Origin: Actinoplanes sichuanensis
GTDB taxonomy: Bacteria; Actinomycetota; Actinomycetes; Mycobacteriales; Micromonosporaceae
Direction: 5' to 3'
Assembly: GCF_033097365.1 (NCBI RefSeq)
Contig: NZ_AP028461.1
Coordinates: 2,480,001 to 2,544,000, forward strand
Length of the DNA: 64,000 nucleotides
Each line of letters starts with the position of its first letter. Position 1 is the first letter of the stretch. Under the pieces are notes generated by a model. The model saw only the letters and a program-made list of their open reading frames with translations, ran no database searches and was not told where the DNA came from. The translations under genes and the position numbers were made by a program. Below, piece after piece: positions 1 to 64,000 of the stretch.

Positions 1-215
1 GCGGCCGGTAGCCGGGCGATCAGGGCGCCACCCGCGTCGAGGGCGGCGTCGCAGGCGCGGGCCAGGTCGGCGGTCGGCGGCCGGGAGCCGGACTCGATCC
101 GGCTGAGGTGGCCCTTGTCGTAGCGGGCGGCCGCCGAAAGATCGTTCAGTGACATGCCGGCGGCCAGCCGGAGCTGCCGCAGATATGCACCGAAGGACTT
201 CTCCAAGTCGGTCAC
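1..215 (-). CDS. XRE-family helix-turn-helix regulator, N-terminal part (runs off the window)
   Basis: The reverse strand reads from a GTG at 213-215 and stays open to the window edge, giving about 71 residues. The visible part is a classic Xre/Cro helix-turn-helix: FGAYLRQLRLAAG leads into MSLNDLSAAARYDKGHLSRI and ESGSRPPT. The spacing of the two helices and the recognition-helix end 'HLSRIESG' are diagnostic of the family. In actinomycetes such N-terminal HTHs are often followed by a DUF5753-type or TPR domain, but that part lies outside the window. The gene is divergent from the Srf-like cassette that begins at 462 and could regulate it; that is inference from position only. The family call is firm, the target is unknown. 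Confidence 0.85.
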   Translation of the reverse strand, partial: MTDLEKSFGAYLRQLRLAAGMSLNDLSAAARYDKGHLSRIESGSRPPTADLARACDAALDAGGALIARLPA

Positions 216-461
216 CTCGATATTCGCCGGGGATTGGTTGCCGGGTTGCCAAAACACCGGGCAACCGCAACCGGCTGTCGCCCGGAAACGGTTGACGCTC
301 ATTCTGACAACACATCGGACGCTCGGCCATGGGCCACCCGGAGGATGCATGCCGAATCGAGAAGTCGTAGCCGTCGAGACGAACGGAACCAGGAAATCGA
401 AATCAATGGATCTGATCTTCGGGGCGGAGATCGTCCCCGGCCGGCGGGTGGTCGCGCGGTC
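216..461. other. Intergenic region between divergent genes
   Basis: No convincing gene is seen here. Possible reading frames run through from 154 and 234 but lack coding character before 462. The stretch is less GC-rich than its surroundings (for example 296-320 and 380-410) and must hold the promoter of the XRE gene and probably that of the downstream cassette. I cannot assign -35/-10 boxes with confidence. Confidence 0.4.
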
Positions 462-659
462 ATGGCGGCGCTGAGCGCGGGCCAGCACGCCCGGCTGCGC
501 CGACTGCTGGATCAGGAGAGCGCGGTCTTCGAGGACATCCTGCTGTCCTCTGTGGATCGATTCCTGGACTGGCTGCACGACCGGGAGCCGGAGCTGTGGC
601 GGGAGGTGCAGGAGCCGGTCAGGTCCGCCTGGCCATCGATACGTGAGACATTCCGGTAA
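462..659 (+). CDS. Small hypothetical protein at the head of the Srf-like cassette
   Basis: A 65-residue protein from ATG 462. It is mostly helical and charged (RLRRLLDQESAVFEDILL, FLDWLHDREPELWREVQEP), with no membrane segment or known motif. A purine-rich stretch (GGCGGGTGG) lies about 11 bases ahead of the ATG, rather far for a ribosome site; an in-frame ATG at about 348 would add a low-complexity Arg/Ser/Glu tail and looks less likely. It sits about 150 bases before the GTPase gene on the same strand. I do not recognise the family. It could be a small adaptor of the downstream ATPase/GTPase pair or a spurious frame. Confidence 0.45.
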   Translation: MAALSAGQHARLRRLLDQESAVFEDILLSSVDRFLDWLHDREPELWREVQEPVRSAWPSIRETFR

Positions 660-811
660 ATCATTCCCATTTGCTCGTTCAGCTATTCGGTCAGGTGCGG
701 CCCGCCGAAGAGCGGCCGGTGCCGCTCGAACGGATGCCGGATTCTGTTTCGATTCGGCTTTACCGTCTGTCTGAACTGGACGCGACATTCCTCTCGACCA
801 TAGGGGCGTTC

Positions 812-3226
812 ATGGACAACTGGCGCGCAGCGGGTGCCGGCGACAATTCCATTCGGAAAGATTCGATTCTCAAGGCCGAGCGATTCGCCGCCGACGTGCT
901 GTCGCTGACGGCCGGCGTCGAGGTGGGACCGGCCCTGATCCGGCCGCTGGCCCGCGTCGACGAACAGGCGCGGCGGCAGCTGGCCCTGATTCGCGAGCCC
1001 TACAAGGTCGGTGTGATCGGCGAGTACGGCGCCGGCAAGACCCTGTTCGTGGCATCGCTGCTCAACTACCTGGAGGACCTGCCGATCGGCGACCTGGCCA
1101 CCACCGGGAACGTGACCCGGTTCCGGCTGCGGCCGGTCACCGACGGCGAGCGGACCGTCGTGGCCGGGCGTCGGGTGGTGTTCCTCAGCCGTACCGAGGT
1201 CGAACGGTGCCTGGAGGACCTCGCCCAGCAGGTCCGCGACAGCAGTGCGGTCGGCGCCGGACTCGACGACCTGGTGCAGAAGGCGATCGCCGGTGATCCG
1301 GAGGGTCTGCGGGCATGGCTGGCGACCGAGCGAAACGCCGACAATGCACTGATCCGGCTGGCCACCCAGGTCATCGCGGTCGCGGACAGTGCCGCCCGGT
1401 ATCCGGCGATCCTCGGCACCACCCGGGACGTGGCCGACACCGAGGTCGCCGAGCTGCTGCGGATCACCGCCGACAGGCGTCCCACGGCCGACCCGTTCTG
1501 GCTGGTCCGGCAGATGGAGCTGGTCCTGGACGTGCCGGTGTCGGTGCTCGACCTGACCGACCTGGCGGCGGCCGGCTCGATGATCCAGACCGGCGGCGGA
1601 ATCGCCGGTGGCGAGTTCGGCGCCGGCACCGTGCTGGAGCTGTGGGACTTCCCGGGCATCAGCAACGGCGTCTCCTACGAACGTGACCGCCGCCTGACCA
1701 GGGTGCTGCTGCACGACGTCGACTCGGCGATCGCCCTGCTCAAGGCCGGTAACCCGGACAGCCCGGCGCCCGACGAGTTGAAACGGCTGATCGAGGCGAC
1801 CGGAGGCGGCGCCATCGCGGGGATCGGCAACGTGTTCGACAGTGCGCAGGCCGGCCGTCTCGACACCGCGGGGCTGCTCGACAGCGAAGCCGCCGTGTTC
1901 AAGGTGATGCCGACGTTGGACCGGCTGCTGCAGATCGCCGGCACGCTGACACCGGACAGCGACCCGTTCGTCTACGCCGGACTGGTCGCCTACCAGAACC
2001 TGCGGCCGCAACCGGACACCTCCGTTTTCGACCATCGACTCGACGACCAGGCGATGACGGCGATGGCCCTGAAGAAGATCGTGCTCGGCCTGCCCGCCGA
2101 CAGTGCCCTGCGGGCCCAGTTGCTGCCGGCGACCGAGGACGGCGGCCGCCGCCGGGTGCTGGCGCTGCTCGCCCAGCAACTGTCCGCGCACGGCCTGTAC
2201 CGGCGCTGGCAGCGGGTCCAGAACGAGGATGCCCGGCTGCGTGAACTCGTCGCCGAGCTGGAGGCGGCGGTCGAGCGGACCCCGGAGGACGGCGGTGTGG
2301 TGGCCGCCGCCGAGAAGGAGTTCGAGCTGGTCATCTCCGCGCTGCGGGAGGCCTTGGAGCGGGTGAAGGGCCTGGCCCGGCGGGTGTTGACGGTGGAACT
2401 GTCCGGCGGCGGCGGACCGGGCGAGATCTCGTTCACCAGGTACGTCGAGGAGACCACGGCCCGGCAGGTGAACCGGTGGCCACAGTGGCGGCAGATGCTC
2501 GACGCCGTACACGGCCGGGAGATCCGTGGTGGGCCGCAGCTCACCGACGAGCTGGCCGGACCGTTCGGCGAGACCTGCGCGGCGGTGCTGGAGACGGTTC
2601 GCGCCGAGGCGCTGCGTCGATGGGAGAGCGCGCTGCTGGACGCGGCACGGGCGGCGCTGACCGCCGGGGACGCCGCCGCGCCCACACCGGACCTGCGGCT
2701 GCTGTCGCGGGTCGACGCCCTCGCGGCCACGCACGGCGGCCGATGGACCGTGCTGGCCCAGCCGAACAGATGGCGCGGCATGCTGACGAACGTGCCCGCG
2801 TCGGTGGGTGAACGGCACGCCTACCAGGCCCCGTCGCCGCAGCAGTACGCCGAGTCGTTCCCGCTGCCGTACGGCTCCCGGTTCGTCTGGGCGTACCCGC
2901 CCGACCACGGCCGCGACCCGGACGACGCCGACCTGCGGCACCGCGTGCACCCCGGATACGTGTTCCGGCTGCGTCACGAGATGGTCGCGACCACCGTGCA
3001 CCTGGTGGAGGCGGAGATCGAGAAGATCCGGGGCTGGGCGGCCGAGATCACCGAGATCTCCCTCGCCCGACTCACCGGGATCGCAGGTGGGGCACAACCG
3101 CCGGAGACCCGGCCCGGCGTGGACGAGGCCCGCGCCGGCCTGCTCGAAATGATCAGACGAGTCCGTCAGAGTTCGCCGGAGGACTCCTCGGGCATGTTCT
3201 GGAACGAAACCGAGAGGGATCACTGA
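812..3226 (+). CDS. Large dynamin-like/SrfC-type GTPase
   Basis: 804 residues from ATG 812, which has AGGGG seven bases upstream; TTG 671 and ATG 734 are longer alternatives with poorer ribosome sites. After a helical lead the G-domain starts with a P-loop GEYGAGKT at residues 70-77, followed by a conserved-looking ATTGNVTRF stretch (switch I region) and a Walker B/G3 DFPG at 279-282. No clear NKxD motif is seen. The C-terminal two-thirds is helical with a charged coiled region around 520-570. No membrane helix is evident. The size, the 'T-G-x-VTRF' signature after the P-loop and the partner directly downstream (an SrfB-like Hsp70-fold protein, one base after the stop) resemble SrfC, a putative virulence-associated GTPase of proteobacteria. 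GTPase is secure; the SrfC link is inference from memory of the family. Confidence 0.7.
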   Translation: MDNWRAAGAGDNSIRKDSILKAERFAADVLSLTAGVEVGPALIRPLARVDEQARRQLALIREPYKVGVIGEYGAGKTLFVASLLNYLEDLPIGDLATTGNVTRFRLRPVTDGERTVVAGRRVVFLSRTEVERCLEDLAQQVRDSSAVGAGLDDLVQKAIAGDPEGLRAWLATERNADNALIRLATQVIAVADSAARYPAILGTTRDVADTEVAELLRITADRRPTADPFWLVRQMELVLDVPVSVLDLTDLAAAGSMIQTGGGIAGGEFGAGTVLELWDFPGISNGVSYERDRRLTRVLLHDVDSAIALLKAGNPDSPAPDELKRLIEATGGGAIAGIGNVFDSAQAGRLDTAGLLDSEAAVFKVMPTLDRLLQIAGTLTPDSDPFVYAGLVAYQNLRPQPDTSVFDHRLDDQAMTAMALKKIVLGLPADSALRAQLLPATEDGGRRRVLALLAQQLSAHGLYRRWQRVQNEDARLRELVAELEAAVERTPEDGGVVAAAEKEFELVISALREALERVKGLARRVLTVELSGGGGPGEISFTRYVEETTARQVNRWPQWRQMLDAVHGREIRGGPQLTDELAGPFGETCAAVLETVRAEALRRWESALLDAARAALTAGDAAAPTPDLRLLSRVDALAATHGGRWTVLAQPNRWRGMLTNVPASVGERHAYQAPSPQQYAESFPLPYGSRFVWAYPPDHGRDPDDADLRHRVHPGYVFRLRHEMVATTVHLVEAEIEKIRGWAAEITEISLARLTGIAGGAQPPETRPGVDEARAGLLEMIRRVRQSSPEDSSGMFWNETERDH

Positions 3227-3227
3227 C

Positions 3228-6200
3228 ATGGACGTCGAACTCGAGTTCGTCGCCGCCGGAGACGGCACGCCCCGCCGGCAGTTCACCCTCGACCCCACGG
3301 CCGGGCCGGTCACCCCGCCCACCGCGATCCTGTCCAACCGGCTGAACCGGCCGTTGGTCATCGCCGCGATCACCGTGGTCGCGGCCGGTGACGACCGAGC
3401 CGGCGCCGCGGCCCGGTTCGCCGCCGCCTGGCAACCGGAGGTACCGCCGCACGGAATCGATCTTCCGGCGCTGGGCCGGTACATGGCGCCGTGGCGGCAG
3501 ATCCCGGCCACCGACGTACCGCCCGGCCGGGTCGCCTACGCCTGGTCGCTCACCGTCGCCGAACGTCTGCCGGACGGGCGGCTGCGTGCGGTCGAGACGA
3601 TCCGTCACCGGTGCCTGATCGAGGTGCCGGTGGCCGTACCCCCGGAGCCCGAACCCGCCGCCGCGACGCAACCGCAACCGCAACCGCAGGCCGGGCCCGA
3701 GTCGCGGCCGGAACCGGCGGCGGTGCCGGACGGGCCGGTCCACGACGGCTGGATCGCCATCGATTACGGCATGTCCAACTCCACCGTCACGATGTTCGAC
3801 CAGAGCCAGAAGCGGGCCCTGATCGGCCTGCCCCCGACTCAGACCGCGGTGCTGCGGGACCTGCTCAACGACCTGCTCACCGAGGAGGGCGACGACTTCG
3901 GGCTGGACCGTGCCCAGTGGCGGCGGGTGCTGGAATCGGTCGGCCGGGCACTGGCCGCCGCCCGGCCCGAGCAGTCCGGTGTCGCCCCGCTGGAACAGGT
4001 CCGACTGTCGATGGCCGGTGACGGTGTCTTCGACGTGCTGCTCGGACTCGACAGGCAGGCCGCGATCGCCCCACAGCGGGAACGCGACGAACTGGCCGCC
4101 GCGCTGGAACGGCTCAGCGCCAAGGTGTTCAGCCATCCGCCGATCGAGGAGATGCAACTCATCCCGATCGCCCTGCACGCCGGTGAGCCGTCGATCTCCA
4201 GCGACGCGCACGTGCTCGGCCTGAAACCGTTCCGACTGGCGATGTGGGACGACGGCGAGACCGACGTCGACGACGACGTGCCGCTCGCCGTCGAGCAGCA
4301 GCCCGGCCTCAAACGGTTCCTGGGCAATCCCCGCCCGCTGCCCGGCCTGCCGTCCGGCACCGACCGGCCGGACACCCAGCAGGCGCTGACCGCCCTCTGG
4401 CAGCGGCTGCTCCACAAGATCGAAGAGTTCCGGGAGCGGGAGCCGGACCGCTACTCACCCGGCCGGATCGACCGGGCGGTGGTGACCTACCCGACCACCG
4501 CCCCGCCGCAGACCCGTCTCGACATGGAGGAACTGGCCCGCTCGGTCGGCATCCGGATCGTCGACACCCGGTTCGACGAGGCCACCGCGGCCGCCATGTT
4601 CTCGCTGATGCGGCAGTTCTCCGGCGACCACGCCACCGGCATCGAGGCGTTCCGGGCCCGCAGCCGCCCGGTGATCCCCGCCGACACCGGCGCTGGTGAG
4701 GACACCGAGACACCGGTCCACGAGCGGGAATGGCGCTACAACACGCTGGTCATCGACATCGGCGGCGGATCCACCGACGTGGCGCTGCTCGGCCTGACCC
4801 TCGCCGACTGCACCGAGCGGGACCCCACCGTCCCGCCCGACCAGCAGGGCCGCTACTACGAGCTGCGACCCACCGTGCTCGGCAAGGCCGGCGACCTGCA
4901 GCTCGGCGGCGACCGGATCACCCTGGGCATCTTCCGGCTGCTGAAGGTCAAGCTCGCCGACGCGGTGCTCACCGCGTCACCGGGCATGGTGCTCAGCGAC
5001 TACGAGAACTACGTGGAGAACGGGCGCTATCTGCCCGGCTCCCTGCTGGCCCGACCCGGTGGCCCGGACGACCTGATCGACGCGGCGGTGCCGACCAGGT
5101 GGGCCGGGGTGCGCACCGGGGCCGAGGCACGCGCCGCCCGGGAACGTTTCCGCCGGCTCTGGGACGAGGCCGAGCGGGCCAAACGGGCCTCCGCCGATCA
5201 AAAGCCCTATCCGGTACGCAACATCGCCGACCTGCTTCAGCTGCCGACCACCGGGGACCTGCCGGCCACGTTCTCGATCGACTGGGCGGACGTCTGCGGC
5301 GAGATCGACAAGGTCCTCGTCCGGTCCATCGAGATCGGACTGTCGGTCGCCCGTAAACGGCTGTCCGAGGTCGGCGGCCGCAAGGAGCCACTGGACACGA
5401 TCATCCTGTCCGGCGGCACCTCCGCACTGCCGCGGACCCGGCAGCTGCTGCACCGGATCTTCGCCGAGGAGACCGCCGAGAACCGCCGGGACGCCCTCGA
5501 CTGGAATCCGCTGCGTGTCGTCCACGACCCGGACTTCGCCAAACTCGGCACCTCGATCGGGGCCTGCTGGGCGTACCACATCGATCAGAAGGGTTTCGCC
5601 GACCGCGAAGCGGCCCGGCAGCGGGTCGCGATGGGCCGCACCGAGATCCACATCGACGTCGACAACCTGCTGCACGTCCTGCCCTACGGGCTGACCCTGT
5701 CGGCGCACGGCATGGACGCGATACCGATCTTCACCGCCGGTCAGGAGTTCGAGCGGGTCGGCGCCAAGGGCGAGGGCACCCTGCGTTCCGGCTGGTACCG
5801 GGCCGTGCCCGACCTCACGATCAACCGCAAGGGCTTCTCCACCGCCGAGGTCGCCACCCGCTGGGGACACCTGAACCTGGCCAGCTGGGCGCTGGACCAC
5901 GAGGACCCGGACCGGTTCAGCCTGGACGAGTGGCGGGCCGCCAGGATTCAGGTGCAGTTCGAGATCGGCGAGACCGACCTGCTGCACGCCTACTTCTGCC
6001 TCGGTGAGCCGGACTACGCGATCGACCTGACCGACGGCCGGCGCAACCCCGAGGTGGCCGGACCCGGCCCGGACGGCGACCCGCGGCTGCTCACCCGGCT
6101 CTACGTCAACCCGGACGCCGCCGGCGGGCTGTCCAACCACGCCGAGGTCCTCCTCGAACCGTCCAGCACACCGGACGGCTACCTCGTCCCGGGCGGCGAG

Positions 6201-6536
6201 TCGGAACGGCTGGCCTGCTGGATCAGTGCCCGTCTGCCGCGTCGGGCGCCCCGCGACGGCCTCTGGTGGGTGTACCGCCAGGACCCCGACGACCGCGAAC
6301 TGATGCGCAAGGTCGGTACGCCGATCCCGGCGATCCGGCACGGCCGGGGCGCCGACACCCGGATCGTCGTCGACGCGTACGGCCGGGTCAGTGCCGTCTC
6401 CGGGTACGTGCCGTACGTGGCGGCCACCTCGATGGCCGACGTCCTGGAGAATCCCGGTTCGGTGCTGAAGGTGCCGATGGAGGCCGGCAAGATCGACATG
6501 GACCGCCGTTTCGATCCGTTCAACGGCTCCCACTGA
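3228..6536 (+). CDS. Hsp70/actin-fold ATPase, SrfB-like
   Basis: 1102 residues, ATG one base after the GTPase stop, with GAGAGGG upstream. Residues 1-130 form a beta-rich N-terminal domain, then a Pro/Gln/Glu linker (130-170). The actin/Hsp70 ATPase core follows: phosphate-1 motif WIAIDYGMSNST at about 175, phosphate-2 motif VIDIGGGSTDVALLG at about 508, and adenosine motif IILSGGTSALP at about 725. About 320 residues separate phosphate-1 and phosphate-2, far more than in DnaK, so large insertions are present. A GKAGDLQLGGDRIT stretch after phosphate-2 recalls the 'GGD' loop of Hsp70 and SrfB. The last 300 residues are beta-rich and do not resemble a DnaK peptide-binding domain. Size and pairing with a large GTPase suggest an SrfB-like protein. 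The ATPase fold is secure, the substrate unknown. Confidence 0.75.
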   Translation: MDVELEFVAAGDGTPRRQFTLDPTAGPVTPPTAILSNRLNRPLVIAAITVVAAGDDRAGAAARFAAAWQPEVPPHGIDLPALGRYMAPWRQIPATDVPPGRVAYAWSLTVAERLPDGRLRAVETIRHRCLIEVPVAVPPEPEPAAATQPQPQPQAGPESRPEPAAVPDGPVHDGWIAIDYGMSNSTVTMFDQSQKRALIGLPPTQTAVLRDLLNDLLTEEGDDFGLDRAQWRRVLESVGRALAAARPEQSGVAPLEQVRLSMAGDGVFDVLLGLDRQAAIAPQRERDELAAALERLSAKVFSHPPIEEMQLIPIALHAGEPSISSDAHVLGLKPFRLAMWDDGETDVDDDVPLAVEQQPGLKRFLGNPRPLPGLPSGTDRPDTQQALTALWQRLLHKIEEFREREPDRYSPGRIDRAVVTYPTTAPPQTRLDMEELARSVGIRIVDTRFDEATAAAMFSLMRQFSGDHATGIEAFRARSRPVIPADTGAGEDTETPVHEREWRYNTLVIDIGGGSTDVALLGLTLADCTERDPTVPPDQQGRYYELRPTVLGKAGDLQLGGDRITLGIFRLLKVKLADAVLTASPGMVLSDYENYVENGRYLPGSLLARPGGPDDLIDAAVPTRWAGVRTGAEARAARERFRRLWDEAERAKRASADQKPYPVRNIADLLQLPTTGDLPATFSIDWADVCGEIDKVLVRSIEIGLSVARKRLSEVGGRKEPLDTIILSGGTSALPRTRQLLHRIFAEETAENRRDALDWNPLRVVHDPDFAKLGTSIGACWAYHIDQKGFADREAARQRVAMGRTEIHIDVDNLLHVLPYGLTLSAHGMDAIPIFTAGQEFERVGAKGEGTLRSGWYRAVPDLTINRKGFSTAEVATRWGHLNLASWALDHEDPDRFSLDEWRAARIQVQFEIGETDLLHAYFCLGEPDYAIDLTDGRRNPEVAGPGPDGDPRLLTRLYVNPDAAGGLSNHAEVLLEPSSTPDGYLVPGGESERLACWISARLPRRAPRDGLWWVYRQDPDDRELMRKVGTPIPAIRHGRGADTRIVVDAYGRVSAVSGYVPYVAATSMADVLENPGSVLKVPMEAGKIDMDRRFDPFNGSH

Positions 6537-7600
6537 TGGCCTCCCTCGATGACGCGCTCGGCCGGCTGCTCGACGGCGGCGGGCCACCCGCCGCCGTCAC
6601 CCGCGGGATGCTCGCCGGCCTACGGGAGGCACTGGCCCAGGTCACACCGGACGCGCCGGAGGCCGACGAGGCGATCACCCGGCTGTTGACCGCCGCCGAG
6701 CCGGGCACCCCACGCCCGGCCGAGGTGACCGCCCCGCCCGCCCGCGCCGCCCGTCCCGATCGGCTGCTGGCCGAGGTCTGGGCGCGGGCGATCCCGATCA
6801 CCGCCGAACGCAACCCGGGGGAGCCGCCCACCGACCCCGGCCGGCTCTGGGACGAGATCCACCTGCTCGGTCTGCGGATCTCCGCCGACGAGCGCACCGA
6901 TCTGACGACCCGGGCGGTGGCGGCGGCCCGTGCCGTAGGCGCCGAACCCGGCGATCCCGCCACGGTGATACCCGGCCCGGCCCGGGAGACGCTGATCCCC
7001 TCCCTACGGTCCGGGGACCGCACGCTCAGCACCGGACTCGCCACCGACCCGGCCGCACCGGCACCGGCCGGCCTGCCCGGCGATGGCGGCGCCGAGACGG
7101 CCGCCCTGATCCGGCTGATCGCACCGGTCATGGAACTCGTCACCCGGGACCGTCACCTCACCCACTGCCTGCAGGTGCTGCAGTTCCGTGGACTGGCGTC
7201 ACTGGCTCCGACCGGCGAACAGGACCGGCTGCGGGCCCAAATGGTCAGCCGGGTGGCGGCGGTCGCGGCGGCTCGGGCGTACACCGATGACTGGCTGGAA
7301 TCGCTGGTCCGGGCACACGAGGCGGTCGTGTCGGTGGTGCACGTCCCGCCGGCGCCGGACGGCAGCTGGTGGGGCGGGCTGCGGCTGCAGGCACACACCC
7401 TCGTCCGGGACGGCGCCGGACTAGTCGCCACCGGCCAGGTGAAACTGCCGCCCGCCCGGTTCACTGCGGCGCGGGCGCTGACCGACCACGACATCCCCCT
7501 CAAGGTCCCGGAAAGCACCGGGATGGTCCTGGCCTGCGTACGCGTCTGGTCGAGAATCCACGACACCGAGAGCCCTGGACGGGTGATCTATGCGAGCTGA
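6536..7600 (+). CDS. Hypothetical protein of the Srf-like cassette
   Basis: 354 residues, starting at an ATG that shares one base with the upstream stop (TGATG), so translation is probably coupled. The N-terminal 60 residues are helical, 60-180 are Ala/Pro-rich with short helices, and the last 150 residues mix helix and strand (SWWGGLRLQAHTLVRDG, GMVLACVRVWSRI). There is no P-loop, signal peptide, membrane helix or cysteine motif. I do not recognise it. Its place between the ATPase and two membrane-anchored proteins suggests a connector or a SrfA-like third component, but that is only positional inference. Confidence 0.75.
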   Translation: MASLDDALGRLLDGGGPPAAVTRGMLAGLREALAQVTPDAPEADEAITRLLTAAEPGTPRPAEVTAPPARAARPDRLLAEVWARAIPITAERNPGEPPTDPGRLWDEIHLLGLRISADERTDLTTRAVAAARAVGAEPGDPATVIPGPARETLIPSLRSGDRTLSTGLATDPAAPAPAGLPGDGGAETAALIRLIAPVMELVTRDRHLTHCLQVLQFRGLASLAPTGEQDRLRAQMVSRVAAVAAARAYTDDWLESLVRAHEAVVSVVHVPPAPDGSWWGGLRLQAHTLVRDGAGLVATGQVKLPPARFTAARALTDHDIPLKVPESTGMVLACVRVWSRIHDTESPGRVIYAS

Positions 7601-8321
7601 CTGGCCCGGCACCGGGGACACGTACGTCTCCCGGCTGGCCGCCGCCCGTGCGGCCTTCCACCCCGACGAGATCCGCGACGGCTGGCTCGCGGTCGGCCGG
7701 GACAACCGGCCGACCGCCGCCGGAACCGGCACCGCCGTCTCCTTCCGGCTGTCCACCGACGGCGGCACCCGCGTCGTCGACTGCTTCCTCGGCCCACCCG
7801 GCGACGGGATACGGGACCGCTGCCGGCACCTGTCGGCGCTCACCGGCCTGCCCGACGAGGTGGTGGTGCCACGCTGGTACGACGGTGGTGTCACCGTCGA
7901 CGAGCAGGACTTCCCGATCCTGGTGCACACCGAGCAGTCCGGCCCGACCCTCGCCGACCGCCTGCCCGCCCTCGCCGAGGAGCAGGTCGGCAACCTGCTG
8001 GAACGCTGGCTCACGCTGCGCGACGACCTGGCCCGCCGGTTCGACCTGCACCACGCCGGTCCGGATCCGCGGCTGGTCTTCCTTCCCGACGACCAGCTCG
8101 CCACGGTACGGGTGACCGGCTGGGAGAATCCGCCCGGCGACGTTCCCGGTGCCGACCGGCTGGCACAGGCCCTCCGTGATCGGCTGACCGACCTGAACCC
8201 GGTACCCGTCGTGGTGGCCGAACCTCCGGCGCGGGGGCGGTCCGTCCGTACCATCGCGCTGGTGATGGCGGCCGCGCTGACGCTGTGCGTGGCCGGCCTG
8301 GTCGCGCTGTGGGTGATCTAG
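7590..8321 (+). CDS. Possible pseudokinase-like protein with C-terminal membrane anchor
   Basis: 243 residues; the ATG overlaps the previous gene by 11 bases. The order of elements recalls the hinge and C-lobe of a bacterial Ser/Thr kinase: a strand pair, then FPILVHTEQSGPTLADRLPAL like a hinge plus helix D, then DLHHAGPDPRLVFLPDD where an active kinase would have HRDLKPxN. None of the catalytic Lys, HRD or DFG residues is recognisable, so if the fold is a kinase it is dead. A single hydrophobic helix at the extreme C-terminus (TIALVMAAALTLCVAGLVAL) predicts a tail-anchored protein facing the cytoplasm. The membrane anchor is visible; the kinase relation is tentative. Confidence 0.7.
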   Translation: MRADWPGTGDTYVSRLAAARAAFHPDEIRDGWLAVGRDNRPTAAGTGTAVSFRLSTDGGTRVVDCFLGPPGDGIRDRCRHLSALTGLPDEVVVPRWYDGGVTVDEQDFPILVHTEQSGPTLADRLPALAEEQVGNLLERWLTLRDDLARRFDLHHAGPDPRLVFLPDDQLATVRVTGWENPPGDVPGADRLAQALRDRLTDLNPVPVVVAEPPARGRSVRTIALVMAAALTLCVAGLVALWVI

Positions 8322-9035
8322 ATGGGGCGCCTCCGATCGCTGCGATGGGGCGAAGTCTGGGCGGCCCGGCCGGACGGGCCGCCGCCCGGCCGGGCGCTCC
8401 GGACGATCGTCGTGCTGTTCGCCGTGATGGTGGTCGTCTGTGTCGCGACGGTCGTCAGCGCCGGGATCCGGATCGCCGCGACCGGCCGGGCCGCGGCCGG
8501 TGCCGAACGGGACCTGGCCGGCGTCCGTGACGAGCTCACCGGGGTACGGGCGGACCTGACGGAGTCCGAGCAGCGCGGCGCGTCGTCGGCGGCGAAGACC
8601 GTCACGGTCACGCGGGAGAGCGTGGCCGCCGCTCTCGGTGGCATCGACGCAGCGACGTTCGACCTGCCGATCACGATCTGCGTCGCCGACGACGACTGCC
8701 CGGACCGGCAGACCGTCACCGTGACCCTCGTCGGTTGCGACGGATTTCCGTGTGTCATGGTGCCGGACTGGGGCGTCACCGATCCGGTACGGCTGGAACT
8801 CGGCGGCCTCGAATGGCGGGCCGACGGCGGCCTGAGCACCGACAAGCTGAGCTGCGCCGGTGACCGGTTGCCCGCCACCTGGACGTTGCGGGCGACGGTG
8901 GCCGAGGCGCGATACAGCGTCAGCGGCGGCTGGACACCGGTCCGGATCACCGCGACCTTCGACGTGGACAGTACCGACGAGCCGACGGACTGCGATTACA
9001 CCGGCATGCGCTGGACCACCGAGGTGGCGCTGTAG
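8322..9035 (+). CDS. Membrane-anchored extracytoplasmic hypothetical protein
   Basis: 237 residues, ATG immediately after the TAG of the previous gene. Residues 1-24 are a basic cytoplasmic tail, about 25-50 a single membrane helix (TIVVLFAVMVVVCVATVVSAG), then a short heptad-like stretch (about 60-90) and a beta-rich outer domain with six or more cysteines (CVADDDCPD, GCDGFPCVM, SCAG, DCDY) spaced as if forming disulphides. This is the last gene of the cassette and probably gives it contact with the cell exterior. Family not recognised. Confidence 0.75.
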   Translation: MGRLRSLRWGEVWAARPDGPPPGRALRTIVVLFAVMVVVCVATVVSAGIRIAATGRAAAGAERDLAGVRDELTGVRADLTESEQRGASSAAKTVTVTRESVAAALGGIDAATFDLPITICVADDDCPDRQTVTVTLVGCDGFPCVMVPDWGVTDPVRLELGGLEWRADGGLSTDKLSCAGDRLPATWTLRATVAEARYSVSGGWTPVRITATFDVDSTDEPTDCDYTGMRWTTEVAL

Positions 9036-9078
9036 ACCTGATATCCGGCCACCCCTTGACCAGTCGGCGTGGATGGAG

Positions 9079-9408
9079 TCACCCGGACCGCATGCCGAGC
9101 CACTGCTCCGCGCCCCAAGCGTGGAACCGCTCGATCTCGGTGAACCCCGACTTCGCCGCCAAGCGCATCGAACCGGCGTTGGCGCTCTGCGTGGCCAGCA
9201 CGACCGGCTCGCCGGGAAGGACGCCGTCGAACCAATCGAGTGCCGCCACGCAGGCCTCCGCGGCATACCCGAATCCCCACGCCCGCGGCAGAAACAAGTA
9301 GCCGAGGTCGACCTTTCCGACGGCGGCCGGGCGGTTCATGGATCCTCTCCGGAGCAGGACATGGCCGATCGGCCAGGGGCGTCGGCGAGCGGTGGTGACA
9401 TCGCGCCG
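9079..9408 (-). pseudogene. C-terminal remnant of a GNAT acetyltransferase
   Basis: The reverse strand reads WPIGHVLLRR, then VGKVDLGYLFLPRAWGFGYAAEA, then TQSANAGSMRLAAKSGF, i.e. strands 3-5, the acetyl-CoA pyrophosphate loop and the C-terminal half of a RimJ/RimL-type GNAT enzyme. The first 60-70 residues of the family are missing. The frame runs upstream only to 9409-9411, which is the stop codon of the NACHT gene in the same frame. An internal ATG at 9337-9339 would give only 86 residues starting after the first core strands. This looks like a gene beheaded when the NACHT gene or its flank arrived. Confidence 0.7.
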
Positions 9409-12400
9409 TCACCGACGGGCGATCTCCGGCAGGTGCCGGAACGGTCGTCCGGAGTGTGAGTCGGGCGAGGCCAGCTGGTCGAGTATCACCAAGCCGGTCT
9501 GATCGCCGAGCTGTGCCAGTGTCTCGCCGGCCGAGCGCCGCAGCTCGATGGAGTTGCTCGGATCTTGGCCGATCGCCTTGATGACGCCGAGCGCGCCGGC
9601 TGTTCCGATGCTTCCGAGGCTTCTCATCGCTGACTCGCGTAGTTCTCCCGGCGCGTTGTAGCCCAGTGCTACTCGCCGGATCGCGAGGAGATCGGCCGGT
9701 TCACGGGGGACCGCGATCAAGGCCAGAGCCTTGGCGCGTGTCTGGCCGTCGAGCTCGTCGTCGCAGGCGAGACCGCGTAGCGCCTCGCGAGCCAGCCTGT
9801 CGCCGCGGTGGCTGAGGATCTCGGCGAGCCGGAGTCGGATGGCAGGCGGAATCACCGCGGCGGAGATCAGCCGTCGCACTTCGTCGTGATCGGCGGGGCT
9901 GCCGGCGTAGGCGAGTGTCTCTCCGATCACGAGACGCGTCTCGTAGCCGATCCGGTCGTCCCACATCGACGGCCACAGCCGGCGCACGGCCTGGTGCTCG
10001 CCGACAGCCAGGAGTTTCCGGACGACCGGCCCGGCGAGTCGCGAATCGTGTGGTTGGAGTGCCGTGTCGATGAGGACGACGACGTCCTCCGGATCGTGCC
10101 GTTGAAGCAGGCGATCCAGGAGGATCTCCCGCGCGCGGACGTCGATCTCCGGAGCGAGGGCCAGCCGCCGTACGCGGGACAGATCGGACTGGTTTCCGTT
10201 TCGGACCAGATGAATGATCAGGCGCCCGCGAGTTCCCGGGTCGTAACGAGCATCGAGCACCATGGCCCGGCAGCGGTCCAACGAGCCGGACGGGCCGACC
10301 AGATGGTCGACGACAAGGTTCCGGAGCCAGCCGAGGTCGTCCGGGCCGCGCGTGTCGTCACCGTTGCGGGTCCAAGCGAACGAGATCAGCCAGTCCATCG
10401 TGGGGCTGTCCGCCACAGCGAGCAGACGAGTCGCGGCAGCCTTGCGGTGGCCGAGAGCGACCGCGGCTCGAGAAACGAGCCGGCACAACTGTTCCGGATC
10501 GGCCGGCAGTTCGTCGGGGAGGTCTGGTTGTTCGACCGGGTCGGGTGTGGACCGGGAGGGTTCCTCGGCCGGCGACGAGATTCGCGGGTGAAGGTATCGC
10601 CGTACCGCCGCCGCCCCGGGTAGGGGCCACCATTCGGCCCTCTGGTCGCTCGCCAGGTCGAGCAGAATGCGATGGGCGGCCGGGTCGTTGCGATCCAGCA
10701 GGGCCCTCGCGGCGTCCAGGCGGAGCATGCCGTCCTCGTCGGGATCGGTCGCGACCTGCAGGAGCAGCCGTGGATCGTCCCGGCATGAGCCGTGACGCAT
10801 GGTGTCGATGACCAGGGCGCGGGTCGGGCGCGGAGCGCTTCGGTCGACGCACAGAGCGTGCATCACGCCGTGACCGCCCCCGTGGTTTCGGAAGAAGCGG
10901 ATGGCCTCGGTACGCAGATCCGGTTCCGCCGTCGGGTCGAGGGCGAGGTCGCTTGGCAGGCGACAGTTGTAGTTGTGCCGGGCGCTCGCGAGGATCGATG
11001 TCCGGGTGGCGAGCGGGACGGTCCGATCCGTTGCCGTGGCGTGAAGCAGGTCGGCGGCCGCGCCGTCGGTTCGGGTGGCGAGTGTTTCGACCATGACGGC
11101 GACGGTGTCCGGGGGAGTCGACGGTTCGCGGAGCAGATCCTGGATCACGCGGATGCCGTCCGTTCCACGGCGCCGGGCCACGGCTGCTGCGGCTTTGCAC
11201 CGTATGTCGACGGGCGCGCCGCCATCGCGGCATATGCGTTCCAACACGTCTTGAAGGCGTGGGTCCACGTCGAAGTGATCGTCGACAAGCCGCAGGGTCG
11301 CCTCGGCTCGGACGTCCAGGGTATGTCGCTGATCCATCGCGATCTGCTGATCAGCGACCACCGTGAGCGAGGTACCGGCTTCGTCCACCGGTGCCGTTGA
11401 TCCGACCCAGTTGTCCACTCCCTTGAGCAGGTGGCCACCCATCCGATTGCCGCGGCTTGTCAAACGACGGGCGGCCCAGCGTCGGCAGGGAGTTCCGATC
11501 CGGCGGTCGGACGCTACCGCGACCAGCAATTGCTCCCCCAGCGCGGCGTCGATGTCGGCGATCTTGTCGCTGATCAACGTTCGAGGCCATGGCGGCGTCT
11601 GTGGTGACTCTGCCATGGTGGTGAGCCACCGGCACACCGCATCGTCGATGACTGCCAGGCCTGCGAGGAGCATGAGGGCCTCGCCTGCGGCGGCGCCGTC
11701 ACTCAACAGGCAGGTGCCCAGTGCGGTCACCACCCGGCCTTGAGCATCGGGATCCACCGTCGCACCGTCGAGGAGAAGGTGACCGGCTCGCATCTGGTCG
11801 CTCACCGGCCCGCCGAGAAGGCTGTGGATCGCTGTCTCCGCCAGGCCGGCTCGGGCGATACAGAACAACGCGAAGCTTCTGGTGTTCGGATCGTCGAGCT
11901 CGCTCAGCCGGCGCGACAGGTCGACGGGCTGCGCCGGGGCGGCGAGAAACTCCGCCACGCTGTGATGAATGAAGGCGATTGCCGTGCCGTCCGACACCAC
12001 CAACGAGGTCGCGGTCAGGCTCTCGCGTAGAGCCTCGCGGCCCTCGGCCGAGTTGAGCCATGACCGGACCGACGTGGGTGCCTCTGCGGTGCAATAGTCG
12101 GTTACCGACCGGAAGAGCGCACCGGGCCCCGACTGGACCGTTGCCGTCGCGGCGACCATCAGAAGGTGGTCGATGTTGTCGGCGAGCCAGACCTCGGCCT
12201 CCTGGACGGCGAGGCTCGGCAGCTGTCCACGTGACCGGCGAAGGAGTTCCACGAACTGCTCGTAGAGCTCGGTCCGCGAGGTCGGAAGACGAGCTGCGCG
12301 GTCGAACTCGTGGATCACCGCGGCCATGGCCGCCATCAGGGGGACTCGGATCAGGTTCGCCAGCGGCCCGGTCCCGAAGCGGGTGAGGAACCGCCTCGCC

Positions 12401-13269
12401 TCGCCTCGAGGATCGGGATTACGGCGGTAAGCGAACCACTTCTCGGCGAACAGCTCGAGGCGCCCGTCATCGAACACGCATAGTCGCAGTTCGGTAGCCG
12501 GAACGCCGGCGTCCAGGGGAGATCGGCTGGTGATGACGAGCCGCATCGTTCGGCTTCGGCTCGTGACTTCAAGGCGGATCAGGGTGAGCAGTCGGCTGCG
12601 TTCGGTCGACGACAGGATCTCGTCGACACCGTCGATGATGATCAGCCACTCGGCGCCCCGGGCCGGTCGTCGCCGAAAGACGTCAGCGCCGATGGACACC
12701 CCCCGTTCCGTGAAGTGGTCGGCGAGTGCCTCCGCCAGCGTCTCCCCGTGGGCCTCGGCGAGGCCCGCGGCGGGAACTCGTACCGCGACCGTGCTGCTCA
12801 CCGGTGCCGCCGTCCGCCGGAACCAGCCCGCGTTCAACCAGAACTCGGCGGACTCGCGGACGATGTTCTTCGCGAGTGTCGACTTTCCCGTGCCGGGCCC
12901 GCCGACCATGACGACGTCGGTGAATTCGGTGAGCATCTCGTGCGCGTCGAAGTATGTCGGTTCCCCCGACGAGCGCTCCGACACCGTCTTCTCGGTCTGC
13001 AGTTCGACGTAGGTGTCGCCGATCAGTGGCTGGCCGATCGACCACGGCTCGTATGCGGACTGCTCTGCCGTGACTCGCTGCGCTTCGAGTAGTCGCCGCA
13101 CCACGGGCGCGGGGAGTCTTCCCGCTGGTAGCCACCGTCGCCGAGAACGCGTACCCCGCAGCCATCCGAGGCCGAGGGCGACGCCGAAGGCGCCGAGTAC
13201 GGCGCATACCGCGCTGACGACCGAACCGACCTTGTCCAGGACATCGAGACCGGGGAGCAGATCCACCAT
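9409..13269 (-). CDS. Membrane-anchored NACHT NTPase with HEAT-like repeats
   Basis: 1286 residues from ATG 13269, with no obvious ribosome site. Residues about 13-38 form a membrane helix, followed by basic residues. The NACHT/STAND NTPase module has Walker A GGPGTGKST at 123-131 and Walker B LIIIDGVDEI at 209-218, then a sensor-like RLVITSRS stretch typical of NACHT proteins and a winged-helix-like region. From about residue 560 to the end, helical repeats of 30-40 residues recur, with motifs such as 'LLREPSTPPDTVAVMVETLA' and 'ATDPDEDGMLRLDAARALL', consistent with HEAT-like repeats as sensor. No nuclease, TIR or protease effector domain is seen, so the output may be the membrane helix itself. 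Many bacterial NACHT proteins act against phage; that role is inferred here. It is convergent with the Srf-like cassette. Confidence 0.85.
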   Translation of the reverse strand: MVDLLPGLDVLDKVGSVVSAVCAVLGAFGVALGLGWLRGTRSRRRWLPAGRLPAPVVRRLLEAQRVTAEQSAYEPWSIGQPLIGDTYVELQTEKTVSERSSGEPTYFDAHEMLTEFTDVVMVGGPGTGKSTLAKNIVRESAEFWLNAGWFRRTAAPVSSTVAVRVPAAGLAEAHGETLAEALADHFTERGVSIGADVFRRRPARGAEWLIIIDGVDEILSSTERSRLLTLIRLEVTSRSRTMRLVITSRSPLDAGVPATELRLCVFDDGRLELFAEKWFAYRRNPDPRGEARRFLTRFGTGPLANLIRVPLMAAMAAVIHEFDRAARLPTSRTELYEQFVELLRRSRGQLPSLAVQEAEVWLADNIDHLLMVAATATVQSGPGALFRSVTDYCTAEAPTSVRSWLNSAEGREALRESLTATSLVVSDGTAIAFIHHSVAEFLAAPAQPVDLSRRLSELDDPNTRSFALFCIARAGLAETAIHSLLGGPVSDQMRAGHLLLDGATVDPDAQGRVVTALGTCLLSDGAAAGEALMLLAGLAVIDDAVCRWLTTMAESPQTPPWPRTLISDKIADIDAALGEQLLVAVASDRRIGTPCRRWAARRLTSRGNRMGGHLLKGVDNWVGSTAPVDEAGTSLTVVADQQIAMDQRHTLDVRAEATLRLVDDHFDVDPRLQDVLERICRDGGAPVDIRCKAAAAVARRRGTDGIRVIQDLLREPSTPPDTVAVMVETLATRTDGAAADLLHATATDRTVPLATRTSILASARHNYNCRLPSDLALDPTAEPDLRTEAIRFFRNHGGGHGVMHALCVDRSAPRPTRALVIDTMRHGSCRDDPRLLLQVATDPDEDGMLRLDAARALLDRNDPAAHRILLDLASDQRAEWWPLPGAAAVRRYLHPRISSPAEEPSRSTPDPVEQPDLPDELPADPEQLCRLVSRAAVALGHRKAAATRLLAVADSPTMDWLISFAWTRNGDDTRGPDDLGWLRNLVVDHLVGPSGSLDRCRAMVLDARYDPGTRGRLIIHLVRNGNQSDLSRVRRLALAPEIDVRAREILLDRLLQRHDPEDVVVLIDTALQPHDSRLAGPVVRKLLAVGEHQAVRRLWPSMWDDRIGYETRLVIGETLAYAGSPADHDEVRRLISAAVIPPAIRLRLAEILSHRGDRLAREALRGLACDDELDGQTRAKALALIAVPREPADLLAIRRVALGYNAPGELRESAMRSLGSIGTAGALGVIKAIGQDPSNSIELRRSAGETLAQLGDQTGLVILDQLASPDSHSGRPFRHLPEIARR

Positions 13270-13339
13270 GCGAGCGTAGGAGTGCTCGGCAACGACGGAT
13301 GTCGCTTGGTCGGCATTGCCGGCCCCGTCGGGTGGGTCG

Positions 13340-14767
13340 TCAGGCGGAGGCGTGGGCGGGTGTCGGGGTGGGGGCGGGCAGGGCGGTGGTGCCGCCGGGC
13401 AGGACGAAGGAGAGCAGCACGGCGAGGCCGGTGAAGCCGGTCGTCCACCAGAACGCCGCGTGGAACGCCGTGGTCGTCGAGCCCGAGCCGGTCGTCGACG
13501 TCGCCAGGATCACCGCGAGCAGGGCTACCCCGACCGAGCCGCCGACCTGCTGGGCGATCCGGGTCACGATGCCGGCGTGCGGCATCTCGTCCCGGTCCAG
13601 GCCGACGAAGGCGACCGTCATCAGTGGAATCATCACCATGCCCAGGCCCAGGCCGCGGACGAACAGCGCGACCAGCAGCAGCCATGTCGTGGTGCCGGTG
13701 CCGGCGAAGGCGAACGGCACGGTGGCCGCGCCGACCAGCAGGAAGCCGAGGAAGACCACCCAGCGGGCGCCGATCCGGTCCAGCATGCGGGTCGCGACGG
13801 TACGGCTGATCAGCGACCCCACGCCCTGCGGGATCAGCAGTAGACCGGCGCCGAGCGCGTCCTCGCCGCGCAGTTCCTGCCAGTAGAGCGGTAGCAGCAG
13901 CATCGAGCCGTAGAGGGCGGCCCCGGACAGGAACATCAGGGTGGTCGCGGCCCAGGTCGGCCGCGAGCGCAGCACGTCGAGGTCGACGAGCGCGTCACCG
14001 CGGTGGCGCAGCGCCCAGACGACGAACGCGGCCAGCAGGACCGCGCCGCCGGCCAGCGGCGGATAGACGTCGGGCTGGGTGAATCCGCCGCCGCCGGTGA
14101 CGTTCGACAGGCCCCAGAGTAGGGCGACGAGGGCGGGGGAGAGTAGGAGCAGGCCCACCACGTCCAGTTTGACGCGGCGGCCGGACCGGTCGGCCGGGAT
14201 CATCCGCTGGGCGAGAACCAGGCCGGCCACGCAGAGCGGCACGTTTACCAGGAAGAGCAACTGCCAGTCGCCGGCGCCGAGGATCAGCCCGCCGATCACC
14301 GGCCCCAGGATCGGGCCGAGCGCGGTGGGCAGGGCGATGACCGACATCAGCCGGTTGCGGTCGGCGCCCTGGGCCGCCTGCATGATCATCGTGGTCATCA
14401 GGGGGATCATCACGCCGCCGCCCAGGCCCTGCAGCACCCGGAAGGCGATCAGGCTGGGCGCGTTCCAGGCCATCGAGCACAGCACCGAACCGGCCAGGAA
14501 GGCGGCCAGCGCGACCATCCACAGTCGCTTGGCGCCGAGTCGGCTCTGCAGCCAGCCGACGGTCGGGATCACCACACCGAGGGCCAGCAGGTACGCGGTG
14601 CTCACCCACTGGATGGTGCTGACGTCGGCGTTCAGGTCGGCGGCCAGCTCGTGCAGGGCCACGCTGACGATCGTCGAGTCGAGGATCACGGCGATGCCGC
14701 CGACCAGGACCGCGATGGCCGTACGCATCGCGGTGTCATCGGTCGTCCGGGCCGGAGGGAGTGACAT
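13340..14767 (-). CDS. DHA2-type MFS drug exporter (EmrB/QacA family)
   Basis: 475 residues with about 14 hydrophobic segments. The N-terminus has the DHA2 signature: AVILDSTIVSVALHELA in helix 1, then STIQWVSTAYLLALGVVIP, and motif A RLGAKRLWM in the loop after helix 2, followed by motif C-like GLGGGVMIP and GPILGPVIGG. These proteins export cationic or amphipathic drugs using the proton gradient. The gene is divergent from a TetR gene, and a perfect palindrome lies between them, so repression by that TetR is likely. Substrate not predictable. Confidence 0.92.
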   Translation of the reverse strand: MSLPPARTTDDTAMRTAIAVLVGGIAVILDSTIVSVALHELAADLNADVSTIQWVSTAYLLALGVVIPTVGWLQSRLGAKRLWMVALAAFLAGSVLCSMAWNAPSLIAFRVLQGLGGGVMIPLMTTMIMQAAQGADRNRLMSVIALPTALGPILGPVIGGLILGAGDWQLLFLVNVPLCVAGLVLAQRMIPADRSGRRVKLDVVGLLLLSPALVALLWGLSNVTGGGGFTQPDVYPPLAGGAVLLAAFVVWALRHRGDALVDLDVLRSRPTWAATTLMFLSGAALYGSMLLLPLYWQELRGEDALGAGLLLIPQGVGSLISRTVATRMLDRIGARWVVFLGFLLVGAATVPFAFAGTGTTTWLLLVALFVRGLGLGMVMIPLMTVAFVGLDRDEMPHAGIVTRIAQQVGGSVGVALLAVILATSTTGSGSTTTAFHAAFWWTTGFTGLAVLLSFVLPGGTTALPAPTPTPAHASA

Positions 14768-14781
14768 GACCTACCGCCTTA

Positions 14782-14837
14782 AGATACGAAGCTGTATCTA
14801 ACTTTGCGTCGACGGTAAGCCCCTGCGATAAGATACG
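14782..14837. promoter_or_regulatory. TetR operator region between exporter and regulator
   Basis: A perfect interrupted palindrome AGATAC-GAAGCT-GTATCT covers 14782-14799, and the half-site TAAGATACG recurs at 14829-14837 just before the TetR GTG. Shared half-sites in a 73-base divergent region are the usual arrangement for TetR autoregulation plus exporter control. TAAGAT at 14829-14834 could also serve as a -10 box, which would place transcription start at or next to the GTG and give a leaderless mRNA. Confidence 0.7.
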
Positions 14838-14840
14838 CAA

Positions 14841-15443
14841 GTGACTCTTAAGGGCCGGCGGCGTGGAACCGAACTGGAAGACGCGATCCTCGACGCCGCA
14901 TTCGAGGTGCTGACCGAGCACAGCTACGCCGGCTTCACCTACGAGGCGATCGCCGCCCGCGCCGGGACCAGCCGTCCGGTGCTCTACCGGCGCTGGGCCC
15001 AGCGGGAGGATCTGCTGCTGGCCACGATCCGCAAACACTGGGCGGCGCATCCGGTCGAGCTGCCCGACACCGGCAACCTCCGCGACGACGCGATCGGCTT
15101 CCTGCGCAACGCCGGCGCGGGCCGCTCCGGCATGATGACCATGCTCGGCATGCAGCTCGCCGAGTACTTCCGGGCCACCGGGACCAGCTTCAGCGACCTG
15201 CGGCGGCACCTGCTGATCCCCGGCCGGCGGTCGGGTTTCGAACGGCTGCTGGAGCGGGCGGTCCAGCGCGGCGAGCTGCCCGACGTGCCGCGCCCGCCCC
15301 GCGTGGTCAACGTGCCCTTCGACCTGTTCCGGCACGAGATGTTCATGACCATGCGCCCGCCGTCCGACGAGACCGCCATCGAGATCATCGATCAGATCTG
15401 GCTACCGCTGCTCGGCTGGCGGCCCGCTCCTCCGGACCTCTGA
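14841..15443 (+). CDS. TetR/AcrR-family repressor
   Basis: 200 residues from GTG 14841. The N-terminal helix-turn-helix is canonical: LEDAILDAAFEVLTEHSYAG, then FTYEAIAARAGTSRPVLYRRW. The C-terminal ligand domain is of the TetR_C_16/C_33 type in length. The start lies directly behind the repeated half-site at 14829-14837. It most likely represses itself and the divergent exporter, released by the exporter substrate. The inducer is unknown. Confidence 0.92.
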   Translation: MTLKGRRRGTELEDAILDAAFEVLTEHSYAGFTYEAIAARAGTSRPVLYRRWAQREDLLLATIRKHWAAHPVELPDTGNLRDDAIGFLRNAGAGRSGMMTMLGMQLAEYFRATGTSFSDLRRHLLIPGRRSGFERLLERAVQRGELPDVPRPPRVVNVPFDLFRHEMFMTMRPPSDETAIEIIDQIWLPLLGWRPAPPDL

Positions 15444-15454
15444 GACGACTCGGG

Positions 15455-16000
15455 TCAGGCCGCCGGAGTCTCGGCGGTGGCCACGATGGTGGCCCGGCCG
15501 AGGATGTGCCCGGCCATCGTGAACCCGAGAACGGCCGGGGTGACGTCGGCCGGCACCCCGATGTCCTCGACATCCAGGGCGTGCACGGTGATGAAGTAGC
15601 GATGCGGGCCGTGCCCGGCCGGCGGAGCCGCACCGACGTACTGCGCCAGACCGGCGTCGTTGCGCAGCTGGAACGCTCCCGCCGGCAGCCCCGAGCCCGC
15701 GCCGTCACCGGCGCCCGCGGGCAGAGCCGTCACATCGGCCGGGATGCCGGCGACCACCCAGTGCCAGAAACCGGACATCGTCGGCGCATCGGGGTCGAAG
15801 ACGGTCACCGCGAAACTCCTCGTGCCCTCGGGTGCACCGGCCCAGGCCAGATCGGGGGAGAGATCCTCGCCGCCGGGGATCCCGAAGGCGCCGGACATCT
15901 GCGGCGGGAGCAGGGGCCGGCCGTCGGCGGCCACGGTGCTCGTGACCTCGAAACTCGGCACCTGCGGAAGACGGACGAACGGGCTGTCGGAAACGGTCAT
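15455..16000 (-). CDS. PEBP family protein (YbhB/YbcL, Raf-kinase-inhibitor-like)
   Basis: 181 residues from ATG 16000; an upstream in-frame start adds 17 residues without support. The fold motifs of phosphatidylethanolamine-binding proteins are present: DLAWAGAPEGTRSFAVTVFDPDAPT, then GFWHWVVAGIPADV, and GPHRYFITVHALD, which together form the anion-binding pocket. Bacterial members are small cytoplasmic proteins of mostly unknown role. No signal peptide. The gene is divergent from an XRE-type regulator that may control it. Confidence 0.9.
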   Translation of the reverse strand: MTVSDSPFVRLPQVPSFEVTSTVAADGRPLLPPQMSGAFGIPGGEDLSPDLAWAGAPEGTRSFAVTVFDPDAPTMSGFWHWVVAGIPADVTALPAGAGDGAGSGLPAGAFQLRNDAGLAQYVGAAPPAGHGPHRYFITVHALDVEDIGVPADVTPAVLGFTMAGHILGRATIVATAETPAA

Positions 16001-16147
16001 GGCGATGCTGCTCCCTGCGCTGGTGAACTGCGAACGCCGACCAGCCTGCAAGCCGCGCCCGACGGCAGGGAGATCCTCGGCATCCTGGTGCCCGCAGTGC
16101 CACCCTCAGCTGTCGACGCTGGCATCGAGGCGGGGCAGACTGGGCCG

Positions 16148-16993
16148 GTGCCAGCGTCCAGAGCCACGAACCGGCCCGAGCTGTCGGCCTTCCTGCGGGC
16201 GATGCGATCACGCCTGCGGCCCGACGACGTGGGTCTGCCGCCGACCGACCGGCGGCGCACCCCGGGCCTGCGGCGCCAGGAGGTCGCCCAGCTCGCGGCG
16301 GTCAGCATCGACTGGTACATCCGACTGGAGCAGGGCCGCGTCGGCATCCCGGGCGCCGCCGTGCTGGACGCGGTGAGTCAGGCCCTCAAGCTGTCCGAGA
16401 TCGAGCGGCACCATCTGCACCTGATCGCCCGCGGTGAGGCGCCGCCGCCCCGACATGTGCCGGCGCCGGCCAGTGAGTCGCTGCGGACCCTGCTGCACGG
16501 CATGCCCACGACCCCCGCCTGGATCGTGGACTTCCGGTTCGACGTCCTCGCATACAACGCGGCCGCGACGTCGCTGTTCGGCCCGGGTTTCACCGTGGGC
16601 ACCAACACGGCGCGGGAGCTGTTCCTCGACCCCGGCAGCCGTGACCTCCAGCTGGACTGGGCCCGGATCGCCCGCGAGTATGTCGGCAATCTGCGCGCCA
16701 ACCTGGCCCGGCACCCGGACGACCCGCCGCTCCAGGCACTCGTCGACGAGCTGCGCCGCGGCAGCCGGGACTTCGCGGTCACGTGGGACGACCAGACCGT
16801 GGAGCAGCGGACGAACGGGACCAAACGCATCCTGCATCCCGTCGCCGGGATGATGACCTTGCGCTACGACGTCCTGGCCGTCCAGGACGGATCCGATCAG
16901 CGCCTTTCGGTCATCACCCCGGCGGACGCGGCCACCGAGAGTGCCCTGCGTTCGCTGCTGCTCCCGCGACACGGACTGCGCGCGGTGAACTGA
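16148..16993 (+). CDS. XRE-family regulator with MmyB-like ligand domain
   Basis: 281 residues from GTG 16148. The N-terminal HTH has the form typical of this actinobacterial group: LSAFLRAMRSRLRPDDVGLP, RRTPGLRRQEVAQLAAVS, WYIRLEQGR. From about residue 110 comes the MmyB-like ligand-binding domain (PAWIVDFRFDVLAYNAAATSLFG; later LARHPDDPPLQALVDELRRGS), which in a related structure binds a fatty acid. The gene is divergent from the PEBP gene across 147 bases and could repress it. The C-terminal region is full length. Confidence 0.9.
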   Translation: MPASRATNRPELSAFLRAMRSRLRPDDVGLPPTDRRRTPGLRRQEVAQLAAVSIDWYIRLEQGRVGIPGAAVLDAVSQALKLSEIERHHLHLIARGEAPPPRHVPAPASESLRTLLHGMPTTPAWIVDFRFDVLAYNAAATSLFGPGFTVGTNTARELFLDPGSRDLQLDWARIAREYVGNLRANLARHPDDPPLQALVDELRRGSRDFAVTWDDQTVEQRTNGTKRILHPVAGMMTLRYDVLAVQDGSDQRLSVITPADAATESALRSLLLPRHGLRAVN

Positions 16994-17002
16994 GCGGTAC
17001 GA

Positions 17003-18475
17003 CTACGGGATGGCGCTGGTGTTGAAGGCGAACCGGGCCACCGAGTCGGCGATGGCGTCGGCGTTGACGTCGAGCGCGGTCGCGTTGATGTTGGTGACGG
17101 TGTCGCAGGCCTGGTGGTAGCAGACGTCGTAGGCGACACCCGCGGTGCCACCGAACAGGGCCTGCTCCTCGGGCGTCTTGATGCCCTCGGCGCCGGTGAA
17201 GATGCCACCGGCCGGAATCCCGACGGCGATGAACGGGCCGTAGTCGGAGCGGCCGTCGAAGTCGGTGCCGACGTGGCCCAGCCCGCGCTTGTCGAAGAAC
17301 TTCGCCAACTGCTTCTCGATCTGCGCCGAGCCGGGCGGACCGGCCGGCGAGCCCTCGGCGTCCGAGTCGTCGCCGTCGTAGAGCTTGTAGGCGTAGTTGG
17401 GTGAGGCCACCATGTCGAAGTTCAGGTACAGCTTGATCCGGTCCTTCTCGGCGGCGGACAGCCCCTCGACGTACTGGTCGGAGCCGAGCAGGCCGGGTTC
17501 CTCGGCCGCCCAGAACGCGAAGCGGACCTTGTTCTTGACCGGGACGTGCTTCATCTGCAGGGCGGTTTCCAGGATCGCGGCGGTACCCGACCCGTTGTCG
17601 TTGATACCGGGGCCCTCGGGCACGCTGTCCAGGTGGGCGCCGACCATCACGACGTTGCTCGGGTTGCCGGTACGGGTCTCGGCGATCACGTTGTGGTCGG
17701 TGCCCAGCGTCAGCGTGGCGTCGACCTTGAGCCGCACGGTGGCCCCCGGCGTGTCGGCGAGCTCGTTGCCGACGGCGAAGCTCGCGAAGACCATCGGGAC
17801 TCCGGCCCGCCACTCGCCGATGTCGAGCGGGAACGGGTCGGTACGGCCGGGCTGCCCCTCGTTGAACACGATGATCCCGGAAGCGCCGGCGAATCCCGCG
17901 TTGCGGATCTTGGTGACGAACGGGCAGGTGCCGCGCTGGATGAGCGCGATCCGGCCGGCGACGAAACCGTCGAAGTCGGAGGTCTCGCAGCCGCTGGTCG
18001 ACGTGGGTGTCGGGGTCGGCGGCAGGGTGAGGTCGACGGCCTGCACCTGGGCGGTGACATCGCCGGGCGGGGAGGGGGCGAACGTGACGAAGTCCTGGTC
18101 GGGCACCCAGGCCTTGCTGGTCGGTGCGGTCAGTTCCAGGGTGGGCGGGCTGTTCTCGACCCAGCCCTCGATGAAGTTGATCGGGTCGAGGGTGACCTTG
18201 TAGCCGGCACGGCGCAGTTTGTCGGCGACGTAGTCCCGGGACGCCCGGTAGCCCGGTGTGCCGGCCGCGCGGGTCCCGCCGTTGGCGTCGGCGATCGCCT
18301 GAAGTCTGGTGAGGTGCTTCTGGGCGTTCGCTCCGGTGACCTGCTTGACCAGGATCTTGGCGAACACGTCGTCGAGTGAGGTGGCGGAGGCTGGTGAAGG
18401 CTGGGCGAGTAACAGGGCGAGGGTCGTGGCCACCGAAACGGCGCCGACAAGCCCTCTGCGAAGACTGGTGCGCAT
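17003..18475 (-). CDS. Secreted M28-family aminopeptidase with PA domain
   Basis: 490 residues from ATG 18475, preceded by a G-rich ribosome site (GGGGGG). A signal peptide covers residues 1 to about 31 (MRTSLRRGLVGAVSVATTLA ... ASATS). A PA insert follows at about 130-230. The dinuclear zinc site of M28 is intact: HLDS at about 281, INDNGSG (bridging Asp), AAEEPGL (general base and ligand Glu), NFDM (Asp) and the distal CYHQACD (His). Family members release N-terminal residues from peptides outside the cell, like the Streptomyces griseus aminopeptidase. Stand-alone gene just downstream of the GH9 cellulase. Confidence 0.93.
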   Translation of the reverse strand: MRTSLRRGLVGAVSVATTLALLLAQPSPASATSLDDVFAKILVKQVTGANAQKHLTRLQAIADANGGTRAAGTPGYRASRDYVADKLRRAGYKVTLDPINFIEGWVENSPPTLELTAPTSKAWVPDQDFVTFAPSPPGDVTAQVQAVDLTLPPTPTPTSTSGCETSDFDGFVAGRIALIQRGTCPFVTKIRNAGFAGASGIIVFNEGQPGRTDPFPLDIGEWRAGVPMVFASFAVGNELADTPGATVRLKVDATLTLGTDHNVIAETRTGNPSNVVMVGAHLDSVPEGPGINDNGSGTAAILETALQMKHVPVKNKVRFAFWAAEEPGLLGSDQYVEGLSAAEKDRIKLYLNFDMVASPNYAYKLYDGDDSDAEGSPAGPPGSAQIEKQLAKFFDKRGLGHVGTDFDGRSDYGPFIAVGIPAGGIFTGAEGIKTPEEQALFGGTAGVAYDVCYHQACDTVTNINATALDVNADAIADSVARFAFNTSAIP

Positions 18476-18563
18476 GATCCCCCCCGGACCGATAGATCGA
18501 TTGATTGTCGTAACTCCGGTGATGCGGAACGTAACGCGCACCTCCGAGGGGCAGGAATGGCCC

Positions 18564-18584
18564 GACCGTCCGGTAAGGACGGTC
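18564..18584. terminator. Hairpin downstream of the GH9 gene
   Basis: GACCGTCC-GGTAA-GGACGGTC is a perfect 8-base-pair stem with a 5-base loop, starting four bases after the stop codon of the GH9 gene on the minus strand. There is no T-tract, as is usual in high-GC actinobacteria. Confidence 0.55.
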
Positions 18585-18587
18585 CGG

Positions 18588-20228
18588 TTACCCGAGTTCG
18601 GTGACGAAGGCCGCGATCCAGACCAGTGGGGCGTTCCAGTTGATGGTGAGCTCGTTCGTCGACCAGGACCGGATGTCGTCGACGTAGCAGAACTGGCCCA
18701 CCCGCCCGGCCAGCCGGGCCTGCGCCACCTCGTCCTGCAGCCCCGAGTTGGGGCCGCCCGCCAGGGTGCCCTTCGGTGGATGCGGCAGGCTCGGGTCGAG
18801 CTGGTGGGCGTACCAGCGGCTGTGCTGGTTCTCGGCGTAGTCGGTGCCGTGGCCGGTCACGTACGACAGGTTCAGTGCGTTGCGGCCGAGGATGTAGTCC
18901 AGGCCCTCCAGGACGCCGTCACGGTAACGAGCCTCGCCGGTCAGGTCGTAGGCCACGGCCAGGACCACCAGGTTGTTCAGCACCATGCTGTTGGAGCCCC
19001 AGTGCCACTGATTGCCGGGCGGGGCATAGGCGACGGCGTACGGGTGCGCCCGCTGGATCGCCAGGTAACGGTCCGCGCCGGCGACCACCGACGCGCGCAC
19101 GTCGTCGAGGCCGGGCAGCTCGTTCGGGGTCAGGGCCAGAGCGAGGCGGGCGGCGGCCGCGGTGGCCGCCCAGTCGAAGGCGTACGTTCCGAACACGTCC
19201 GCGGTGTGCAGCGGCGAGGCCGTCACCGCGTCGGCGTACTCCGGCTCGCCGGTGGTCAGGAACAATTCGACCGCGGCCCAGTAGAACTCGTCGCCCACGT
19301 CATCGTCGTCGTAGGGTCCGCCGCCGATGGTGTCCGCGACCGGCGCGTACCGGATCGGATGTGTCCCGGCCGCGGTGAACGCGTCCCGCGCGGCAGCCAG
19401 CAGACGGTCCGCGTAGTCCGCGTCGTACTTGCGATAGATCCGTGACGCCTGGGCGGCCACCGCGGCCAGGTTGAGGGTCGCCGCCGTGGACACCGGGCGC
19501 AGCACCCGCGGTTGCGGGTCGAGGTGCGGCAGCGTCGGCAGGCCGGTCCACTCGAGGTCGTGCATCTTGTGGTGCACCAGGCCGCTCGGCGCCCGCATGC
19601 GCAGCAGGAAGTCGAGCTCCCAGCGGACCTCGTTGAGCAGGTCCGGTACGCCGTTGCCGCTCTCCGGCAGATCCAGCGGCAACTGGTCGAGACCGCCGCG
19701 GTGCTCGAAGGCGTGCAGCAGCTGCCATACCGTGATGCCGCCGTTGACCACGTATTTGCCCTGGTCGCCCGCGTCGTACCAGCCGCCGCGCACGTCGAGC
19801 CGGTGATCGCCGGCATCGGGGGCGCAGGGGACGTCACGGTCGCCGAGGTGCCCGGCCGGGCGGCCGTAGCCCGGCCGCAGGTCCTCGCGGATCTCGATGC
19901 CGCTGCGCTGGCAGTAGAAGAACCTCATGGCGTCGGTGAGCAGCGGCCGGTAGAGGCCGGTGCCGATGCGGAACGGATGGCTGGTCGCACCGTCGGCGGT
20001 CAGCGTGAAGCCGGTGCCCGGCCGTTGGTGGGTGCTGAAGTCGATGGTGTGCACGTTCTGCCCGGAGGAGATGTCGGTGCCGTGCGGAGCGGTCGTCCCG
20101 TCCGCGACGATCCGTCCCCGGTCGTCGGCGAGTCGCCAGGTCAGTGGCTCGACCGCGGCGGTGGCCAGAGTGGCCCGCTTCGGTCCGGACAGTAGATAAC
20201 CCACCTGGTTGACCGCGACGACAGACAT
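18588..20228 (-). CDS. GH9 cellulase with N-terminal Ig-like domain, no signal peptide
   Basis: 546 residues from ATG 20228. Residues 1-90 form the CelD-type Ig-like domain ([19 protein letters not shown]), then the (alpha/alpha)6 GH9 domain: [17 protein letters not shown] at about 148-164 with the paired catalytic-base aspartates, the substrate-binding HSRWYAHQ stretch near residue 470, and the C-terminal [10 protein letters not shown] with the acid Glu near 525. Family enzymes cleave beta-1,4-glucans or glucan oligomers. No signal peptide is visible and no upstream in-frame start supplies one, so it may act on imported oligosaccharides in the cytoplasm. A CebR-like box lies directly upstream of the start. 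Confidence 0.92.
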
Positions 20229-20231
20229 GCC

Positions 20232-20245
20232 TGGGAACGCTCCCA
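20232..20245. promoter_or_regulatory. CebR-like operator upstream of the GH9 cellulase
   Basis: TGGGAACGCTCCCA differs at one position from the CebR/CelR consensus TGGGAGCGCTCCCA, which controls cellulose utilisation in Streptomyces and Thermobifida through cellobiose release. It ends three bases before the ATG at 20228 on the minus strand, so a bound repressor would cover the start or the transcription initiation site. Match to consensus is seen; function inferred. Confidence 0.8.
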
Positions 20246-20437
20246 GCCGCGGCGTCGGCTGTCAAACTTGTCAGGGGGTGCGCCTATCGTGCGCGGCATG
20301 ACAAGCCGGCCACCGGCTGCTGCGGCGGCATACCGTGTCGCACCGGATGATCGACGATTGGCGCCGGATGCGCGGTCTGGCGGGACCGGTGGTAGAGGAA
20401 TCGGCATGGCGGCACCTGCGCTGTTGCGCGCACCGCA

Positions 20438-21658
20438 ATGAATCATCGGTCTGATGCGGACGATCGACATACTGAGCGTGTGCGCAACCTTCGATCATTT
20501 GTGGCCGGCGTCGTCCTGGGGGCGGTGGGGATGTCGATCCGGCACAGATCGATGACAGCGACGCCGTTGCCGGTGCGCGACGCGCGGACGGCGCCGCCGG
20601 GACCGGAGCCGGAACCGCAATCGGACACAGCACCGGAACTGGAGGGTAGTGCACCGCAGCTCAGGCCCGCCAAAGCATCTGTGGTCGCCCGCCTCGTGGC
20701 GTGCGTCCTCGGCTGGCTGCTGCTTGCCGGTGGCCTCCTGATCGGCTACGTGAAGTACGGCGAGGTGACGGCGGTGCCCGAACCTCAACGTGAGGCCGGC
20801 AGCGTGCTCCTGTACTTCGACCGGCCGGGTGTCGAAGCGCGGCTGGAAGTGCGTGTCGATGAACGGCGCACCGGCTTCGGTGAGTCCAGATACTTCATCA
20901 ATGTGTCGAAATCCGGTGAGAGCGGCGAACTTGGATTCATGTTCGTCGCCACCGGGGCAGGCAGGGCGACCGAAGTGTATCCGGCGGGCACCGCCAGGGA
21001 CACGGTGAACGGTTGCTGGGACAGCATCGATGGCTTCTATGGCCTCGTGCCGCGCTGCCATGACACTCGAATGCCGCCCGGCCCGGGTTACTCGACCTCG
21101 GATGCACTCGTCGAGTCCCAGGTGATCACCGGCACCATCCGGCGAGACGCTGATGGCCAGATGATGACCGAGGTGTGGCTGTGGTCCGACGACGACTTCA
21201 TCGAGAAGGGCGGTAAACGGACCTACTTCTCGTTGCCGAAGGTCGGAACGTCGTACCTGCCGCCCGGTTATCGGGCCGGAATTCCTTACGGAAAGCCGGG
21301 CGAGCCGAAGACGTACGTGCCCGAGAAGCTCGACGTCACCCTTATCTACCGTGACCTGAGCTCACGGGACCGGGTCGAGTCCGTTTCGCCGGAGCCCGCC
21401 CTCCCCGGCAAGTTGGCATGGGCGGAAGCCGATGCCTCTTCGATCGCACCCCGCGGATCCATCGTCGACATGGTGGTTGAGGATCAGAACCAGAACCTGA
21501 TCTTCCTGATCGGTGCCTTCCTCGGTGTGGCGTCCACGCTTCTGCCCATCCTCGCTGTGCAATCACGAAAGCTGGCTGAAGACCTCATCGTGCTCGTCCG
21601 CACCAGGGTGCCGACGATGCCGGGCCGCGACGATGGGCGTCGCGACCCGGCACCGTGA
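20438..21658 (+). CDS. Hypothetical membrane protein
   Basis: 406 residues from ATG 20438; GTG 20480 (14 codons later) is an equally possible start, neither with a good ribosome site. A first membrane helix lies near residues 88-108 (VACVLGWLLLAGGLLIGYV) and a second near 360-378 (LIFLIGAFLGVASTLLPIL), so the intervening 250 residues form an extracytoplasmic beta-rich domain and the ends are cytoplasmic. An unusual cluster of Pro/Glu precedes the first helix. No known domain recognised. Single gene, no clear partner; it is convergent with the subtilase gene with its stop directly abutting the other's. Confidence 0.75.
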   Translation: MNHRSDADDRHTERVRNLRSFVAGVVLGAVGMSIRHRSMTATPLPVRDARTAPPGPEPEPQSDTAPELEGSAPQLRPAKASVVARLVACVLGWLLLAGGLLIGYVKYGEVTAVPEPQREAGSVLLYFDRPGVEARLEVRVDERRTGFGESRYFINVSKSGESGELGFMFVATGAGRATEVYPAGTARDTVNGCWDSIDGFYGLVPRCHDTRMPPGPGYSTSDALVESQVITGTIRRDADGQMMTEVWLWSDDDFIEKGGKRTYFSLPKVGTSYLPPGYRAGIPYGKPGEPKTYVPEKLDVTLIYRDLSSRDRVESVSPEPALPGKLAWAEADASSIAPRGSIVDMVVEDQNQNLIFLIGAFLGVASTLLPILAVQSRKLAEDLIVLVRTRVPTMPGRDDGRRDPAP

Positions 21659-24600
21659 TCACTTCAGGCCGAAGGCCCGGGTGATCGTCTGTTCGACGCG
21701 GTTGCCGTGCGCGTCCGCGGCGGTGGTGCGGAGTGTGACGTGCTGGGCGTTCCGCGGCGCCTTCAGGTCAGCGGTCCAGCCGTCGGGCGTGCGGTGCAGG
21801 CGCTGACGGACCCAGGTGACGCCGTCGTCGTAGGACACGTCGAGCGTGACCGAGGTGATGGACCGGCTGCTCGGTGCCCCGGGCAGGTGCGACGGGGTGA
21901 CCGTGATCGGCGCCGACCGGGCGGCCCAGTGCGTGATGTCGGTGTCCACCCGGTAGTCCAGCTGGATCAGCGGGATCCGGCTGGACTTCGCGTCCGAGAC
22001 GAAATCCCAGGTGGTACGGGTACGCGTCGAGTACGGATACGAGGTGGAGTCCCGCGAGGTGGTGGTGACCAGGCGGTACGGCAGCCGTTGGGGGCTGAGT
22101 CCGGAGTTCCGGTCGATCCAGTTGTACTCGTTCTGCTCGATGACCTTCCCGCCCTGGGTGAGGGTCGCGGTCATCTCGCCGCCGTCCGGGAACGCCACCC
22201 CGGCGTGGTTCGCACCCGAGTCGCCCCAGCCGGGGATCTCGGCCACGATCCGGTCGCCGTCGCGGTGTGGCAGCGTGACCGCGTCGTTGATCCGCGGCCG
22301 CTGGATCGCGCCCAGCCACGTCTCCCGGGTGCGGCTGCCCGGCCGGTATGCGGTGCTGCCGCCGAGCTGGAACGAGTACCGGTCGTCCATGTCGGTCGAC
22401 CATGTGACGTCCGGCTGCGCGGTGACCCAGTCGGTGCGGAACCGATCGGAGCGCATCAGCGTGGTCGAGCCGACCTTCACCGGCATGTCCGGGTGGTAGT
22501 CGTAGCGCTTCTCGGAGATCTCCCGGTCCGAGGTGCTCTGGAAGTCGACGTCGACGCGGGCGAGGTCACGTTCGGCGGGGCGGTAGGTGACCGACTTCGG
22601 CACCCCGTCCGGCCAGTAGCGGACCAGGTCGTAGAGGTAGTCGGTGGTCGGCTGGGAGTCGACGCGCAGGGTGACCGGGCCCCGGGCGAGCCGGGTGATC
22701 AGCTGTTCGCCGCGGTCCTTGGTCAGCGACACCACCGCGAGTCTCGTCCGGCTGGTGGCGTCGAAGTAGCGCCCCGGCTCGGTGTTGACGATCGCGAGCA
22801 TCGCCGCACCGGCCTTCTCCGCGGCCGACACCTGATCGTCGAGGTCGCCTCGCCGTACCACCGCGATCTTGCCGTTGAGGTCTGTGCCCTGGCCGGCGAA
22901 GACGGCTTGCATCTGATGCACGCCCTCGGTCGGTGGGGTGGAGCCGGGCAGCAGGATCAGGTCGTCGAAGGCGTCGCCGAGCGACAGGACCGGCTGGGTC
23001 TTGCGCCAGCGGGCGGTGATCGACATCCGGCCGTCGCGGGCCTTCTGGCCGGGCACCACCCAGACGCTGTCGTAGAAGCGGGGCAGGATGTACGCGTCCG
23101 TGGCCTCGGCGGTCTCGCCCAGCTCGCGGTGGTAGTCGAGGCGCAGTTCGGCGGTGGCCGTGGGCTTCGGGGTGATCGCCTGGACCTCGCGGGTCGCGGC
23201 GGCCCGCAACGCGATCGCGGTGTCCTTCTCGACGACCACGGTGGGTTCGCTGAGCAGGGCCATGCCGCGGGAGTTCGGTCCGCGGGCGCCCTCGACCTGA
23301 CCCCACATCCAGACCGCGTAGCGACCCTGCGGCACGAGCACGTCGATCGGGCGGCCGTCGTAGGTGACGAAGTTGTAGTAGGCACCGGCCGGGTCGCCGT
23401 CGCGCAGCAGCATGATCTCGCCGGGCATCGGCTCGCCGTTGCGGCCGGTCGGCGTGATCGTCAGGTGCCGGGGCTGGTCCTCGGTGCTGAGCCCGACGAC
23501 CGTGTCGGCCACCCGGGTGCCGCCGGTGCTCGCGACGACGTCGCCGGTGAACCGGCCCTTCTCGGTCACGCTGCCGAGGTCGGCCGAGACCGTCACGGTG
23601 GCGGTGCCCCCGGCCGGCACGGTCACGTGCGTGGCGGACAGTTCGATCAGGTCCGGGCCGTCCAGTGTCAGGTCCAGTTCGACCGTGGCGGTGCCGGTGT
23701 TGGTGTAGGTGATCGGCCGCTCGGTCGTGCCGGTGGGCTCGTCGGTGAGCGGGTGGATGCCGAGGTAGGCGGTGGCCGAGGCGAAGATCGTCGCGCTGCT
23801 GGTGGCGGCGATGTCGAGGCGGCCGCTGCCGGCTTCGTACGGCCCGAAGTCGGGAGTCTGCCGGGCCGTGCTGACCAGGGCGTCCTTGAGTTGCCCGCCG
23901 GTCCAGTCGGGGTGCTGCGCGGCGAGCAGGGCGGCGGCGCCGGCCACGTGCGGGGTGGCCATCGAGGTGCCGCTCATCGTCCGGTAGAAGCCCTCGCCCT
24001 CGGACGAGTACTGCGATCGGGCGGCCAGGATGTCGACGCCGGGTGCGGTGATCTCCGGTTTGAGCGCGCCGTCGACCAGGCGCGGGCCACGGCTGGAGAA
24101 CTCGGCGAGCCGGTCGTCGGCGTCGACCGCGCCGACGGTCAGGGCGGCGTCGGCGGCACCGGGCGAGCCGACCGTGGTCTCGGTCGGGCCGCTGTTGCCG
24201 GCCGCGATCACGAACAGGGCGCCGGTCTCGGCGCTGAGCCGGTCGACCGCCACGCTCATCGGGTCGGTGCCGTCGGTGGGCCCGCCGCCGAGACTCATGC
24301 TGACGACCTTGGCCCTGCGGTCGCGGGCGGCCCACTCCATGCCGCTGATGATCCAGGAGTCCTGGCCGGAGCCGCCGTTGTCGAGGACCTTGCCGATCTC
24401 CAGGTCGGCGCCGGGGGCGACACCGCGTTCCCGGCCGTCGGACGCGGCGCCGGTGCCGGCGATCGTCGACGCCACGTGGGTGCCGTGGCCGTGGCCGTCG
24501 GTGACGTCCTCACCGGGCACGAAACTGGCGGTCGACTCGATGCGGCCGGCCAGGTCCGGGTGGCCGGCGTCGATGCCGGTGTCCAGGACGGCGACGTCGA

Positions 24601-25315
24601 TGCCGGCGCCGGTGTCACCACCCGACCACACCGCTGGGGCGCCGATCTGGGCCACGCTGTCGGCCAGGGTGGCGTGCACCCGGCCGTCCAGCCAGACCTT
24701 GTCGATGCCGTGCGCGAAGGCCGGGGCCGCGCCGGTCGTCGGTGCGGTGAGTGCCGGGGCCGCGCCGGTCGTTTGTCCGGTGAGTGCCGGGGCCGCGCCG
24801 GCCGTTCGTCCGGTGGGTGCCGGGGGCGCGCCGGTCAGCGACGACCAGAAGTCCTTGGCTCGGGCCCGGTCGGTGTCCACCGCACGGCCGTTGATGCTGG
24901 GCAGGGCCCGTACCTCGGTGGCGGCCTCGGGAAGGACCTCGGCACGTTTGGCGAGGTTCGCGGAGTACCCGAGGATGACCGGCAGCCGATCGGTGGCGGC
25001 GTCGCCGTAGCCCTCGCGAAGCAGGTAGGTGATGTTGAACAGCCGCTTGTCCAGACGGCCGGCGGCGACGTAGGGCAGGACGCCGTCCGGATAGACGTAG
25101 GTGTCCGGGCCGACAGTGGTGATGTGCGAGCCCTCCGGGCCCTGCACCGCGGTGCCGCCGGGCCGGACGGTCACCTTGTCGCCGGTGATCAGGGTGATCG
25201 TGGTGCTGGTGGCGGGGGCGCTGTGCGCCGGCGGGGATGCGGACGCGGCCGCGGGCGGGGTCACCGCGACCGCGGTCAACACCAGCACGATGCCGCCGAT
25301 GGGGAAGATCCTCAA
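21659..25315 (-). CDS. Large secreted S8 subtilisin-like serine protease
   Basis: 1218 residues from ATG 25315 with a signal peptide (about 1-30). A propeptide-like region runs to about 150, followed by a Thr/Gly/Ala/Pro linker (about 160-198) built of 11-residue repeats. The S8 triad is intact: Asp245 in VAVLDTGID, His280 in HGHGTHVAS, Ser451 in GTSMATPHVAG. About 750 residues follow with beta-sandwich character (PPC/Ig-like and PA-like segments), common in large actinobacterial subtilases related to the kumamolysin/vpr type. It probably degrades extracellular protein. The gene is divergent from a LuxR-type ATPase. Confidence 0.93.
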   Translation of the reverse strand: MRIFPIGGIVLVLTAVAVTPPAAASASPPAHSAPATSTTITLITGDKVTVRPGGTAVQGPEGSHITTVGPDTYVYPDGVLPYVAAGRLDKRLFNITYLLREGYGDAATDRLPVILGYSANLAKRAEVLPEAATEVRALPSINGRAVDTDRARAKDFWSSLTGAPPAPTGRTAGAAPALTGQTTGAAPALTAPTTGAAPAFAHGIDKVWLDGRVHATLADSVAQIGAPAVWSGGDTGAGIDVAVLDTGIDAGHPDLAGRIESTASFVPGEDVTDGHGHGTHVASTIAGTGAASDGRERGVAPGADLEIGKVLDNGGSGQDSWIISGMEWAARDRRAKVVSMSLGGGPTDGTDPMSVAVDRLSAETGALFVIAAGNSGPTETTVGSPGAADAALTVGAVDADDRLAEFSSRGPRLVDGALKPEITAPGVDILAARSQYSSEGEGFYRTMSGTSMATPHVAGAAALLAAQHPDWTGGQLKDALVSTARQTPDFGPYEAGSGRLDIAATSSATIFASATAYLGIHPLTDEPTGTTERPITYTNTGTATVELDLTLDGPDLIELSATHVTVPAGGTATVTVSADLGSVTEKGRFTGDVVASTGGTRVADTVVGLSTEDQPRHLTITPTGRNGEPMPGEIMLLRDGDPAGAYYNFVTYDGRPIDVLVPQGRYAVWMWGQVEGARGPNSRGMALLSEPTVVVEKDTAIALRAAATREVQAITPKPTATAELRLDYHRELGETAEATDAYILPRFYDSVWVVPGQKARDGRMSITARWRKTQPVLSLGDAFDDLILLPGSTPPTEGVHQMQAVFAGQGTDLNGKIAVVRRGDLDDQVSAAEKAGAAMLAIVNTEPGRYFDATSRTRLAVVSLTKDRGEQLITRLARGPVTLRVDSQPTTDYLYDLVRYWPDGVPKSVTYRPAERDLARVDVDFQSTSDREISEKRYDYHPDMPVKVGSTTLMRSDRFRTDWVTAQPDVTWSTDMDDRYSFQLGGSTAYRPGSRTRETWLGAIQRPRINDAVTLPHRDGDRIVAEIPGWGDSGANHAGVAFPDGGEMTATLTQGGKVIEQNEYNWIDRNSGLSPQRLPYRLVTTTSRDSTSYPYSTRTRTTWDFVSDAKSSRIPLIQLDYRVDTDITHWAARSAPITVTPSHLPGAPSSRSITSVTLDVSYDDGVTWVRQRLHRTPDGWTADLKAPRNAQHVTLRTTAADAHGNRVEQTITRAFGLK
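24720..24837 (-). repeat. 33-base tandem repeat inside the subtilase gene
   Basis: Three full copies and a partial fourth of a 33-base unit (24720-24752, 24753-24785, 24786-24818, 24819-24837) encode an 11-residue unit of the type TGAAPALTGQT. The unit keeps the reading frame, so copy number can vary without inactivating the protease. It forms the linker ahead of the catalytic domain. Confidence 0.85.
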
Positions 25316-25420
25316 CGTGTTACCTCGACTCGATCAGAGGCCTGAAGTGCCGGTGACGCTACAAGCGCGCTGATCGATACGAGCGCTGTCGATCTTGGCC
25401 GTTAATGATCACGAAACCGA

Positions 25421-27652
25421 ATGCGCAGTCACTGGAAACACGGTGAACTATCGTCCTCTCTGGTGTCTCCGCTGACCGCGTTCTTCGCCCTGCCCACGCC
25501 CGGCCCGTTCGTCGGGCGGCGCCGGCTGCTCGGCACCCTGCGCGCCGAACTCGCCCGGCCGTCGGCGTTGGTGCTGCTCAGCGTGGAGGCCGGAGTCGGC
25601 AAGAGTCGGCTGGTGGTCGAGTCGCTTCAGGACAGTGGGCTGCCGGTGATCGTCGCCCACTGCGACGACCTGCGTGAACCACAGCCGCTCGGGCCGTTGA
25701 TCGACGGGCTCCGCGTCGCGCACGCCACGGACGCTCTCAACGAGCTGCTGCCGCCCGCCCTGCCGGACCCGGACGCCGAACGCGCGCGGCTGCTGCGCTC
25801 GGCGGCCGCGCTGCTGGCCCGGCTCGCGCCCGTCGCGCTGGCCGTCGAGGACCTGCAGATGGCCGATCCGGCCACCCTGCAACTGATCGATCATCTCGGC
25901 GCGCACCCCGTACCGGGACTGAAGGTTCTGATCACCGTGCGCGGCAACGAGTCGCCGCCCGGCTGGCAGCCGGGACCGGCCGTGAAACGCCTGCGGGTGC
26001 CGCCGCTGACCCGCGCCGAGGTCGGCCGGCTCGCCGCCGCCCTGCTCGCCGGATCCGACGCCCTCGCCACCCACCTCTACGAACGCACCGCCGGCATCCC
26101 GTTCCTGGTCGAAGAGGTCGTGCGGTCGCTGCTGACCGACGGTGATCTGGAGGCGATCCGCCGGCAGCCGGACACGCTGGCCGACTCCGCGGTCCCGGCC
26201 CTACTGCGTGACGTGCTCGTAGCGCGCCTGAACCACCTCGACGAACGCACCCGCGAAATCCTCGGCGCGGCCGCCGTCCTCGGCCAGGCAGCAGACGCAC
26301 GACCGCTTTCCATCATCGTTCAAACCGGCGAGGGTACGATCACCGCCGCGCTCCAGCAGGCCCGGGCGATCGGATTGTTCCACCAGCGAGACGGGCGGCT
26401 GTGGTTCCGGCACACCCTCGCGCGCCAGGTCGTCCACGAGCTGCTGCCGCCGATCACCCGGCGGTTGCTGCACCTGCGCACGGCCCGCCTACTGGAAGAT
26501 CAACAACCTCGGCCGTACGCGCGACTCGCCCACCACTACCGTCAGGCCGACAGCCCCGCCGATCACGTCCGCAACGCGGAGGCCGCCGCCGACCTGGCCG
26601 TTGCCCGTGGTGACGACGGCACCGCCGTGCGGTTCCTGCTCGACGCGGTGTCACACGCCGGGTTGCCCCGCCCGATCCGGGTCCGGCTGGCCGGAAAACT
26701 CGGCCGGTCGGCGATCGAGAGCGTGGCCCAGACGTCGGCCATCCCGGTGCTGCGTTCCCTGATCGCCGACCGTCGTCTGCCGCCCGGCGCCCGCGGTGAG
26801 CTGGGGCTGGCGCTCGGGCGGATGCTGCGCCAGCAGGGTGAGGCCCGGGCCGGCTACGCGGAGATCGAGCGGGCGGTGCCGTACCTGCGTCAGGCCGGAC
26901 GCCGGGCACGTGCCCTGGCCGTACTGTCGGCGCCGGACACCGTCGTCGACCGGCATCTCCGCGAGCATCAGGCGCTCTGCGCACAGGCCGCCCTCGCCGC
27001 GGCCGAGTCGGGGGAGCCGTCGGCGGTCCTCGCGGTCGAGATCGCCCGCCTGTCGCTGCTGCTGGAAAGCGGTGATCCGACGGCCGGTCCGGCGATCACC
27101 GCCGCCGCGGCCGGGCTGGCCGGTCATCCGCGGGAACGCGCCCGGGCCTGCCTCAACTGGGCCCAGGGCGCCCTGCACGTCGGCGACATCACGCTGGCCG
27201 CGTCGATGCTGGCCACCGGCCGTCGGCTGGTCGACGACGCCGACTACGAACGGTTGCGTCCGCTCGTCGAGTTGACCACCTTCGGTCTCGACCTGGCCCT
27301 CGACCGGCGCGACGGACTGGTGGAGAACCTGCTGGGCTTCCTCGCCCGGCCACACCGGCTGCCGCTGGCGATGCCCGACGCACGCCTGTATCTGGCCCGG
27401 CTGCGCCACCGCCAGGGCGATTCATCCGCCGCCGAACAGGGCCTGCGCGAGGTGATCGCCGAGGCCGCCCGGGTGGGCGCGGCGTGGCCGCTGATCCCGG
27501 CCCGCACGGCACTCGCCGAGGTGCTGCTCGCCCGAGGAGCCGACGCCGAGGGCCGGGCCGAGGCCGCAGCCGCCCTGACCCTGGTCCAGGCCAAGGGCCT
27601 ACCCGCGTGGGGTCGCGACGCCACCCGCCTGCTGTCCCCGGTGCCGCGCTGA
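25421..27652 (+). CDS. LuxR-type large AAA ATPase without HTH domain
   Basis: 743 residues from ATG 25421 (GTG 25463 is an alternative). After FVGRRRLLGTLRAEL comes a STAND-like ATPase module with Walker A EAGVGKSRLV (about residues 52-61) and a Walker B VALAVEDLQMADP, then TAGIPFLVEEVVRSLL. This is the AAA_16/LAL arrangement. The remaining 400 residues are TPR-like helical repeats. Family regulators normally exceed 850 residues and end in a LuxR-type HTH; here the protein stops after the helical part (WGRDATRLLSPVPR), in a region where the HTH would begin. It may be a truncated regulator or a signalling ATPase without DNA binding. Confidence 0.85.
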   Translation: MRSHWKHGELSSSLVSPLTAFFALPTPGPFVGRRRLLGTLRAELARPSALVLLSVEAGVGKSRLVVESLQDSGLPVIVAHCDDLREPQPLGPLIDGLRVAHATDALNELLPPALPDPDAERARLLRSAAALLARLAPVALAVEDLQMADPATLQLIDHLGAHPVPGLKVLITVRGNESPPGWQPGPAVKRLRVPPLTRAEVGRLAAALLAGSDALATHLYERTAGIPFLVEEVVRSLLTDGDLEAIRRQPDTLADSAVPALLRDVLVARLNHLDERTREILGAAAVLGQAADARPLSIIVQTGEGTITAALQQARAIGLFHQRDGRLWFRHTLARQVVHELLPPITRRLLHLRTARLLEDQQPRPYARLAHHYRQADSPADHVRNAEAAADLAVARGDDGTAVRFLLDAVSHAGLPRPIRVRLAGKLGRSAIESVAQTSAIPVLRSLIADRRLPPGARGELGLALGRMLRQQGEARAGYAEIERAVPYLRQAGRRARALAVLSAPDTVVDRHLREHQALCAQAALAAAESGEPSAVLAVEIARLSLLLESGDPTAGPAITAAAAGLAGHPRERARACLNWAQGALHVGDITLAASMLATGRRLVDDADYERLRPLVELTTFGLDLALDRRDGLVENLLGFLARPHRLPLAMPDARLYLARLRHRQGDSSAAEQGLREVIAEAARVGAAWPLIPARTALAEVLLARGADAEGRAEAAAALTLVQAKGLPAWGRDATRLLSPVPR

Positions 27653-27661
27653 CTTCAGCGC
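27646..27661. terminator. Palindrome at convergent stop codons
   Basis: GCGCTGA-CT-TCAGCGC is a 16-base palindrome that contains the TGA of the upstream + strand gene (27650-27652) and the TGA of the minus-strand GrpB gene (27655-27657). It could act as a compact bidirectional terminator, though the stem is short. Confidence 0.35.
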
Positions 27662-28248
27662 AGTCCCGCGCGTCTGAGGATGGCCACGATCACGTCGGTC
27701 TTGCCCTGGATGTAGCCGGCGGTGGAGAGCGGACTCCGAGCGGCTGCGGCGCTCTTCTCTGCCGCGTAAAGGTCGCGGTCCTCGGGGTGGGAGCGCAGCC
27801 AGTCGCGGAAGACGATGTGGCGCAGGTGCTCGTCGCAGTCCGGGCCGAAGACGTGCAGGTTGATGTCGTGATCTGCGGTCCACAGGCATCGATGCTGATA
27901 CCAGTGTGGGTCGCGGGCTCGGAGCAGGTAGCCGGCGGCGGTCAGGTCCGGGACGTAGGCGTCCTCGTCGGCGGGATCGGCCACGATCAGGTCGATGTCG
28001 ATGCGGTCCTTCGCGGGAAGCCCCGGTACGGCGGTGGAGCCGACATGGTCCAGCTGCAGGACCCGGTCCTGCAGGGCGGCCCGGATCCGGACCTCCGCAC
28101 GCCGGTACCGTGCCGGCCAGTCCGGGTCGTAAGGGCTGAGGGTGATGGGGGCCGACGGCCTGTCCGGAGACCGGTCGCCGACGACGCGCTGCGCCATCTG
28201 CTCCGGTGTGGCGAACACGGACGGCGGCGGAAGCGGGGGTGTGCGCAC
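27655..28248 (-). CDS. GrpB-family nucleotidyltransferase-like protein
   Basis: 197 residues. The GrpB/UPF0157 pattern is clear: ITLSPYDPDWPARYRR, then LDHVGSTAVPGLPAKDRIDIDLIV with the GS and DxD elements of the nucleotidyltransferase fold, and NLHVFGPDCDEHLRHIVFRDWL. The first 20-30 residues are Pro/Arg-rich and may not be translated; starts at internal ATGs are possible. Proteins of this family occur alone or fused to dephospho-CoA kinase and have no firmly established reaction. Confidence 0.88.
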   Translation of the reverse strand: MRTPPLPPPSVFATPEQMAQRVVGDRSPDRPSAPITLSPYDPDWPARYRRAEVRIRAALQDRVLQLDHVGSTAVPGLPAKDRIDIDLIVADPADEDAYVPDLTAAGYLLRARDPHWYQHRCLWTADHDINLHVFGPDCDEHLRHIVFRDWLRSHPEDRDLYAAEKSAAAARSPLSTAGYIQGKTDVIVAILRRAGLR

Positions 28249-28339
28249 GCCGAAACGGTACCGTCGCGGGCTGGTGGCTTGCGGAGGGTTTTACGGGGGC
28301 TGGAGGTTGCCTTGAGGGGGTGGGGCGACTCTTTGGGAC

Positions 28340-28570
28340 ATGAACATCACCCCCGCCGAAATCAAGCCGATGCCCGCCGCCGACCTCACCTGCCGGGTCA
28401 CCTACCCGAGCCTCGGCCGGCAGATCGTCGACAGCATGGTCATCCTGGGCCGGACCGGTCTGATCACCGGGGTCGGTGCGGTCGTCCTGCTGGGCACGGC
28501 GATGGTCATCGCGTATGCGGTGGCCGGTGCGTTCGGGCTACTCGGCTTCGACGCCTCCGCCGGCTACTGA
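28340..28570 (+). CDS. Small membrane protein, hypothetical
   Basis: 76 residues from ATG 28340 with a weak GGGAC site just upstream. One or two hydrophobic helices (GLITGVGAVVLLGTAMVIAYAVAGAFGLLGF) occupy residues 40-70. The N-terminal half is polar. It lies between two minus-strand genes; no family recognised. Confidence 0.5.
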   Translation: MNITPAEIKPMPAADLTCRVTYPSLGRQIVDSMVILGRTGLITGVGAVVLLGTAMVIAYAVAGAFGLLGFDASAGY

Positions 28571-28574
28571 GGAC

Positions 28575-29591
28575 TCACCTGGACCGGCCGCGGTCCTGGA
28601 TCGGCAGCAACTGGGTCGCCGCGAGCTGCGCCGGGACCGGGCGGGTGTTGCGGCGGCGGACCACCACCAGCGCCAGCACGCCCAGTCCCACGACGACCAG
28701 CAGGCCACCGAGGGCGAACGGCAGCGGGCCACTGCCCTCGTCGCTGACCGCGTCGAAGTCGGGGGCGGCGAGGGCGTCGACGCTCGCCTTCGGCGCCGGC
28801 GTGTCCGGGTCCGCGACGAACGGTGTAGCCGACACCGACGGTGACGCCTTGGTGGTGAGCTCGGCCAGCGCGGTGAGGGTCACCGGCACGGTCGCGGTGT
28901 CACCGGCGGTGCCCTGCACGGTGGCCCGGGCGGTGCGGTAGCCCTTCTTGGTCGCGACGACGCCGATCGTGCCCGCGGAGATCGGCGCGGCGTCGGTCGA
29001 CCTGATCGCGAACCGGCCGTTCGGGCCGCTGGTCGTCCGGTACTCGTGGCCGGCGCCGTCCTTGACGGTCACGGCCACCCCGCCGACATTCTCGCCGTCG
29101 GCATCACGGACCCGGCCGGTGACCCGGTCCACCTGGGCGGCCGGTGTTCCGGTGCCCGGTGTGGAAGCGCCCGCGCCGTGGACGTACACCATCTTGAAGT
29201 CGAAGTTGTTCTGTCCCGCGAGCCGGACCGCGACCGAGATGTTGAGACCGGTCGTCTCACCCGGGGCGGCGGGCGGTGCCACCACGGTGGCCGTGAAGTC
29301 CTTGCTGCGGCCGGGGCCGAGGCTCGGTTCGGCCCGGCAGCCGGTTCGGCAGGGCAGGCCGCCGCCGACCACCACGATGGCGGTCTCGGCCGCGGACCCG
29401 GTGTTGGTGACGCGGAACCGGACCCGGACCGTGTCGCCGGGTTCGACGTTCTCCGCCGACACGCTCAGGATGCTGATCGGTTTCGGTGCGGCCGCCACGG
29501 GTGCCGCCGACACCGCCAGGGTGCCTGCGGCCAGCGCGAGCAGTGCGACGGCACGGGTCCATCGGGCACGGGGGCTCGTCGTCACGTCCAT
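28575..29591 (-). CDS. Secreted cell-surface protein with carboxypeptidase-regulatory-like domain and C-terminal anchor helix
   Basis: 338 residues from ATG 29591 with AAGGTGG upstream. A signal peptide covers about 1-34. Residues 40-150 form a CARDB-like beta sandwich (ISILSVSAENVEPGDTVRVR), followed by a carboxypeptidase regulatory-like domain (VTGRVRDADGENVGGVAVTVKDGAGHEY) near 180-260. A C-terminal membrane helix (FALGGLLVVVGLGVLALVVV) and a basic tail follow, as in proteins that stay in the membrane with an exposed domain. No enzymatic motif is visible; probably structural or adhesive. Confidence 0.8.
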   Translation of the reverse strand: MDVTTSPRARWTRAVALLALAAGTLAVSAAPVAAAPKPISILSVSAENVEPGDTVRVRFRVTNTGSAAETAIVVVGGGLPCRTGCRAEPSLGPGRSKDFTATVVAPPAAPGETTGLNISVAVRLAGQNNFDFKMVYVHGAGASTPGTGTPAAQVDRVTGRVRDADGENVGGVAVTVKDGAGHEYRTTSGPNGRFAIRSTDAAPISAGTIGVVATKKGYRTARATVQGTAGDTATVPVTLTALAELTTKASPSVSATPFVADPDTPAPKASVDALAAPDFDAVSDEGSGPLPFALGGLLVVVGLGVLALVVVRRRNTRPVPAQLAATQLLPIQDRGRSR

Positions 29592-29784
29592 CCACCTTCT
29601 CCACGGTCCGGCAACAGCGGTCGACACTATGCCGTGTTCGGGCGGATTCCGCGACCCGGGGAGGCGCTTCGTGCCCGGTATCCGTCGGAAACGCGATGTC
29701 CACCACACGAACCGTTCCTCCGCCGTTCGTTTCGGCCCGCCCGCGCCGGGTAGTTCACGAACACCCTGAGTGAGGAGAAGTATC

Positions 29785-30249
29785 GTGAGCACCGTTACCG
29801 AGTCCGTGGACGTGAACGTGCCGATCGGCACCGCTTACAACCAGTGGACCCAGTTCGAGGACTTCCCGAAGTTCATGGACGGCGTTGAGTCGATCACCCA
29901 GCTCGACAACCGCCGCACACATTGGGTGACCAAGGTGGCCGGGCAGACCCGCGAGTTCGACGCGGAGATCACCGAGCAGCACCCCGACGAGCGGGTCGCG
30001 TGGAAGAGCACCGGCGGCGACACCAAGCACGCCGGCGTGGTCACGTTCCACCGTCTGGCCGACGCCGAGACCCGGGTGACGATCCAGCTCGACTGGGAGC
30101 CCGAGGGTATCGCCGAGAAGGTCGGCAGCGCGGTGGGTGTGGACAGCCACCAGGTGAAGGCCGACGCGAAGCGGTTCAAGGAGTTCATCGAGAGCCGTGG
30201 TACGTCGACCGGCTCGTGGCGCGGCGACGTCGAGCGCCCCGGTATCTGA
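29785..30249 (+). CDS. SRPBCC (START/cyclase-like) family protein
   Basis: 154 residues from GTG 29785 with GAGGAGAAG six bases upstream; an earlier in-frame ATG at 29770 lacks a site. The SRPBCC pattern of polyketide cyclase/dehydrase proteins is clear: SVDVNVPIGTAYNQWTQFEDFPKFM, then WKSTGGDTKHAGVVTFHRL and TRVTIQLDWEPEG. These proteins bind a hydrophobic ligand in a deep pocket; ligand unknown. A strong hairpin follows the gene. Confidence 0.9.
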   Translation: MSTVTESVDVNVPIGTAYNQWTQFEDFPKFMDGVESITQLDNRRTHWVTKVAGQTREFDAEITEQHPDERVAWKSTGGDTKHAGVVTFHRLADAETRVTIQLDWEPEGIAEKVGSAVGVDSHQVKADAKRFKEFIESRGTSTGSWRGDVERPGI

Positions 30250-30260
30250 TCAACGACACG

Positions 30261-30293
30261 GCAGCGGCCGGCGCGTCGAGCGCCGGCCGCTGC
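30261..30293. terminator. Strong bidirectional hairpin terminator
   Basis: A perfect 14-base-pair GC-rich stem, GCAGCGGCCGGCGC paired with its complement across the five-base loop GTCGA, lies between the convergent SRPBCC (ends 30249) and GNAT (ends 30300) genes. No T-tract. It probably terminates both transcripts. Confidence 0.8.
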
Positions 30294-30299
30294 GTCATG

Positions 30300-30767
30300 T
30301 CATGCCCCGGCGGCCCAGCTGAGCCATTCCGGGTCGTGTTCCCAGCCGTTGCGCTCATAGAACGGCACGGCGCGTGGGCTGGAGTGCACCGTCACATGTT
30401 CCAGCCGCAGGTGGCGGGCCTCGTCCAGCACGGCGGACATCAGCAGTGCGCCGACCCGCCGGTCGCGTAGTTCGGGGACGACGAAGACGGACTGCACATC
30501 GCCGCCGCGCCGGGTGTACCGGTCCGCGGTGGGCACCCGGTCGAGGACGGCGAGCCAGGCCATCCCGACGACCTCGCCGGCCGCCTCGGCCACGAACGCC
30601 AGGTGCTGCGGATGATCCCGCATCCAGTCGGCGAGTGTCGCGACGAATTCGTCCAGGTTGTCGCCGGCATAGCCGTGGTCCTGGGTGGCCCGCCGCCAGC
30701 GCAACCCGGCCAGGGCGGGTGCATCGGCATCGGAGGCCCGGCGCACCGTCACATCGATTTCAGCCAT
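30300..30767 (-). CDS. GNAT-family N-acetyltransferase
   Basis: 155 residues from ATG 30767 (a longer frame to 30794 has no advantage). GNAT elements are complete: VTVRRASDADAPALAGLRWRR at the N-terminus, VGMAWLAVLDRV, then VQSVFVVPELRDRRVGALLMSAVLDEA, where RDRRVG is the acetyl-CoA loop, and the C-terminal FYERNGWEHDPEWLSW. Substrate unknown. The minus-strand gene faces the SRPBCC gene across a hairpin. Confidence 0.9.
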   Translation of the reverse strand: MAEIDVTVRRASDADAPALAGLRWRRATQDHGYAGDNLDEFVATLADWMRDHPQHLAFVAEAAGEVVGMAWLAVLDRVPTADRYTRRGGDVQSVFVVPELRDRRVGALLMSAVLDEARHLRLEHVTVHSSPRAVPFYERNGWEHDPEWLSWAAGA

Positions 30768-30810
30768 GCCGGTGATCCTGGTGGACGTGGGCAACGTTCC
30801 GAATGTTTCT

Positions 30811-30938
30811 CTCCGTCATCGAGATCTGCATCGGAAAGTTTCAGACGCGAGGGGCGTGAGCTGGTGACGTAAGGTCGACTCAAGCGAAGACATTGACGAG
30901 TTTCGTTGTTAAACATAGCCTCGTGCCTGGAAACTTTC
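30811..30938. promoter_or_regulatory. GAAANTTTC elements upstream of the endoglucanase gene
   Basis: Two perfect 9-base interrupted palindromes, GAAAGTTTC at 30834-30842 and GAAACTTTC at 30930-30938 (the latter inside GGAAACTTTCG), lie 70-180 bases upstream of the endoglucanase ATG at 31010. A relaxed copy GAATGTTTC sits at 30811-30819. LacI-type repressors of xylan genes in Streptomyces use a CGAAANTTTCG-like site, so these are candidate operators, possibly for the LacI gene at 33112. Confidence 0.6.
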
Positions 30939-31009
30939 GTCCTGCGGACCGCGGCCACTCTCCCCAGGTGCGCCGCACGTCCATCCCCGGCACGAGGAGA
31001 GCACACTCC

Positions 31010-33025
31010 ATGACCCCGCGATTCAGAAGACGATCGCTGGTCGTCGCCGCCGCTGTGATCGGCCTGCTGGCCGGCACCGCGACAACGGCCACCAGCGCCC
31101 AGGCCGCCACCGGATGCCGCGTCGCCTACACGGTCGGCGCGCAGTGGCCGGGCGGCTTCACCGGCGACGTCGCCGTGACCAACCTCGGCGACGCGATCAA
31201 CGGCTGGAAGCTCACCTGGACCTTCCCGGCGGCCGGCCAGTCCGTCGGCCAGTCCTGGGGCGCCGACGTCGTCGCCTCCGGCGGCGCGGTCACCGCGACC
31301 AATGCGAGCTGGAACGCCTCGATCGCCACCGGCGGCACCGTGTCGTTCGGGTTCAACGGCTCGTGGTCGGGCAGCAACCCGGTGCCCGCCTCCTTCACGC
31401 TCAACGGCGTCGCGTGCACCGGCGGCACCTCGACGCCACCGGCGCCGTCCGCCCGGGACACCGTCGCCGCGATGCAGCCCGGCTGGAACCTCGGCAACAC
31501 CCTCGACGCCATCCCCGACGAGACCAGCTGGGGAAACCCGCTCACCAGCCGGGCGCTGCTGCACAAGGTCAGGTCCGAGGGCTACCGGAGTATCCGGATC
31601 CCGGTCACCTGGGCCGATCACCTCGGCGCGGCGCCGAACCACACGATCGACGCCACCTGGCTGGCCCGGGTCAAGCAGGTCGTCGACATGGCACTCAGCG
31701 AAGACCTCCACGTGCTGATCAACCTGCACCACGACTCGTGGCGATGGATCAACACCTACCCGACCGACGCCACCGTCCTCGACCGGTACACCGCCGTGTG
31801 GACCCAGCTGAGCAGCACCTTCCGCGACTACCCGGCCGAACTGGTCTTCGAGAGCATCAACGAGCCCGACTTCACCGGAGTCACCGACGAGCAGAAATAC
31901 CGACTGCTCAACACCCTCAACACCAGATTCGTTCAGCTGGTACGGGCCACCGGCGGCCACAATGCCACGCGTGTCCTGGTCCTGCCGACGTTGTGGACGA
32001 ACGCCGAACAGCCTCGCCTGGACGCACTGAACGCCACCTTCACCGCGCTGAACGACCCCTACCTGGCCGCCACCGTCCACTTCTACGGCTGGTGGCCGTT
32101 CAGTGTGAACATCGCCGGCGGCGTGCGGTACAACGCCGACGTCCGCGCCGACCTCAACGGGACCTTCGACCGGGTCAAGGCCTCCTTCCTGGACCGCGGC
32201 ATCCCGGTCATCGTCGGGGAGTGGGCGCTGCTCAACTGGGACCACAACCGCCCGGGGGTCATCGAACGCGGCGAGTTCCTCAAGTTCATCGAGGAGTTCA
32301 ACCACCGGGCCCGCACCACCGGGGTCACCACCATGGTCTGGGACGCCGGGCAGTTCCTGAACCGCACCACCCTCACCTGGCGGGACCAGGTCGTCGCCGA
32401 CATGATGAAGGCCGGCTGGACCACCCGTTCGGCCACCGCCTCGTCCGACCAGATCTACCTGCCGAAGGCCGGCGCCATCCCGGCGAAGTCGCTGACCCTC
32501 AACCTCAACGGCACCACGTTCCAGGGCCTCTACCAGAACGGCGGCGCGCTGGCCGCGAGTGACTACACCGTCTCGGGCGACACGCTCACCCTCACCGCGG
32601 CGGCGCTGACCCGGCTCGCCGGCGACCGCGCCCACGGCGTCAACGCCACCGTCGAGGCCCGCTTCTCCGCCGGTACGGCCTGGCCGATCAGCATCATCTC
32701 GTCCGACCAGCCGACCCAGTCGGCCACCACCGGCACGACCACCTCCACCACCGTGCCCACCCAGTTCAAGGGCGACCAACTGCAGACCATGGAGGCGGTG
32801 TACGCCGACGGCAGCCCCGCCGGACCGGCCGACTGGACGACCTACAAACAGTTCTGGGAGCACTTCCAGCCCGACTACACCGCGAACGTGATCATCCTGA
32901 AGGAGGCGTTCTTCGCCGAGGTCGACGATGGCCCGGTCACGCTCACCTTCCACTTCTGGAGTGGCGCCAGCACCACGTACAGAATCAGCAGATCGGGAAC
33001 GACCGTGACCGGCGCTCCGGTCTGA
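31010..33025 (+). CDS. Secreted endoglucanase: CBM2, GH5, CBM_X2-like domains
   Basis: 671 residues from ATG 31010 with GAGGAGA upstream. A signal peptide (to about residue 35, ending AQA-A) is followed by a CBM2 (about 37-135; GCRVAYTVGAQWPGGFTGD, NGWKLTWTFP, then WNASIATGGTVSFGF). The GH5 domain starts at MQPGWNLGNTLDA (about 155) and carries the acid Glu285 in ESINEPD and nucleophile Glu404 in VGEWALL. Residues about 490-671 contain an Ig-like CBM_X2/CBM46 module (IYLPKAGAIPAKSLTLNLNG). It cuts beta-1,4-glucans outside the cell. GAAANTTTC elements upstream and the LacI gene downstream suggest local control. Confidence 0.93.
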   Translation: MTPRFRRRSLVVAAAVIGLLAGTATTATSAQAATGCRVAYTVGAQWPGGFTGDVAVTNLGDAINGWKLTWTFPAAGQSVGQSWGADVVASGGAVTATNASWNASIATGGTVSFGFNGSWSGSNPVPASFTLNGVACTGGTSTPPAPSARDTVAAMQPGWNLGNTLDAIPDETSWGNPLTSRALLHKVRSEGYRSIRIPVTWADHLGAAPNHTIDATWLARVKQVVDMALSEDLHVLINLHHDSWRWINTYPTDATVLDRYTAVWTQLSSTFRDYPAELVFESINEPDFTGVTDEQKYRLLNTLNTRFVQLVRATGGHNATRVLVLPTLWTNAEQPRLDALNATFTALNDPYLAATVHFYGWWPFSVNIAGGVRYNADVRADLNGTFDRVKASFLDRGIPVIVGEWALLNWDHNRPGVIERGEFLKFIEEFNHRARTTGVTTMVWDAGQFLNRTTLTWRDQVVADMMKAGWTTRSATASSDQIYLPKAGAIPAKSLTLNLNGTTFQGLYQNGGALAASDYTVSGDTLTLTAAALTRLAGDRAHGVNATVEARFSAGTAWPISIISSDQPTQSATTGTTTSTTVPTQFKGDQLQTMEAVYADGSPAGPADWTTYKQFWEHFQPDYTANVIILKEAFFAEVDDGPVTLTFHFWSGASTTYRISRSGTTVTGAPV

Positions 33026-33111
33026 GGGATCGCGGTGCCCCGCCCGGCTCGGGCGTTAGTATCGATCACCGCCCATCGGTGGTCGGGCGGGGCGGGCGGG
33101 AGGGCGGACAG

Positions 33112-34137
33112 GTGGCCGAGACACCACACGGCGGTGACCCGTCGTCGAGGCCCGTCACGATCGCCTACATCGCCGAGTCGGCCGGGGTGTCGATCCCGAC
33201 GGTGTCGAAGGTGATCAACGGCCGGTCCGGTGTCTCCGCGACCACCCGGGCCCGCGTCGAGGGCCTGATCTACGAGCACGGCTACCGCAAGGCCACCGCC
33301 GGCCAGCGGCGCAACGTGCTGGAGCTGGTCTTCCGCGACCTGGAGAGCATGTGGGCCGTCGAGATCATCCGCGGTGTCAAGCAGGTGGCCCGCCGACACC
33401 GACTGGGCGTCACCGTCTCCGAGTCCGGTCTCGACGAGTCCGATGAGAGCACCTGGGACGACACCGTCTCCCGGCGCCCGCAGTGTGTGCTGGCCGTGGC
33501 GCACCTGTCCGACGCCGAGCGCGAGGAGCTGACGGCCAAGGACATCCCGTTCGTCGTCTTCGACCCGACCGTCGAGCTGCCGTCCGACGTGCCGTTCGTG
33601 GGCGCGACCAACTGGACCGGCGGGCGGACCGCCACCCGCCACCTGGCCGATTTGGGGCATCGGCGGATCGCGATGATCGGCGGACCCGAGCACGTGCTGT
33701 GCTGCCGGGCCCGGCAGGACGGTTACCGGGCCGGGCTCGCCGCCTCCGGGCTGCCGGCCGACCCCGACCTGATCCTCAATGCGCCGCTCACCCGCGAGGC
33801 CGGATTCGCCGCCGCGACCCGACTGCTGCGCCTGCCCGACCGGCCCACCGCGGTGTTCGCGGCCAACGACCTACAGGCGCTCGGCGTTTACCAGGCCGCC
33901 CGCGAGATCGGGCTGGCGATCCCGGCCGACCTCAGCGTGGTCGGATTCGACGATCTGCCGGTCGCCGAGCTGGTCGATCCGCCGCTCACCACGATCCGCC
34001 AGCCACTGAGCGAGATGGCCGTCGCCGCGACCGAGCTGGCGATCGCCCTGGGCCGCGGCGAGCAGCCCCCGCAACGCGGCGTCGAGATCGCCACCACGCT
34101 GACCATCCGGTCCAGCACCGCCCCGCTCGGGGACTGA
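33112..34137 (+). CDS. LacI-family transcriptional regulator
   Basis: 341 residues from GTG 33112, ribosome site GGAGGG. The DNA-binding N-terminus is TIAYIAESAGVSIPTVSKVINGRSGVSATTRARV with hinge GYRKATAG, followed by the periplasmic-binding-like effector domain ending GEQPPQRGVEIATTLTIRSSTA. It is 87 bases downstream of the endoglucanase, in the same direction, so it probably controls this gene in response to an oligosaccharide. The HTH differs from the CebR type I would expect to bind the TGGGAGCGCTCCCA box, and whether it binds that box or the GAAANTTTC sites cannot be told from sequence. Confidence 0.9.
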   Translation: MAETPHGGDPSSRPVTIAYIAESAGVSIPTVSKVINGRSGVSATTRARVEGLIYEHGYRKATAGQRRNVLELVFRDLESMWAVEIIRGVKQVARRHRLGVTVSESGLDESDESTWDDTVSRRPQCVLAVAHLSDAEREELTAKDIPFVVFDPTVELPSDVPFVGATNWTGGRTATRHLADLGHRRIAMIGGPEHVLCCRARQDGYRAGLAASGLPADPDLILNAPLTREAGFAAATRLLRLPDRPTAVFAANDLQALGVYQAAREIGLAIPADLSVVGFDDLPVAELVDPPLTTIRQPLSEMAVAATELAIALGRGEQPPQRGVEIATTLTIRSSTAPLGD

Positions 34138-34165
34138 CCTTGCGCCGGTCCTGGGCGCCGACCGG

Positions 34166-34888
34166 CTACGGCCGGCCCGCGATCAGGGTGGTCGCCGCGT
34201 CGAGCAACGAGACGGAATCGTCGGCAGCGAGTAGTCGCAGCGTCAGGTAGGCGTCCGTGGCGCCGGGTGCCGTACCGATTCTGATCATGTCGAGCGCGAG
34301 CTGGATGGTGGATCTCGTCGAGAGCGCCTCCGCGACGCCCTCGACGAGTTCGTCGACGCCGGGATCCGACGTGGATCCGTCCTCGGAGCCGTCCGGCCAC
34401 GGCAGGTCGGGATCGTAGGCCGCACGGATTCCGGCCGCGATCGGCGCCATCGTGGCGGGGTCCGGGCCGTACAGGTCGAGGGTCGCGACGGTGGTCCCGC
34501 TGCCGGTGAAGAGCGGAACCGACACGACTCCCATCCCCATGCCGGCCGCGGTGTCCCGGAACCCGGGCCACTCGATCGTCGCGGCGAGTCCGTCGGCGGC
34601 CGGGCCCGGCTCGACGTGCGGTGCCGGCTCGCCGGGGAGATCGGGCGTGGCGTCGTCGATCGCCTCGACGAGGTCGGGGCTCGTGGCCACGGTGCTGCTG
34701 CCGTCGTCCGGCCGGGGCGTGATCGCGGCGTAGGTGACGATGCCGATCCGGTGCGCGGCCAGCCGGGCCACGACCTGCAGCCGGTCGCCGATTTCGGGCA
34801 TGTCGTCGGGAGTCTCGGCGAGCGTGACGAGTGCCTGGGCCAACGGCGGACGTGTGCTGATCGGAGTCTGCGTCAGTGGGAATCCCAT
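34166..34888 (-). CDS. GAF-domain protein with ANTAR-like C-terminus
   Basis: 240 residues from ATG 34888 (site AGGAAGGAG upstream). The first 150 residues look like a GAF sensor (IGDRLQVVARLAAHRIGIVTYAAITPRPD, GMGMGVVSVPLF, TLDLYGPDP). The last 55 residues resemble an ANTAR helical bundle (IQLALDMIRIGTAPGATDAYLTLRLLAADDSVSLLDAA), the domain that binds twin hexaloop RNA to prevent termination. The usual conserved residues in the first ANTAR helix (Q-A-K-G) are replaced by LDMI, so RNA binding may be altered. Convergent with LacI. Signal unknown. Confidence 0.75.
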   Translation of the reverse strand: MGFPLTQTPISTRPPLAQALVTLAETPDDMPEIGDRLQVVARLAAHRIGIVTYAAITPRPDDGSSTVATSPDLVEAIDDATPDLPGEPAPHVEPGPAADGLAATIEWPGFRDTAAGMGMGVVSVPLFTGSGTTVATLDLYGPDPATMAPIAAGIRAAYDPDLPWPDGSEDGSTSDPGVDELVEGVAEALSTRSTIQLALDMIRIGTAPGATDAYLTLRLLAADDSVSLLDAATTLIAGRP

Positions 34889-35025
34889 CCTCCGCTCCTT
34901 CCTGCGGCCGGTGTCAGCGGTAGAGCATCGGAGGTACCCTGACCGAATCAGTTCACACGACTCGAGACGCCGCCACCGGGTTCCGGAACCGGCGGGCCGC
35001 CTGGTCGGGCCGGTCGGGCGACGTT

Positions 35026-36039
35026 TCACCGCAACCGGAGGCTGTCCAGCAGGTTGACGGTGTCGATGGTGACGTGCGGGGCGATCGCGTGGTACGCCCA
35101 CACGTGGACCCAGGCGTTGCCGGTGCGCTGGGTCAGCACCGCCTTGATGATGCCCGGCCCCAGGTACTGCAGGAACAGCAGGATCACGGTGAGCACTGCG
35201 GCGTCGGCGGTGTCGTAGACCGCCCACGACTCGAAGACGTGGATGACCGCGTAGGCGACGCCACCGAGGATCGCCGTCGTGGCCGGAGAGCCGGTCAGGC
35301 GGGCGAACCGGGGCAGCAGGATCGCATAGATGAAGATCATGATGGGCAGCACGGTGCCGAAGAAGTTGACCGTGAACGCCAGCGGGATGCCGATCAGCAG
35401 GTCCCGGGCGCTGAGGTCGAAGATCGCACTGCTCAGCCCGCCCAGTTCGGCGACCGTCTCGATCGCCAGGATGACGACGATCAGGACGGCGTCGCCCCGT
35501 CGGTCGGAGGACCGCAGGCTGAGCTGGGTGGTCGTGTAACCGCGGCGGCGGAACACCAGATAGGGGATCACCGCGAAACCGATGAGGTTGTACGCCACCC
35601 AGCCGGCGACCCAGCCCGCGTGCAGAGTCTCGCCGTGCAGGCCGTAGATGGTGCCCGGCAGATGCAGGCTGTACGCGTGTTCACCGGCGAGCTTCCCGAT
35701 CATTAGGCCGCCGATGCCGACCAGTACGCCGTACCCGATGAGGGTGTAGGTCTCCCGGCGGGCGACCGTCGGCTCGGGTGAGCGTTGTGCCAAGTCGATG
35801 CGGGGTCGTCGCCGGGTGAGGGCGAGGGTGACGGCGACCAGGATCAGGGGCAGCACCAGATTGATCTGCCCGCTGATCACCGCGCCGGAGGCGGTCTCCG
35901 GGTGGTGGCCGCGCTGGATCGGCAGCCCGTCGGCGGCGAGCAGGAAGACCGTGGCGCTGCCGAGCACCCAGAGGGCGGCGGTGATCTGCACGCTGCGCTG
36001 CCGGAGAAGCCGGCCGATCGTGCGGGATTCGGTGGTCAT
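35026..36039 (-). CDS. Polytopic membrane protein, possibly CPBP/Abi-type
   Basis: 337 residues from ATG 36039 with about eight hydrophobic segments and no signal peptide. The loop sequences are not diagnostic; near the C-terminus GNAWVHVWAYHAIAPH recalls the third motif of CPBP (Abi) intramembrane proteases, where a His and Asn/His pair line the active site, but the EE-R motif is not evident. The gene is divergent from a TetR gene with an imperfect palindrome between them, so it is likely its target. Function unknown. Confidence 0.75.
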   Translation of the reverse strand: MTTESRTIGRLLRQRSVQITAALWVLGSATVFLLAADGLPIQRGHHPETASGAVISGQINLVLPLILVAVTLALTRRRPRIDLAQRSPEPTVARRETYTLIGYGVLVGIGGLMIGKLAGEHAYSLHLPGTIYGLHGETLHAGWVAGWVAYNLIGFAVIPYLVFRRRGYTTTQLSLRSSDRRGDAVLIVVILAIETVAELGGLSSAIFDLSARDLLIGIPLAFTVNFFGTVLPIMIFIYAILLPRFARLTGSPATTAILGGVAYAVIHVFESWAVYDTADAAVLTVILLFLQYLGPGIIKAVLTQRTGNAWVHVWAYHAIAPHVTIDTVNLLDSLRLR

Positions 36040-36055
36040 GGCACTCTCTTCTACC

Positions 36056-36077
36056 GGTTATAGATTCGTCTACAACC
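36056..36077. promoter_or_regulatory. TetR operator between membrane protein and regulator
   Basis: GGTTATAGA-TTCG-TCTACAACC is an inverted repeat with eight of nine pairs matching. It lies 17 bases upstream of the minus-strand ATG at 36039 and 33 bases upstream of the TetR ATG at 36111, in the AT-richest stretch of the 71-base divergent region. Candidate operator for the adjacent TetR. Confidence 0.65.
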
Positions 36078-36110
36078 TATAGAGAACTGGAGAGCTGTCA
36101 AGATGGCCTG

Positions 36111-36737
36111 ATGGGTGCCACCGGATCGCCGCGGGCCAGATACCGCGAGCAACTTCGCGACGAGATCAAGCAGGCGGCGAAAGGGCAGCTGGACACCGCC
36201 GGCGGAGCGGCCGGCCTGTCGCTGAACGGGATCGCCCGGGAACTCGGCATGCGCGGGCCGTCGCTCTACCACTACTTCGCGTCCCGCGACGCGCTCCTGG
36301 ACGAGCTGTTGCTCGACACCTACCGCGAGGTCCTCGACGGGATGCGCGAAACCGTCGCCGCGGCACGGGCCGACGACCTGCCGGCACTGGCGATCCTGCG
36401 CCGGGTGGCCCTGGAGTACCGCGCCTGGGCGATCCGGCGGCCGGCCCTGTTCGATCTGCTGTACGGGCGCCCGCTCCCCGGATACCAGGCGCCACCGGAG
36501 ACCGGGCCGCTCGCCCGGGAGAACCTGGTGATCATCATCGGGCTGATCCATGAGGCCCGAGGCGCGGGCGGCGACGAGCTGCGGGAGACAGCCGTGCGGT
36601 TCCTCGCCCGCCTGCACGGGCTGATCACCCTGGAGGTCAACGGCCACCTGGCGCTGATGGTTCCCAGCCCGTCCGAGGTCTACGCCCGCGAGGTCGAGGC
36701 GGTCCTGACCTGGGCGGTGTCACCGGACGCTCCCTGA
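36111..36737 (+). CDS. TetR-family repressor with WHG-type C-terminal domain
   Basis: 208 residues from ATG 36111. The HTH reads DEIKQAAKGQLDTAGGAAGLSLNGIARELGMRGPSLYHYFASRDALL, a typical TetR N-terminus. The C-terminal half (LEYRAWAIRRPALFDLLYGRPLPGY) has the shape of the WHG/TetR_C_33 domain seen in regulators of membrane or lipid genes. A palindrome at 36056-36077 makes it a probable regulator of the divergent membrane protein. Confidence 0.92.
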   Translation: MGATGSPRARYREQLRDEIKQAAKGQLDTAGGAAGLSLNGIARELGMRGPSLYHYFASRDALLDELLLDTYREVLDGMRETVAAARADDLPALAILRRVALEYRAWAIRRPALFDLLYGRPLPGYQAPPETGPLARENLVIIIGLIHEARGAGGDELRETAVRFLARLHGLITLEVNGHLALMVPSPSEVYAREVEAVLTWAVSPDAP

Positions 36738-36818
36738 GCCGCCCGGGACCGCCGCGTCGGCGACCGGTCGAGGACCGCGGCGACGATGTCGCGGCGGGCG
36801 GGATCGCTCGACGCGGGA

Positions 36819-37214
36819 TCAGGGACGCCAGACCGACCAGCGGTCGACGGTGATCTCCAGGAACGGCCCGGGTGGCGGCGTGGCCCGGTAGTGCGGGTAG
36901 CGGGCGGACAGTGCGGCCAGGCCCTCGGGGGAGAGGTCGACGATGCGGGCCGTGCCGTCGGCGCGCACCCACCACAGGGCCGACCAGTCCTCCTCGTAAT
37001 GGTCGGCCAGCACGCTGACGTGCGGGTTCGCCCGGATGTCGGTGAGCCGGCGCAGGTTGCGGGTGCGTTTGGGTTTGCCGTCGACCGCGGTGTGGATGGT
37101 GTCGCCGACGATCGCGAACACGATCGGAACCAGGTGGGGGACGCCGTCGGCATCGGCCGTGGCGAGCCGGGCGACCCTCGCCGACGCGAACAGTTCGGCG
37201 GCCGACGTCACCAC
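36819..37214 (-). CDS. Pyridoxamine-oxidase-like (PPOX/F420) protein
   Basis: 131 residues from GTG 37214 (GTG 37211 also possible). The pattern VARLATADADGVPHLVPIVFAI, then TAVDGKPKRTRNLRRLTDI, ANPHVSVLADHYEEDWSALWWVRADG, is that of the Rv0121/TIGR03668 type of the split-barrel flavin/F420-binding family. Members bind FMN or F420 and reduce small molecules; the substrate here is unknown. Divergent from the following gene. Confidence 0.88.
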   Translation of the reverse strand: MVTSAAELFASARVARLATADADGVPHLVPIVFAIVGDTIHTAVDGKPKRTRNLRRLTDIRANPHVSVLADHYEEDWSALWWVRADGTARIVDLSPEGLAALSARYPHYRATPPPGPFLEITVDRWSVWRP

Positions 37215-37270
37215 CCGATCGTACTGCGGCAGGCGGTCCGGGGTTGCGGTCGCATGTTCTACTGCTGACC

Positions 37271-37891
37271 ATGCGGCAACGGGCGGGTCTGATCCTGGGT
37301 GTGGTGGTGCTCCTCGCCGGGATCGCCGCGGTGGCCGGGTGGCGCTGGTGGCAGGGCCGGGCACCGTACGGGCCGGAGGCACTGCGGGCCTCCGCGACGT
37401 TGCGGCTGGTCGATCAGGCCACCGCGGACGCGGCCCTCGAACCGGCCGGTGCGGAGATCCCGACCGGCGACGATGACCAGATCCTGCTCGGCACCGTCTC
37501 CTGGACCGCACCGCAATCCCCGCAGGGCACGTCACTCCGGATCGTCCTGCTCGACAAACGCCGCCATCTGCTGCCCGGCTTCCTCACCGCGAAAGCACCC
37601 GACCCGCAGAGCATCGGCACCGGCATGGACGGATCTCTCGATCTGGCCCAGCAGCGGTACGACTGGCTGGCCGCCACCGCAACCAGTGAGAACGCCGGCA
37701 GCATGATCACGGTGTCGTCGACGCAGGCGTCCCCGGTGACGTTCCAGACCGTGCTGCACCCCGCGCGCCCGGACACCCCGCCCGAACACCGGGTCGCCAC
37801 CGCACCCGTGACCACCGACGACATGCTGGTGGCCCTGATCTGCGTCGGCGCCGACGGCCGGGTCCACTGGGCGCAGCGCCTCCTGAACTGA
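37271..37891 (+). CDS. Hypothetical protein with N-terminal membrane helix
   Basis: 206 residues from ATG 37271. Residues 5-25 are a membrane helix or uncleaved signal (AGLILGVVVLLAGIAAVAGW); the remainder is a beta-rich extracytoplasmic domain with a conserved-looking IVLLDKRRHLLPGFLTAKAPDPQ stretch. No family recognised. It stands alone, convergent with the next minus-strand gene. Confidence 0.65.
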   Translation: MRQRAGLILGVVVLLAGIAAVAGWRWWQGRAPYGPEALRASATLRLVDQATADAALEPAGAEIPTGDDDQILLGTVSWTAPQSPQGTSLRIVLLDKRRHLLPGFLTAKAPDPQSIGTGMDGSLDLAQQRYDWLAATATSENAGSMITVSSTQASPVTFQTVLHPARPDTPPEHRVATAPVTTDDMLVALICVGADGRVHWAQRLLN

Positions 37892-37899
37892 TCCACGCT

Positions 37900-38517
37900 C
37901 TAGGTGATCTCGGTCGTCGGGAACGGCTCCAGTCGGTTCGTGATGCGCAGCCACTCGGCGAGGTCGGCGGCGAGGACCGGGTCGGTCACCGAGGAGGCGA
38001 GCGGGGCGAGGTCGGCGAGCATCCCCTGGATGTCCATCAGGCGGTGATAGTCCTGGTAGTCGTCGGTGGCCTGGAGCGCCTCCAGGGTCTTGGCGCTGTC
38101 CTCGTCGGCCGGGAGGGCGCGGAGTTGCGCCGCACGGGTGAGCGCGTGTGACCGCGTCATGGTGATCCCGGCGAGCGTCAGGCGTACCAGATGATCGGTT
38201 TGAAGGTTTGCCGGAAGGCCGCCGGTCGGTGGCATCAGGTCCCTGAGCTCGATGAGGTGACCGATCGCGAGATGGATGGGATAACCGCGTTTCAAAGCCC
38301 ATTCGATCAAGGACCCGGCGAGTACGGCGTCCGCGCGCGGCCGGGTCGTCGGCCATCCGCGCCGCTCGTAGCGGACGTCGGAGATCGCCGACTCGATCAG
38401 CGGCAGCCAGTGGGGGACCGGCGCCGCGCCGGCCGGGATGTGCTCGTCGAGCCACGCCCGGCGAGAGTCCGGGGCGGTCTGGAGGAGGCGGAGGTAGAAG
38501 TCCTCGTAGGCGGTCAT
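37900..38517 (-). CDS. Hypothetical helical protein, partner of the following membrane protein
   Basis: 205 residues, all helical, soluble, with no cysteine motif or nucleotide site. The start follows the stop of the upstream gene by three bases, so the two are co-transcribed and likely coupled. A region (LIEWALKRGYPIHLAIGHLIELRDL) near the middle looks like a packed helical hairpin. I do not recognise it. Confidence 0.7.
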   Translation of the reverse strand: MTAYEDFYLRLLQTAPDSRRAWLDEHIPAGAAPVPHWLPLIESAISDVRYERRGWPTTRPRADAVLAGSLIEWALKRGYPIHLAIGHLIELRDLMPPTGGLPANLQTDHLVRLTLAGITMTRSHALTRAAQLRALPADEDSAKTLEALQATDDYQDYHRLMDIQGMLADLAPLASSVTDPVLAADLAEWLRITNRLEPFPTTEIT

Positions 38518-38520
38518 CGG

Positions 38521-39228
38521 CTACTCTCCGGGCTGGAAGGCCCGGTCGGACACGTCGGCGACCAACTCGGTGAAGTCGGTGCCGTAGGCGGCCGGCTCGA
38601 CGATCTTCAGGACCAGGGCGAACGGGCGGTCGGCGCCGTACTTCTGGTGCAGGGCGATGTGGTGCGCGGCCAGGTAGCGGGCGCCGGCCAGGTTGCTGCC
38701 CGCGCTCAGGCCGCCGAGGAAGAACACCGGGTGCCCGCCGGCCGGACCCCAGAAACGGGCCAGCAGGACGTAACTGATCTCCGGGGTGAGCGTGTACTCG
38801 GTGCCGCCGACGGTGAACGACAGGCGCCGCTTCTCCTCGTTGTAGACCGCGTAGCGCACACCGCGCAGGATCGTCCGCAAGTGGGTGGCGGCCCGCGGGT
38901 TGGCCTCGCCCGGGCCGCCGACGCAGAACTCGGTGAGCCGGCCGATCTCGCCCGTCGGCTGACCCTCACCGACCCGGTCGGCGTGCGCCCCGCACTCGCG
39001 GGCGATGGTCGCCAACTCCACCAGCGCCGCGACGTCACGGCGATGCACGCTGAACTCGCTCGGCGACGACGCGTGCCGCGACACCACCATCAGGCAGCTG
39101 GTTCCGGCGGTGAGCCCGAAGAAGGCCCGCTCCCGACCCAGCTTGCGGCGGCGCACCAGGAAACCGGCCAGCCACACCGACGTACCGGCGATGATGCTCG
39201 CCAACAGATTGATCAGAAGGTCACCCAC
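38521..39228 (-). CDS. Membrane-anchored protein with nucleotide-binding-like domain, hypothetical
   Basis: 235 residues from ATG 39228. Residues about 1-24 are a membrane helix (LLINLLASIIAGTSVWLAGFLVRRRK) followed by a basic stretch, placing the rest in the cytoplasm. The domain shows alternating strand/helix with Gly-rich turns: CVGGPGEANPRAATHL at about 100 and VFFLGGLSAGSNLAGARYLAAHH at about 168, like a Rossmann-type or SLOG-like ligand pocket. No named family is certain. It forms a two-gene unit with the helical protein downstream. Confidence 0.7.
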   Translation of the reverse strand: MGDLLINLLASIIAGTSVWLAGFLVRRRKLGRERAFFGLTAGTSCLMVVSRHASSPSEFSVHRRDVAALVELATIARECGAHADRVGEGQPTGEIGRLTEFCVGGPGEANPRAATHLRTILRGVRYAVYNEEKRRLSFTVGGTEYTLTPEISYVLLARFWGPAGGHPVFFLGGLSAGSNLAGARYLAAHHIALHQKYGADRPFALVLKIVEPAAYGTDFTELVADVSDRAFQPGE

Positions 39229-39265
39229 GCTGTGATGATGTCCGATGTGGTCGACCCGGCGGCGG

Positions 39266-39727
39266 TCAGGGCCGATACCGCATCCGCGGCAGGAGCCGTC
39301 CGGGGGTCACGGTCGACGGCACGGTTCCGATGCGTTCGGCGCCCATCGCGAGATAGAAACCTTCGGCGTACGGGTCCGCCTCGATCAGCACTTCGGTCAG
39401 GCCCGAGGCGGCTGCCGTGGCCATGGCATGCGCCCAGAGGCGTCGACCGACTCCGTCACCCATGCCGGCCGGCTCGACCCACAGATTGTCGAGTTCGCCC
39501 ACCGGCGGGGTGCAGTCGAGGGTGTAGAAGCCGACGACCGTGCCACGCGCCTCGGCCACCGTCGCCCGACGCGCGCCGAGTTCGTCGGGCCGGAGAGTCA
39601 GTGCCGGACGGCATGCCTCCAAGAACGCCTCGTCGTACCCCCAATGGGCCTTCGACCTGAACGCCAGACCACTCAGCAGCCCGGCCTCGTCGCCACGAGC
39701 CGGCCGTATGTCGATGACAGTCTTCAT
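39266..39727 (-). CDS. GNAT-family N-acetyltransferase
   Basis: 153 residues from ATG 39727. The GNAT core is complete: VIDIRPARGDEAGLLSGLAFRSKAHWGYDEAFLE, VGFYTLDC, then GELDNLWVEPAGMGDGVGRRLWAHAMA with the acetyl-CoA loop, and AEGFYLAMGAERIGTVPS. The HWGYDE N-terminus is typical of a subgroup of small-molecule acetyltransferases. Substrate unknown. Confidence 0.9.
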   Translation of the reverse strand: MKTVIDIRPARGDEAGLLSGLAFRSKAHWGYDEAFLEACRPALTLRPDELGARRATVAEARGTVVGFYTLDCTPPVGELDNLWVEPAGMGDGVGRRLWAHAMATAAASGLTEVLIEADPYAEGFYLAMGAERIGTVPSTVTPGRLLPRMRYRP

Positions 39728-39818
39728 CAAGACAGTGTGCCGGTCCGCTCCAGTACCCCGGTTCCGCTGACGCCGGTCGCTCCAGGGATCGTCCATCCGA
39801 GGAAGCCGGCCGATACGC

Positions 39819-40160
39819 TCAGGGCTCCTGGCTCAGGTACCGGACCGGTTTGCCGAGCGACTCCGCGTAGGCGATCTCGCGCCGGGTCGACTCACCGAGG
39901 TAGCCGCCCGGATCCACGATGTACACCTCGTCAGCCATCCGGATCTTCTGGAAGTGCACGCGGCCGAGCCGACCCTTGAGATCCGAGCCGTCGACTGTCC
40001 AGTCGTAGTCCGGCAGGTCGGGGAGCCGGAACATGCCGAGGCTGATCACCACGCATCCGGCCAGTGTGAGTCGTTGGTTCACCTCCGCGAACTCGGCCTC
40101 GAACCTGGTCGAGCCACAGAGCGTGATGATCGTTGCCTGCTCGTTCACCATGAGGTTCAT
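39819..40160 (-). CDS. Nucleoside 2-deoxyribosyltransferase-like small protein
   Basis: 113 residues. The N-terminal ITLCGSTRFEAEFAEVNQRLTLAG and the later ADEVYIVDPGGYLGESTRREIAYAESLGKPV match the small Rossmann-like family near the nucleoside 2-deoxyribosyltransferases and DUF4406, where the GESTRxE loop binds the sugar. A role in nucleotide salvage or cleaning is possible. Upstream ATG with no strong site. Confidence 0.75.
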   Translation of the reverse strand: MNLMVNEQATIITLCGSTRFEAEFAEVNQRLTLAGCVVISLGMFRLPDLPDYDWTVDGSDLKGRLGRVHFQKIRMADEVYIVDPGGYLGESTRREIAYAESLGKPVRYLSQEP

Positions 40161-40207
40161 GATCGGTGAACGGGCGGGGCGAGTCCATCGTCACCCCCGG
40201 CCCCCGC

Positions 40208-41212
40208 TCATTCGTCCGGCAGCAGCATCTCGTTCTTCTCGGGTTGACCGGAGAAACCGCCGTACACGCGATTGGGGCCGGCGATGAGCGGAACCACGGC
40301 GGTCTTGGTCAGTTCGCGAACGGTCGTGCCGTCGTCGAAGCCGTTCTGCACGCAGCCGGCGTAACGCATCGTGACTTCCGAGGTGCCGGTCGCGGACCGT
40401 ACCAGCAGCAGGATGATCTGGTCGCCGTGCGCCACTTCCGGCAGGCAGTCGGCCGGTGTATCCAGGCTGTGACCGACCGGCGCCGCGGCGATCTGCCGGA
40501 TCTCCTCCGCTGCCGCCGGGCCGTCCAGGCGCAGGCTGGAGAGCAGACGCGGCGACGGCGACCGGGTGGAGAACCCGTCCGGCAGCGGATACTTGCAGAC
40601 GGAGATCGAAGTCACGTCACGCAGTGCCGCGACGTCGACCGGCGGGCTGGGACGCAGGTCCGGACCGGTACTGATCCGATGACCGGTCGGACAGCCGGCG
40701 CTGTCGACCGTCACCTGATGAATGGTGGCGGCGATGCGGTCCCGCCACTCCTTCGGCGCCTGAATGATCACTTCGACGCCGTCCCGGCGCACCGTCGTCC
40801 GGTCGCCCGCGTCGTCGGTGCCGTCGCCTTCGTCCGTACGCTCGAAGCCGACCGTCCACCCGGTGTTCTTGATCAGGAACTCGCCCGGCGGGCCCTGCTC
40901 GACGCCGCAACCGATGGCCGGGACCCCAGCGCCGGGGCGGGAGACCGCGGGCGGATTGTTGCCCGGTTTGATGCACCACGCGTCCAGCCGGATCGCCTGA
41001 TTGTCCCACCCCCAGTCGGCGGGCACACCGACCTGGACACCGCCGAACGACTCCCAACGCCAGCCGGCCGGTAGCTCCGGCCGGCCGCCGACCGATTCCG
41101 CCGCCGAAGGCGGTTGCGCCGACGCCACCGGCGTGGGGTCCGCCGGGCGGGCACACGCGGCCGACAGTCCCGCCGCTGTCACGATCGTGACCCACCTGAC
41201 CACGCTGTGCAT
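40208..41212 (-). CDS. Putative lipoprotein
   Basis: 334 residues from ATG 41212 with GAGGGG upstream. A lipobox LSAAC at residues 16-20 follows a short hydrophobic signal, so the protein is likely lipid-anchored outside the membrane. The mature part carries several cysteines (WCIKPG, GCGVEQG, GCPTGH, VCKYPL, DCLPE, GCVQNG) that may form disulphides. No enzymatic motif recognised. Confidence 0.8.
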   Translation of the reverse strand: MHSVVRWVTIVTAAGLSAACARPADPTPVASAQPPSAAESVGGRPELPAGWRWESFGGVQVGVPADWGWDNQAIRLDAWCIKPGNNPPAVSRPGAGVPAIGCGVEQGPPGEFLIKNTGWTVGFERTDEGDGTDDAGDRTTVRRDGVEVIIQAPKEWRDRIAATIHQVTVDSAGCPTGHRISTGPDLRPSPPVDVAALRDVTSISVCKYPLPDGFSTRSPSPRLLSSLRLDGPAAAEEIRQIAAAPVGHSLDTPADCLPEVAHGDQIILLLVRSATGTSEVTMRYAGCVQNGFDDGTTVRELTKTAVVPLIAGPNRVYGGFSGQPEKNEMLLPDE

Positions 41213-41375
41213 TGCCCCTCCCGTGGGGTCGCTCTGACCATACCGATGATCGGACGCGGGCGGGGCATCACCGGTTTCCTGTTGCGAGCCCACCCGATCG
41301 GGTGGCGATGAATTCAGGTGCGCGGGTCGATTCTGCTGATCGGGGCGGTGTGGTGACGATCGTTAATCTCTTCTC

Positions 41376-41807
41376 ATGCCGTTCTACCAACCCGGGCACT
41401 TCGAGGTACGGGGGCGCATCGCGTTCGTCGTCTGCGGCGTCGTCCTGACCGTCGGCTTTCTGCTGGTCGGTCTGTTCAAGGACCTGGCGCCCAGCCCGCC
41501 GAGGGGCGAACTGGTGCCCGCCATGGTCGAGGTCGTGGTGCCCGACGGTCTCGGGACGCCGTATTACGTGTCGGTCCGGGCGGTCACCTCGCGCGGCACG
41601 GTGAATTGCAGCATGGGCAAGAGTCAATTCCCCGATGGTGTTCTGCCTCCGCTCGATGCGCGGATTCAGGTCGATTGGACCCCGGGGTACTGCGACACGT
41701 ACGTGCCTGTCGAACAGGCCCCGCGATGGTTCTTCTTCCTGGTGTCCGGCATCGCCGGGACGGTCACCGGTAGTTACCTGTTCGGGCGGACGAGCCGCTC
41801 CAGGTGA
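41376..41807 (+). CDS. Hypothetical two-helix membrane protein
   Basis: 143 residues from ATG 41376. A membrane helix near 13-32 (IAFVVCGVVLTVGFLLVGLF) and another near 118-136 (WFFFLVSGIAGTVTGSYLF) flank a beta-rich extracytoplasmic loop with two cysteines. Isolated gene, convergent with the Ntn-hydrolase-like gene. Family not recognised. Confidence 0.65.
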   Translation: MPFYQPGHFEVRGRIAFVVCGVVLTVGFLLVGLFKDLAPSPPRGELVPAMVEVVVPDGLGTPYYVSVRAVTSRGTVNCSMGKSQFPDGVLPPLDARIQVDWTPGYCDTYVPVEQAPRWFFFLVSGIAGTVTGSYLFGRTSRSR

Positions 41808-41810
41808 GAT

Positions 41811-42353
41811 TCACTCCGACTGGACCACGGTGAACGGTGGCCGTACCCCCTCGGTGAGCTCGGCTGCCGCCTCCAGGGCCATCACCGCACGCTGCTGGCT
41901 GTTGAACTCCGGTGTCCGGGCCGTGGAGTGCAGCGACCCCAGCGCGACCAGATAACCGGAACCCACCGCGGCATAACCGGAGATCGTGTGCCCGATCTGA
42001 TAGTCGTCACCCACGACGTAGAGGCGGCCGTGAATGCCGACCAGGAACTGCCCGCCCTGTTCCTGACCGTCCTGGGTCCTCGCGTAGCCGCCGGTGGACA
42101 GGCACTCGCGGACGGCCTCGATGAACGTGGTCACCATGAACCTGTCCACGTCCCAGCTGTCGGGCTCACCGACGGTCAGCGAGTATCGCAGCAGCTGACC
42201 CATCCGATAGCTGGTCGTGAAACCCATCAGGTACGGCCCCACCTGGAACACCTTGGAATCCGACCGGACCGCGACGTGCCATCCGTCGCTGCCCGCGGAG
42301 TCCCCGCCGATGGTGACGGTCCGCCCGTCCGTGATCCCGACGATGCACGTCAT
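41811..42353 (-). CDS. Ntn-hydrolase/proteasome-like protein
   Basis: 180 residues beginning MTCIVGITDG, with GGDSAGSDG shortly after, the first beta-sheet pattern of proteasome-beta/HslV-like Ntn hydrolases. Thr2 or Cys3 would become the N-terminal nucleophile after Met removal. The order of strands continues with SDSKVFQVGPYLMGFTTSYRMGQLL. Members of this stand-alone group are sometimes annotated as hydrolases of unknown substrate. No alpha-subunit or ATPase partner is adjacent. Confidence 0.75.
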   Translation of the reverse strand: MTCIVGITDGRTVTIGGDSAGSDGWHVAVRSDSKVFQVGPYLMGFTTSYRMGQLLRYSLTVGEPDSWDVDRFMVTTFIEAVRECLSTGGYARTQDGQEQGGQFLVGIHGRLYVVGDDYQIGHTISGYAAVGSGYLVALGSLHSTARTPEFNSQQRAVMALEAAAELTEGVRPPFTVVQSE

Positions 42354-42403
42354 GGTGTCACTCTCCCTGTCAGGTGGGCTGGTGCCAACGATCGGCGCGC
42401 CGG

Positions 42404-43348
42404 TCAGGCCGGCTCGGGCCAGATGCCGGGACCGGTTGTCGGGTCGTCGGAATCGCTGCCGTTCGGAGTCTCGTCATTCTCCGCCCCCGTTACCGTCAAC
42501 CGGTCGGAGATCATTGTCGAACCCAGGTCGTGAATCCGTTCCGGCGGTGGCGTGCCCTCTCGCGCCGCGCGATACGCCGCGTTGATCCACTCGGCCCGTG
42601 CGTTCAACTGTTCGAGTGGATGCCCGCCGCCGTACAGCGAGGCGAAGACGTCCGACTCCAGCGCGAGCGCTTCCTCCTCCCAGATCGCGGCTTCGTCCTC
42701 TCGGCCCCCGTTGGCGCGGGAGGTTGCGGCTTCGCGGGCCAACGCGGCCAATCCCCAGCGGGTGGTCACCTTCGCGAGAGGTGTTTCGTGAGGGTCGAAC
42801 GCGTATGGCCGGGGTTCCGGCAAGATGGGTAAGCCGAATGCCCGTACCAATTCGTAGATCTGCTCGAACTGGAAGATGTAGGGGCCGTCGGAATCGTCCG
42901 ACCAGGAATACAGGTATCGCAGTGCGCGGCTCAGCCGCGCAGTACTCGGTTTGAGACCGGCCGCGCCGGCCCATTCGAGCATGTGAGCCTCGAGGTCGTC
43001 CAGGGTGCCGCCGGGGGAGACGGGCGGCCGGTGAACCATCCCGCATTCCGTGTCGGTGGCGTCCGGCAGATGTCCCGACCAGGTGGCCCGGCCGGGCGCC
43101 GCGCCGTGCACTTGGGCGCAGCAGTCGGCGATATAAACGCCGAGGACCGGGGCGTTCCACCGTTCGGCCGCCGCGCTGACAGCCGTTTCCAGGTTCGGCG
43201 GGTCGTTCGCGCCCGAGGTGTCCAGGATCTGCCAGCCGTCGCCGAGGTCACGCAGCCGCCGGTGCCGGAACCCGATCGTGGCGAGTCCCGGCAGGCTGGT
43301 CATGATCACGTCGGCCCGGGTCATCACCGTGGTGCCGTAGTAGCTCAC
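42404..43348 (-). CDS. Hypothetical protein
   Basis: 314 residues. The first half is mixed strand/helix with four cysteines (IADCCAQVH, TECGMVH), the middle helical (TARLSRALRYLYSWSDDSDG, FQFEQIYELVRAF), the last 100 residues helical and acidic. No membrane helix. It is 11 bases downstream of the Fic gene and could be part of that unit. Family not recognised. Confidence 0.65.
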   Translation of the reverse strand: MSYYGTTVMTRADVIMTSLPGLATIGFRHRRLRDLGDGWQILDTSGANDPPNLETAVSAAAERWNAPVLGVYIADCCAQVHGAAPGRATWSGHLPDATDTECGMVHRPPVSPGGTLDDLEAHMLEWAGAAGLKPSTARLSRALRYLYSWSDDSDGPYIFQFEQIYELVRAFGLPILPEPRPYAFDPHETPLAKVTTRWGLAALAREAATSRANGGREDEAAIWEEEALALESDVFASLYGGGHPLEQLNARAEWINAAYRAAREGTPPPERIHDLGSTMISDRLTVTGAENDETPNGSDSDDPTTGPGIWPEPA

Positions 43349-43359
43349 GAGGGGCCAGG

Positions 43360-44778
43360 CTAACGATATCGATCATCGCCGTGTCGGCGGGTCTGTTCGA
43401 TCAGCAGGGCGACGAGCCGGGCCAGGCTCTCGGCGCCGTGGGTGTCGGCCGCCGGCCAGCGCATCATCAGCAGCGGAGCGGCCCGGTCCAGCACCACGCC
43501 GTCGCGGGCGAGCACGAAGTACAGCGCGAGCGCCGCCGACCGGGCGTTGCCGTCGGTGAACGGGTGGAAGTGCACCAGGTCCAGGTACACCCGGGCGGCG
43601 CGGGACGGCAGGGGTACCTCCGGGTCGGTCGCCTCGGCGAGGCAGGCCTCGAACGTTTCGGGCAGCCCTTCGCGGTACCCGTACCGTTCGCGTCCGGCCA
43701 ATGCCCAGGCATGCGTGGTACGGAACGGTGCGGCCGCCACCGCGAGCACCCTACGCTGCCAGGCCTCCAGCCGCGGGAACGTGAGCGGGCCGCCCTCGGC
43801 CGCGTCGGCGCGAACCAGATCCAGGGCGGCAAGGATCCGGTCCGGGCTGTACTTCTGTTTCGCGAGGTGCTCGGCGATGCCGTCCCGGGCGGCGCGCACC
43901 GGGCCGGTGACGTGCTCCGTCGCCTGTTCCCACCGGGCGGCTCGCCGGACCTGCCGCCAGGTCGTGAGGGCGTCCGGTCCGGCCGGTGGCCAGGTTCGCA
44001 GAGCCCTGGCGGCAGTGGGCAGTTCGGTGCTGCGCCGGCTCGGCCAGTCCTGCGGCCAGATGTCGGGCCACACGTCCTCGGATGGCGGTGTGACACCGGT
44101 GAGCGCCGCGGCCAGGGACTCCGCGGCGTCGGCGACCTCGGCGCCCAGCGGGGAGACGTAACTCCAGTGCTGCCCGCCGATCGCGGTGTCGATGAGCGTG
44201 GCGTGCTCCTCACCCGGCACGTCGGCGACGGTGAGGAACCACTTGAGAACGAGGCCGCAGACGGGGGTCCAGTGCTCGTCGGCGCCGGACCGCGCGGCGA
44301 CCGCCGCGACCAGGGACGCGGTGGTGGCCTCCCAGGCGATCGACGCCGCGCGGGGTTCGGCGGGCAGCGGCAGGTGCTGTGCGAAGAGGACGGCCAGGTC
44401 CTCGAGGAACGTACGCCAGTCCCGCAGTGCCCCGGCGACCGCGCCGAGCGTCTCCTCAGGGGTGGTGATCGAATACCGGGCGCCGCTCCATCGCACGATC
44501 AGCGCGCCGTCGGTCGTGCGCCCGGCCATCTGGGCGGTCCAGCCGGCGGCCCAGGAGCCGTAGTGCTCCACGAGGGCCACGGTCATCGCCCGCTGCCAGT
44601 TCCAGCGCCTGTCGTTCTCGACGTAGTGGAGGTGGGGTTTCGGCACGCCGCCTTCCGGGGCCACCGCTCGTACCACGTCGAGCACGGTCCGTGGGTCGAA
44701 CGGTTGCCGAGCGGGGTCGACGTCCGCCCAGGTGAGGGTGTCGATCCGCAGCCGTCGGTCGTCCGGGTCGATCGTCAA
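43360..44778 (-). CDS. Fic-domain protein (putative AMPylator-type transferase)
   Basis: 472 residues from TTG 44778, which has GGAG upstream and lies 20 bases after the DUF4291 stop; no ATG is available nearby. The N-terminal 300 residues are mixed and unrecognised. The Fic core follows with the exact motif HPFTDGNAR (His405), preceded by RAARVYLDLVHF. This motif transfers AMP or another nucleotide moiety to a target hydroxyl. No inhibitory (S/T)xxxE(G/N) helix is evident by eye. It may be a toxin or regulatory enzyme; an antitoxin is not obvious. Confidence 0.85.
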   Translation of the reverse strand: MTIDPDDRRLRIDTLTWADVDPARQPFDPRTVLDVVRAVAPEGGVPKPHLHYVENDRRWNWQRAMTVALVEHYGSWAAGWTAQMAGRTTDGALIVRWSGARYSITTPEETLGAVAGALRDWRTFLEDLAVLFAQHLPLPAEPRAASIAWEATTASLVAAVAARSGADEHWTPVCGLVLKWFLTVADVPGEEHATLIDTAIGGQHWSYVSPLGAEVADAAESLAAALTGVTPPSEDVWPDIWPQDWPSRRSTELPTAARALRTWPPAGPDALTTWRQVRRAARWEQATEHVTGPVRAARDGIAEHLAKQKYSPDRILAALDLVRADAAEGGPLTFPRLEAWQRRVLAVAAAPFRTTHAWALAGRERYGYREGLPETFEACLAEATDPEVPLPSRAARVYLDLVHFHPFTDGNARSAALALYFVLARDGVVLDRAAPLLMMRWPAADTHGAESLARLVALLIEQTRRHGDDRYR

Positions 44779-44798
44779 GATGCTCCAAGGTCCGTTGT

Positions 44799-45446
44799 TC
44801 AGCCGTCGGCGTGGATGCGGCGAGCGGTCTGCGGGTCGAGTGGGTAGGGGCGTTCCGGCGGCAGCAGCCGTTGGGCCTTGGCGGCCTGACCGCTTCGGAT
44901 CAGTGCGTCGATCCGGTGCACGGTGGGCGTGAGATCGGTGAGGCCGACGATCCAGCTTTCGGCGAAAGAGCGGATGAGGGTACGGCCGACGCCGATCTGA
45001 ATGCTGTAGTGATTGAGCGCCGCACCACGCACCGACCGTTCCGGATCCCACTGCACGTGCACGTTCGCGGCGTCGAACGTTCGGCTCCACGCGTCCGCAC
45101 TGCCGTGGATCGCGGGCACCGGTGCGGTCAGAACGGCCTGCGACAAAGCCCGCTCCCAACCGGCGCGGGTGATCCGTACCGCCAGAATGCGTTCTTGACC
45201 TGGTTTGCGAGCCCAGTTGCTGCGGTGCATCAGCCATAGCAGGGACGGTTTGATCCAGGTCATCCGGGTGAACGAGAATGGTGGCACGAATCGTCCGGCG
45301 GCCAGTGCCGCATCCGCGATCGCCGGTCCGAACGCCTGGTACATCACGATCGTCTCGGCGTCGAAATCGGCACGGATCCGGCGCAGCAACGGCATCGGTT
45401 CACCCCGTACGTCCAGCAAGATCTGATCGATGCCGAACTCTGCCAT
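44799..45446 (-). CDS. DUF4291-family protein
   Basis: 215 residues from ATG 45446. The DUF4291 pattern is clear: RRIRADFDAETIVMYQAFGPAIADAALAAGRF, then FTRMTWIKPSLLWLMHRSNWA, and QERILAVRITRAGWERAL. The conserved RMTWIKPS stretch suggests an enzyme with a charged pocket, but I know of no established reaction. It is directly upstream of the Fic gene and probably co-transcribed. Confidence 0.85.
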   Translation of the reverse strand: MAEFGIDQILLDVRGEPMPLLRRIRADFDAETIVMYQAFGPAIADAALAAGRFVPPFSFTRMTWIKPSLLWLMHRSNWARKPGQERILAVRITRAGWERALSQAVLTAPVPAIHGSADAWSRTFDAANVHVQWDPERSVRGAALNHYSIQIGVGRTLIRSFAESWIVGLTDLTPTVHRIDALIRSGQAAKAQRLLPPERPYPLDPQTARRIHADG

Positions 45447-45486
45447 GCCGGCCGCCGGACGGCGAATCGTTTTCGCTGTCGCCGGC

Positions 45487-45876
45487 CTATCGGGCGGCTT
45501 CGCAATCCTCGTCGGCGATGCGTTTGATCAGCTCGACCGGGCCGGGGTGGACGGGCACCGCGACGGTCTGGAACGGATGGGTGACGTTACGGGTCGCCGC
45601 ACAGTTGCCGGGCCGGATCTCCCACGCCACGACATGCACCCGTTCGCTGTCCGCCATGATCCACTGGATGAGGGCGGAATAGCCGCCGCTCGGACGGCTC
45701 CCGAGCGCGAAGACGATGCACATTTCGGTCTGCCAGTCCACGGCGGCCCGGTCATTGGGCGGACCGGCCCAGTCGTCCTCACCGCGGACGACATGCAGAC
45801 CCTCGGAGAGGTCGCGGGGCAGGCTGATGTCGACGGTCCGGAATGGCAGCAGAACCCTGGAAATCGGCTCGACCAT
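45487..45876 (-). CDS. PrcB C-terminal-domain-like protein
   Basis: 129 residues from ATG 45876, five bases after the end of the GNAT remnant. The pattern CIVFALGSRPSGGYSALI followed by VHVVAWEIRPGN and VAVPVHPGPVEL resembles the C-terminal domain of PrcB, a protein of protease complexes with the 'G-x-K-P-x-G-G-Y' turn. It has no signal peptide, so a periplasmic role is unlikely here. Tentative. Confidence 0.6.
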   Translation of the reverse strand: MVEPISRVLLPFRTVDISLPRDLSEGLHVVRGEDDWAGPPNDRAAVDWQTEMCIVFALGSRPSGGYSALIQWIMADSERVHVVAWEIRPGNCAATRNVTHPFQTVAVPVHPGPVELIKRIADEDCEAAR

Positions 45877-45880
45877 CGGC

Positions 45881-46231
45881 TCAATGTACCGCCGCCCGCG
45901 GTGTGGCCGCCCGGCCGTAGCCGTGGCGCTGATGCTCCGGGTGCACGGCGATCATCTCGATGATTCCCAGCGACTCGTTCTGATCCGACCGGAGAACCAC
46001 GAAACCGGCGACGACGCCGTCGGCCGGGGACAGGACGAACGATTCCGCGCCGGCCGCGAGGCAGTGCGTTCGAACACCGACGGCCTGTGCCGTCCGCCAG
46101 TCCGGGCGATACAGCAGGTCGAAGACCGCTGATCCGAGAATCGTCTCGAACGACACGAACACCGGCTCCCACGCGAGGAGCGACAGGTCGACGACAGCGT
46201 CCAGATCGGCGGGTGTGAGCGGTGTGCAGAC
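45881..46231 (-). pseudogene. Decayed GNAT acetyltransferase
   Basis: The minus-strand frame 45881-46231 reads TPADLDAVVDLSLLAWEPVF, continues through GVVAGFVVLRSDQNESLGIIEMIAVHPEHQRHGYG and stops soon after. This is the N-terminal half of a GNAT enzyme up to the acetyl-CoA loop; the C-terminal strands are absent. No ATG/GTG/TTG precedes the first homologous residue; the first usable start, GTG 46162, would drop the first strand-helix unit. Loss at both ends argues for a pseudogene. Confidence 0.55.
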
Positions 46232-46238
46232 TATCGCT

Positions 46239-46892
46239 TCACAGTTCGGCGTCGCCGCCGGACAGTTTGTTCACCCAGTCGGCGGCCGGGCGGATCCGGG
46301 CCTGATGCGCGGAGATGTCGTCCGGGTACCGGGGGCCCAGGCGCCGCCAGAAGTCGACGAAGACCCACGGGTCGTCGAGGTCGAACTCGTCGTCGACGAA
46401 AGCCTTGCCCGCTGACGACTCGTCGACCGGATCGGCCTGCACCAGGTAGGGCGCGACGTCGGCCATCGGCGACCCGGTTGTCTCCGCGACCACGGCCGGC
46501 CGGCCGGCGTACTTGGCGCGGAGCCGTTCGACCTCGGCGGGTTCGTCGGTGAAGTAGTCGGGCATGGTGGCGAACCGGTCCAGGGTGTCGCCGTCGCGGA
46601 GCAGCGTGTGGCTCCAGTAGTCGCCGTCGTGGATCCGCACCGTGCTGGCCAGGGCGTTCAGCTCGCGGGACATGAACTCCACGGCGGCCAGCTCGGTGAA
46701 GTAACCGGGCCAGACGATCACCGTCCAGCCGCTGACCGGCGCGTAGATCAGGACATCCTCGGCCACCACGGGCTCGCCGGCGGCGACCAGTTCGGCCGGC
46801 CAGGACCGCGCCGCGAAGAAGCTCATCGCCGCGTCCTTCACCTTCGCGGTGTCGCCGACACGGAACGCGGACACCGTCACGAACTGACCCAT
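46239..46892 (-). CDS. Hypothetical protein
   Basis: 217 residues from ATG 46892. Predicted mixed alpha/beta and acidic, with several aromatic-rich segments (GWTVIVWPGYFTELAAVEFMSREL, DDPWVFVDFWRRLGPRYP). No membrane helix or known motif. It could be a small immunity-like or SUKH-like protein because of its acidic, aromatic nature, but I cannot place it. Confidence 0.7.
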   Translation of the reverse strand: MGQFVTVSAFRVGDTAKVKDAAMSFFAARSWPAELVAAGEPVVAEDVLIYAPVSGWTVIVWPGYFTELAAVEFMSRELNALASTVRIHDGDYWSHTLLRDGDTLDRFATMPDYFTDEPAEVERLRAKYAGRPAVVAETTGSPMADVAPYLVQADPVDESSAGKAFVDDEFDLDDPWVFVDFWRRLGPRYPDDISAHQARIRPAADWVNKLSGGDAEL

Positions 46893-47037
46893 CCCGTAAG
46901 GCTATCGATCGTCGGGCCAGGGCGAAGGCCGATCAAGAACCACATCTCCCGCGGTACGGGGGACGAGTGCCGGAAGTGAACCGGAGGGACCCGCCGGCCG
47001 GTGTGCGACCTGCTCGCCCCGATGGGTGCCGGCCGAT

Positions 47038-48906
47038 TCAGATTCCCCGGTGCACCAGGGCCGCCGCGATGTCCCGCAGCGACGGCTCGGCGGCGGCCAG
47101 GTCGGCGAGATGGTCGTCCGGCAGGCCGGGCAGCGGGGTCCGCTGGGCCGTGCGCAGCCAGCGCCGCACCGACTGCACGGCCACGGCAGGCTCCATCCGT
47201 TCGCGGCCCATCCGGTGGTGCAGGGCCAGGTAGGTCACCGTGGCCAGTCTCGCCGGCACCGGACGCAACCAGCCGATCACGCCGGTGCAGCCGGCGTCGA
47301 TGAACGCGTCGGCGAGCGTCGGGAACTCCGCTTTCGGCGGCAGGATCACCAGACCCGGCGTGGCCACGACGGCCGGCACGTCGGCGAAGTGCAGCAGCGT
47401 GGGATCGGTCGGTTCGCTGCGGGAGTAGCACGAGCGGAACAGGGCGATCTCCGGTCCGGTGCCCACGAACGCCGGATTGCGGTCCACCGGGGGGCGCTTG
47501 CGGCCGGCGAGGGTGAGCAGCTGGGAGGGCCCCGCGAGGGTCGAGACGATCGAGATCCCGCTGGCCGGTGGCCGGTCCGCGGCGATCAGGGTCCGGCGGG
47601 GGAGGTTGCGTTCGGTTCCCGCGGCGACCCGGCCCGAGGAGGCGTGCAGCAGCAGCACCGTGTCCGGCTGCGGGCAGGCGAGCGCGTCGGCGCCGACCGC
47701 GCGTAAGGCCGCGGTGAGCCGGGCGAAGACCGGTGCGTCGATCGAGTCACCGAGCGCCGCACCGACCCGCAGCACCAGGGGCAGTGCCGCGTCCGGCAGC
47801 TCACCCGGCCCGGCGGTGGCCGCGCGCAGGCTGGTCAGGGCGTCGGCATGGTCATCCAGCGCCTCGGGTCCGCCGGTGGCGCGGCCCCGCTGGATCAGTG
47901 CCGCGGCGAGGAACAGGTGGTCGGCCGGTGTGGGTGGCCCGGTGTGGACCACGGTGGTCGCGAGCGCCACGAGGTCATCGGCGACGTCCACGTCGGCGGC
48001 CTTCACCAGCAGTTCGGTGAGCAGCGTGTACGGGTCACCGGTCCCGAGACGCTCCCGGAAGGCGTGCCGAGCGAGGTCGGCGTCAGGTGCCGGAGGAACG
48101 GATGCGGCGCTCCGAGAGGTGTGCGGGGGGCCCTGAGGGGCCGGCCCGGGGGCGCGGGGTGCCGGTATCGGACCGTCGAACACCGGCACGGCACGGTCCA
48201 GCGGATCCGTCTCGGACATCGGCTGGTTCATCGTGAAGATCGCGCCCAGACCTGGCCCCAGCCCTTGCTTCTGCAGCCGCCGCAGGGTCTGCATGGCCTG
48301 GATCATCCCGCTCATGGCGAAGCCGCCCTGCCCGCTGAGCGTCTTCGCGGTGCCTTCGGCCATCGCCAGCATGGCCGTGAACAGCTCGGTCATCTCCGGG
48401 GTGAGCTGCGGTCCGGCCAGTGCCGTCTGGAAATGCTCGACCGCCTGCCGAGCCGAGTCCACCTGTGCCGGGCTGCCCCGCCCGAAGGCCGGCGAGATGC
48501 CGGCACCGGCGCCGCATCGGCTGAGAAGCAGTTGGCCGATCATGCCGTGGGCTCCGGCGATCATCGGCGGCGACAGCCGGGGCGAGTCCAGCCCCTCCGA
48601 CAGCAAGGCGATGGCCGACTCCCGGTCACGTTCCGCGCCGCCGTGCCCGGAGAACCGGGCGGTCAGCAGGGATCCGAGCTGGGCCGCCACGGCTCCGCGC
48701 AGCCCGTCGCCCGGCTGGAAGTAGCCGTAGGCCTCGTCGAGGTGCCCGATGGACTCTTCGAGGTCGGGCAGCCCCTTCGGGTTGCCGGGGCCGGTCCGCC
48801 AGTAGCGGTCGGCCAGCAACTGCCCCAGTTCGCACAGGGTCTGTGTGCGCGCGGGCCCGGCCAGACCGGCCAGCCTCCGGCGCAGCGGGTCGGCGTCGTC
48901 GATCAA
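47038..48906 (-). CDS. Degenerate CHAT-domain protein with helical N-terminus
   Basis: 622 residues from TTG 48906, which has GAGGGG seven bases upstream and follows the active CHAT gene by 12 bases. Residues 1-220 are TPR-like helices, 220-290 a Pro-rich linker. The C-terminal 200 residues follow the CHAT order: TVLLLHASSGRV where the catalytic HxxxHG should be, EIALFRSCYSRSEP where LxACxTG should be, then DAFIDAGCTGVIGWLRPVP and AVQSVRRWLR. The catalytic second His is replaced by Ser; a Cys remains in RSCYSR. So it is probably an inactive relative, a regulator or decoy for the upstream CHAT protease. Last gene of the operon. Confidence 0.7.
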   Translation of the reverse strand: MIDDADPLRRRLAGLAGPARTQTLCELGQLLADRYWRTGPGNPKGLPDLEESIGHLDEAYGYFQPGDGLRGAVAAQLGSLLTARFSGHGGAERDRESAIALLSEGLDSPRLSPPMIAGAHGMIGQLLLSRCGAGAGISPAFGRGSPAQVDSARQAVEHFQTALAGPQLTPEMTELFTAMLAMAEGTAKTLSGQGGFAMSGMIQAMQTLRRLQKQGLGPGLGAIFTMNQPMSETDPLDRAVPVFDGPIPAPRAPGPAPQGPPHTSRSAASVPPAPDADLARHAFRERLGTGDPYTLLTELLVKAADVDVADDLVALATTVVHTGPPTPADHLFLAAALIQRGRATGGPEALDDHADALTSLRAATAGPGELPDAALPLVLRVGAALGDSIDAPVFARLTAALRAVGADALACPQPDTVLLLHASSGRVAAGTERNLPRRTLIAADRPPASGISIVSTLAGPSQLLTLAGRKRPPVDRNPAFVGTGPEIALFRSCYSRSEPTDPTLLHFADVPAVVATPGLVILPPKAEFPTLADAFIDAGCTGVIGWLRPVPARLATVTYLALHHRMGRERMEPAVAVQSVRRWLRTAQRTPLPGLPDDHLADLAAAEPSLRDIAAALVHRGI

Positions 48907-48918
48907 CGGAGATCCCCT

Positions 48919-51582
48919 CTATCGGCCCCAGTGCAGGAACCCGGCCCACGACACGACCGCGGCCGGGTCGGCCGTGCGCAGCTGGTGGCGGAGTTCGGCG
49001 GGCATGCGGTCGGGCACCTGCCGGTGCGGGTCGAGCATCCACAACTGGGCGTCCCGCAGCGCCGCCCAGACCGGCCGTCGCCGGTCCATCCGGAAGTGGT
49101 GGAACATGTACATCAGCACCGACGTGTCACTGTCGGGCACGCTCCACTGGGTGGAGAGCACCGATCGGACCCCGGCGGCGAGGAAGGCGGTCCCCAGGCT
49201 GTACGCCTCGTCGTACCCGTTGATCGCCTGTCCGGTGTGGCAGGCCGCCAGCACGACCAGCCCGATCTGTCGCTGCGGAGTGCGGGCCATCAGTGGTCCC
49301 AGCGATTCGGCGGTGAGTCGATCCCCGTCGGCCAGCAGGACGTACGCGGTGGGCACCCCCTCGGTCGCCATGAAGCCGTGGCAGGCCAGATGCAGCATCG
49401 CCCCGGCGCCCGGGCCGGTGTCGCTGAGCCAGGCGGTGACCTCGGCCGTGCTGCCGGGGCCGGTCGCGCTGGGGCTGCCGTCGGCTCGCCGGCCGACGTA
49501 ACGGGCGCCCGGGTAGAAGGAGCGGCGGATCGCGTACGCCTCGGCGCGCGCGGCCGGCAGCGAGCGGGTCCGGCCGCCGGTGCCCGGATCGCCGACGATC
49601 AGACCGGTCGGGGCCGGCGGTACCGCGTTCTGCCCGGCCGCGTGGCACAGCATGCGGGCCGACGCCGTATACGAGATGGCGACCAGCTCGACCGCGTACC
49701 GGCCGTCGCCGCGCCGGGCCGCCTGCCACGGGATGAGACCGAGGTTGCCCATCGGCACGAGCACCATCCGCGGCGGCCGGTCGGCTGGAGTGCCGAGCCG
49801 GGGCAGGTACTTCTCGACGAGCGGCCCGATCGCGGCCCGCCACGCCCAGTCGCAGAGTCTGTCGAGGCTGCCGGTGAACGCGGCGTCCGGCGCGGGCTCG
49901 TCGTCGATCACGTCCAGGTCACGCCGGGCGGACGCCGCGAGGTACCGCTCGACGTCGTGATCGGCGGTCCGCAGGCCGGTGAGGTGCAGGTAGCTCGGCG
50001 GCCCGGAGGCGGGGGCGACCACGGCGTACCCCGGGATCGCGGGCATGTCGTCCGGACCCGGAACGAGATAGACGAGAGCGTCGGCGTCGAGTGCCTGTAG
50101 CGCGTTCTGGATCTCGCCCAACTCGGGTGGGTCGAGAAGCGCGGTCTCGCCGTTGTGGGTGAGCGCGGCGAGTGCTTCCCGTCGTAACGCCGTGGGTAGT
50201 CGGTCGGGCTCGCCGGAGGCGACCGCGGCATCCCAGCGCCCGGCGAGCTCGGGGTGCCCGGCCTCGCGTAGCCGTCGCCCGATCGTGCCGACCTCGGTGG
50301 CGGCGAAGAGAGCCAGCCCGCGTCCCATGTCGAGGGCGGCGATCGCACCGGCCGGGTCGCCGGCCTGCAGGGCCCACCGGGCGGCGTCGGCGGCCTCCCG
50401 GGAGGCTTCGCGAGCGGCCACGGTCGCGCCGGCCAGGTCGATCTGGACCATCACCTGGTAGATGTGCCCGCGCAGCGCGTCCATCACGGCGTCCTGGTGC
50501 GCGGTGCCCGTGCCGGTGAGCCGCTGCTCGACGGCGGAGTAGATCTGGTTGATCCATGCCCACTGCGCGTGGTGGGCGCCCCCGGCCGACTCACGTGCCT
50601 CGAGCAGCAGGTCCCGCGCCTCCGGCAGTCCGGCGATCGAGTTCGTCACCTCGGAGCGCCGCAGGATGGTCAGGGCCAGCCCGGAAAGGTGGAAGGGGCG
50701 CTGCGGGTCATCCGGGCCGAGGGAGGCGACCGCCTCACGCATCTTGCCGATGGCCTGCTCGATCTTGGCCGGATCGGTCTCCTCCCCGCCGTCGAGTAGT
50801 TTCATCGCCTCGTGGTTGAGGCGAATCGCCAGGCCGTACACCTCGTCGAACCCGTCTGTTCCGCGCGGATCGTCCAGGTCCTCCGGGGCGAGACCGATGA
50901 GCGGGCCGATCGAGTTCAACGTGTCCTTCCCCATGGCGCGTAAAGGATCGTCGGCGGCCAGGGCATCGGTCGCCACCCGGAGGCGTCGCATCGGTTCCAG
51001 GAGGTCGGCGCCGGTTCGATTGGCGACTGCCAGATCGCTCAGCGCGACGAGGACGTCCGCCGTCGGCAGCGCCTGCGGCATGCTGGTCGCGGCCTGTTCC
51101 CGGAGCCGGGCGACCCGCTCGGGTAGTTGCTGGATCGAGGACTCATCGCCCTCCCGGAGCGCTGTCAGAAAACCGAGACCGTGCCGCGCTGAGTCCAGCA
51201 GCATCGCGGCCGGCGAACCGGGGCCGGCCTCGGCGGCGAGCTTCTCGACCTCGATGAGCGCGGTGCGGGGATCATGCACCTCGCCATACGCGGCGGCGAA
51301 CGTGATGCACATCGCCGTGACCCCGGCCCGCAGAGCCGGCCACGTCGGTGACTGCGGCGGGTCGGCGTCGGCCGCTGCGACCAGTCCGTTCAGACTTCTC
51401 ATCCGGGTCGGTTCGACTTTGCCGTCGCGGACGATCGCCGCGATCAGCGCCGCGGCCAGATGGGCACGTCCCGGTGCGCCGTCCGGCAGCGCCAGCACCG
51501 TGTCGATCGCCGCGTCCACGTCGCCGTGACCGGACGCGGCCAGTGCCACGCCCGCGTATCCGAGCAGGAGTACGTCGTCCAT
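48919..51582 (-). CDS. CHAT-domain caspase-like peptidase with TPR-like N-terminus
   Basis: 887 residues from ATG 51582; a GTG at 51594 that overlaps the TerD stop (GTGA) would add four residues. Residues 1-480 are TPR-like helices. The C-terminal CHAT domain is intact: His735 in MLHLACHGFM and Cys781 in VVLAACHTGQ, followed by LGTAFLAAGVRSVLSTQWSVPDSD and a final ALRDAQLWML helix. CHAT proteases cleave target proteins once released by the sensor part; bacterial examples include Craspase-like and gasdermin-activating enzymes. Here it is the likely output of the GTPase/chaperone operon. Target unknown. Confidence 0.9.
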   Translation of the reverse strand: MDDVLLLGYAGVALAASGHGDVDAAIDTVLALPDGAPGRAHLAAALIAAIVRDGKVEPTRMRSLNGLVAAADADPPQSPTWPALRAGVTAMCITFAAAYGEVHDPRTALIEVEKLAAEAGPGSPAAMLLDSARHGLGFLTALREGDESSIQQLPERVARLREQAATSMPQALPTADVLVALSDLAVANRTGADLLEPMRRLRVATDALAADDPLRAMGKDTLNSIGPLIGLAPEDLDDPRGTDGFDEVYGLAIRLNHEAMKLLDGGEETDPAKIEQAIGKMREAVASLGPDDPQRPFHLSGLALTILRRSEVTNSIAGLPEARDLLLEARESAGGAHHAQWAWINQIYSAVEQRLTGTGTAHQDAVMDALRGHIYQVMVQIDLAGATVAAREASREAADAARWALQAGDPAGAIAALDMGRGLALFAATEVGTIGRRLREAGHPELAGRWDAAVASGEPDRLPTALRREALAALTHNGETALLDPPELGEIQNALQALDADALVYLVPGPDDMPAIPGYAVVAPASGPPSYLHLTGLRTADHDVERYLAASARRDLDVIDDEPAPDAAFTGSLDRLCDWAWRAAIGPLVEKYLPRLGTPADRPPRMVLVPMGNLGLIPWQAARRGDGRYAVELVAISYTASARMLCHAAGQNAVPPAPTGLIVGDPGTGGRTRSLPAARAEAYAIRRSFYPGARYVGRRADGSPSATGPGSTAEVTAWLSDTGPGAGAMLHLACHGFMATEGVPTAYVLLADGDRLTAESLGPLMARTPQRQIGLVVLAACHTGQAINGYDEAYSLGTAFLAAGVRSVLSTQWSVPDSDTSVLMYMFHHFRMDRRRPVWAALRDAQLWMLDPHRQVPDRMPAELRHQLRTADPAAVVSWAGFLHWGR

Positions 51583-51590
51583 GGTCCGCC

Positions 51591-52688
51591 TCACCGGGTC
51601 TTGAACTCGACCGGCCCGGCGTCCATCTGGAACGTGCCGTCCGGGTACAGGGCGGGCCGGGCCTCGCTGCGCGGCTTGGAGTAGCGCTCGACGTGGCGTA
51701 CCGAGATCCGGTCCGGGGCGGTCAGGTCGAGCAGCGCGATCGCGACCCAGTACGAGTACCGGTTGCGGTGCCGCAGCGGCGTCTGCACCACTGACCCGTC
51801 GCCGTTGTCGATCTCGGCGAAGGCGTGGAAGGCGGCGAACGAGCCGAACCCGTTCTCGACCGCCGAGTACGCGCAGATCAGCACGTACCGGAACTGGTCG
51901 GTGCGGCTCACCTGCAGGGTTTCGCGGCCGCGGGAGTCACCCGAGGTGAGACAGATGTACGGCGGGCCGCTCAGCGAACCCTGATCGCGGTAGTAGCAGA
52001 CACCGGAGCGGCCGGAAACGTCCACGTACAACGCGTAGAGGTCCAGATCCTTGGCCCGCATGCTCCAGTCGAGTGCCGCCCGCAACGACGCGCTGCGGGC
52101 GACCGACGCGTGTTCGCCCTGGTCCAGGGAGACGCTGCCGACGATCAGGCCGGACGGTGGCGCGGCGATCGGAGCGGCCGCGGCCGGATACAGGGCGGCC
52201 AGGTGGGTGGTGAGCCGCCGTTGCAGGGTGCCGTCCGGCTCGGCGCGGAAGCGGGACACGAGCAGGGCCGCCGAGCCCAGCCCGTATCCGGCCCGCTGGT
52301 AACTCCAGCCGCCGTCCGGCTCGCGGACGAACTCGGCCAGCAGCACCACGGGTTCGGCGGCGCCGGCGCGGTGCCGGAACGGCGTACCGAAGATGTGGAT
52401 CTCGGCTTCGGTGGTGGCCTCCGGACCGCGCAGCAGGCCGACCGTGATCCGTCTGATGTCCTCGCCCGCGGCTGACGGCGTCAGCCGCAGCGTGTCGCCG
52501 GCGTACTGCGCCGCGCCCGTCGGATGGGCCGGCATGCCGGCGAAGACCAGGTCGTACTCCGAGGTCACCCGGCCCCGGCGGTCGAGTAGAAGAGCGATCG
52601 GCTGGGCCTTGCCGGACGTGGCGGCGACGCGGACCTCGGCCGTGTCGCCGGTCATCGGGTGCCGGGGCACCTCGGTCAGCGCGGTCAC
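51591..52688 (-). CDS. Double TerD-domain protein
   Basis: 365 residues from GTG 52688, which overlaps the stop of the small membrane gene by GTGA. Two TerD-like beta-sandwich halves are visible: first PIALLLDRRGRVTSEYDLVFAGMPAH ... GEDIRRITVGLL (about 10-90), then DWSMRAKDLDLYALYVDVSGRSGVCYY ... GDSRGRETLQVS (about 190-265). TerD domains bind calcium between such halves and occur in stress and signalling loci. The typical GDN-G-DDE calcium loop is only partly conserved (SGDSRGRE). Placed between GTPases and CHAT protease, it likely acts as a sensor or scaffold. Confidence 0.75.
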   Translation of the reverse strand: MTALTEVPRHPMTGDTAEVRVAATSGKAQPIALLLDRRGRVTSEYDLVFAGMPAHPTGAAQYAGDTLRLTPSAAGEDIRRITVGLLRGPEATTEAEIHIFGTPFRHRAGAAEPVVLLAEFVREPDGGWSYQRAGYGLGSAALLVSRFRAEPDGTLQRRLTTHLAALYPAAAAPIAAPPSGLIVGSVSLDQGEHASVARSASLRAALDWSMRAKDLDLYALYVDVSGRSGVCYYRDQGSLSGPPYICLTSGDSRGRETLQVSRTDQFRYVLICAYSAVENGFGSFAAFHAFAEIDNGDGSVVQTPLRHRNRYSYWVAIALLDLTAPDRISVRHVERYSKPRSEARPALYPDGTFQMDAGPVEFKTR

Positions 52689-52867
52689 GGGCCGTAGCCC
52701 GTTCCGGTGCCGGGGCCGGTCTGCACCTGCATGCCGATGCCGAAGAACCCGAGCAGGCAACCGAGCAGGGTGAGCAGGACGAGGAAGGTCATGAAACCGA
52801 TCGCGCCGGCCGCGCCGTAGTAGACGATCCGCCGCCACCTGTCGTACGGGCCGGTCTGGCTGCTCAT
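52685..52867 (-). CDS. Small single-helix membrane protein
   Basis: 60 residues from ATG 52867, whose A is shared with the TGA of the upstream GTPase gene. One membrane helix (IVYYGAAGAIGFMTFLVLLTLLGCLLGFFGI) spans residues 15-45, followed by a Gly/Thr/Pro-rich tail. Its tight placement between the membrane GTPase and TerD genes suggests a subunit of a membrane complex. Confidence 0.75.
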   Translation of the reverse strand: MSSQTGPYDRWRRIVYYGAAGAIGFMTFLVLLTLLGCLLGFFGIGMQVQTGPGTGTGYGP

Positions 52868-54402
52868 CAGTTCACTCCGTATCGGCCGAGGGTCCACAGG
52901 AGCAGGGCACGGACGTTGTCGTCGACGTCGCCGTCGGTGAAGCGGGCGGTGGTGTGGAAGTAGCGGACGTCGCCGAAGGCCTTGGTGATGGCGCGGACCA
53001 TGTTGTCCATGCCGGCCCGGTCGTTGAGCCAGTCGCGGACGACGTCGTTGCCGCCGTCGCCGAGTTCGGCGCAGATCGGAATGCCGTCGGTGAGGTCGCT
53101 CTTGGTGACGGCGACGGCGATCGCCTTCTTACCCGGCTGCACACCCATGCCTTCCAGGTTCTGCAGGACCTGGGAGAAGATGAAGTCGGGTGGCTGGGCC
53201 GACCGGTACTGCTGGTTGGCCTGCTGGGCGGTGCTGTCCAGGGAGTTCCACACGTCCGGGATGGCCAGCGGGTCGACGATGAAGACGAAGCTGTGTGCCA
53301 TCCGCATGAACCGCAGTTCGTGCAGGCGGGCCGATTCGTTGAGGCGTTCGCCGGGCGGGTCGAAGATGTGCATGAGCCGCTTGACCCCGCCGCGGCCGTC
53401 GAGGTTGAACGAGTAGGCGCGCATGGCGTCGCCGGCCAGGGTCTTGTCGGTGCCGCCCTTGCTGCGTAGCGCCTGCTGCAACTGGTCGATCTTCTTCTTG
53501 GTGGCGTCGTCGGCCGGTGACGCGGACAGGCCCGGTAGCGGGTCGCCGTCGACGAGGGCGGCCGAGAGGGCGAGCATCATCCGGGTCTTGCCGCTGGTGG
53601 TGGCGCCGAGCATGGGCACGACCACCTCGCGGGCGGTGCCGGCGCCCTCGGCCAGGGGCGTGCCGCAGTTGGGGTGCGGGCAGAACGCGCTCATGCGGTG
53701 GCTGCCGAGCAGCAGCAGGGTGGGCATCTTCGTGCCGCACCGGCAGATGCGCCGGAGCACGCCGTACCGGCCGGGGCGGACGTTGTGGTGTTTGACCGCG
53801 CAGGTGGGGCACTCGTAGGCCGGGTACGCCATCGGCTGGTGGCAGACCGGGCAGCTCAGCCGGATGCGGCGGATCGCCGACAGGCCCGCGTCGATGCCGC
53901 GCAGCGTATAGAGCAGGGCCTTGGCCAGCACGAACAGGGTGCCCCAGAGGATGACCGCGCCGACTACGGCGATGCCCAGCACGAACGCCGTCAGGGCCGA
54001 GCCGAGCCAGAGGCCGGCGCTCAGGAAGAACCCGACGGCCTTGCGGTACTTGCCGGTGCCGTACCCGAACCAGCGGCCTTTGACCTTGTCGTTGGCTTTG
54101 CGTCCCTCCAGTTTCATGCCCTGCCAGGAGAGGCGGGCCACCTGCTGCAGGTCACGGCCGGCCGGGCCGGAGAGGTAGTGCAGGTAGGCGGGCGGGTCCA
54201 GGCCGGGTTGCGCGATCGGTACGGCCTGGCCCGGCGTGCGCAAGCCGAGTGCCTGTCCGCTGGCCCGCAGGTAGGCGCCCAGGTAGAGGACCAGGAAGTA
54301 GCCGCTGGAGCCGAGCACGGCCGGGATGGCCAGGGTCAGGAAGATGCTGCCGATCAGCAGGTACCACCAGAGGAGGAACATGAGATAGATGAGGTAGAAC
54401 AT
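52867..54402 (-). CDS. Membrane-bound zinc-ribbon GTPase
   Basis: 511 residues from ATG 54402. Residues 1-45 contain one or two hydrophobic helices and 122-165 a further pair. A double zinc-ribbon follows: CPVC and CPTC (184-201), CRCG (220-223) and CPHPNC (241-246). The P-loop GATTSGKT is at 266-273, DPPG (G3) at 348-351 and TKSD (G4) at 433-436, all intact. This is a TRAFAC-like GTPase with an N-terminal zinc module, membrane-linked. Similar 'double-GTPase' proteins were described beside GAP1 proteins in multicellular bacteria. Its partner is the soluble GTPase at 56810. Confidence 0.82.
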   Translation of the reverse strand: MFYLIYLMFLLWWYLLIGSIFLTLAIPAVLGSSGYFLVLYLGAYLRASGQALGLRTPGQAVPIAQPGLDPPAYLHYLSGPAGRDLQQVARLSWQGMKLEGRKANDKVKGRWFGYGTGKYRKAVGFFLSAGLWLGSALTAFVLGIAVVGAVILWGTLFVLAKALLYTLRGIDAGLSAIRRIRLSCPVCHQPMAYPAYECPTCAVKHHNVRPGRYGVLRRICRCGTKMPTLLLLGSHRMSAFCPHPNCGTPLAEGAGTAREVVVPMLGATTSGKTRMMLALSAALVDGDPLPGLSASPADDATKKKIDQLQQALRSKGGTDKTLAGDAMRAYSFNLDGRGGVKRLMHIFDPPGERLNESARLHELRFMRMAHSFVFIVDPLAIPDVWNSLDSTAQQANQQYRSAQPPDFIFSQVLQNLEGMGVQPGKKAIAVAVTKSDLTDGIPICAELGDGGNDVVRDWLNDRAGMDNMVRAITKAFGDVRYFHTTARFTDGDVDDNVRALLLWTLGRYGVN

Positions 54403-54431
54403 CGGATGCTCGCTCTCCGTGGTCGGTGCGG

Positions 54432-56807
54432 TCAGAGCCGTCGGCGGGGCAGGAACCGGCCGATACCGCGGGGCACCTCGGCCTCGCGCCACTTCGTGAA
54501 GGCGGCCGGCACGTTCTTGGCACTGGAGCCGGCCAGCATCTTCTCCAGGTGATCGAGGTCCCGGGTCTTCCACCGGGCGACGGTGCCGGCGAAGGCCCGG
54601 TCGAGCTCGTCGGCGATCGCCCGGTCCTTGCGGGCCAGGCGGGTACGCGTCTCGAACGTCCGGGCGGCGATGGCCATGACTTCGTCGTCGGGCCGTTTGC
54701 CCAGGGTGGCGGCGAGATGTTCGCGATAGTGCCGCCGGATCGTCGGGTCGACCGTCGGTAGCAGGGCGACCAGGTGTTCCGGGTCGAGCCGGAGCAACAG
54801 CACGTGGATCTGGCCGGTGAGCCATCGGGCGACCGGCCGCTCGCCGTGACCCACCATGCCGAGCAGCTTGTGGACACGTTCGTCGAGTTGCCGGCCACGG
54901 ACCCGGTCCGCCGAGCGGATCTGCTGGCGCGACCAGACCATGCCGCGGGCGCGGTCCTCGGAAGCGGGGGACAGCCGTGGCCCGAGCTTGCGGTCCTCGA
55001 CGAACTGGGTGACCACGAAGTACGGTCCCCACGCTTCGCGGGGCTCGTCGTCGCGGGCCAGCACCTGGTCGAGCCGGTCGAGCAGGTGGTCGGACTCCCA
55101 GTAGTGTTGCGGCGCACCGCGGACGATCTCGGCGGCCTCGTCGAGGGTCCACTCCCGCGGCCAGAGCCCGGTGATCACCGATCGTTCCGGGACGCCCTTG
55201 CCGGTGAGGCGGATCAGCGTGTCGAGGCGGTCCTGCGGGCGGCGGGCGGCCCGGGCCAGCAGGACCATCCGGCTCAGGTCCGGGTAGGCCGCGAGTTCGT
55301 CGTCGCCCACCACGTCGCTGAGCCGGGACGCCACCGCCAGCACCGCGGTCTCCCGGCCGGACAGGGCCGCCGACAGGCCGTCGAGCACACCACGGCGTAC
55401 GTCCGGGGCCTTCGCCAGCAGGTCGGGGATCGGCTGGTCGGGGTCGTCGAGCAGGATCGGTGCCACCAGGTCCCGCCCGTATCCGGCCAGCCCGGCCGGT
55501 CGTAGCGGCAGCCGGGCGTCCAGGGCCACGGCGATCAGGGCGAGCGTGTCGTGGGGGCGATCAGCGGCGCGGCTCAGCGCGGCGGTGATCTGTTCGACGC
55601 CGTAGGCGATGCCCCGGTCGGTGGCCGGCCGAGGCACCCGTGCCGGGACCACCGACGGCTCGTCCAGGAGCAGGTCGAACGCGCGTACCTCGGTGTCGGC
55701 GAGCAGGTTCTCGTCACCGGTCCCGGTGGCGACCCCGATCAGCGACAGGCAGTGTGGGAGGGTCAGCGTGTCGTGGTCGAGGCAGCGCTCGACGAGGTCG
55801 GCGACCAGGCGTGGCCGCAGCCGTTCGGCGGCCGACGGCAGCCAGCGCAGCATGGTGGCCAGCGCGTCCGGTTCGAGCGGCAGGTCGGCGCGCAGGGCCC
55901 CGGCCACCGCGATCGGATACCAGGCGGCGAAGTCCGGCTCCCGGCCGGTGGCCAGCGGCTCGGCCAGCGACCAGACGGTCTGGGCGTCCTCCGGGCCGAG
56001 CGCCGCCAGCATCTCGGCCAGCGGGTGCACCGCGCCGTCGGAGATCTGTCCGCCGACCGCGTCGAGCAGGAAGTAGCTGCGCAGCGCTGATTCGTCGGCG
56101 GTGAAGTCGGTTTCCGGGACCGTCCCGACCAGGTTTTCGGTGCCGCGTCCGGGCCGGTAGCTGTAGGTGGCGAAGGACAACCGGCGGGCCATCGGCGGCG
56201 GCAGCAGGTGGCAGACGGCGGAGATCCAGCGGGCCACCTTCTCGCTGTCGGACTCCAGCACGATCACCGACCGTTCGTCGGCGACGATGGCCCGCTCGAC
56301 CGCGGTGAGCAGCCGCGGCACCCAGCCGAGCCGACCCGCGTCCTGCAGGAACGCCTCGGCCGAGGCCCGGCCGAAGACCGCCGCCGGGGTGGGGCGCAGC
56401 TCGGGCAGTTCGGTGCCGGGGGACTGGGTGGCCGACCAGAAACCGGCCGACCAGAAGTCGATCGGCAGTGCGCCGTCCAGTTCCTCCCGGCCCGGGGGCA
56501 GGCTGAGCGCGTGCACGAAGTAGTTGCCGAACCGCTGCGAGTAGTCGTTGCCGACGAAGACGGTACGGGCCAGGACGGCCGGTTGGTCGTCGGTGCCGGG
56601 CAGGTAGCAGAGGTTCACCGGACAGCCGGCGATCTGCTCGGAGGTCGGCTGGTAGCCCAGCGAGCGCGGCGGCTCGTACGACGTGGCCTGCTCGACGCGG
56701 CGCAGGACGTCGTCGCCGACGCCGGGGGTGGCGGCGTTGAACTGGAAGCCGGGGTAGCCGGCCAGGCCCGACTCGCAGGAGGTGTAGTACATCTGCGGCG
56801 CACCCAT
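54432..56807 (-). CDS. GTPase-associated protein GAP1 (GAP1-N2 type)
   Basis: 791 residues from ATG 56807, two bases after the upstream GTPase stop. The N-terminal YYTSCESGLAGYPGFQFNAATPGV and RSLGYQPTSEQIAGCPVNLCYLP are hallmarks of the GAP1-N2 domain (Pfam), and FATYSYRPGRGTENLVGTVPE continues it. Middle and C-terminal parts (about 300-791) are all-helical, matching GAP1-M/GAP1-C. The family was defined by co-occurrence with GTPases; it is proposed to regulate or recognise them. Sits between two GTPase genes, as expected. Confidence 0.85.
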   Translation of the reverse strand: MGAPQMYYTSCESGLAGYPGFQFNAATPGVGDDVLRRVEQATSYEPPRSLGYQPTSEQIAGCPVNLCYLPGTDDQPAVLARTVFVGNDYSQRFGNYFVHALSLPPGREELDGALPIDFWSAGFWSATQSPGTELPELRPTPAAVFGRASAEAFLQDAGRLGWVPRLLTAVERAIVADERSVIVLESDSEKVARWISAVCHLLPPPMARRLSFATYSYRPGRGTENLVGTVPETDFTADESALRSYFLLDAVGGQISDGAVHPLAEMLAALGPEDAQTVWSLAEPLATGREPDFAAWYPIAVAGALRADLPLEPDALATMLRWLPSAAERLRPRLVADLVERCLDHDTLTLPHCLSLIGVATGTGDENLLADTEVRAFDLLLDEPSVVPARVPRPATDRGIAYGVEQITAALSRAADRPHDTLALIAVALDARLPLRPAGLAGYGRDLVAPILLDDPDQPIPDLLAKAPDVRRGVLDGLSAALSGRETAVLAVASRLSDVVGDDELAAYPDLSRMVLLARAARRPQDRLDTLIRLTGKGVPERSVITGLWPREWTLDEAAEIVRGAPQHYWESDHLLDRLDQVLARDDEPREAWGPYFVVTQFVEDRKLGPRLSPASEDRARGMVWSRQQIRSADRVRGRQLDERVHKLLGMVGHGERPVARWLTGQIHVLLLRLDPEHLVALLPTVDPTIRRHYREHLAATLGKRPDDEVMAIAARTFETRTRLARKDRAIADELDRAFAGTVARWKTRDLDHLEKMLAGSSAKNVPAAFTKWREAEVPRGIGRFLPRRRL

Positions 56808-56809
56808 GT

Positions 56810-58015
56810 TCAGTCCTTTCCGGTCGCGACGACCTTGAGCCGGCTCAGCAGCCACAGGAACGGGTCCTCGACGCGGTGCGGCTGGATGGTTCCGCCGACC
56901 TTCTGCCGCTGCTGGCCCGGTGCGAGCGCGGGCGGCACGGCGCCCAGTGCGGAGAGGCCGAAATAGCGGAAGGTGCGGTAGTTCTTGGTGAGCAGCGCGT
57001 CGATCTGGCCGCCCTCCCAGTCGTAGAGCAGCGCCTGCACGTGCGCGTGGACGGCCTCGCCGTCGCGTTCGTCGAAATACGGGGTGCCGGGCGCGGGCTG
57101 CCGTAGCGGGCTGTCCTCGGGCAGACCCTCCCAGAGCGCGTCCACCTTGGAGAACGCCACCGCCACCGGGATGTCGATCATCTTGTTGGGTCCGGCGCCG
57201 GGCAGCTTCTGGAGTACCTCGGTGACCCGGGTGAGGATGTTGATCGGGCTGTCCGACCGGGCCGCCTCACGTTGCGCGGCCGACGGCAGGACGCTCGGAT
57301 CAAGACCGAACTTCTCCATCACGTTGGGTACGGTCAACGGGTCGAGCAGCACGATGATGCCGTCCGCGCAGCTCAGATACCGCACGTTCTCGGCCACGCC
57401 CTTGTCGGATTCGAGGTCCTCGCCGGCGGTGTCGAAGAAGGAGAGCACGGTGTGCCGCAGCGTGCTGCGGAACCGTTTGCGTTCACCGAGCGACACCCGG
57501 AAGACGAACGGCGCGCGGCCGCGGTCGGCGGCCGCGGTCCTGGTGGTGACCGGGAGCACGCCCTCGGTGTAGAGGGTGCGTTCCTCGCTGCTGAACTCCT
57601 TGCGGGTCCGCTCGTCGGCGCCGGTGACCGCCGCGTCGAAGCGCCGCCCGACCCGGTGGATGAGCTCGTGCAGCAGCACCGTCATGTAGACGGACTTGCC
57701 GCTGAACTTGGCGCCGATCATCGCGACCATGCGGTTGTCGATCTTGCTGTAGTGCACCGGCAGTTGGCTGTGGCAGTGCGGGCAGATCTGGATCGTCGTC
57801 TCGTTGTGGCACTTGCCGCACCGCGCCGACAGCCGCTTGCCGTTACCCGCGACCACCGGCAGCTGGTAGGTGTTGTCGCCGAGGATCTGCTCGCGGACCC
57901 GGTCCCGTTCGGGGGCGCACGGGTCGCCCTCGATCGGGCGCAGACCGCCGCAGCGGAACGTGATCTCCTTCTCGGCGAACTTCCCGTAGCAGTACGGGCA
58001 GGTCAGCTTGTTCAC
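56810..58015 (-). CDS. Soluble zinc-ribbon GTPase
   Basis: 401 residues from GTG 58015, two bases after the FN3 protein stop. An N-terminal zinc module has CPYC (6-9), C22, CGKC (66-69) and CPHC (78-81). The P-loop GAKFSGKS is at 101-108, DTAGED (G3) at 195-200 and SKVD (G4) at 289-292, all intact. No membrane helix. Another TRAFAC-like double-GTPase-system member; the two GTPases and GAP1 probably form one switch. Specific nucleotide not testable by eye. Confidence 0.82.
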   Translation of the reverse strand: MNKLTCPYCYGKFAEKEITFRCGGLRPIEGDPCAPERDRVREQILGDNTYQLPVVAGNGKRLSARCGKCHNETTIQICPHCHSQLPVHYSKIDNRMVAMIGAKFSGKSVYMTVLLHELIHRVGRRFDAAVTGADERTRKEFSSEERTLYTEGVLPVTTRTAAADRGRAPFVFRVSLGERKRFRSTLRHTVLSFFDTAGEDLESDKGVAENVRYLSCADGIIVLLDPLTVPNVMEKFGLDPSVLPSAAQREAARSDSPINILTRVTEVLQKLPGAGPNKMIDIPVAVAFSKVDALWEGLPEDSPLRQPAPGTPYFDERDGEAVHAHVQALLYDWEGGQIDALLTKNYRTFRYFGLSALGAVPPALAPGQQRQKVGGTIQPHRVEDPFLWLLSRLKVVATGKD

Positions 58016-58017
58016 GG

Positions 58018-60660
58018 TCAGTGCCCTCCCGGCGTTCCCATGAGCACCACGCCGGACCCGCCGGTCCCGTGGTCGTCGACGAAACATCCCAGCCGGTACG
58101 GGCCGCGCGGATCGCGTACCTCGACGTCCACCGACACCGGCCGGCCCGGCTCCAGCCGCTGAGCCGGCACCCGCGCCACGGTCGTTCCCTGGTCCGGGCG
58201 CAGCGGCGCGATCCGGCCCGCGGTCTGCACCACGATCAGCTCCGGTAGCGGGCACACCTGCTCGGCACTGACCTCGATCCGGGTGCGCCGGCGGAACAGC
58301 CGGTTGCTCTCCACGAATCGGTATCGCACCCGCATCCCGGTGCCGGCCACCCGTACCGACACCGGGCTGCCGACCGCCTCACCCTCGGTGTCCCGGCTGA
58401 CCGTGGCCACCGACACGTGCACGGCACCCGACCCGGCCGGGATCTCCAGACCACCGTCGTCGCGGTACGACCGCAGCCAGCAGTCGGTCTCCTCGACGTG
58501 CCCCTCGGCGCCCTCCGACCACCACCGCACCCGGACCAGTCCGATACCCGGCGGCCACTCCCAGCTCAGCCTGACCTGGGTGCCGATCCGACGGGCCCGC
58601 AGCCGGGCGACCGGCGCGGTGTTGGTCACCGACACGGTCGGACCGCAGACCGCGCGGCCCGCGCCGACACTGAACGCGGTCACGAAGATCCGGCCCTGCG
58701 CCATCGGTACGGTCAGCGCGAACCGGCCGTCAGATGCCGGCTCGGCCCGGGCCACCAGCTCGGAGCCGTACCCGTCCAGTTCGGTCTCGGTGAGTTCGGC
58801 TCCGCGTTGCCAGCGCGGCCGGTGCGGCGCGGACCGCAGCCGCACCGTGCCGGCGGCCGGTGCGGTCCAGGCCAGCCGCAGCCTGCCCGGATCCTGGCCG
58901 GGAAGCGGTTCGACGACCAGATCCGGTACGGCCCGCGGCGCCTGCTGCGGCATGGCGGTGGCGGTCACCCCGGTCGACTCGATGACCCGACCGTTCCCGG
59001 CGTCGTATCCGGCCCGGATCAGATACCGGTACTCCCGGCCCGGTTGCAGACCCTCCTCGGTGAAACCGCCGCGCGAACAGGCCACGAGGCTGCCGTCGGC
59101 GCGGGCCACGGTCACCCGGGTCGCGTCGGACCGGGCCTGCCAGCCGACCCGCACCGAGGTCTCGTCGGCGGTCACCGACACGTCGGTGACCTCGGGCAGC
59201 AGCGTGACCGGGCCGGCGCTGGTGCCCGGCGACCAGACACCGTCCGACCTGGTGGCGAACACCGTGTAGTACAGGTCGTCGCCGGCCGGCGGCCGGGAAT
59301 CGACGATCTCGTTTCCATCGGTACGGCCGACGACCTCGCCGTCGGTGGCCGAGCCGGCCGGCCGCTGTCGGGTGCGGACCACCTGGTAGGCCACGCCGCC
59401 GGTGCGTGCCGGGCTGGGTGTCCAGCTCGCCGTCACGTGATCACCCGACGCCGCGCCGACCCGGGCCGACGGGACCGCGGGCGGCGCCAGCATACGCAGC
59501 CGCCCGGCCAGATCCGTGTCGTCGGCGGCCTCCCGGACCGCCTCGGTGAGCAACTCGGCCGCGTGTTCCGGACGGCCCGCCGCGATCTCCTGCTGAGCCC
59601 GGGTGACCAGCCCGGCCACCTTCCGTACCGCCTCCTGGATGCGTTGCCGCAGCTCCACGCCCTCCTCGGCGGGCAGCGTGGCGATCAGCCGCTCGGCCGC
59701 CCGCAGCGACCCGGCCGCGAACAGCTCCTCCACCTCGGCCGTCGGATTCCGGGGTGCCGCGGTACCCTCCCGGGCCATCAGCAGAGCCAGTGCCAGCTCC
59801 TCGGCCTCGTTGGAGTCCAGGCCGACCCGGACCGCCTCGCGCGACACCCGCCGTACCGTGGCCATCGGCATCTCCGCGGCCTCGCGCATCACCTCGGTCA
59901 GCTCCCACAACACGAGCTGGTCGAGACTGCCCCGCTGGACCGCGTCACCCAGGTTGACCAGCAGGTTCTCGGTGGCGGTCTTGCGGTCGTCCTGTGCCCG
60001 GCGCTCGGCCCGGTCCCTCGCCTCACGAAACATCTGAGCGGTCACCGCCTGGCCGTTCAGCCGCAGGCCCTTGCGCAGCGTCACCGGGCGGGCCGGGCTG
60101 CCGGGGTCGGTGGCCAGCACGTCGACGGCCAGCCGCAGGCCGAGCAGCCGCTTGTCGCGCAGCACGTCGCGGCCCTTGCCGGGGGCGGTCTCGGGCAGCG
60201 GCCACAGCTCGTCGAGGATCCGGACCCGGAGTTTGGTCAGCTCACGCCGCAGGTCCGCCTCAGCGCCGACGCCGAGCCCGGCCGCCACCCGGGCGACCGT
60301 GGTGGCCGCGACGACCTGGCCACCGGAGACCATGTCGTCGACCACCTCTTTGATCTTCTGACTGGTCTCGGCGGTGTGCCGGTCCCGCTCGGCCGCGAAG
60401 TGCTCGGCGGTGAGCCGGCCGGCCTGATCCAGCTGCCGGTGTGCCGAGATCAACGTCTCGGCGAGCCGGAGGTACGCCCGCCGCTGCGTCAGCGACTGCC
60501 AGTACTTGAGGACCTCGGCCAGATGTGCCGGGAACCTGTCGCCGCGCGGGATCTGGTCGATGCTCATCGCGTACCTGGTGAACAGATCCGCCGGTGCGAC
60601 GTTGCCGTTGCGCCGGGCCGGATCGAGCACCTCCTGGCGGTACTTGTCCTGGTCGAACAT
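58018..60660 (-). CDS. Helical-FN3 scaffold protein
   Basis: 880 residues from ATG 60660. The first 380 residues are long helices with saposin-like or coiled character (KIKEVVDDMVSGGQ, RERAERRAQDDRKTATENLL), then from about 400 two or three fibronectin type III domains (SGDHVTASWTPSPARTGGVAYQVV; SVRVGWQARSDATRVTV; RLRLAWTAPAAGTVRL) and a beta-rich end. No signal peptide, so these FN3 domains are cytoplasmic, which is unusual. It is co-translated with the DnaK gene upstream (13-base gap). Likely a scaffold for the chaperone and GTPases. Confidence 0.75.
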   Translation of the reverse strand: MFDQDKYRQEVLDPARRNGNVAPADLFTRYAMSIDQIPRGDRFPAHLAEVLKYWQSLTQRRAYLRLAETLISAHRQLDQAGRLTAEHFAAERDRHTAETSQKIKEVVDDMVSGGQVVAATTVARVAAGLGVGAEADLRRELTKLRVRILDELWPLPETAPGKGRDVLRDKRLLGLRLAVDVLATDPGSPARPVTLRKGLRLNGQAVTAQMFREARDRAERRAQDDRKTATENLLVNLGDAVQRGSLDQLVLWELTEVMREAAEMPMATVRRVSREAVRVGLDSNEAEELALALLMAREGTAAPRNPTAEVEELFAAGSLRAAERLIATLPAEEGVELRQRIQEAVRKVAGLVTRAQQEIAAGRPEHAAELLTEAVREAADDTDLAGRLRMLAPPAVPSARVGAASGDHVTASWTPSPARTGGVAYQVVRTRQRPAGSATDGEVVGRTDGNEIVDSRPPAGDDLYYTVFATRSDGVWSPGTSAGPVTLLPEVTDVSVTADETSVRVGWQARSDATRVTVARADGSLVACSRGGFTEEGLQPGREYRYLIRAGYDAGNGRVIESTGVTATAMPQQAPRAVPDLVVEPLPGQDPGRLRLAWTAPAAGTVRLRSAPHRPRWQRGAELTETELDGYGSELVARAEPASDGRFALTVPMAQGRIFVTAFSVGAGRAVCGPTVSVTNTAPVARLRARRIGTQVRLSWEWPPGIGLVRVRWWSEGAEGHVEETDCWLRSYRDDGGLEIPAGSGAVHVSVATVSRDTEGEAVGSPVSVRVAGTGMRVRYRFVESNRLFRRRTRIEVSAEQVCPLPELIVVQTAGRIAPLRPDQGTTVARVPAQRLEPGRPVSVDVEVRDPRGPYRLGCFVDDHGTGGSGVVLMGTPGGH

Positions 60661-60673
60661 CGGACCTCCGCGC

Positions 60674-62281
60674 TTACGCCGAGACGCTGTAGCGGGCCAC
60701 GGCCGACCGGGCCTCGTCCACCTGGTCGTCGGACAGCCCGGCCTTGATCTCCAGCTCGATCTTCAGGTCCTTGCCGGTCGTCAGTTCCACCGCGTGGACC
60801 CGCAACAGGCCGTCGGTCTCCATCTCGAAACTGATGTCGATCGGTGAGCCCTTCGACAGCTGCGGCAGACCACTGATCTGGCCGTCACCGATGTGCTGGT
60901 TGTCGGCCACCACGTCGGACTCCACCGATCCCGACTGCTCCCAGATCTCCACCGAGATCGCCACCTGCCGGTCATAGGCGGTGCCGAACCGCATGGCATC
61001 GGTACGGGCCGGCAGCGGCGTGTTGGCGCGCAGCACGTGCACGATCCGGAACTCCTCGTTGCCCCGGTCGTCGATGTCGACGACCTTCACCCCGAACGCC
61101 CGGGGTACGACCGTGGCGACCTTCTTGCCGGCCAGCGCCCGCACCTTCTCGGTCGTCACACCGAGCTGGTTCGCGACGTCCTGCACGGCGGCGTCCGGGG
61201 CCGGGGAACCGTCCGCCGGCAGCTGCACTTTGATCGACTCGATCAGCGCGTACTGGGCGGCGCCCTTGGCCACGGCCAGGTCCGGGTCGTGCATCCGCGG
61301 CTTGAGACCCAACGCCTCCAGCCCCGCGGTGACCGCCGGCATCCGGCTCGACCCACCGACCAGCAGCACCTCGTCGAACGAGGTCACACCCTTCTCCCGG
61401 GCCGTCGCCAGGGTCCGCTCGGTGATCACGAACGTCCGCTTCAGCAGCTCCGAGGTCAGCTCCTCGAACCTCTCCCGGGTCACCTCGATCTTCGACACGT
61501 CACCGGCGAACCGGGCGTTGAACCGGCGCGTCTGCATGCTGCTCAGCTGCTTCTTGATGTCCTCGGCACCGACCGCGAGCTCCTGCAGGAACTCCTCGTC
61601 GTCGGCGGCCTCGGAACCGGGGTGCTCGGCCAGGAACGCCTCCAGCAGATACTCGGCGAGCCGGTCGTCCCAGTCGGCGCCACCCAGATGATGGTCACCG
61701 TCGGTGCAGATCACCTGGATCTCCTCGGGCGACACCTTGATCACCGTGGTGTCGAACGTGCCACCACCCAGGTCATAGACGAACAGCGTGCGGGTGCCAC
61801 CACCGGACACCGCGTCGTAATGCAGCGCCGCCGCGACCGGCTCGTCGACGATGCTCAGCACGTTCAGGCCCGCGATCGCGCCGGCTTTACGGGTCGCGTC
61901 CCGCTCGGCGACCCCGAAGTAGGCCGGCACCGTGATGACGACGTCCTTCACCTGCTCGCCGCTGTTCTCGGCAGCGGCCCGGGCGAGCTCCCGCAGGATC
62001 AGTGCGGAGATCGACTCGGGGGAGTGGGTCTGGCCGTGCGCGGTGATCTCGAAGGTCTGGCCCATCTGCCGCTTGATCAGCGACACCACCAGGTCGGGGT
62101 TGAGTTTCGCGTTGGCTTTCGCGTCCTTGCCGACCACCACGTTGTCGTCGGACTCGAAGTAGACGACCGAGGGCGTGGTGTCCTCACCCACCGCGTTCTT
62201 GATGATCGCGGGCCGCCCGGTGTCGTCGATCGAGGCGACACAGGAGTAGGTCGTGCCGAGGTCGATACCGAAGGTCGCCAT
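60674..62281 (-). CDS. Short Hsp70 (DnaK-like) ATPase
   Basis: 535 residues from ATG 62281. The ATPase domain is complete: FGIDLGTTYSCVA at the start, VITVPAYFGVAERDATRKAG, DEPVAAALHY, VYDLGGGTFDTTVI near 166, and LLVGGSSRMPAV near 320. The substrate domain follows but ends at residue 535, shorter than DnaK (about 610-640), so the helical lid is reduced, and the lid-tail EEVD-like end is absent. An insertion at about 360-420 interrupts the normal linker. It is preceded by a GrpE-like gene with a 3-base gap. Probably a dedicated, non-housekeeping chaperone or switch. Confidence 0.88.
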   Translation of the reverse strand: MATFGIDLGTTYSCVASIDDTGRPAIIKNAVGEDTTPSVVYFESDDNVVVGKDAKANAKLNPDLVVSLIKRQMGQTFEITAHGQTHSPESISALILRELARAAAENSGEQVKDVVITVPAYFGVAERDATRKAGAIAGLNVLSIVDEPVAAALHYDAVSGGGTRTLFVYDLGGGTFDTTVIKVSPEEIQVICTDGDHHLGGADWDDRLAEYLLEAFLAEHPGSEAADDEEFLQELAVGAEDIKKQLSSMQTRRFNARFAGDVSKIEVTRERFEELTSELLKRTFVITERTLATAREKGVTSFDEVLLVGGSSRMPAVTAGLEALGLKPRMHDPDLAVAKGAAQYALIESIKVQLPADGSPAPDAAVQDVANQLGVTTEKVRALAGKKVATVVPRAFGVKVVDIDDRGNEEFRIVHVLRANTPLPARTDAMRFGTAYDRQVAISVEIWEQSGSVESDVVADNQHIGDGQISGLPQLSKGSPIDISFEMETDGLLRVHAVELTTGKDLKIELEIKAGLSDDQVDEARSAVARYSVSA

Positions 62282-62284
62282 GGG

Positions 62285-62833
62285 TCACTCACTTCCGACG
62301 GGGTCTGATACGGAGCTGTCCGGGGCCGGGTCGACGGCGTCGAACCGGTGGAATCGGGCCCGTGCCGGGCGGCGGACCTTGCCGGTCTCGATCTCCAGCA
62401 GCCCGGCCGACAGTGCCTCGGCGACGGTGTTGTCCGAGTCCGGTTCGGCGGTCGGCACGGTTCCGGCCGGTGTGTGCCGACCGGCCGTGAACGGCTCTCC
62501 CGGAATCGCGAAGAACAGCTCGTAGCCGCAACGCTCGACGGCCAGCCCGACCTCGTCGGCGTAACTGTCCAGCAGCTTCGCGGCGACCGGCTCGGCACCA
62601 CCGAGGCGGACCGCCTCACGCACCATCGAGTCGTGCAGCCGCAGCAGATCGCTCACCACCGGCTCCAGCACGACCCGCCGCAGCCCCTCGCGGAACTCCT
62701 GGTTCTCCGCGTGCAACCGGTCGATCACCGACTCCCGGTGAGCCGACCGCTGATGGAAGTCGGCGAGCTGCGCCTCCACCCGCTCCAGCCGGTCCAGAAC
62801 CGGATCCGGGGGTTGCTGAATGGTTTCGTCCAC
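62285..62833 (-). CDS. GrpE-like nucleotide-exchange factor
   Basis: 182 residues from GTG 62833 with AGGGG upstream (GTG 62875 gives a longer form). The middle is a GrpE-like coiled coil and dimer helix (LERVEAQLADFHQRSAHRE, FREGLRRVVLEPVVSDLLRLHDSM), then a short beta-rich end (CGYELFFAIPGEPF). It has no charged disordered N-terminus typical of GrpE. As it is three bases from the Hsp70 gene, it is probably its exchange factor. First gene of the ten-gene operon. Confidence 0.75.
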   Translation of the reverse strand: MDETIQQPPDPVLDRLERVEAQLADFHQRSAHRESVIDRLHAENQEFREGLRRVVLEPVVSDLLRLHDSMVREAVRLGGAEPVAAKLLDSYADEVGLAVERCGYELFFAIPGEPFTAGRHTPAGTVPTAEPDSDNTVAEALSAGLLEIETGKVRRPARARFHRFDAVDPAPDSSVSDPVGSE

Positions 62834-62974
62834 GGAGCCCCTCGCCCTCGGGATCGCGCCCTCACCGGGCGTCACTGTCTGGTTCGGACGCTAATCAGCG
62901 TCGATCCGGAACACACCGACCGCGCGGCCCATGGACTCGTCTGTCCGGCTGACCCGATCTGCTTAAACGACATA

Positions 62975-63004
62975 GCCGGGCCCCGCATGCTGCGGAGACC
63001 CGGC
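62975..63004. terminator. Hairpin between Gly-Ser-repeat gene and the Hsp70 operon
   Basis: An imperfect GC-rich hairpin, GCCGGG-CC-CCGCA-TGC-TGCGG-AGA-CCCGGC, lies 17 bases after the stop of the minus-strand gene at 63021. It probably ends that transcript and separates it from the operon beginning at 62833. Confidence 0.6.
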
Positions 63005-63020
63005 GAGACGGCGGCGTGGA

Positions 63021-63359
63021 CTACTCCGCCGGTCCGGTGGCGCGGGTGATCCGGCCGGCCAGGAACACCACGAGGGCGACGGCCGCCGCCACCCCGAGAC
63101 CGACCGCGACCGACCCGACGGTGAGCTTCGAGGCGAACGCGCCGATCGCGAGCAGGGAGCCGAACGAACCGACCGACAGCACCGACCCGAACGAGGCGAC
63201 CGAACCGACCGACAGGACCGAACCGAACGAGCCGACGGACAGGACCGAGCCGACGGAACCGATGGACAGCACCGAGTCCGTCGAGCCGATGCTCAGGATG
63301 GAGCCGCTCGACCGGTACGAGAGGAGGTTTCGGGCGGGGCGGGCGCTGTTCGTCGTCAT
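63021..63359 (-). CDS. Gly-Ser-repeat small protein with C-terminal membrane helix
   Basis: 112 residues from ATG 63359. Residues about 17-85 are built of nine-residue repeats of the form G-S-x-x-S-V-L-S-x (GSVGSVLSV, GSFGSVLSV), six or more copies, with a central leucine, which could form a short beta-solenoid or stacked strands. A hydrophobic helix follows (VGLGVAAAVALVVFLAGRI) near residues 85-103. The DNA mirrors the repeat with an imperfect 27-base periodicity. Related proteins recur in actinobacterial genomes without assigned function. Likely membrane-anchored with the repeat outside or under the membrane. Confidence 0.75.
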   Translation of the reverse strand: MTTNSARPARNLLSYRSSGSILSIGSTDSVLSIGSVGSVLSVGSFGSVLSVGSVASFGSVLSVGSFGSLLAIGAFASKLTVGSVAVGLGVAAAVALVVFLAGRITRATGPAE

Positions 63360-63593
63360 GGGAATCATCGTCGCCGGGTTGCGCGGCCACTTCATCCCAC
63401 GGTGGTCGGTGCGTGCCACCAACCGATCGGTGGATGGCGGCCTACGACCTGTCCACCCCGGTCGAGCGAGATAAGGCGCGGATAAATGGCTCGCGGGGCG
63501 CTCGCGGATCGGGCAGAGTGTCCTCAACGACGGTGAGCAGAACAGCCGGAATGCTTTTCACAGAAACGTTCGGTCTTAATTGAATAGTGCTCT
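63360..63593. other. Intergenic region before the tRNA genes
   Basis: No coding region is seen. The stretch 63551-63593 is AT-richer (for example CTTAATTGAATAG) and probably contains the tRNA promoter on the + strand. Confidence 0.45.
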
Positions 63594-63664
63594 TGGGGGT
63601 TCGGCTAATGGCAGGCCACCGAGCTTTGACCTCGGCTGTGTGGGTTCGAATCCCGCACCCCCAG
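63594..63664 (+). tRNA. tRNA-Gln (UUG)
   Basis: The cloverleaf folds completely: acceptor TGGGGGT with ACCCCCA, anticodon stem CCGAG-CTTTGAC-CTCGG giving anticodon UUG at positions 34-36 with U33, T stem GTGGG-TTCGAAT-CCCGC. The weak U1-A72 pair and discriminator G are typical of tRNA-Gln. No encoded CCA. Confidence 0.88.
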
Positions 63665-63670
63665 CATCAC

Positions 63671-63743
63671 GTTCCGGTAGCTCAATTGGTAGAGCACCGC
63701 CTCGACAAGACGGAGGTCCCTGGTTCGATTCCAGGCCGGAACA
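63671..63743 (+). tRNA. tRNA-Val (GAC), atypical anticodon arm
   Basis: Acceptor GTTCCGG pairs with CCGGAAC, D stem GCTC-GAGC and T stem CCTGG-CCAGG are perfect, discriminator A. The anticodon arm CCGCC-TCGACAA-GACGG gives anticodon GAC but has C at position 33 instead of the near-universal U and a C-A mismatch in the stem. So identity is Val by anticodon and discriminator, but the arm is odd. It may be a decaying or specialised copy. Confidence 0.75.
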
Positions 63744-63752
63744 CGCAGTTAC

Positions 63753-63825
63753 GCCTGAGTAGCTCAGCGGCGAGAGCTCCGGTTTTACACACCGGCTGTC
63801 CCGGGTTCGAGTCCCGGCTCGGGTA
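63753..63825 (+). tRNA. tRNA-Val (UAC)
   Basis: Acceptor GCCTGAG with CTCGGGT (G1-U72 and U4-G69 wobbles), D arm GCTC-GAGC, anticodon stem CCGGT-TTTACAC-ACCGG giving anticodon UAC with U33, T stem CCGGG-TTCGAGT-CCCGG, discriminator A. A first pair of G-U is unusual. Nine bases after the preceding tRNA, probably one transcript. Confidence 0.82.
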
Positions 63826-63831
63826 CGATTT

Positions 63832-64000
63832 TCACGGGCGTGGGGACATGCCCGCGGCTCGGTAGATGGCGTCCAGGGTGCGCATCTGGGTTACCGCCTC
63901 CGCCGGGCCGGTGCCGGTGTCTCGGGCGTCGCGGAACGCCTCCAGCTGGTAGGCGTACGTCGACCGTCTGTCGGTCGTCTCGCTCCGGTCGCCGTGCCGG
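63832..64000 (-). CDS. C-terminus of a Gfo/Idh/MocA oxidoreductase (runs off the window)
   Basis: The minus strand reads STYAYQLEAFRDARDTG then MRTLDAIYRAAGMSPRP and stops at 63832-63834. The AYQLEAF-DA and LDAIYRAAG pattern is the normal C-terminal helix pair of Gfo/Idh/MocA NAD(P)-dependent sugar oxidoreductases. Start and nucleotide-binding domain are outside the window. The stop lies seven bases from the last tRNA. Confidence 0.75.
   Translation of the reverse strand, partial: RHGDRSETTDRRSTYAYQLEAFRDARDTGTGPAEAVTQMRTLDAIYRAAGMSPRP

Follow-up and report, generated by a model that had tools for sequence, protein, structure and literature searches.

A ten-gene operon of Actinoplanes sichuanensis that appears to couple a chaperone and two GTPases to a CHAT protease and its dead twin

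We identified in Actinoplanes sichuanensis ten adjacent minus-strand genes (47038..62833 of the window, the whole 64,000-nucleotide stretch analysed) that probably operate as a GTPase-centric conflict system of the GAP1-N2 type, of the Hsp70/GrpE kind and armed with a CHAT protease. Together, the ten genes appear to make up a membrane-linked alarm that couples a chaperone and two switches to CHAT and a dead twin. An earlier note on this DNA had described the genes at the same positions with gaps of -4 to 29 bases, and the coordinates agree: from head to tail the gaps measure 3, 13, 2, 2, 29, -1, -4, -4 and 12 bases. A codon-usage gene caller returned the same ten genes, an agreement that is partly circular as the caller was trained on six of them. 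The Pfam scan covered nine of the operon proteins, that is, all except the one-helix peptide.

The earlier note had named scattered, not co-conserved homologues as evidence against its reading; the neighbourhood comparison found instead a strongly co-conserved core. Genes for GrpE, Hsp70, the FNIII protein and a GTPase stood directly before GAP1 in 30 of 55 GAP1 loci, and a second GTPase followed GAP1 directly in 29 of those 30. Thus, the core gene order is not due to chance. The proposal that the GTPases and GAP1 form the switch is taken as right. A locus search with a single GAP1 sequence found nothing, and one with a GAP1 alignment found 30 loci; genes in the relatives come from the codon-usage caller, with ORFs shorter than 35 codons dropped and genes cut at locus ends. 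The genes adjoining the core vary: Parafrankia soli has CHAT and TerD there, Pseudofrankia has CHAT with a vWA-TerF-like gene, and Lentzea has TIR-CHAT-STAND. Other cargo includes a C14 caspase (97.8 bits with the PADLOC 'caspase' model), CATRA (PMC8195603), a bacterial Death-like domain and vWA, the C14 caspase, CATRA and vWA clusters each being identified from one scanned member.

The chaperone arm, the GTPases and GAP1

The operon head encodes a GrpE-like nucleotide exchange factor of 182 aa (62285..62833), whose own sequence matched no Pfam model. Its family, gathered by iterated profile, spans 31 loci (window included) and contains a member (L066:2138-2758) that matches PF01025 GrpE at 49.9 bits, so the assignment made from the first reading stands through this family link. 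The Hsp70 (60674..62281, 535 aa; PF00012, 342.7 bits) aligned with the solved DnaK 4rtf over 4-346 and 415-524, the DnaK side stopping at 521. It thus comprises the ATPase domain and the beta substrate-binding domain and ends at about what we take to be the start of the lid. A canonical DnaK (632 aa, C1:9.40 Mb) and a canonical grpE (C1:9400461) are encoded separately from the operon, whose own Hsp70 is taken as dedicated. The third gene (58018..60660) encodes a putative helical/TPR and FNIII protein of 880 aa with fn3 (20.4 bits) and TPR_20 (18 bits) matches each below the Pfam cut-off; its iterated-profile family is present in 46 of 55 GAP1 loci. In GAP1-N2 neighbourhoods the FNIII protein is fused to DnaJ or TPRs (PMC7159879, section 29) and was described as a rapidly evolving, likely sensor (PMC7159879). 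Here it likely recognises a client or invader, and it was not the fastest to evolve (mean identity 0.69, versus 0.61 for GAP1 and 0.57 for the pseudo-CHAT).

Two DO-GTPases flank GAP1. The membrane one (52867..54402, 511 aa) matched DO-GTPase2 (PF19993) at 56.1 bits and carries N-terminal transmembrane segments (hydrophobic 4-22 and 141-159), and the soluble one (56810..58015, 401 aa) scored 25.6 bits, just below the cut-off of 27. All 48 members of the soluble family (window included) have the P-loop and DxxGE, the [TSN]KxD G4 motif being found in only 25 of the 48, and the P-loop is kept in 41 of 43 members of the membrane family. By eye, zinc-ribbon-like Cys pairs were seen in both GTPases, N-terminally in the soluble one. 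The term 'DO-GTPase' occurs once in PMC11237479. The next gene (52685..52867), which shares one base with the membrane GTPase gene, encodes a single-pass membrane peptide of 60 aa with a hydropathy peak of 2.41. In 22 of 29 complete operons a short peptide (at most 100 aa) comes after the membrane GTPase.

GAP1 (54432..56807, 791 aa) matched GAP1-N2 (136.8 bits), GAP1-M (83.7) and GAP1-C (151.6), all above the Pfam cut-offs. Its AlphaFold2 model (pLDDT 92.9) matched DENN-family PDB structures (DENND1A/B, DENND10, FLCN-FNIP2 and C9orf72-SMCR8). GAP1-N2 and GAP1-M are thus predicted to be longin-DENN-like, a likeness that the earlier note had missed and that is purely structural and comes from one aligner, and GAP1-C is predicted to be an alpha-solenoid. 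Helices that might correspond to a d-DENN part come after residue 262, but beyond about residue 300 the matches are mostly to solenoids. None of 19 GAP1 members matched a DENN or longin family by sequence at E values up to 10, PDB sequence searches with GAP1 returned no DENN chain, and assignment to the DENN family by sequence profile was rejected. Conservation is concentrated in the N2 part. In an alignment of 62 proteins, taken from the 120 among the matches listed, of 138 found, R92, G94 and N95 of the motif R92-x-G94-N95-x-x-x-H99 are present in 61 of the 62 proteins, with a gap in the other, and H99 is kept in all 62. We put even odds on GAP1 being a longin-DENN regulator of GTPases in bacteria; if it is one, this motif would be its catalytic or GTPase-contacting site.

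The CHAT protease, its degenerate twin and the TerD-related protein

The ninth gene (48919..51594) encodes a CHAT protease (PF12770, 158.6 bits) with a long helical-type N-terminus and both catalytic residues intact (His739 and Cys785 in the motifs HLACHGF and LAACHTG). The product has 891 aa from the GTG at 51594 and 887 aa from the ATG at 51582, and the junction with the TerD-related gene is -4 from the first start and +8 from the second. The Cys781 named in the earlier note is correct from the ATG and equals Cys785 from the GTG. With a profile grown from the window CHAT, we found CHAT in 22 of 35 Hsp70-type loci and in 0 of 20 other GAP1 loci covered by that profile (Fisher P 1.4e-6). Further, at least 14 Pfam CHAT matches lie within 10 kb of GAP1, in at least 14 of 35 chosen genomes, with 0.55 expected; these are lower bounds, drawn from the 150 matches listed among 268. 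The loci are related, and both the Fisher and the Poisson figures overstate independence. CHAT is not obligatory, because 13 of the 35 Hsp70-type loci show none within the stretch fetched.

Directly behind the protease gene lies one (47038..48906, 622 aa) for a TPR-like protein ending in a degenerate CHAT, which scored only 14.5 bits with Pfam CHAT (cut-off 24). It aligned with the window CHAT in hhalign (probability 96.9, E 2e-10), and weak Pfam CHAT matches were seen in 6 of 13 family members (best E 1.2e-4). The catalytic His and Cys are both absent in all 11 rows that reach the region in a 13-row alignment, in which two rows stop before it; 7 database relatives were also checked for catalytic motifs. 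Foldseek matched the model (pLDDT 80.2) to Craspase TPR-CHAT with a TM-score of about 0.27 and an rmsd of at least 25, and the VIA rows cover little beyond the TPR-like residues 1-216. The structural rows being weak or confined to the TPRs, the case for a CHAT domain comes chiefly from hhalign and the weak Pfam matches. Judged by sequence, this second CHAT protein is a conserved pseudoenzyme, a point that the earlier note had missed. An apparent CHAT-pseudo-CHAT fusion of 1590 aa in L052/L098 was rejected as an artefact, its frame crossing stretches of N; the second gene stands separately in the database as P0074.

The gene upstream of CHAT (51591..52688, 365 aa) gave one partial match to TerD (PF02342, 21.6 bits), below the curated cut-off of 25.3. 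A search with it as query found 54 proteins, its own copy among them; 41 have the PF02342 domain, and the name TerD family protein is common. We call the product TerD-related rather than a typical TerD: the relatives point to the TerD family, and the 'double TerD' first read here goes beyond the single partial match. A TerD-related gene occurs in only 3 of 35 Hsp70-type loci; outside the window it was seen in L054, L056 and Parafrankia soli L100.

Proposed mechanism and alternatives

The analysis itself shows the order of the genes, their domains, which catalytic residues are kept or lost, the co-conservation and the predicted folds. As we infer it, in its interactions, order of events, trigger and outcome alike, the alarm would begin when an invader or misfolded client is engaged by the TPR-FNIII protein together with the lidless Hsp70, which a GrpE of its own recharges. 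Cycling of Hsp70 would then alter the state of the membrane-tethered GTPase pair; GAP1, longin-DENN-like on a helical solenoid, would set this state by driving exchange or activation and would also hold the output proteins. Switching would release the CHAT protease, the likely executor, to cut cell targets and thereby arrest the cell or kill it. For CHAT, the pseudo-CHAT could serve as a non-catalytic holder, adaptor or brake, as cFLIP does for caspase-8, and TerD may respond to a further signal, which might be a metal ion or a nucleotide.

A stress or developmental role instead of immunity, in which the Hsp70/GrpE-GTPase core would check the state of membranes or proteins in hyphae while CHAT would bring about programmed death or lysis in differentiation or severe stress, is a less likely reading that still deserves some weight. 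TerD, like Hsp70 and GrpE, is a classic stress protein, two operon components are membrane proteins, and PADLOC gave a single weak match for nine operon proteins (BovA, for CHAT). The patchy distribution of GAP1-C (in 48 of the 300 genomes of the family, counting its own) nevertheless fits conflict better than housekeeping, as does a cargo that changes among caspase, TIR-STAND, CATRA and Death-like domains.

It is improbable, in our judgement, that CHAT, pseudo-CHAT and TerD are mere neighbours in a defence-rich region, outside the GTPase machine. The CHAT gene is indeed divergent in L056, L074, L078, L079 and L081, and among the matches listed the nearest CHAT lies 10-20 kb from GAP1 in several genomes, yet the operon junctions overlap by 4 bases or leave gaps of up to 12, the collinear order CHAT, then pseudo-CHAT, is seen again in L040, L042, L043, L044 and L054, and the profile that found CHAT in Hsp70-type loci found none in the others. 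A decaying pseudogene is a still less credible reading of the degenerate CHAT. Its frame is open in 9 of 35 Hsp70-type loci, dN is below dS, and the same sites are lost across genera, with a CHAT gene directly before wherever both were seen; these observations outweigh its rate of change, the highest among the eight genes set side by side (mean identity 0.57; dN/dS 0.50 in the closest pair), and the copies in L117 and L106 (loci L059 and L069) that stop before the CHAT part.

Searches for regulatory signals and for mobility gave little. No sigma-70-like promoter site was found, and two terminator-like sites compare with 3.0 in shuffles. An upstream HAIR-type heat-shock operator, sought with a consensus that we assumed, was rejected: the one match, with three mismatches, lies inside the Hsp70 gene, and 0.60 were expected. 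Also taken as false were tRNA-Pro at 49549 and tRNA-Leu at 55239, plus-strand calls inside the minus-strand CHAT and GAP1 genes. The operon region looks mosaic. Most of the tRNA-Gln/Val/Val stretch is matched, at 87-88%, in G208 and G236 alone among 60 genus genomes (own aside). Relative to that stretch, the best match for DUF4291 is 2.4 Mb away in G208 and sits on a different contig in G236; an empty site did not emerge from this comparison.

Known systems and the meaning of the predicted GAP1 fold

The chaperone-gated conflict system proposed here belongs, as first read, with the conflict systems that Aravind and colleagues reported, the GAP1-N2 kind in a comparative-genomic study of 2020: GAP1-N2/M/C, two DO-GTPases (one with transmembrane helices), HSP70 and GrpE match, and an FNIII protein with TPRs probably does (PMC7159879). 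An Hsp70 with a dedicated GrpE, which the first reading took for a less described form, is already reported in about 14% of GAP1-N2 neighbourhoods (PMC7159879, section 29). The CHAT link had been credited to the same group, but the main text of PMC7159879 does not contain 'CHAT' and uses 'TerD' once, for VMAP systems (the supplement may list either), and its section 29 names no caspase. The less described part is therefore CHAT and TerD, which with the pseudo-CHAT set this operon apart from the GAP1-N2 systems of that main text. Sections 27 and 29 likewise describe no separate one-helix peptide and name no DENN or longin. A literature search over titles and abstract starts found no experimental study of GAP1-N2 systems, and one for DdvA with CHAT returned nothing on DdvA.

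Likenesses to other systems are partial. Catalytically dead caspase-superfamily domains act as regulators or peptide binders in MoxR-vWA (VMAP) systems, where about 70% of effector-position caspases are inactive (PMC7159879), but there the dead caspase is fused to vWA, whereas here it stands in a TPR-type gene of its own, immediately behind an intact CHAT. Csx29 of Craspase also joins a helical-repeat N-terminus to a caspase-clan CHAT with intact His and Cys (PMC9729208; PMC10028731); the operon CHAT has no CRISPR partner and has instead a dead relative and a GTPase operon. DnaJ with bNACHT25 is a precedent for indirect, chaperone-mediated phage sensing (PMC12169576), although that system pairs a NACHT protein with a host DnaJ and has neither a GTPase pair nor a dedicated Hsp70. 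The core is already known, and the protease pairing and the predicted likeness of GAP1 to animal DENN proteins look new. Three things become open to experiment: CHAT, the likely output, through its named catalytic Cys; its conserved dead twin, encoded immediately after it; and the DENN-like fold predicted for GAP1.

That fold, as predicted, turns a 'GTPase-associated protein' into a specific hypothesis, namely an exchange or activating factor for the DO-GTPases. The DENN module is an exchange factor for eukaryotic Rab GTPases, and as of 2012 its DENN and d-DENN parts were known only jointly, within that module (PMC3521125). GAP1 resembles the eukaryotic longin-DENN regulators in the predicted fold of residues 1-299 and in having GTPase partners, in its case genomic ones, but it is bacterial, shares no detectable sequence similarity with them and has an alpha-solenoid as its C-terminal half. 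The predicted fold bears on the origin of eukaryotic DENN regulators: if it holds true, a DENN module would already be at work in bacteria beside its own GTPases, inside a chaperone-gated, caspase-like machine for death or defence.

Fit of the operon to a known GAP1 theme

The earlier note's ten-gene operon on the minus strand at 47038-62833 was borne out by start codons and gene ends, with intergenic gaps in operon order of 3, 13, 2, 2, 29, -1, -4, -4 (or +8) and 12 bases. Six of these genes had trained a codon-usage caller, so its return of the same ten is a partly circular result. Pfam hits above the cut-off were HSP70, GAP1-N2/M/C, a single DO-GTPase2 and a single CHAT; those for the soluble DO-GTPase, the second CHAT, TerD, fn3 and TPR stayed below it. 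The nearest named relatives are Actinoplanes proteins, and the genome's single contig of 12,144,028 bases (G000:C1, the window being 2480001-2544000) carries one GAP1-C match.

DO-GTPase/GAP1 systems are described in the main text of PMC7159879, and the term "DO-GTPase" is used once in PMC11237479. In the GAP1-N2 type, one of two GTPases has TM helices, and HSP70-theme neighborhoods include an FNIII protein that is fused either to DnaJ or to TPRs (PMC7159879). The window operon fits this theme, although its FNIII/TPR protein is the poorest match (hits under cut-off). Because HSP70 and GrpE already occur in ~14% of GAP1-N2 neighborhoods (PMC7159879), the proposal that an Hsp70 with its GrpE is a less described form falls. 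The core is thus already known, and the added parts are the CHAT/pseudo-CHAT/TerD cargo and a GAP1 predicted to be DENN-like.

The operon Hsp70 is a dedicated copy, the same genome having a canonical DnaK (632 aa, 725.9 bits) together with a GrpE (107.7 bits) near 9.40 Mb. Alignment of the operon Hsp70 with the solved DnaK 4rtf covers the ATPase domain and beta substrate-binding domain and ends at about the start of the DnaK lid.

Co-conserved core, small peptide and flanks

Counting the operon's own genome each time, 48 of 300 family genomes contain GAP1-C and 8 of 396 phylum genomes contain GAP1-N2. The 54 stretches around these matches and the window gave 55 loci, whose genes were labelled by profiles built from the ten window proteins. 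The Hsp70-type core is present in 35 of the 55, and it was also seen in Parafrankia, Pseudofrankia, Lentzea, Amycolatopsis and a bog actinobacterium MAG. GrpE-HSP70-FN3-GTPase lies immediately upstream of GAP1 in 30/55, and in 29 of those 30 a second GTPase directly follows GAP1.

Next after the membrane GTPase comes a small membrane peptide in at least 22 of the 29 complete operons, a lower bound because the caller discards ORFs of <35 codons and loci L040, L044, L051 and L071 have a 150-243-base gap at its place. The membrane GTPase carries a C-terminal TM helix according to PMC7159879. A hydrophobic-segment scan flagged no such segment within 90 residues of the C-terminus in any membrane GTPase; the 757-aa protein of L090 carries a segment at residues 446-464. 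The peptide is probably this helix, split off as its own gene.

Close upstream of the operon, the tRNA-Gln, tRNA-Val, tRNA-Val cluster (63594-63826) looks like an accessory set, since most of the 241-base stretch is matched (at 87-88%) in only two of 60 genus genomes, own aside (G208 and G236). A short minus-strand gene upstream of GrpE (63021-63395) has no Pfam match; its DNA is a run of near-repeats encoding, by eye, Gly-Ser-Val-type units and a hydrophobic end. Downstream, the minus-strand genes at 43360-46892 encode a Fic/DOC family protein, a DUF4291 protein, a product with a weak PrcB_C match and a 217-aa orphan, and are candidate members of the operon.

A changeable cargo that includes CHAT

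The genes behind or beside the core are a changeable set. CHAT, searched with a profile built from the window protein, occurs in 22/35 Hsp70-type loci and 0/20 other GAP1 loci (Fisher P 1.4e-6), and Pfam CHAT, counted from 150 of 268 matches in 35 genomes picked for having an Hsp70-type locus, lies within 10 kb of GAP1 at least 14 times in 14 genomes (0.55 expected) and within 20 kb at least 27 times in 23 genomes (1.10 expected); the effect is large, although the figures overstate it because related genomes are not independent.

Among the 35 Hsp70-type loci, eight (L051, L055, L061, L062, L066, L069, L070 and L076) carry both a second HSP70 and a vWA protein, and 14 have divergent genes of clusters c0 or c24 (the scanned c0 member is a vWA protein; the scanned c24 member gave no family match). 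A C14 caspase on the opposite strand (cluster c1, one member scanned) marks eight, immediately beyond the operon in seven (L042, L043, L044, L051, L052, L054 and L055) and at greater distance in L059. Pseudo-CHAT relatives are found in nine, TerD in three and CATRA in two; a protein with a bacterial Death-like domain (bDLD3) is encoded in L069, and a divergent TIR-CHAT-STAND gene is common to L074 and the Lentzea locus L102. Parafrankia soli (L100) has TerD upstream of GrpE and CHAT downstream of the core, and in Pseudofrankia (L101) CHAT comes with a vWA-TerF-like gene; the same core is therefore accompanied by CHAT and Ter-type genes in distant actinobacteria. "CHAT" has no occurrence in the main text of PMC7159879, and searches of one paper library, by titles and abstract beginnings, found no other description linking these parts.

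The pseudo-CHAT and a proposed switch

Residues 1-216 of the pseudo-CHAT match TPR proteins in the predicted model, and its C-terminus reads, by sequence, as a CHAT domain without His and Cys. A 13-row pseudo-CHAT profile aligned with the window CHAT by hhalign (probability 96.9, E 2e-10, residues 444-615 vs 630-879), placing LLHF against MLHLACHGF and GLVILPP against GLVVLAACHTG. The His/Cys pair is absent in all 11 rows that reach the catalytic region; the other two (L117 and L106, identical to loci L059 and L069) stop short of it, so the degenerate CHAT part is seen in 7 of the 9 Hsp70-type loci with a relative. Five Foldseek matches of the model had E <= 0.001: two to Craspase TPR-CHAT (7xsr_C, E 6.7e-5; 8d9f_A, E 3.1e-4; TM-score 0.27), two to the anti-sigma factor DdvA and one to Nro1.

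Among eight genes compared in six loci, pseudo-CHAT evolves fastest (mean identity 0.57; dN/dS 0.50 in the closest pair) and HSP70 slowest (0.84). The pseudo-CHAT is thus maintained yet fast-changing, a pattern expected for a regulatory or recognition partner, and it may hold or tune the active CHAT. Dead caspase-like domains are known from the sister VMAP systems in the main text of PMC7159879, so the pseudoenzyme idea itself is not new; the novelty may lie in CHAT and pseudo-CHAT as a separate gene pair.

Our best reading, which we consider reasonably probable, is that a chaperone-gated, membrane-tethered GTPase switch would license a caspase-clan protease. The main rival, a death module serving stress or development, strikes us as rather improbable. 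The GTPase switch and its protease would likely be used in immunity or suicide.
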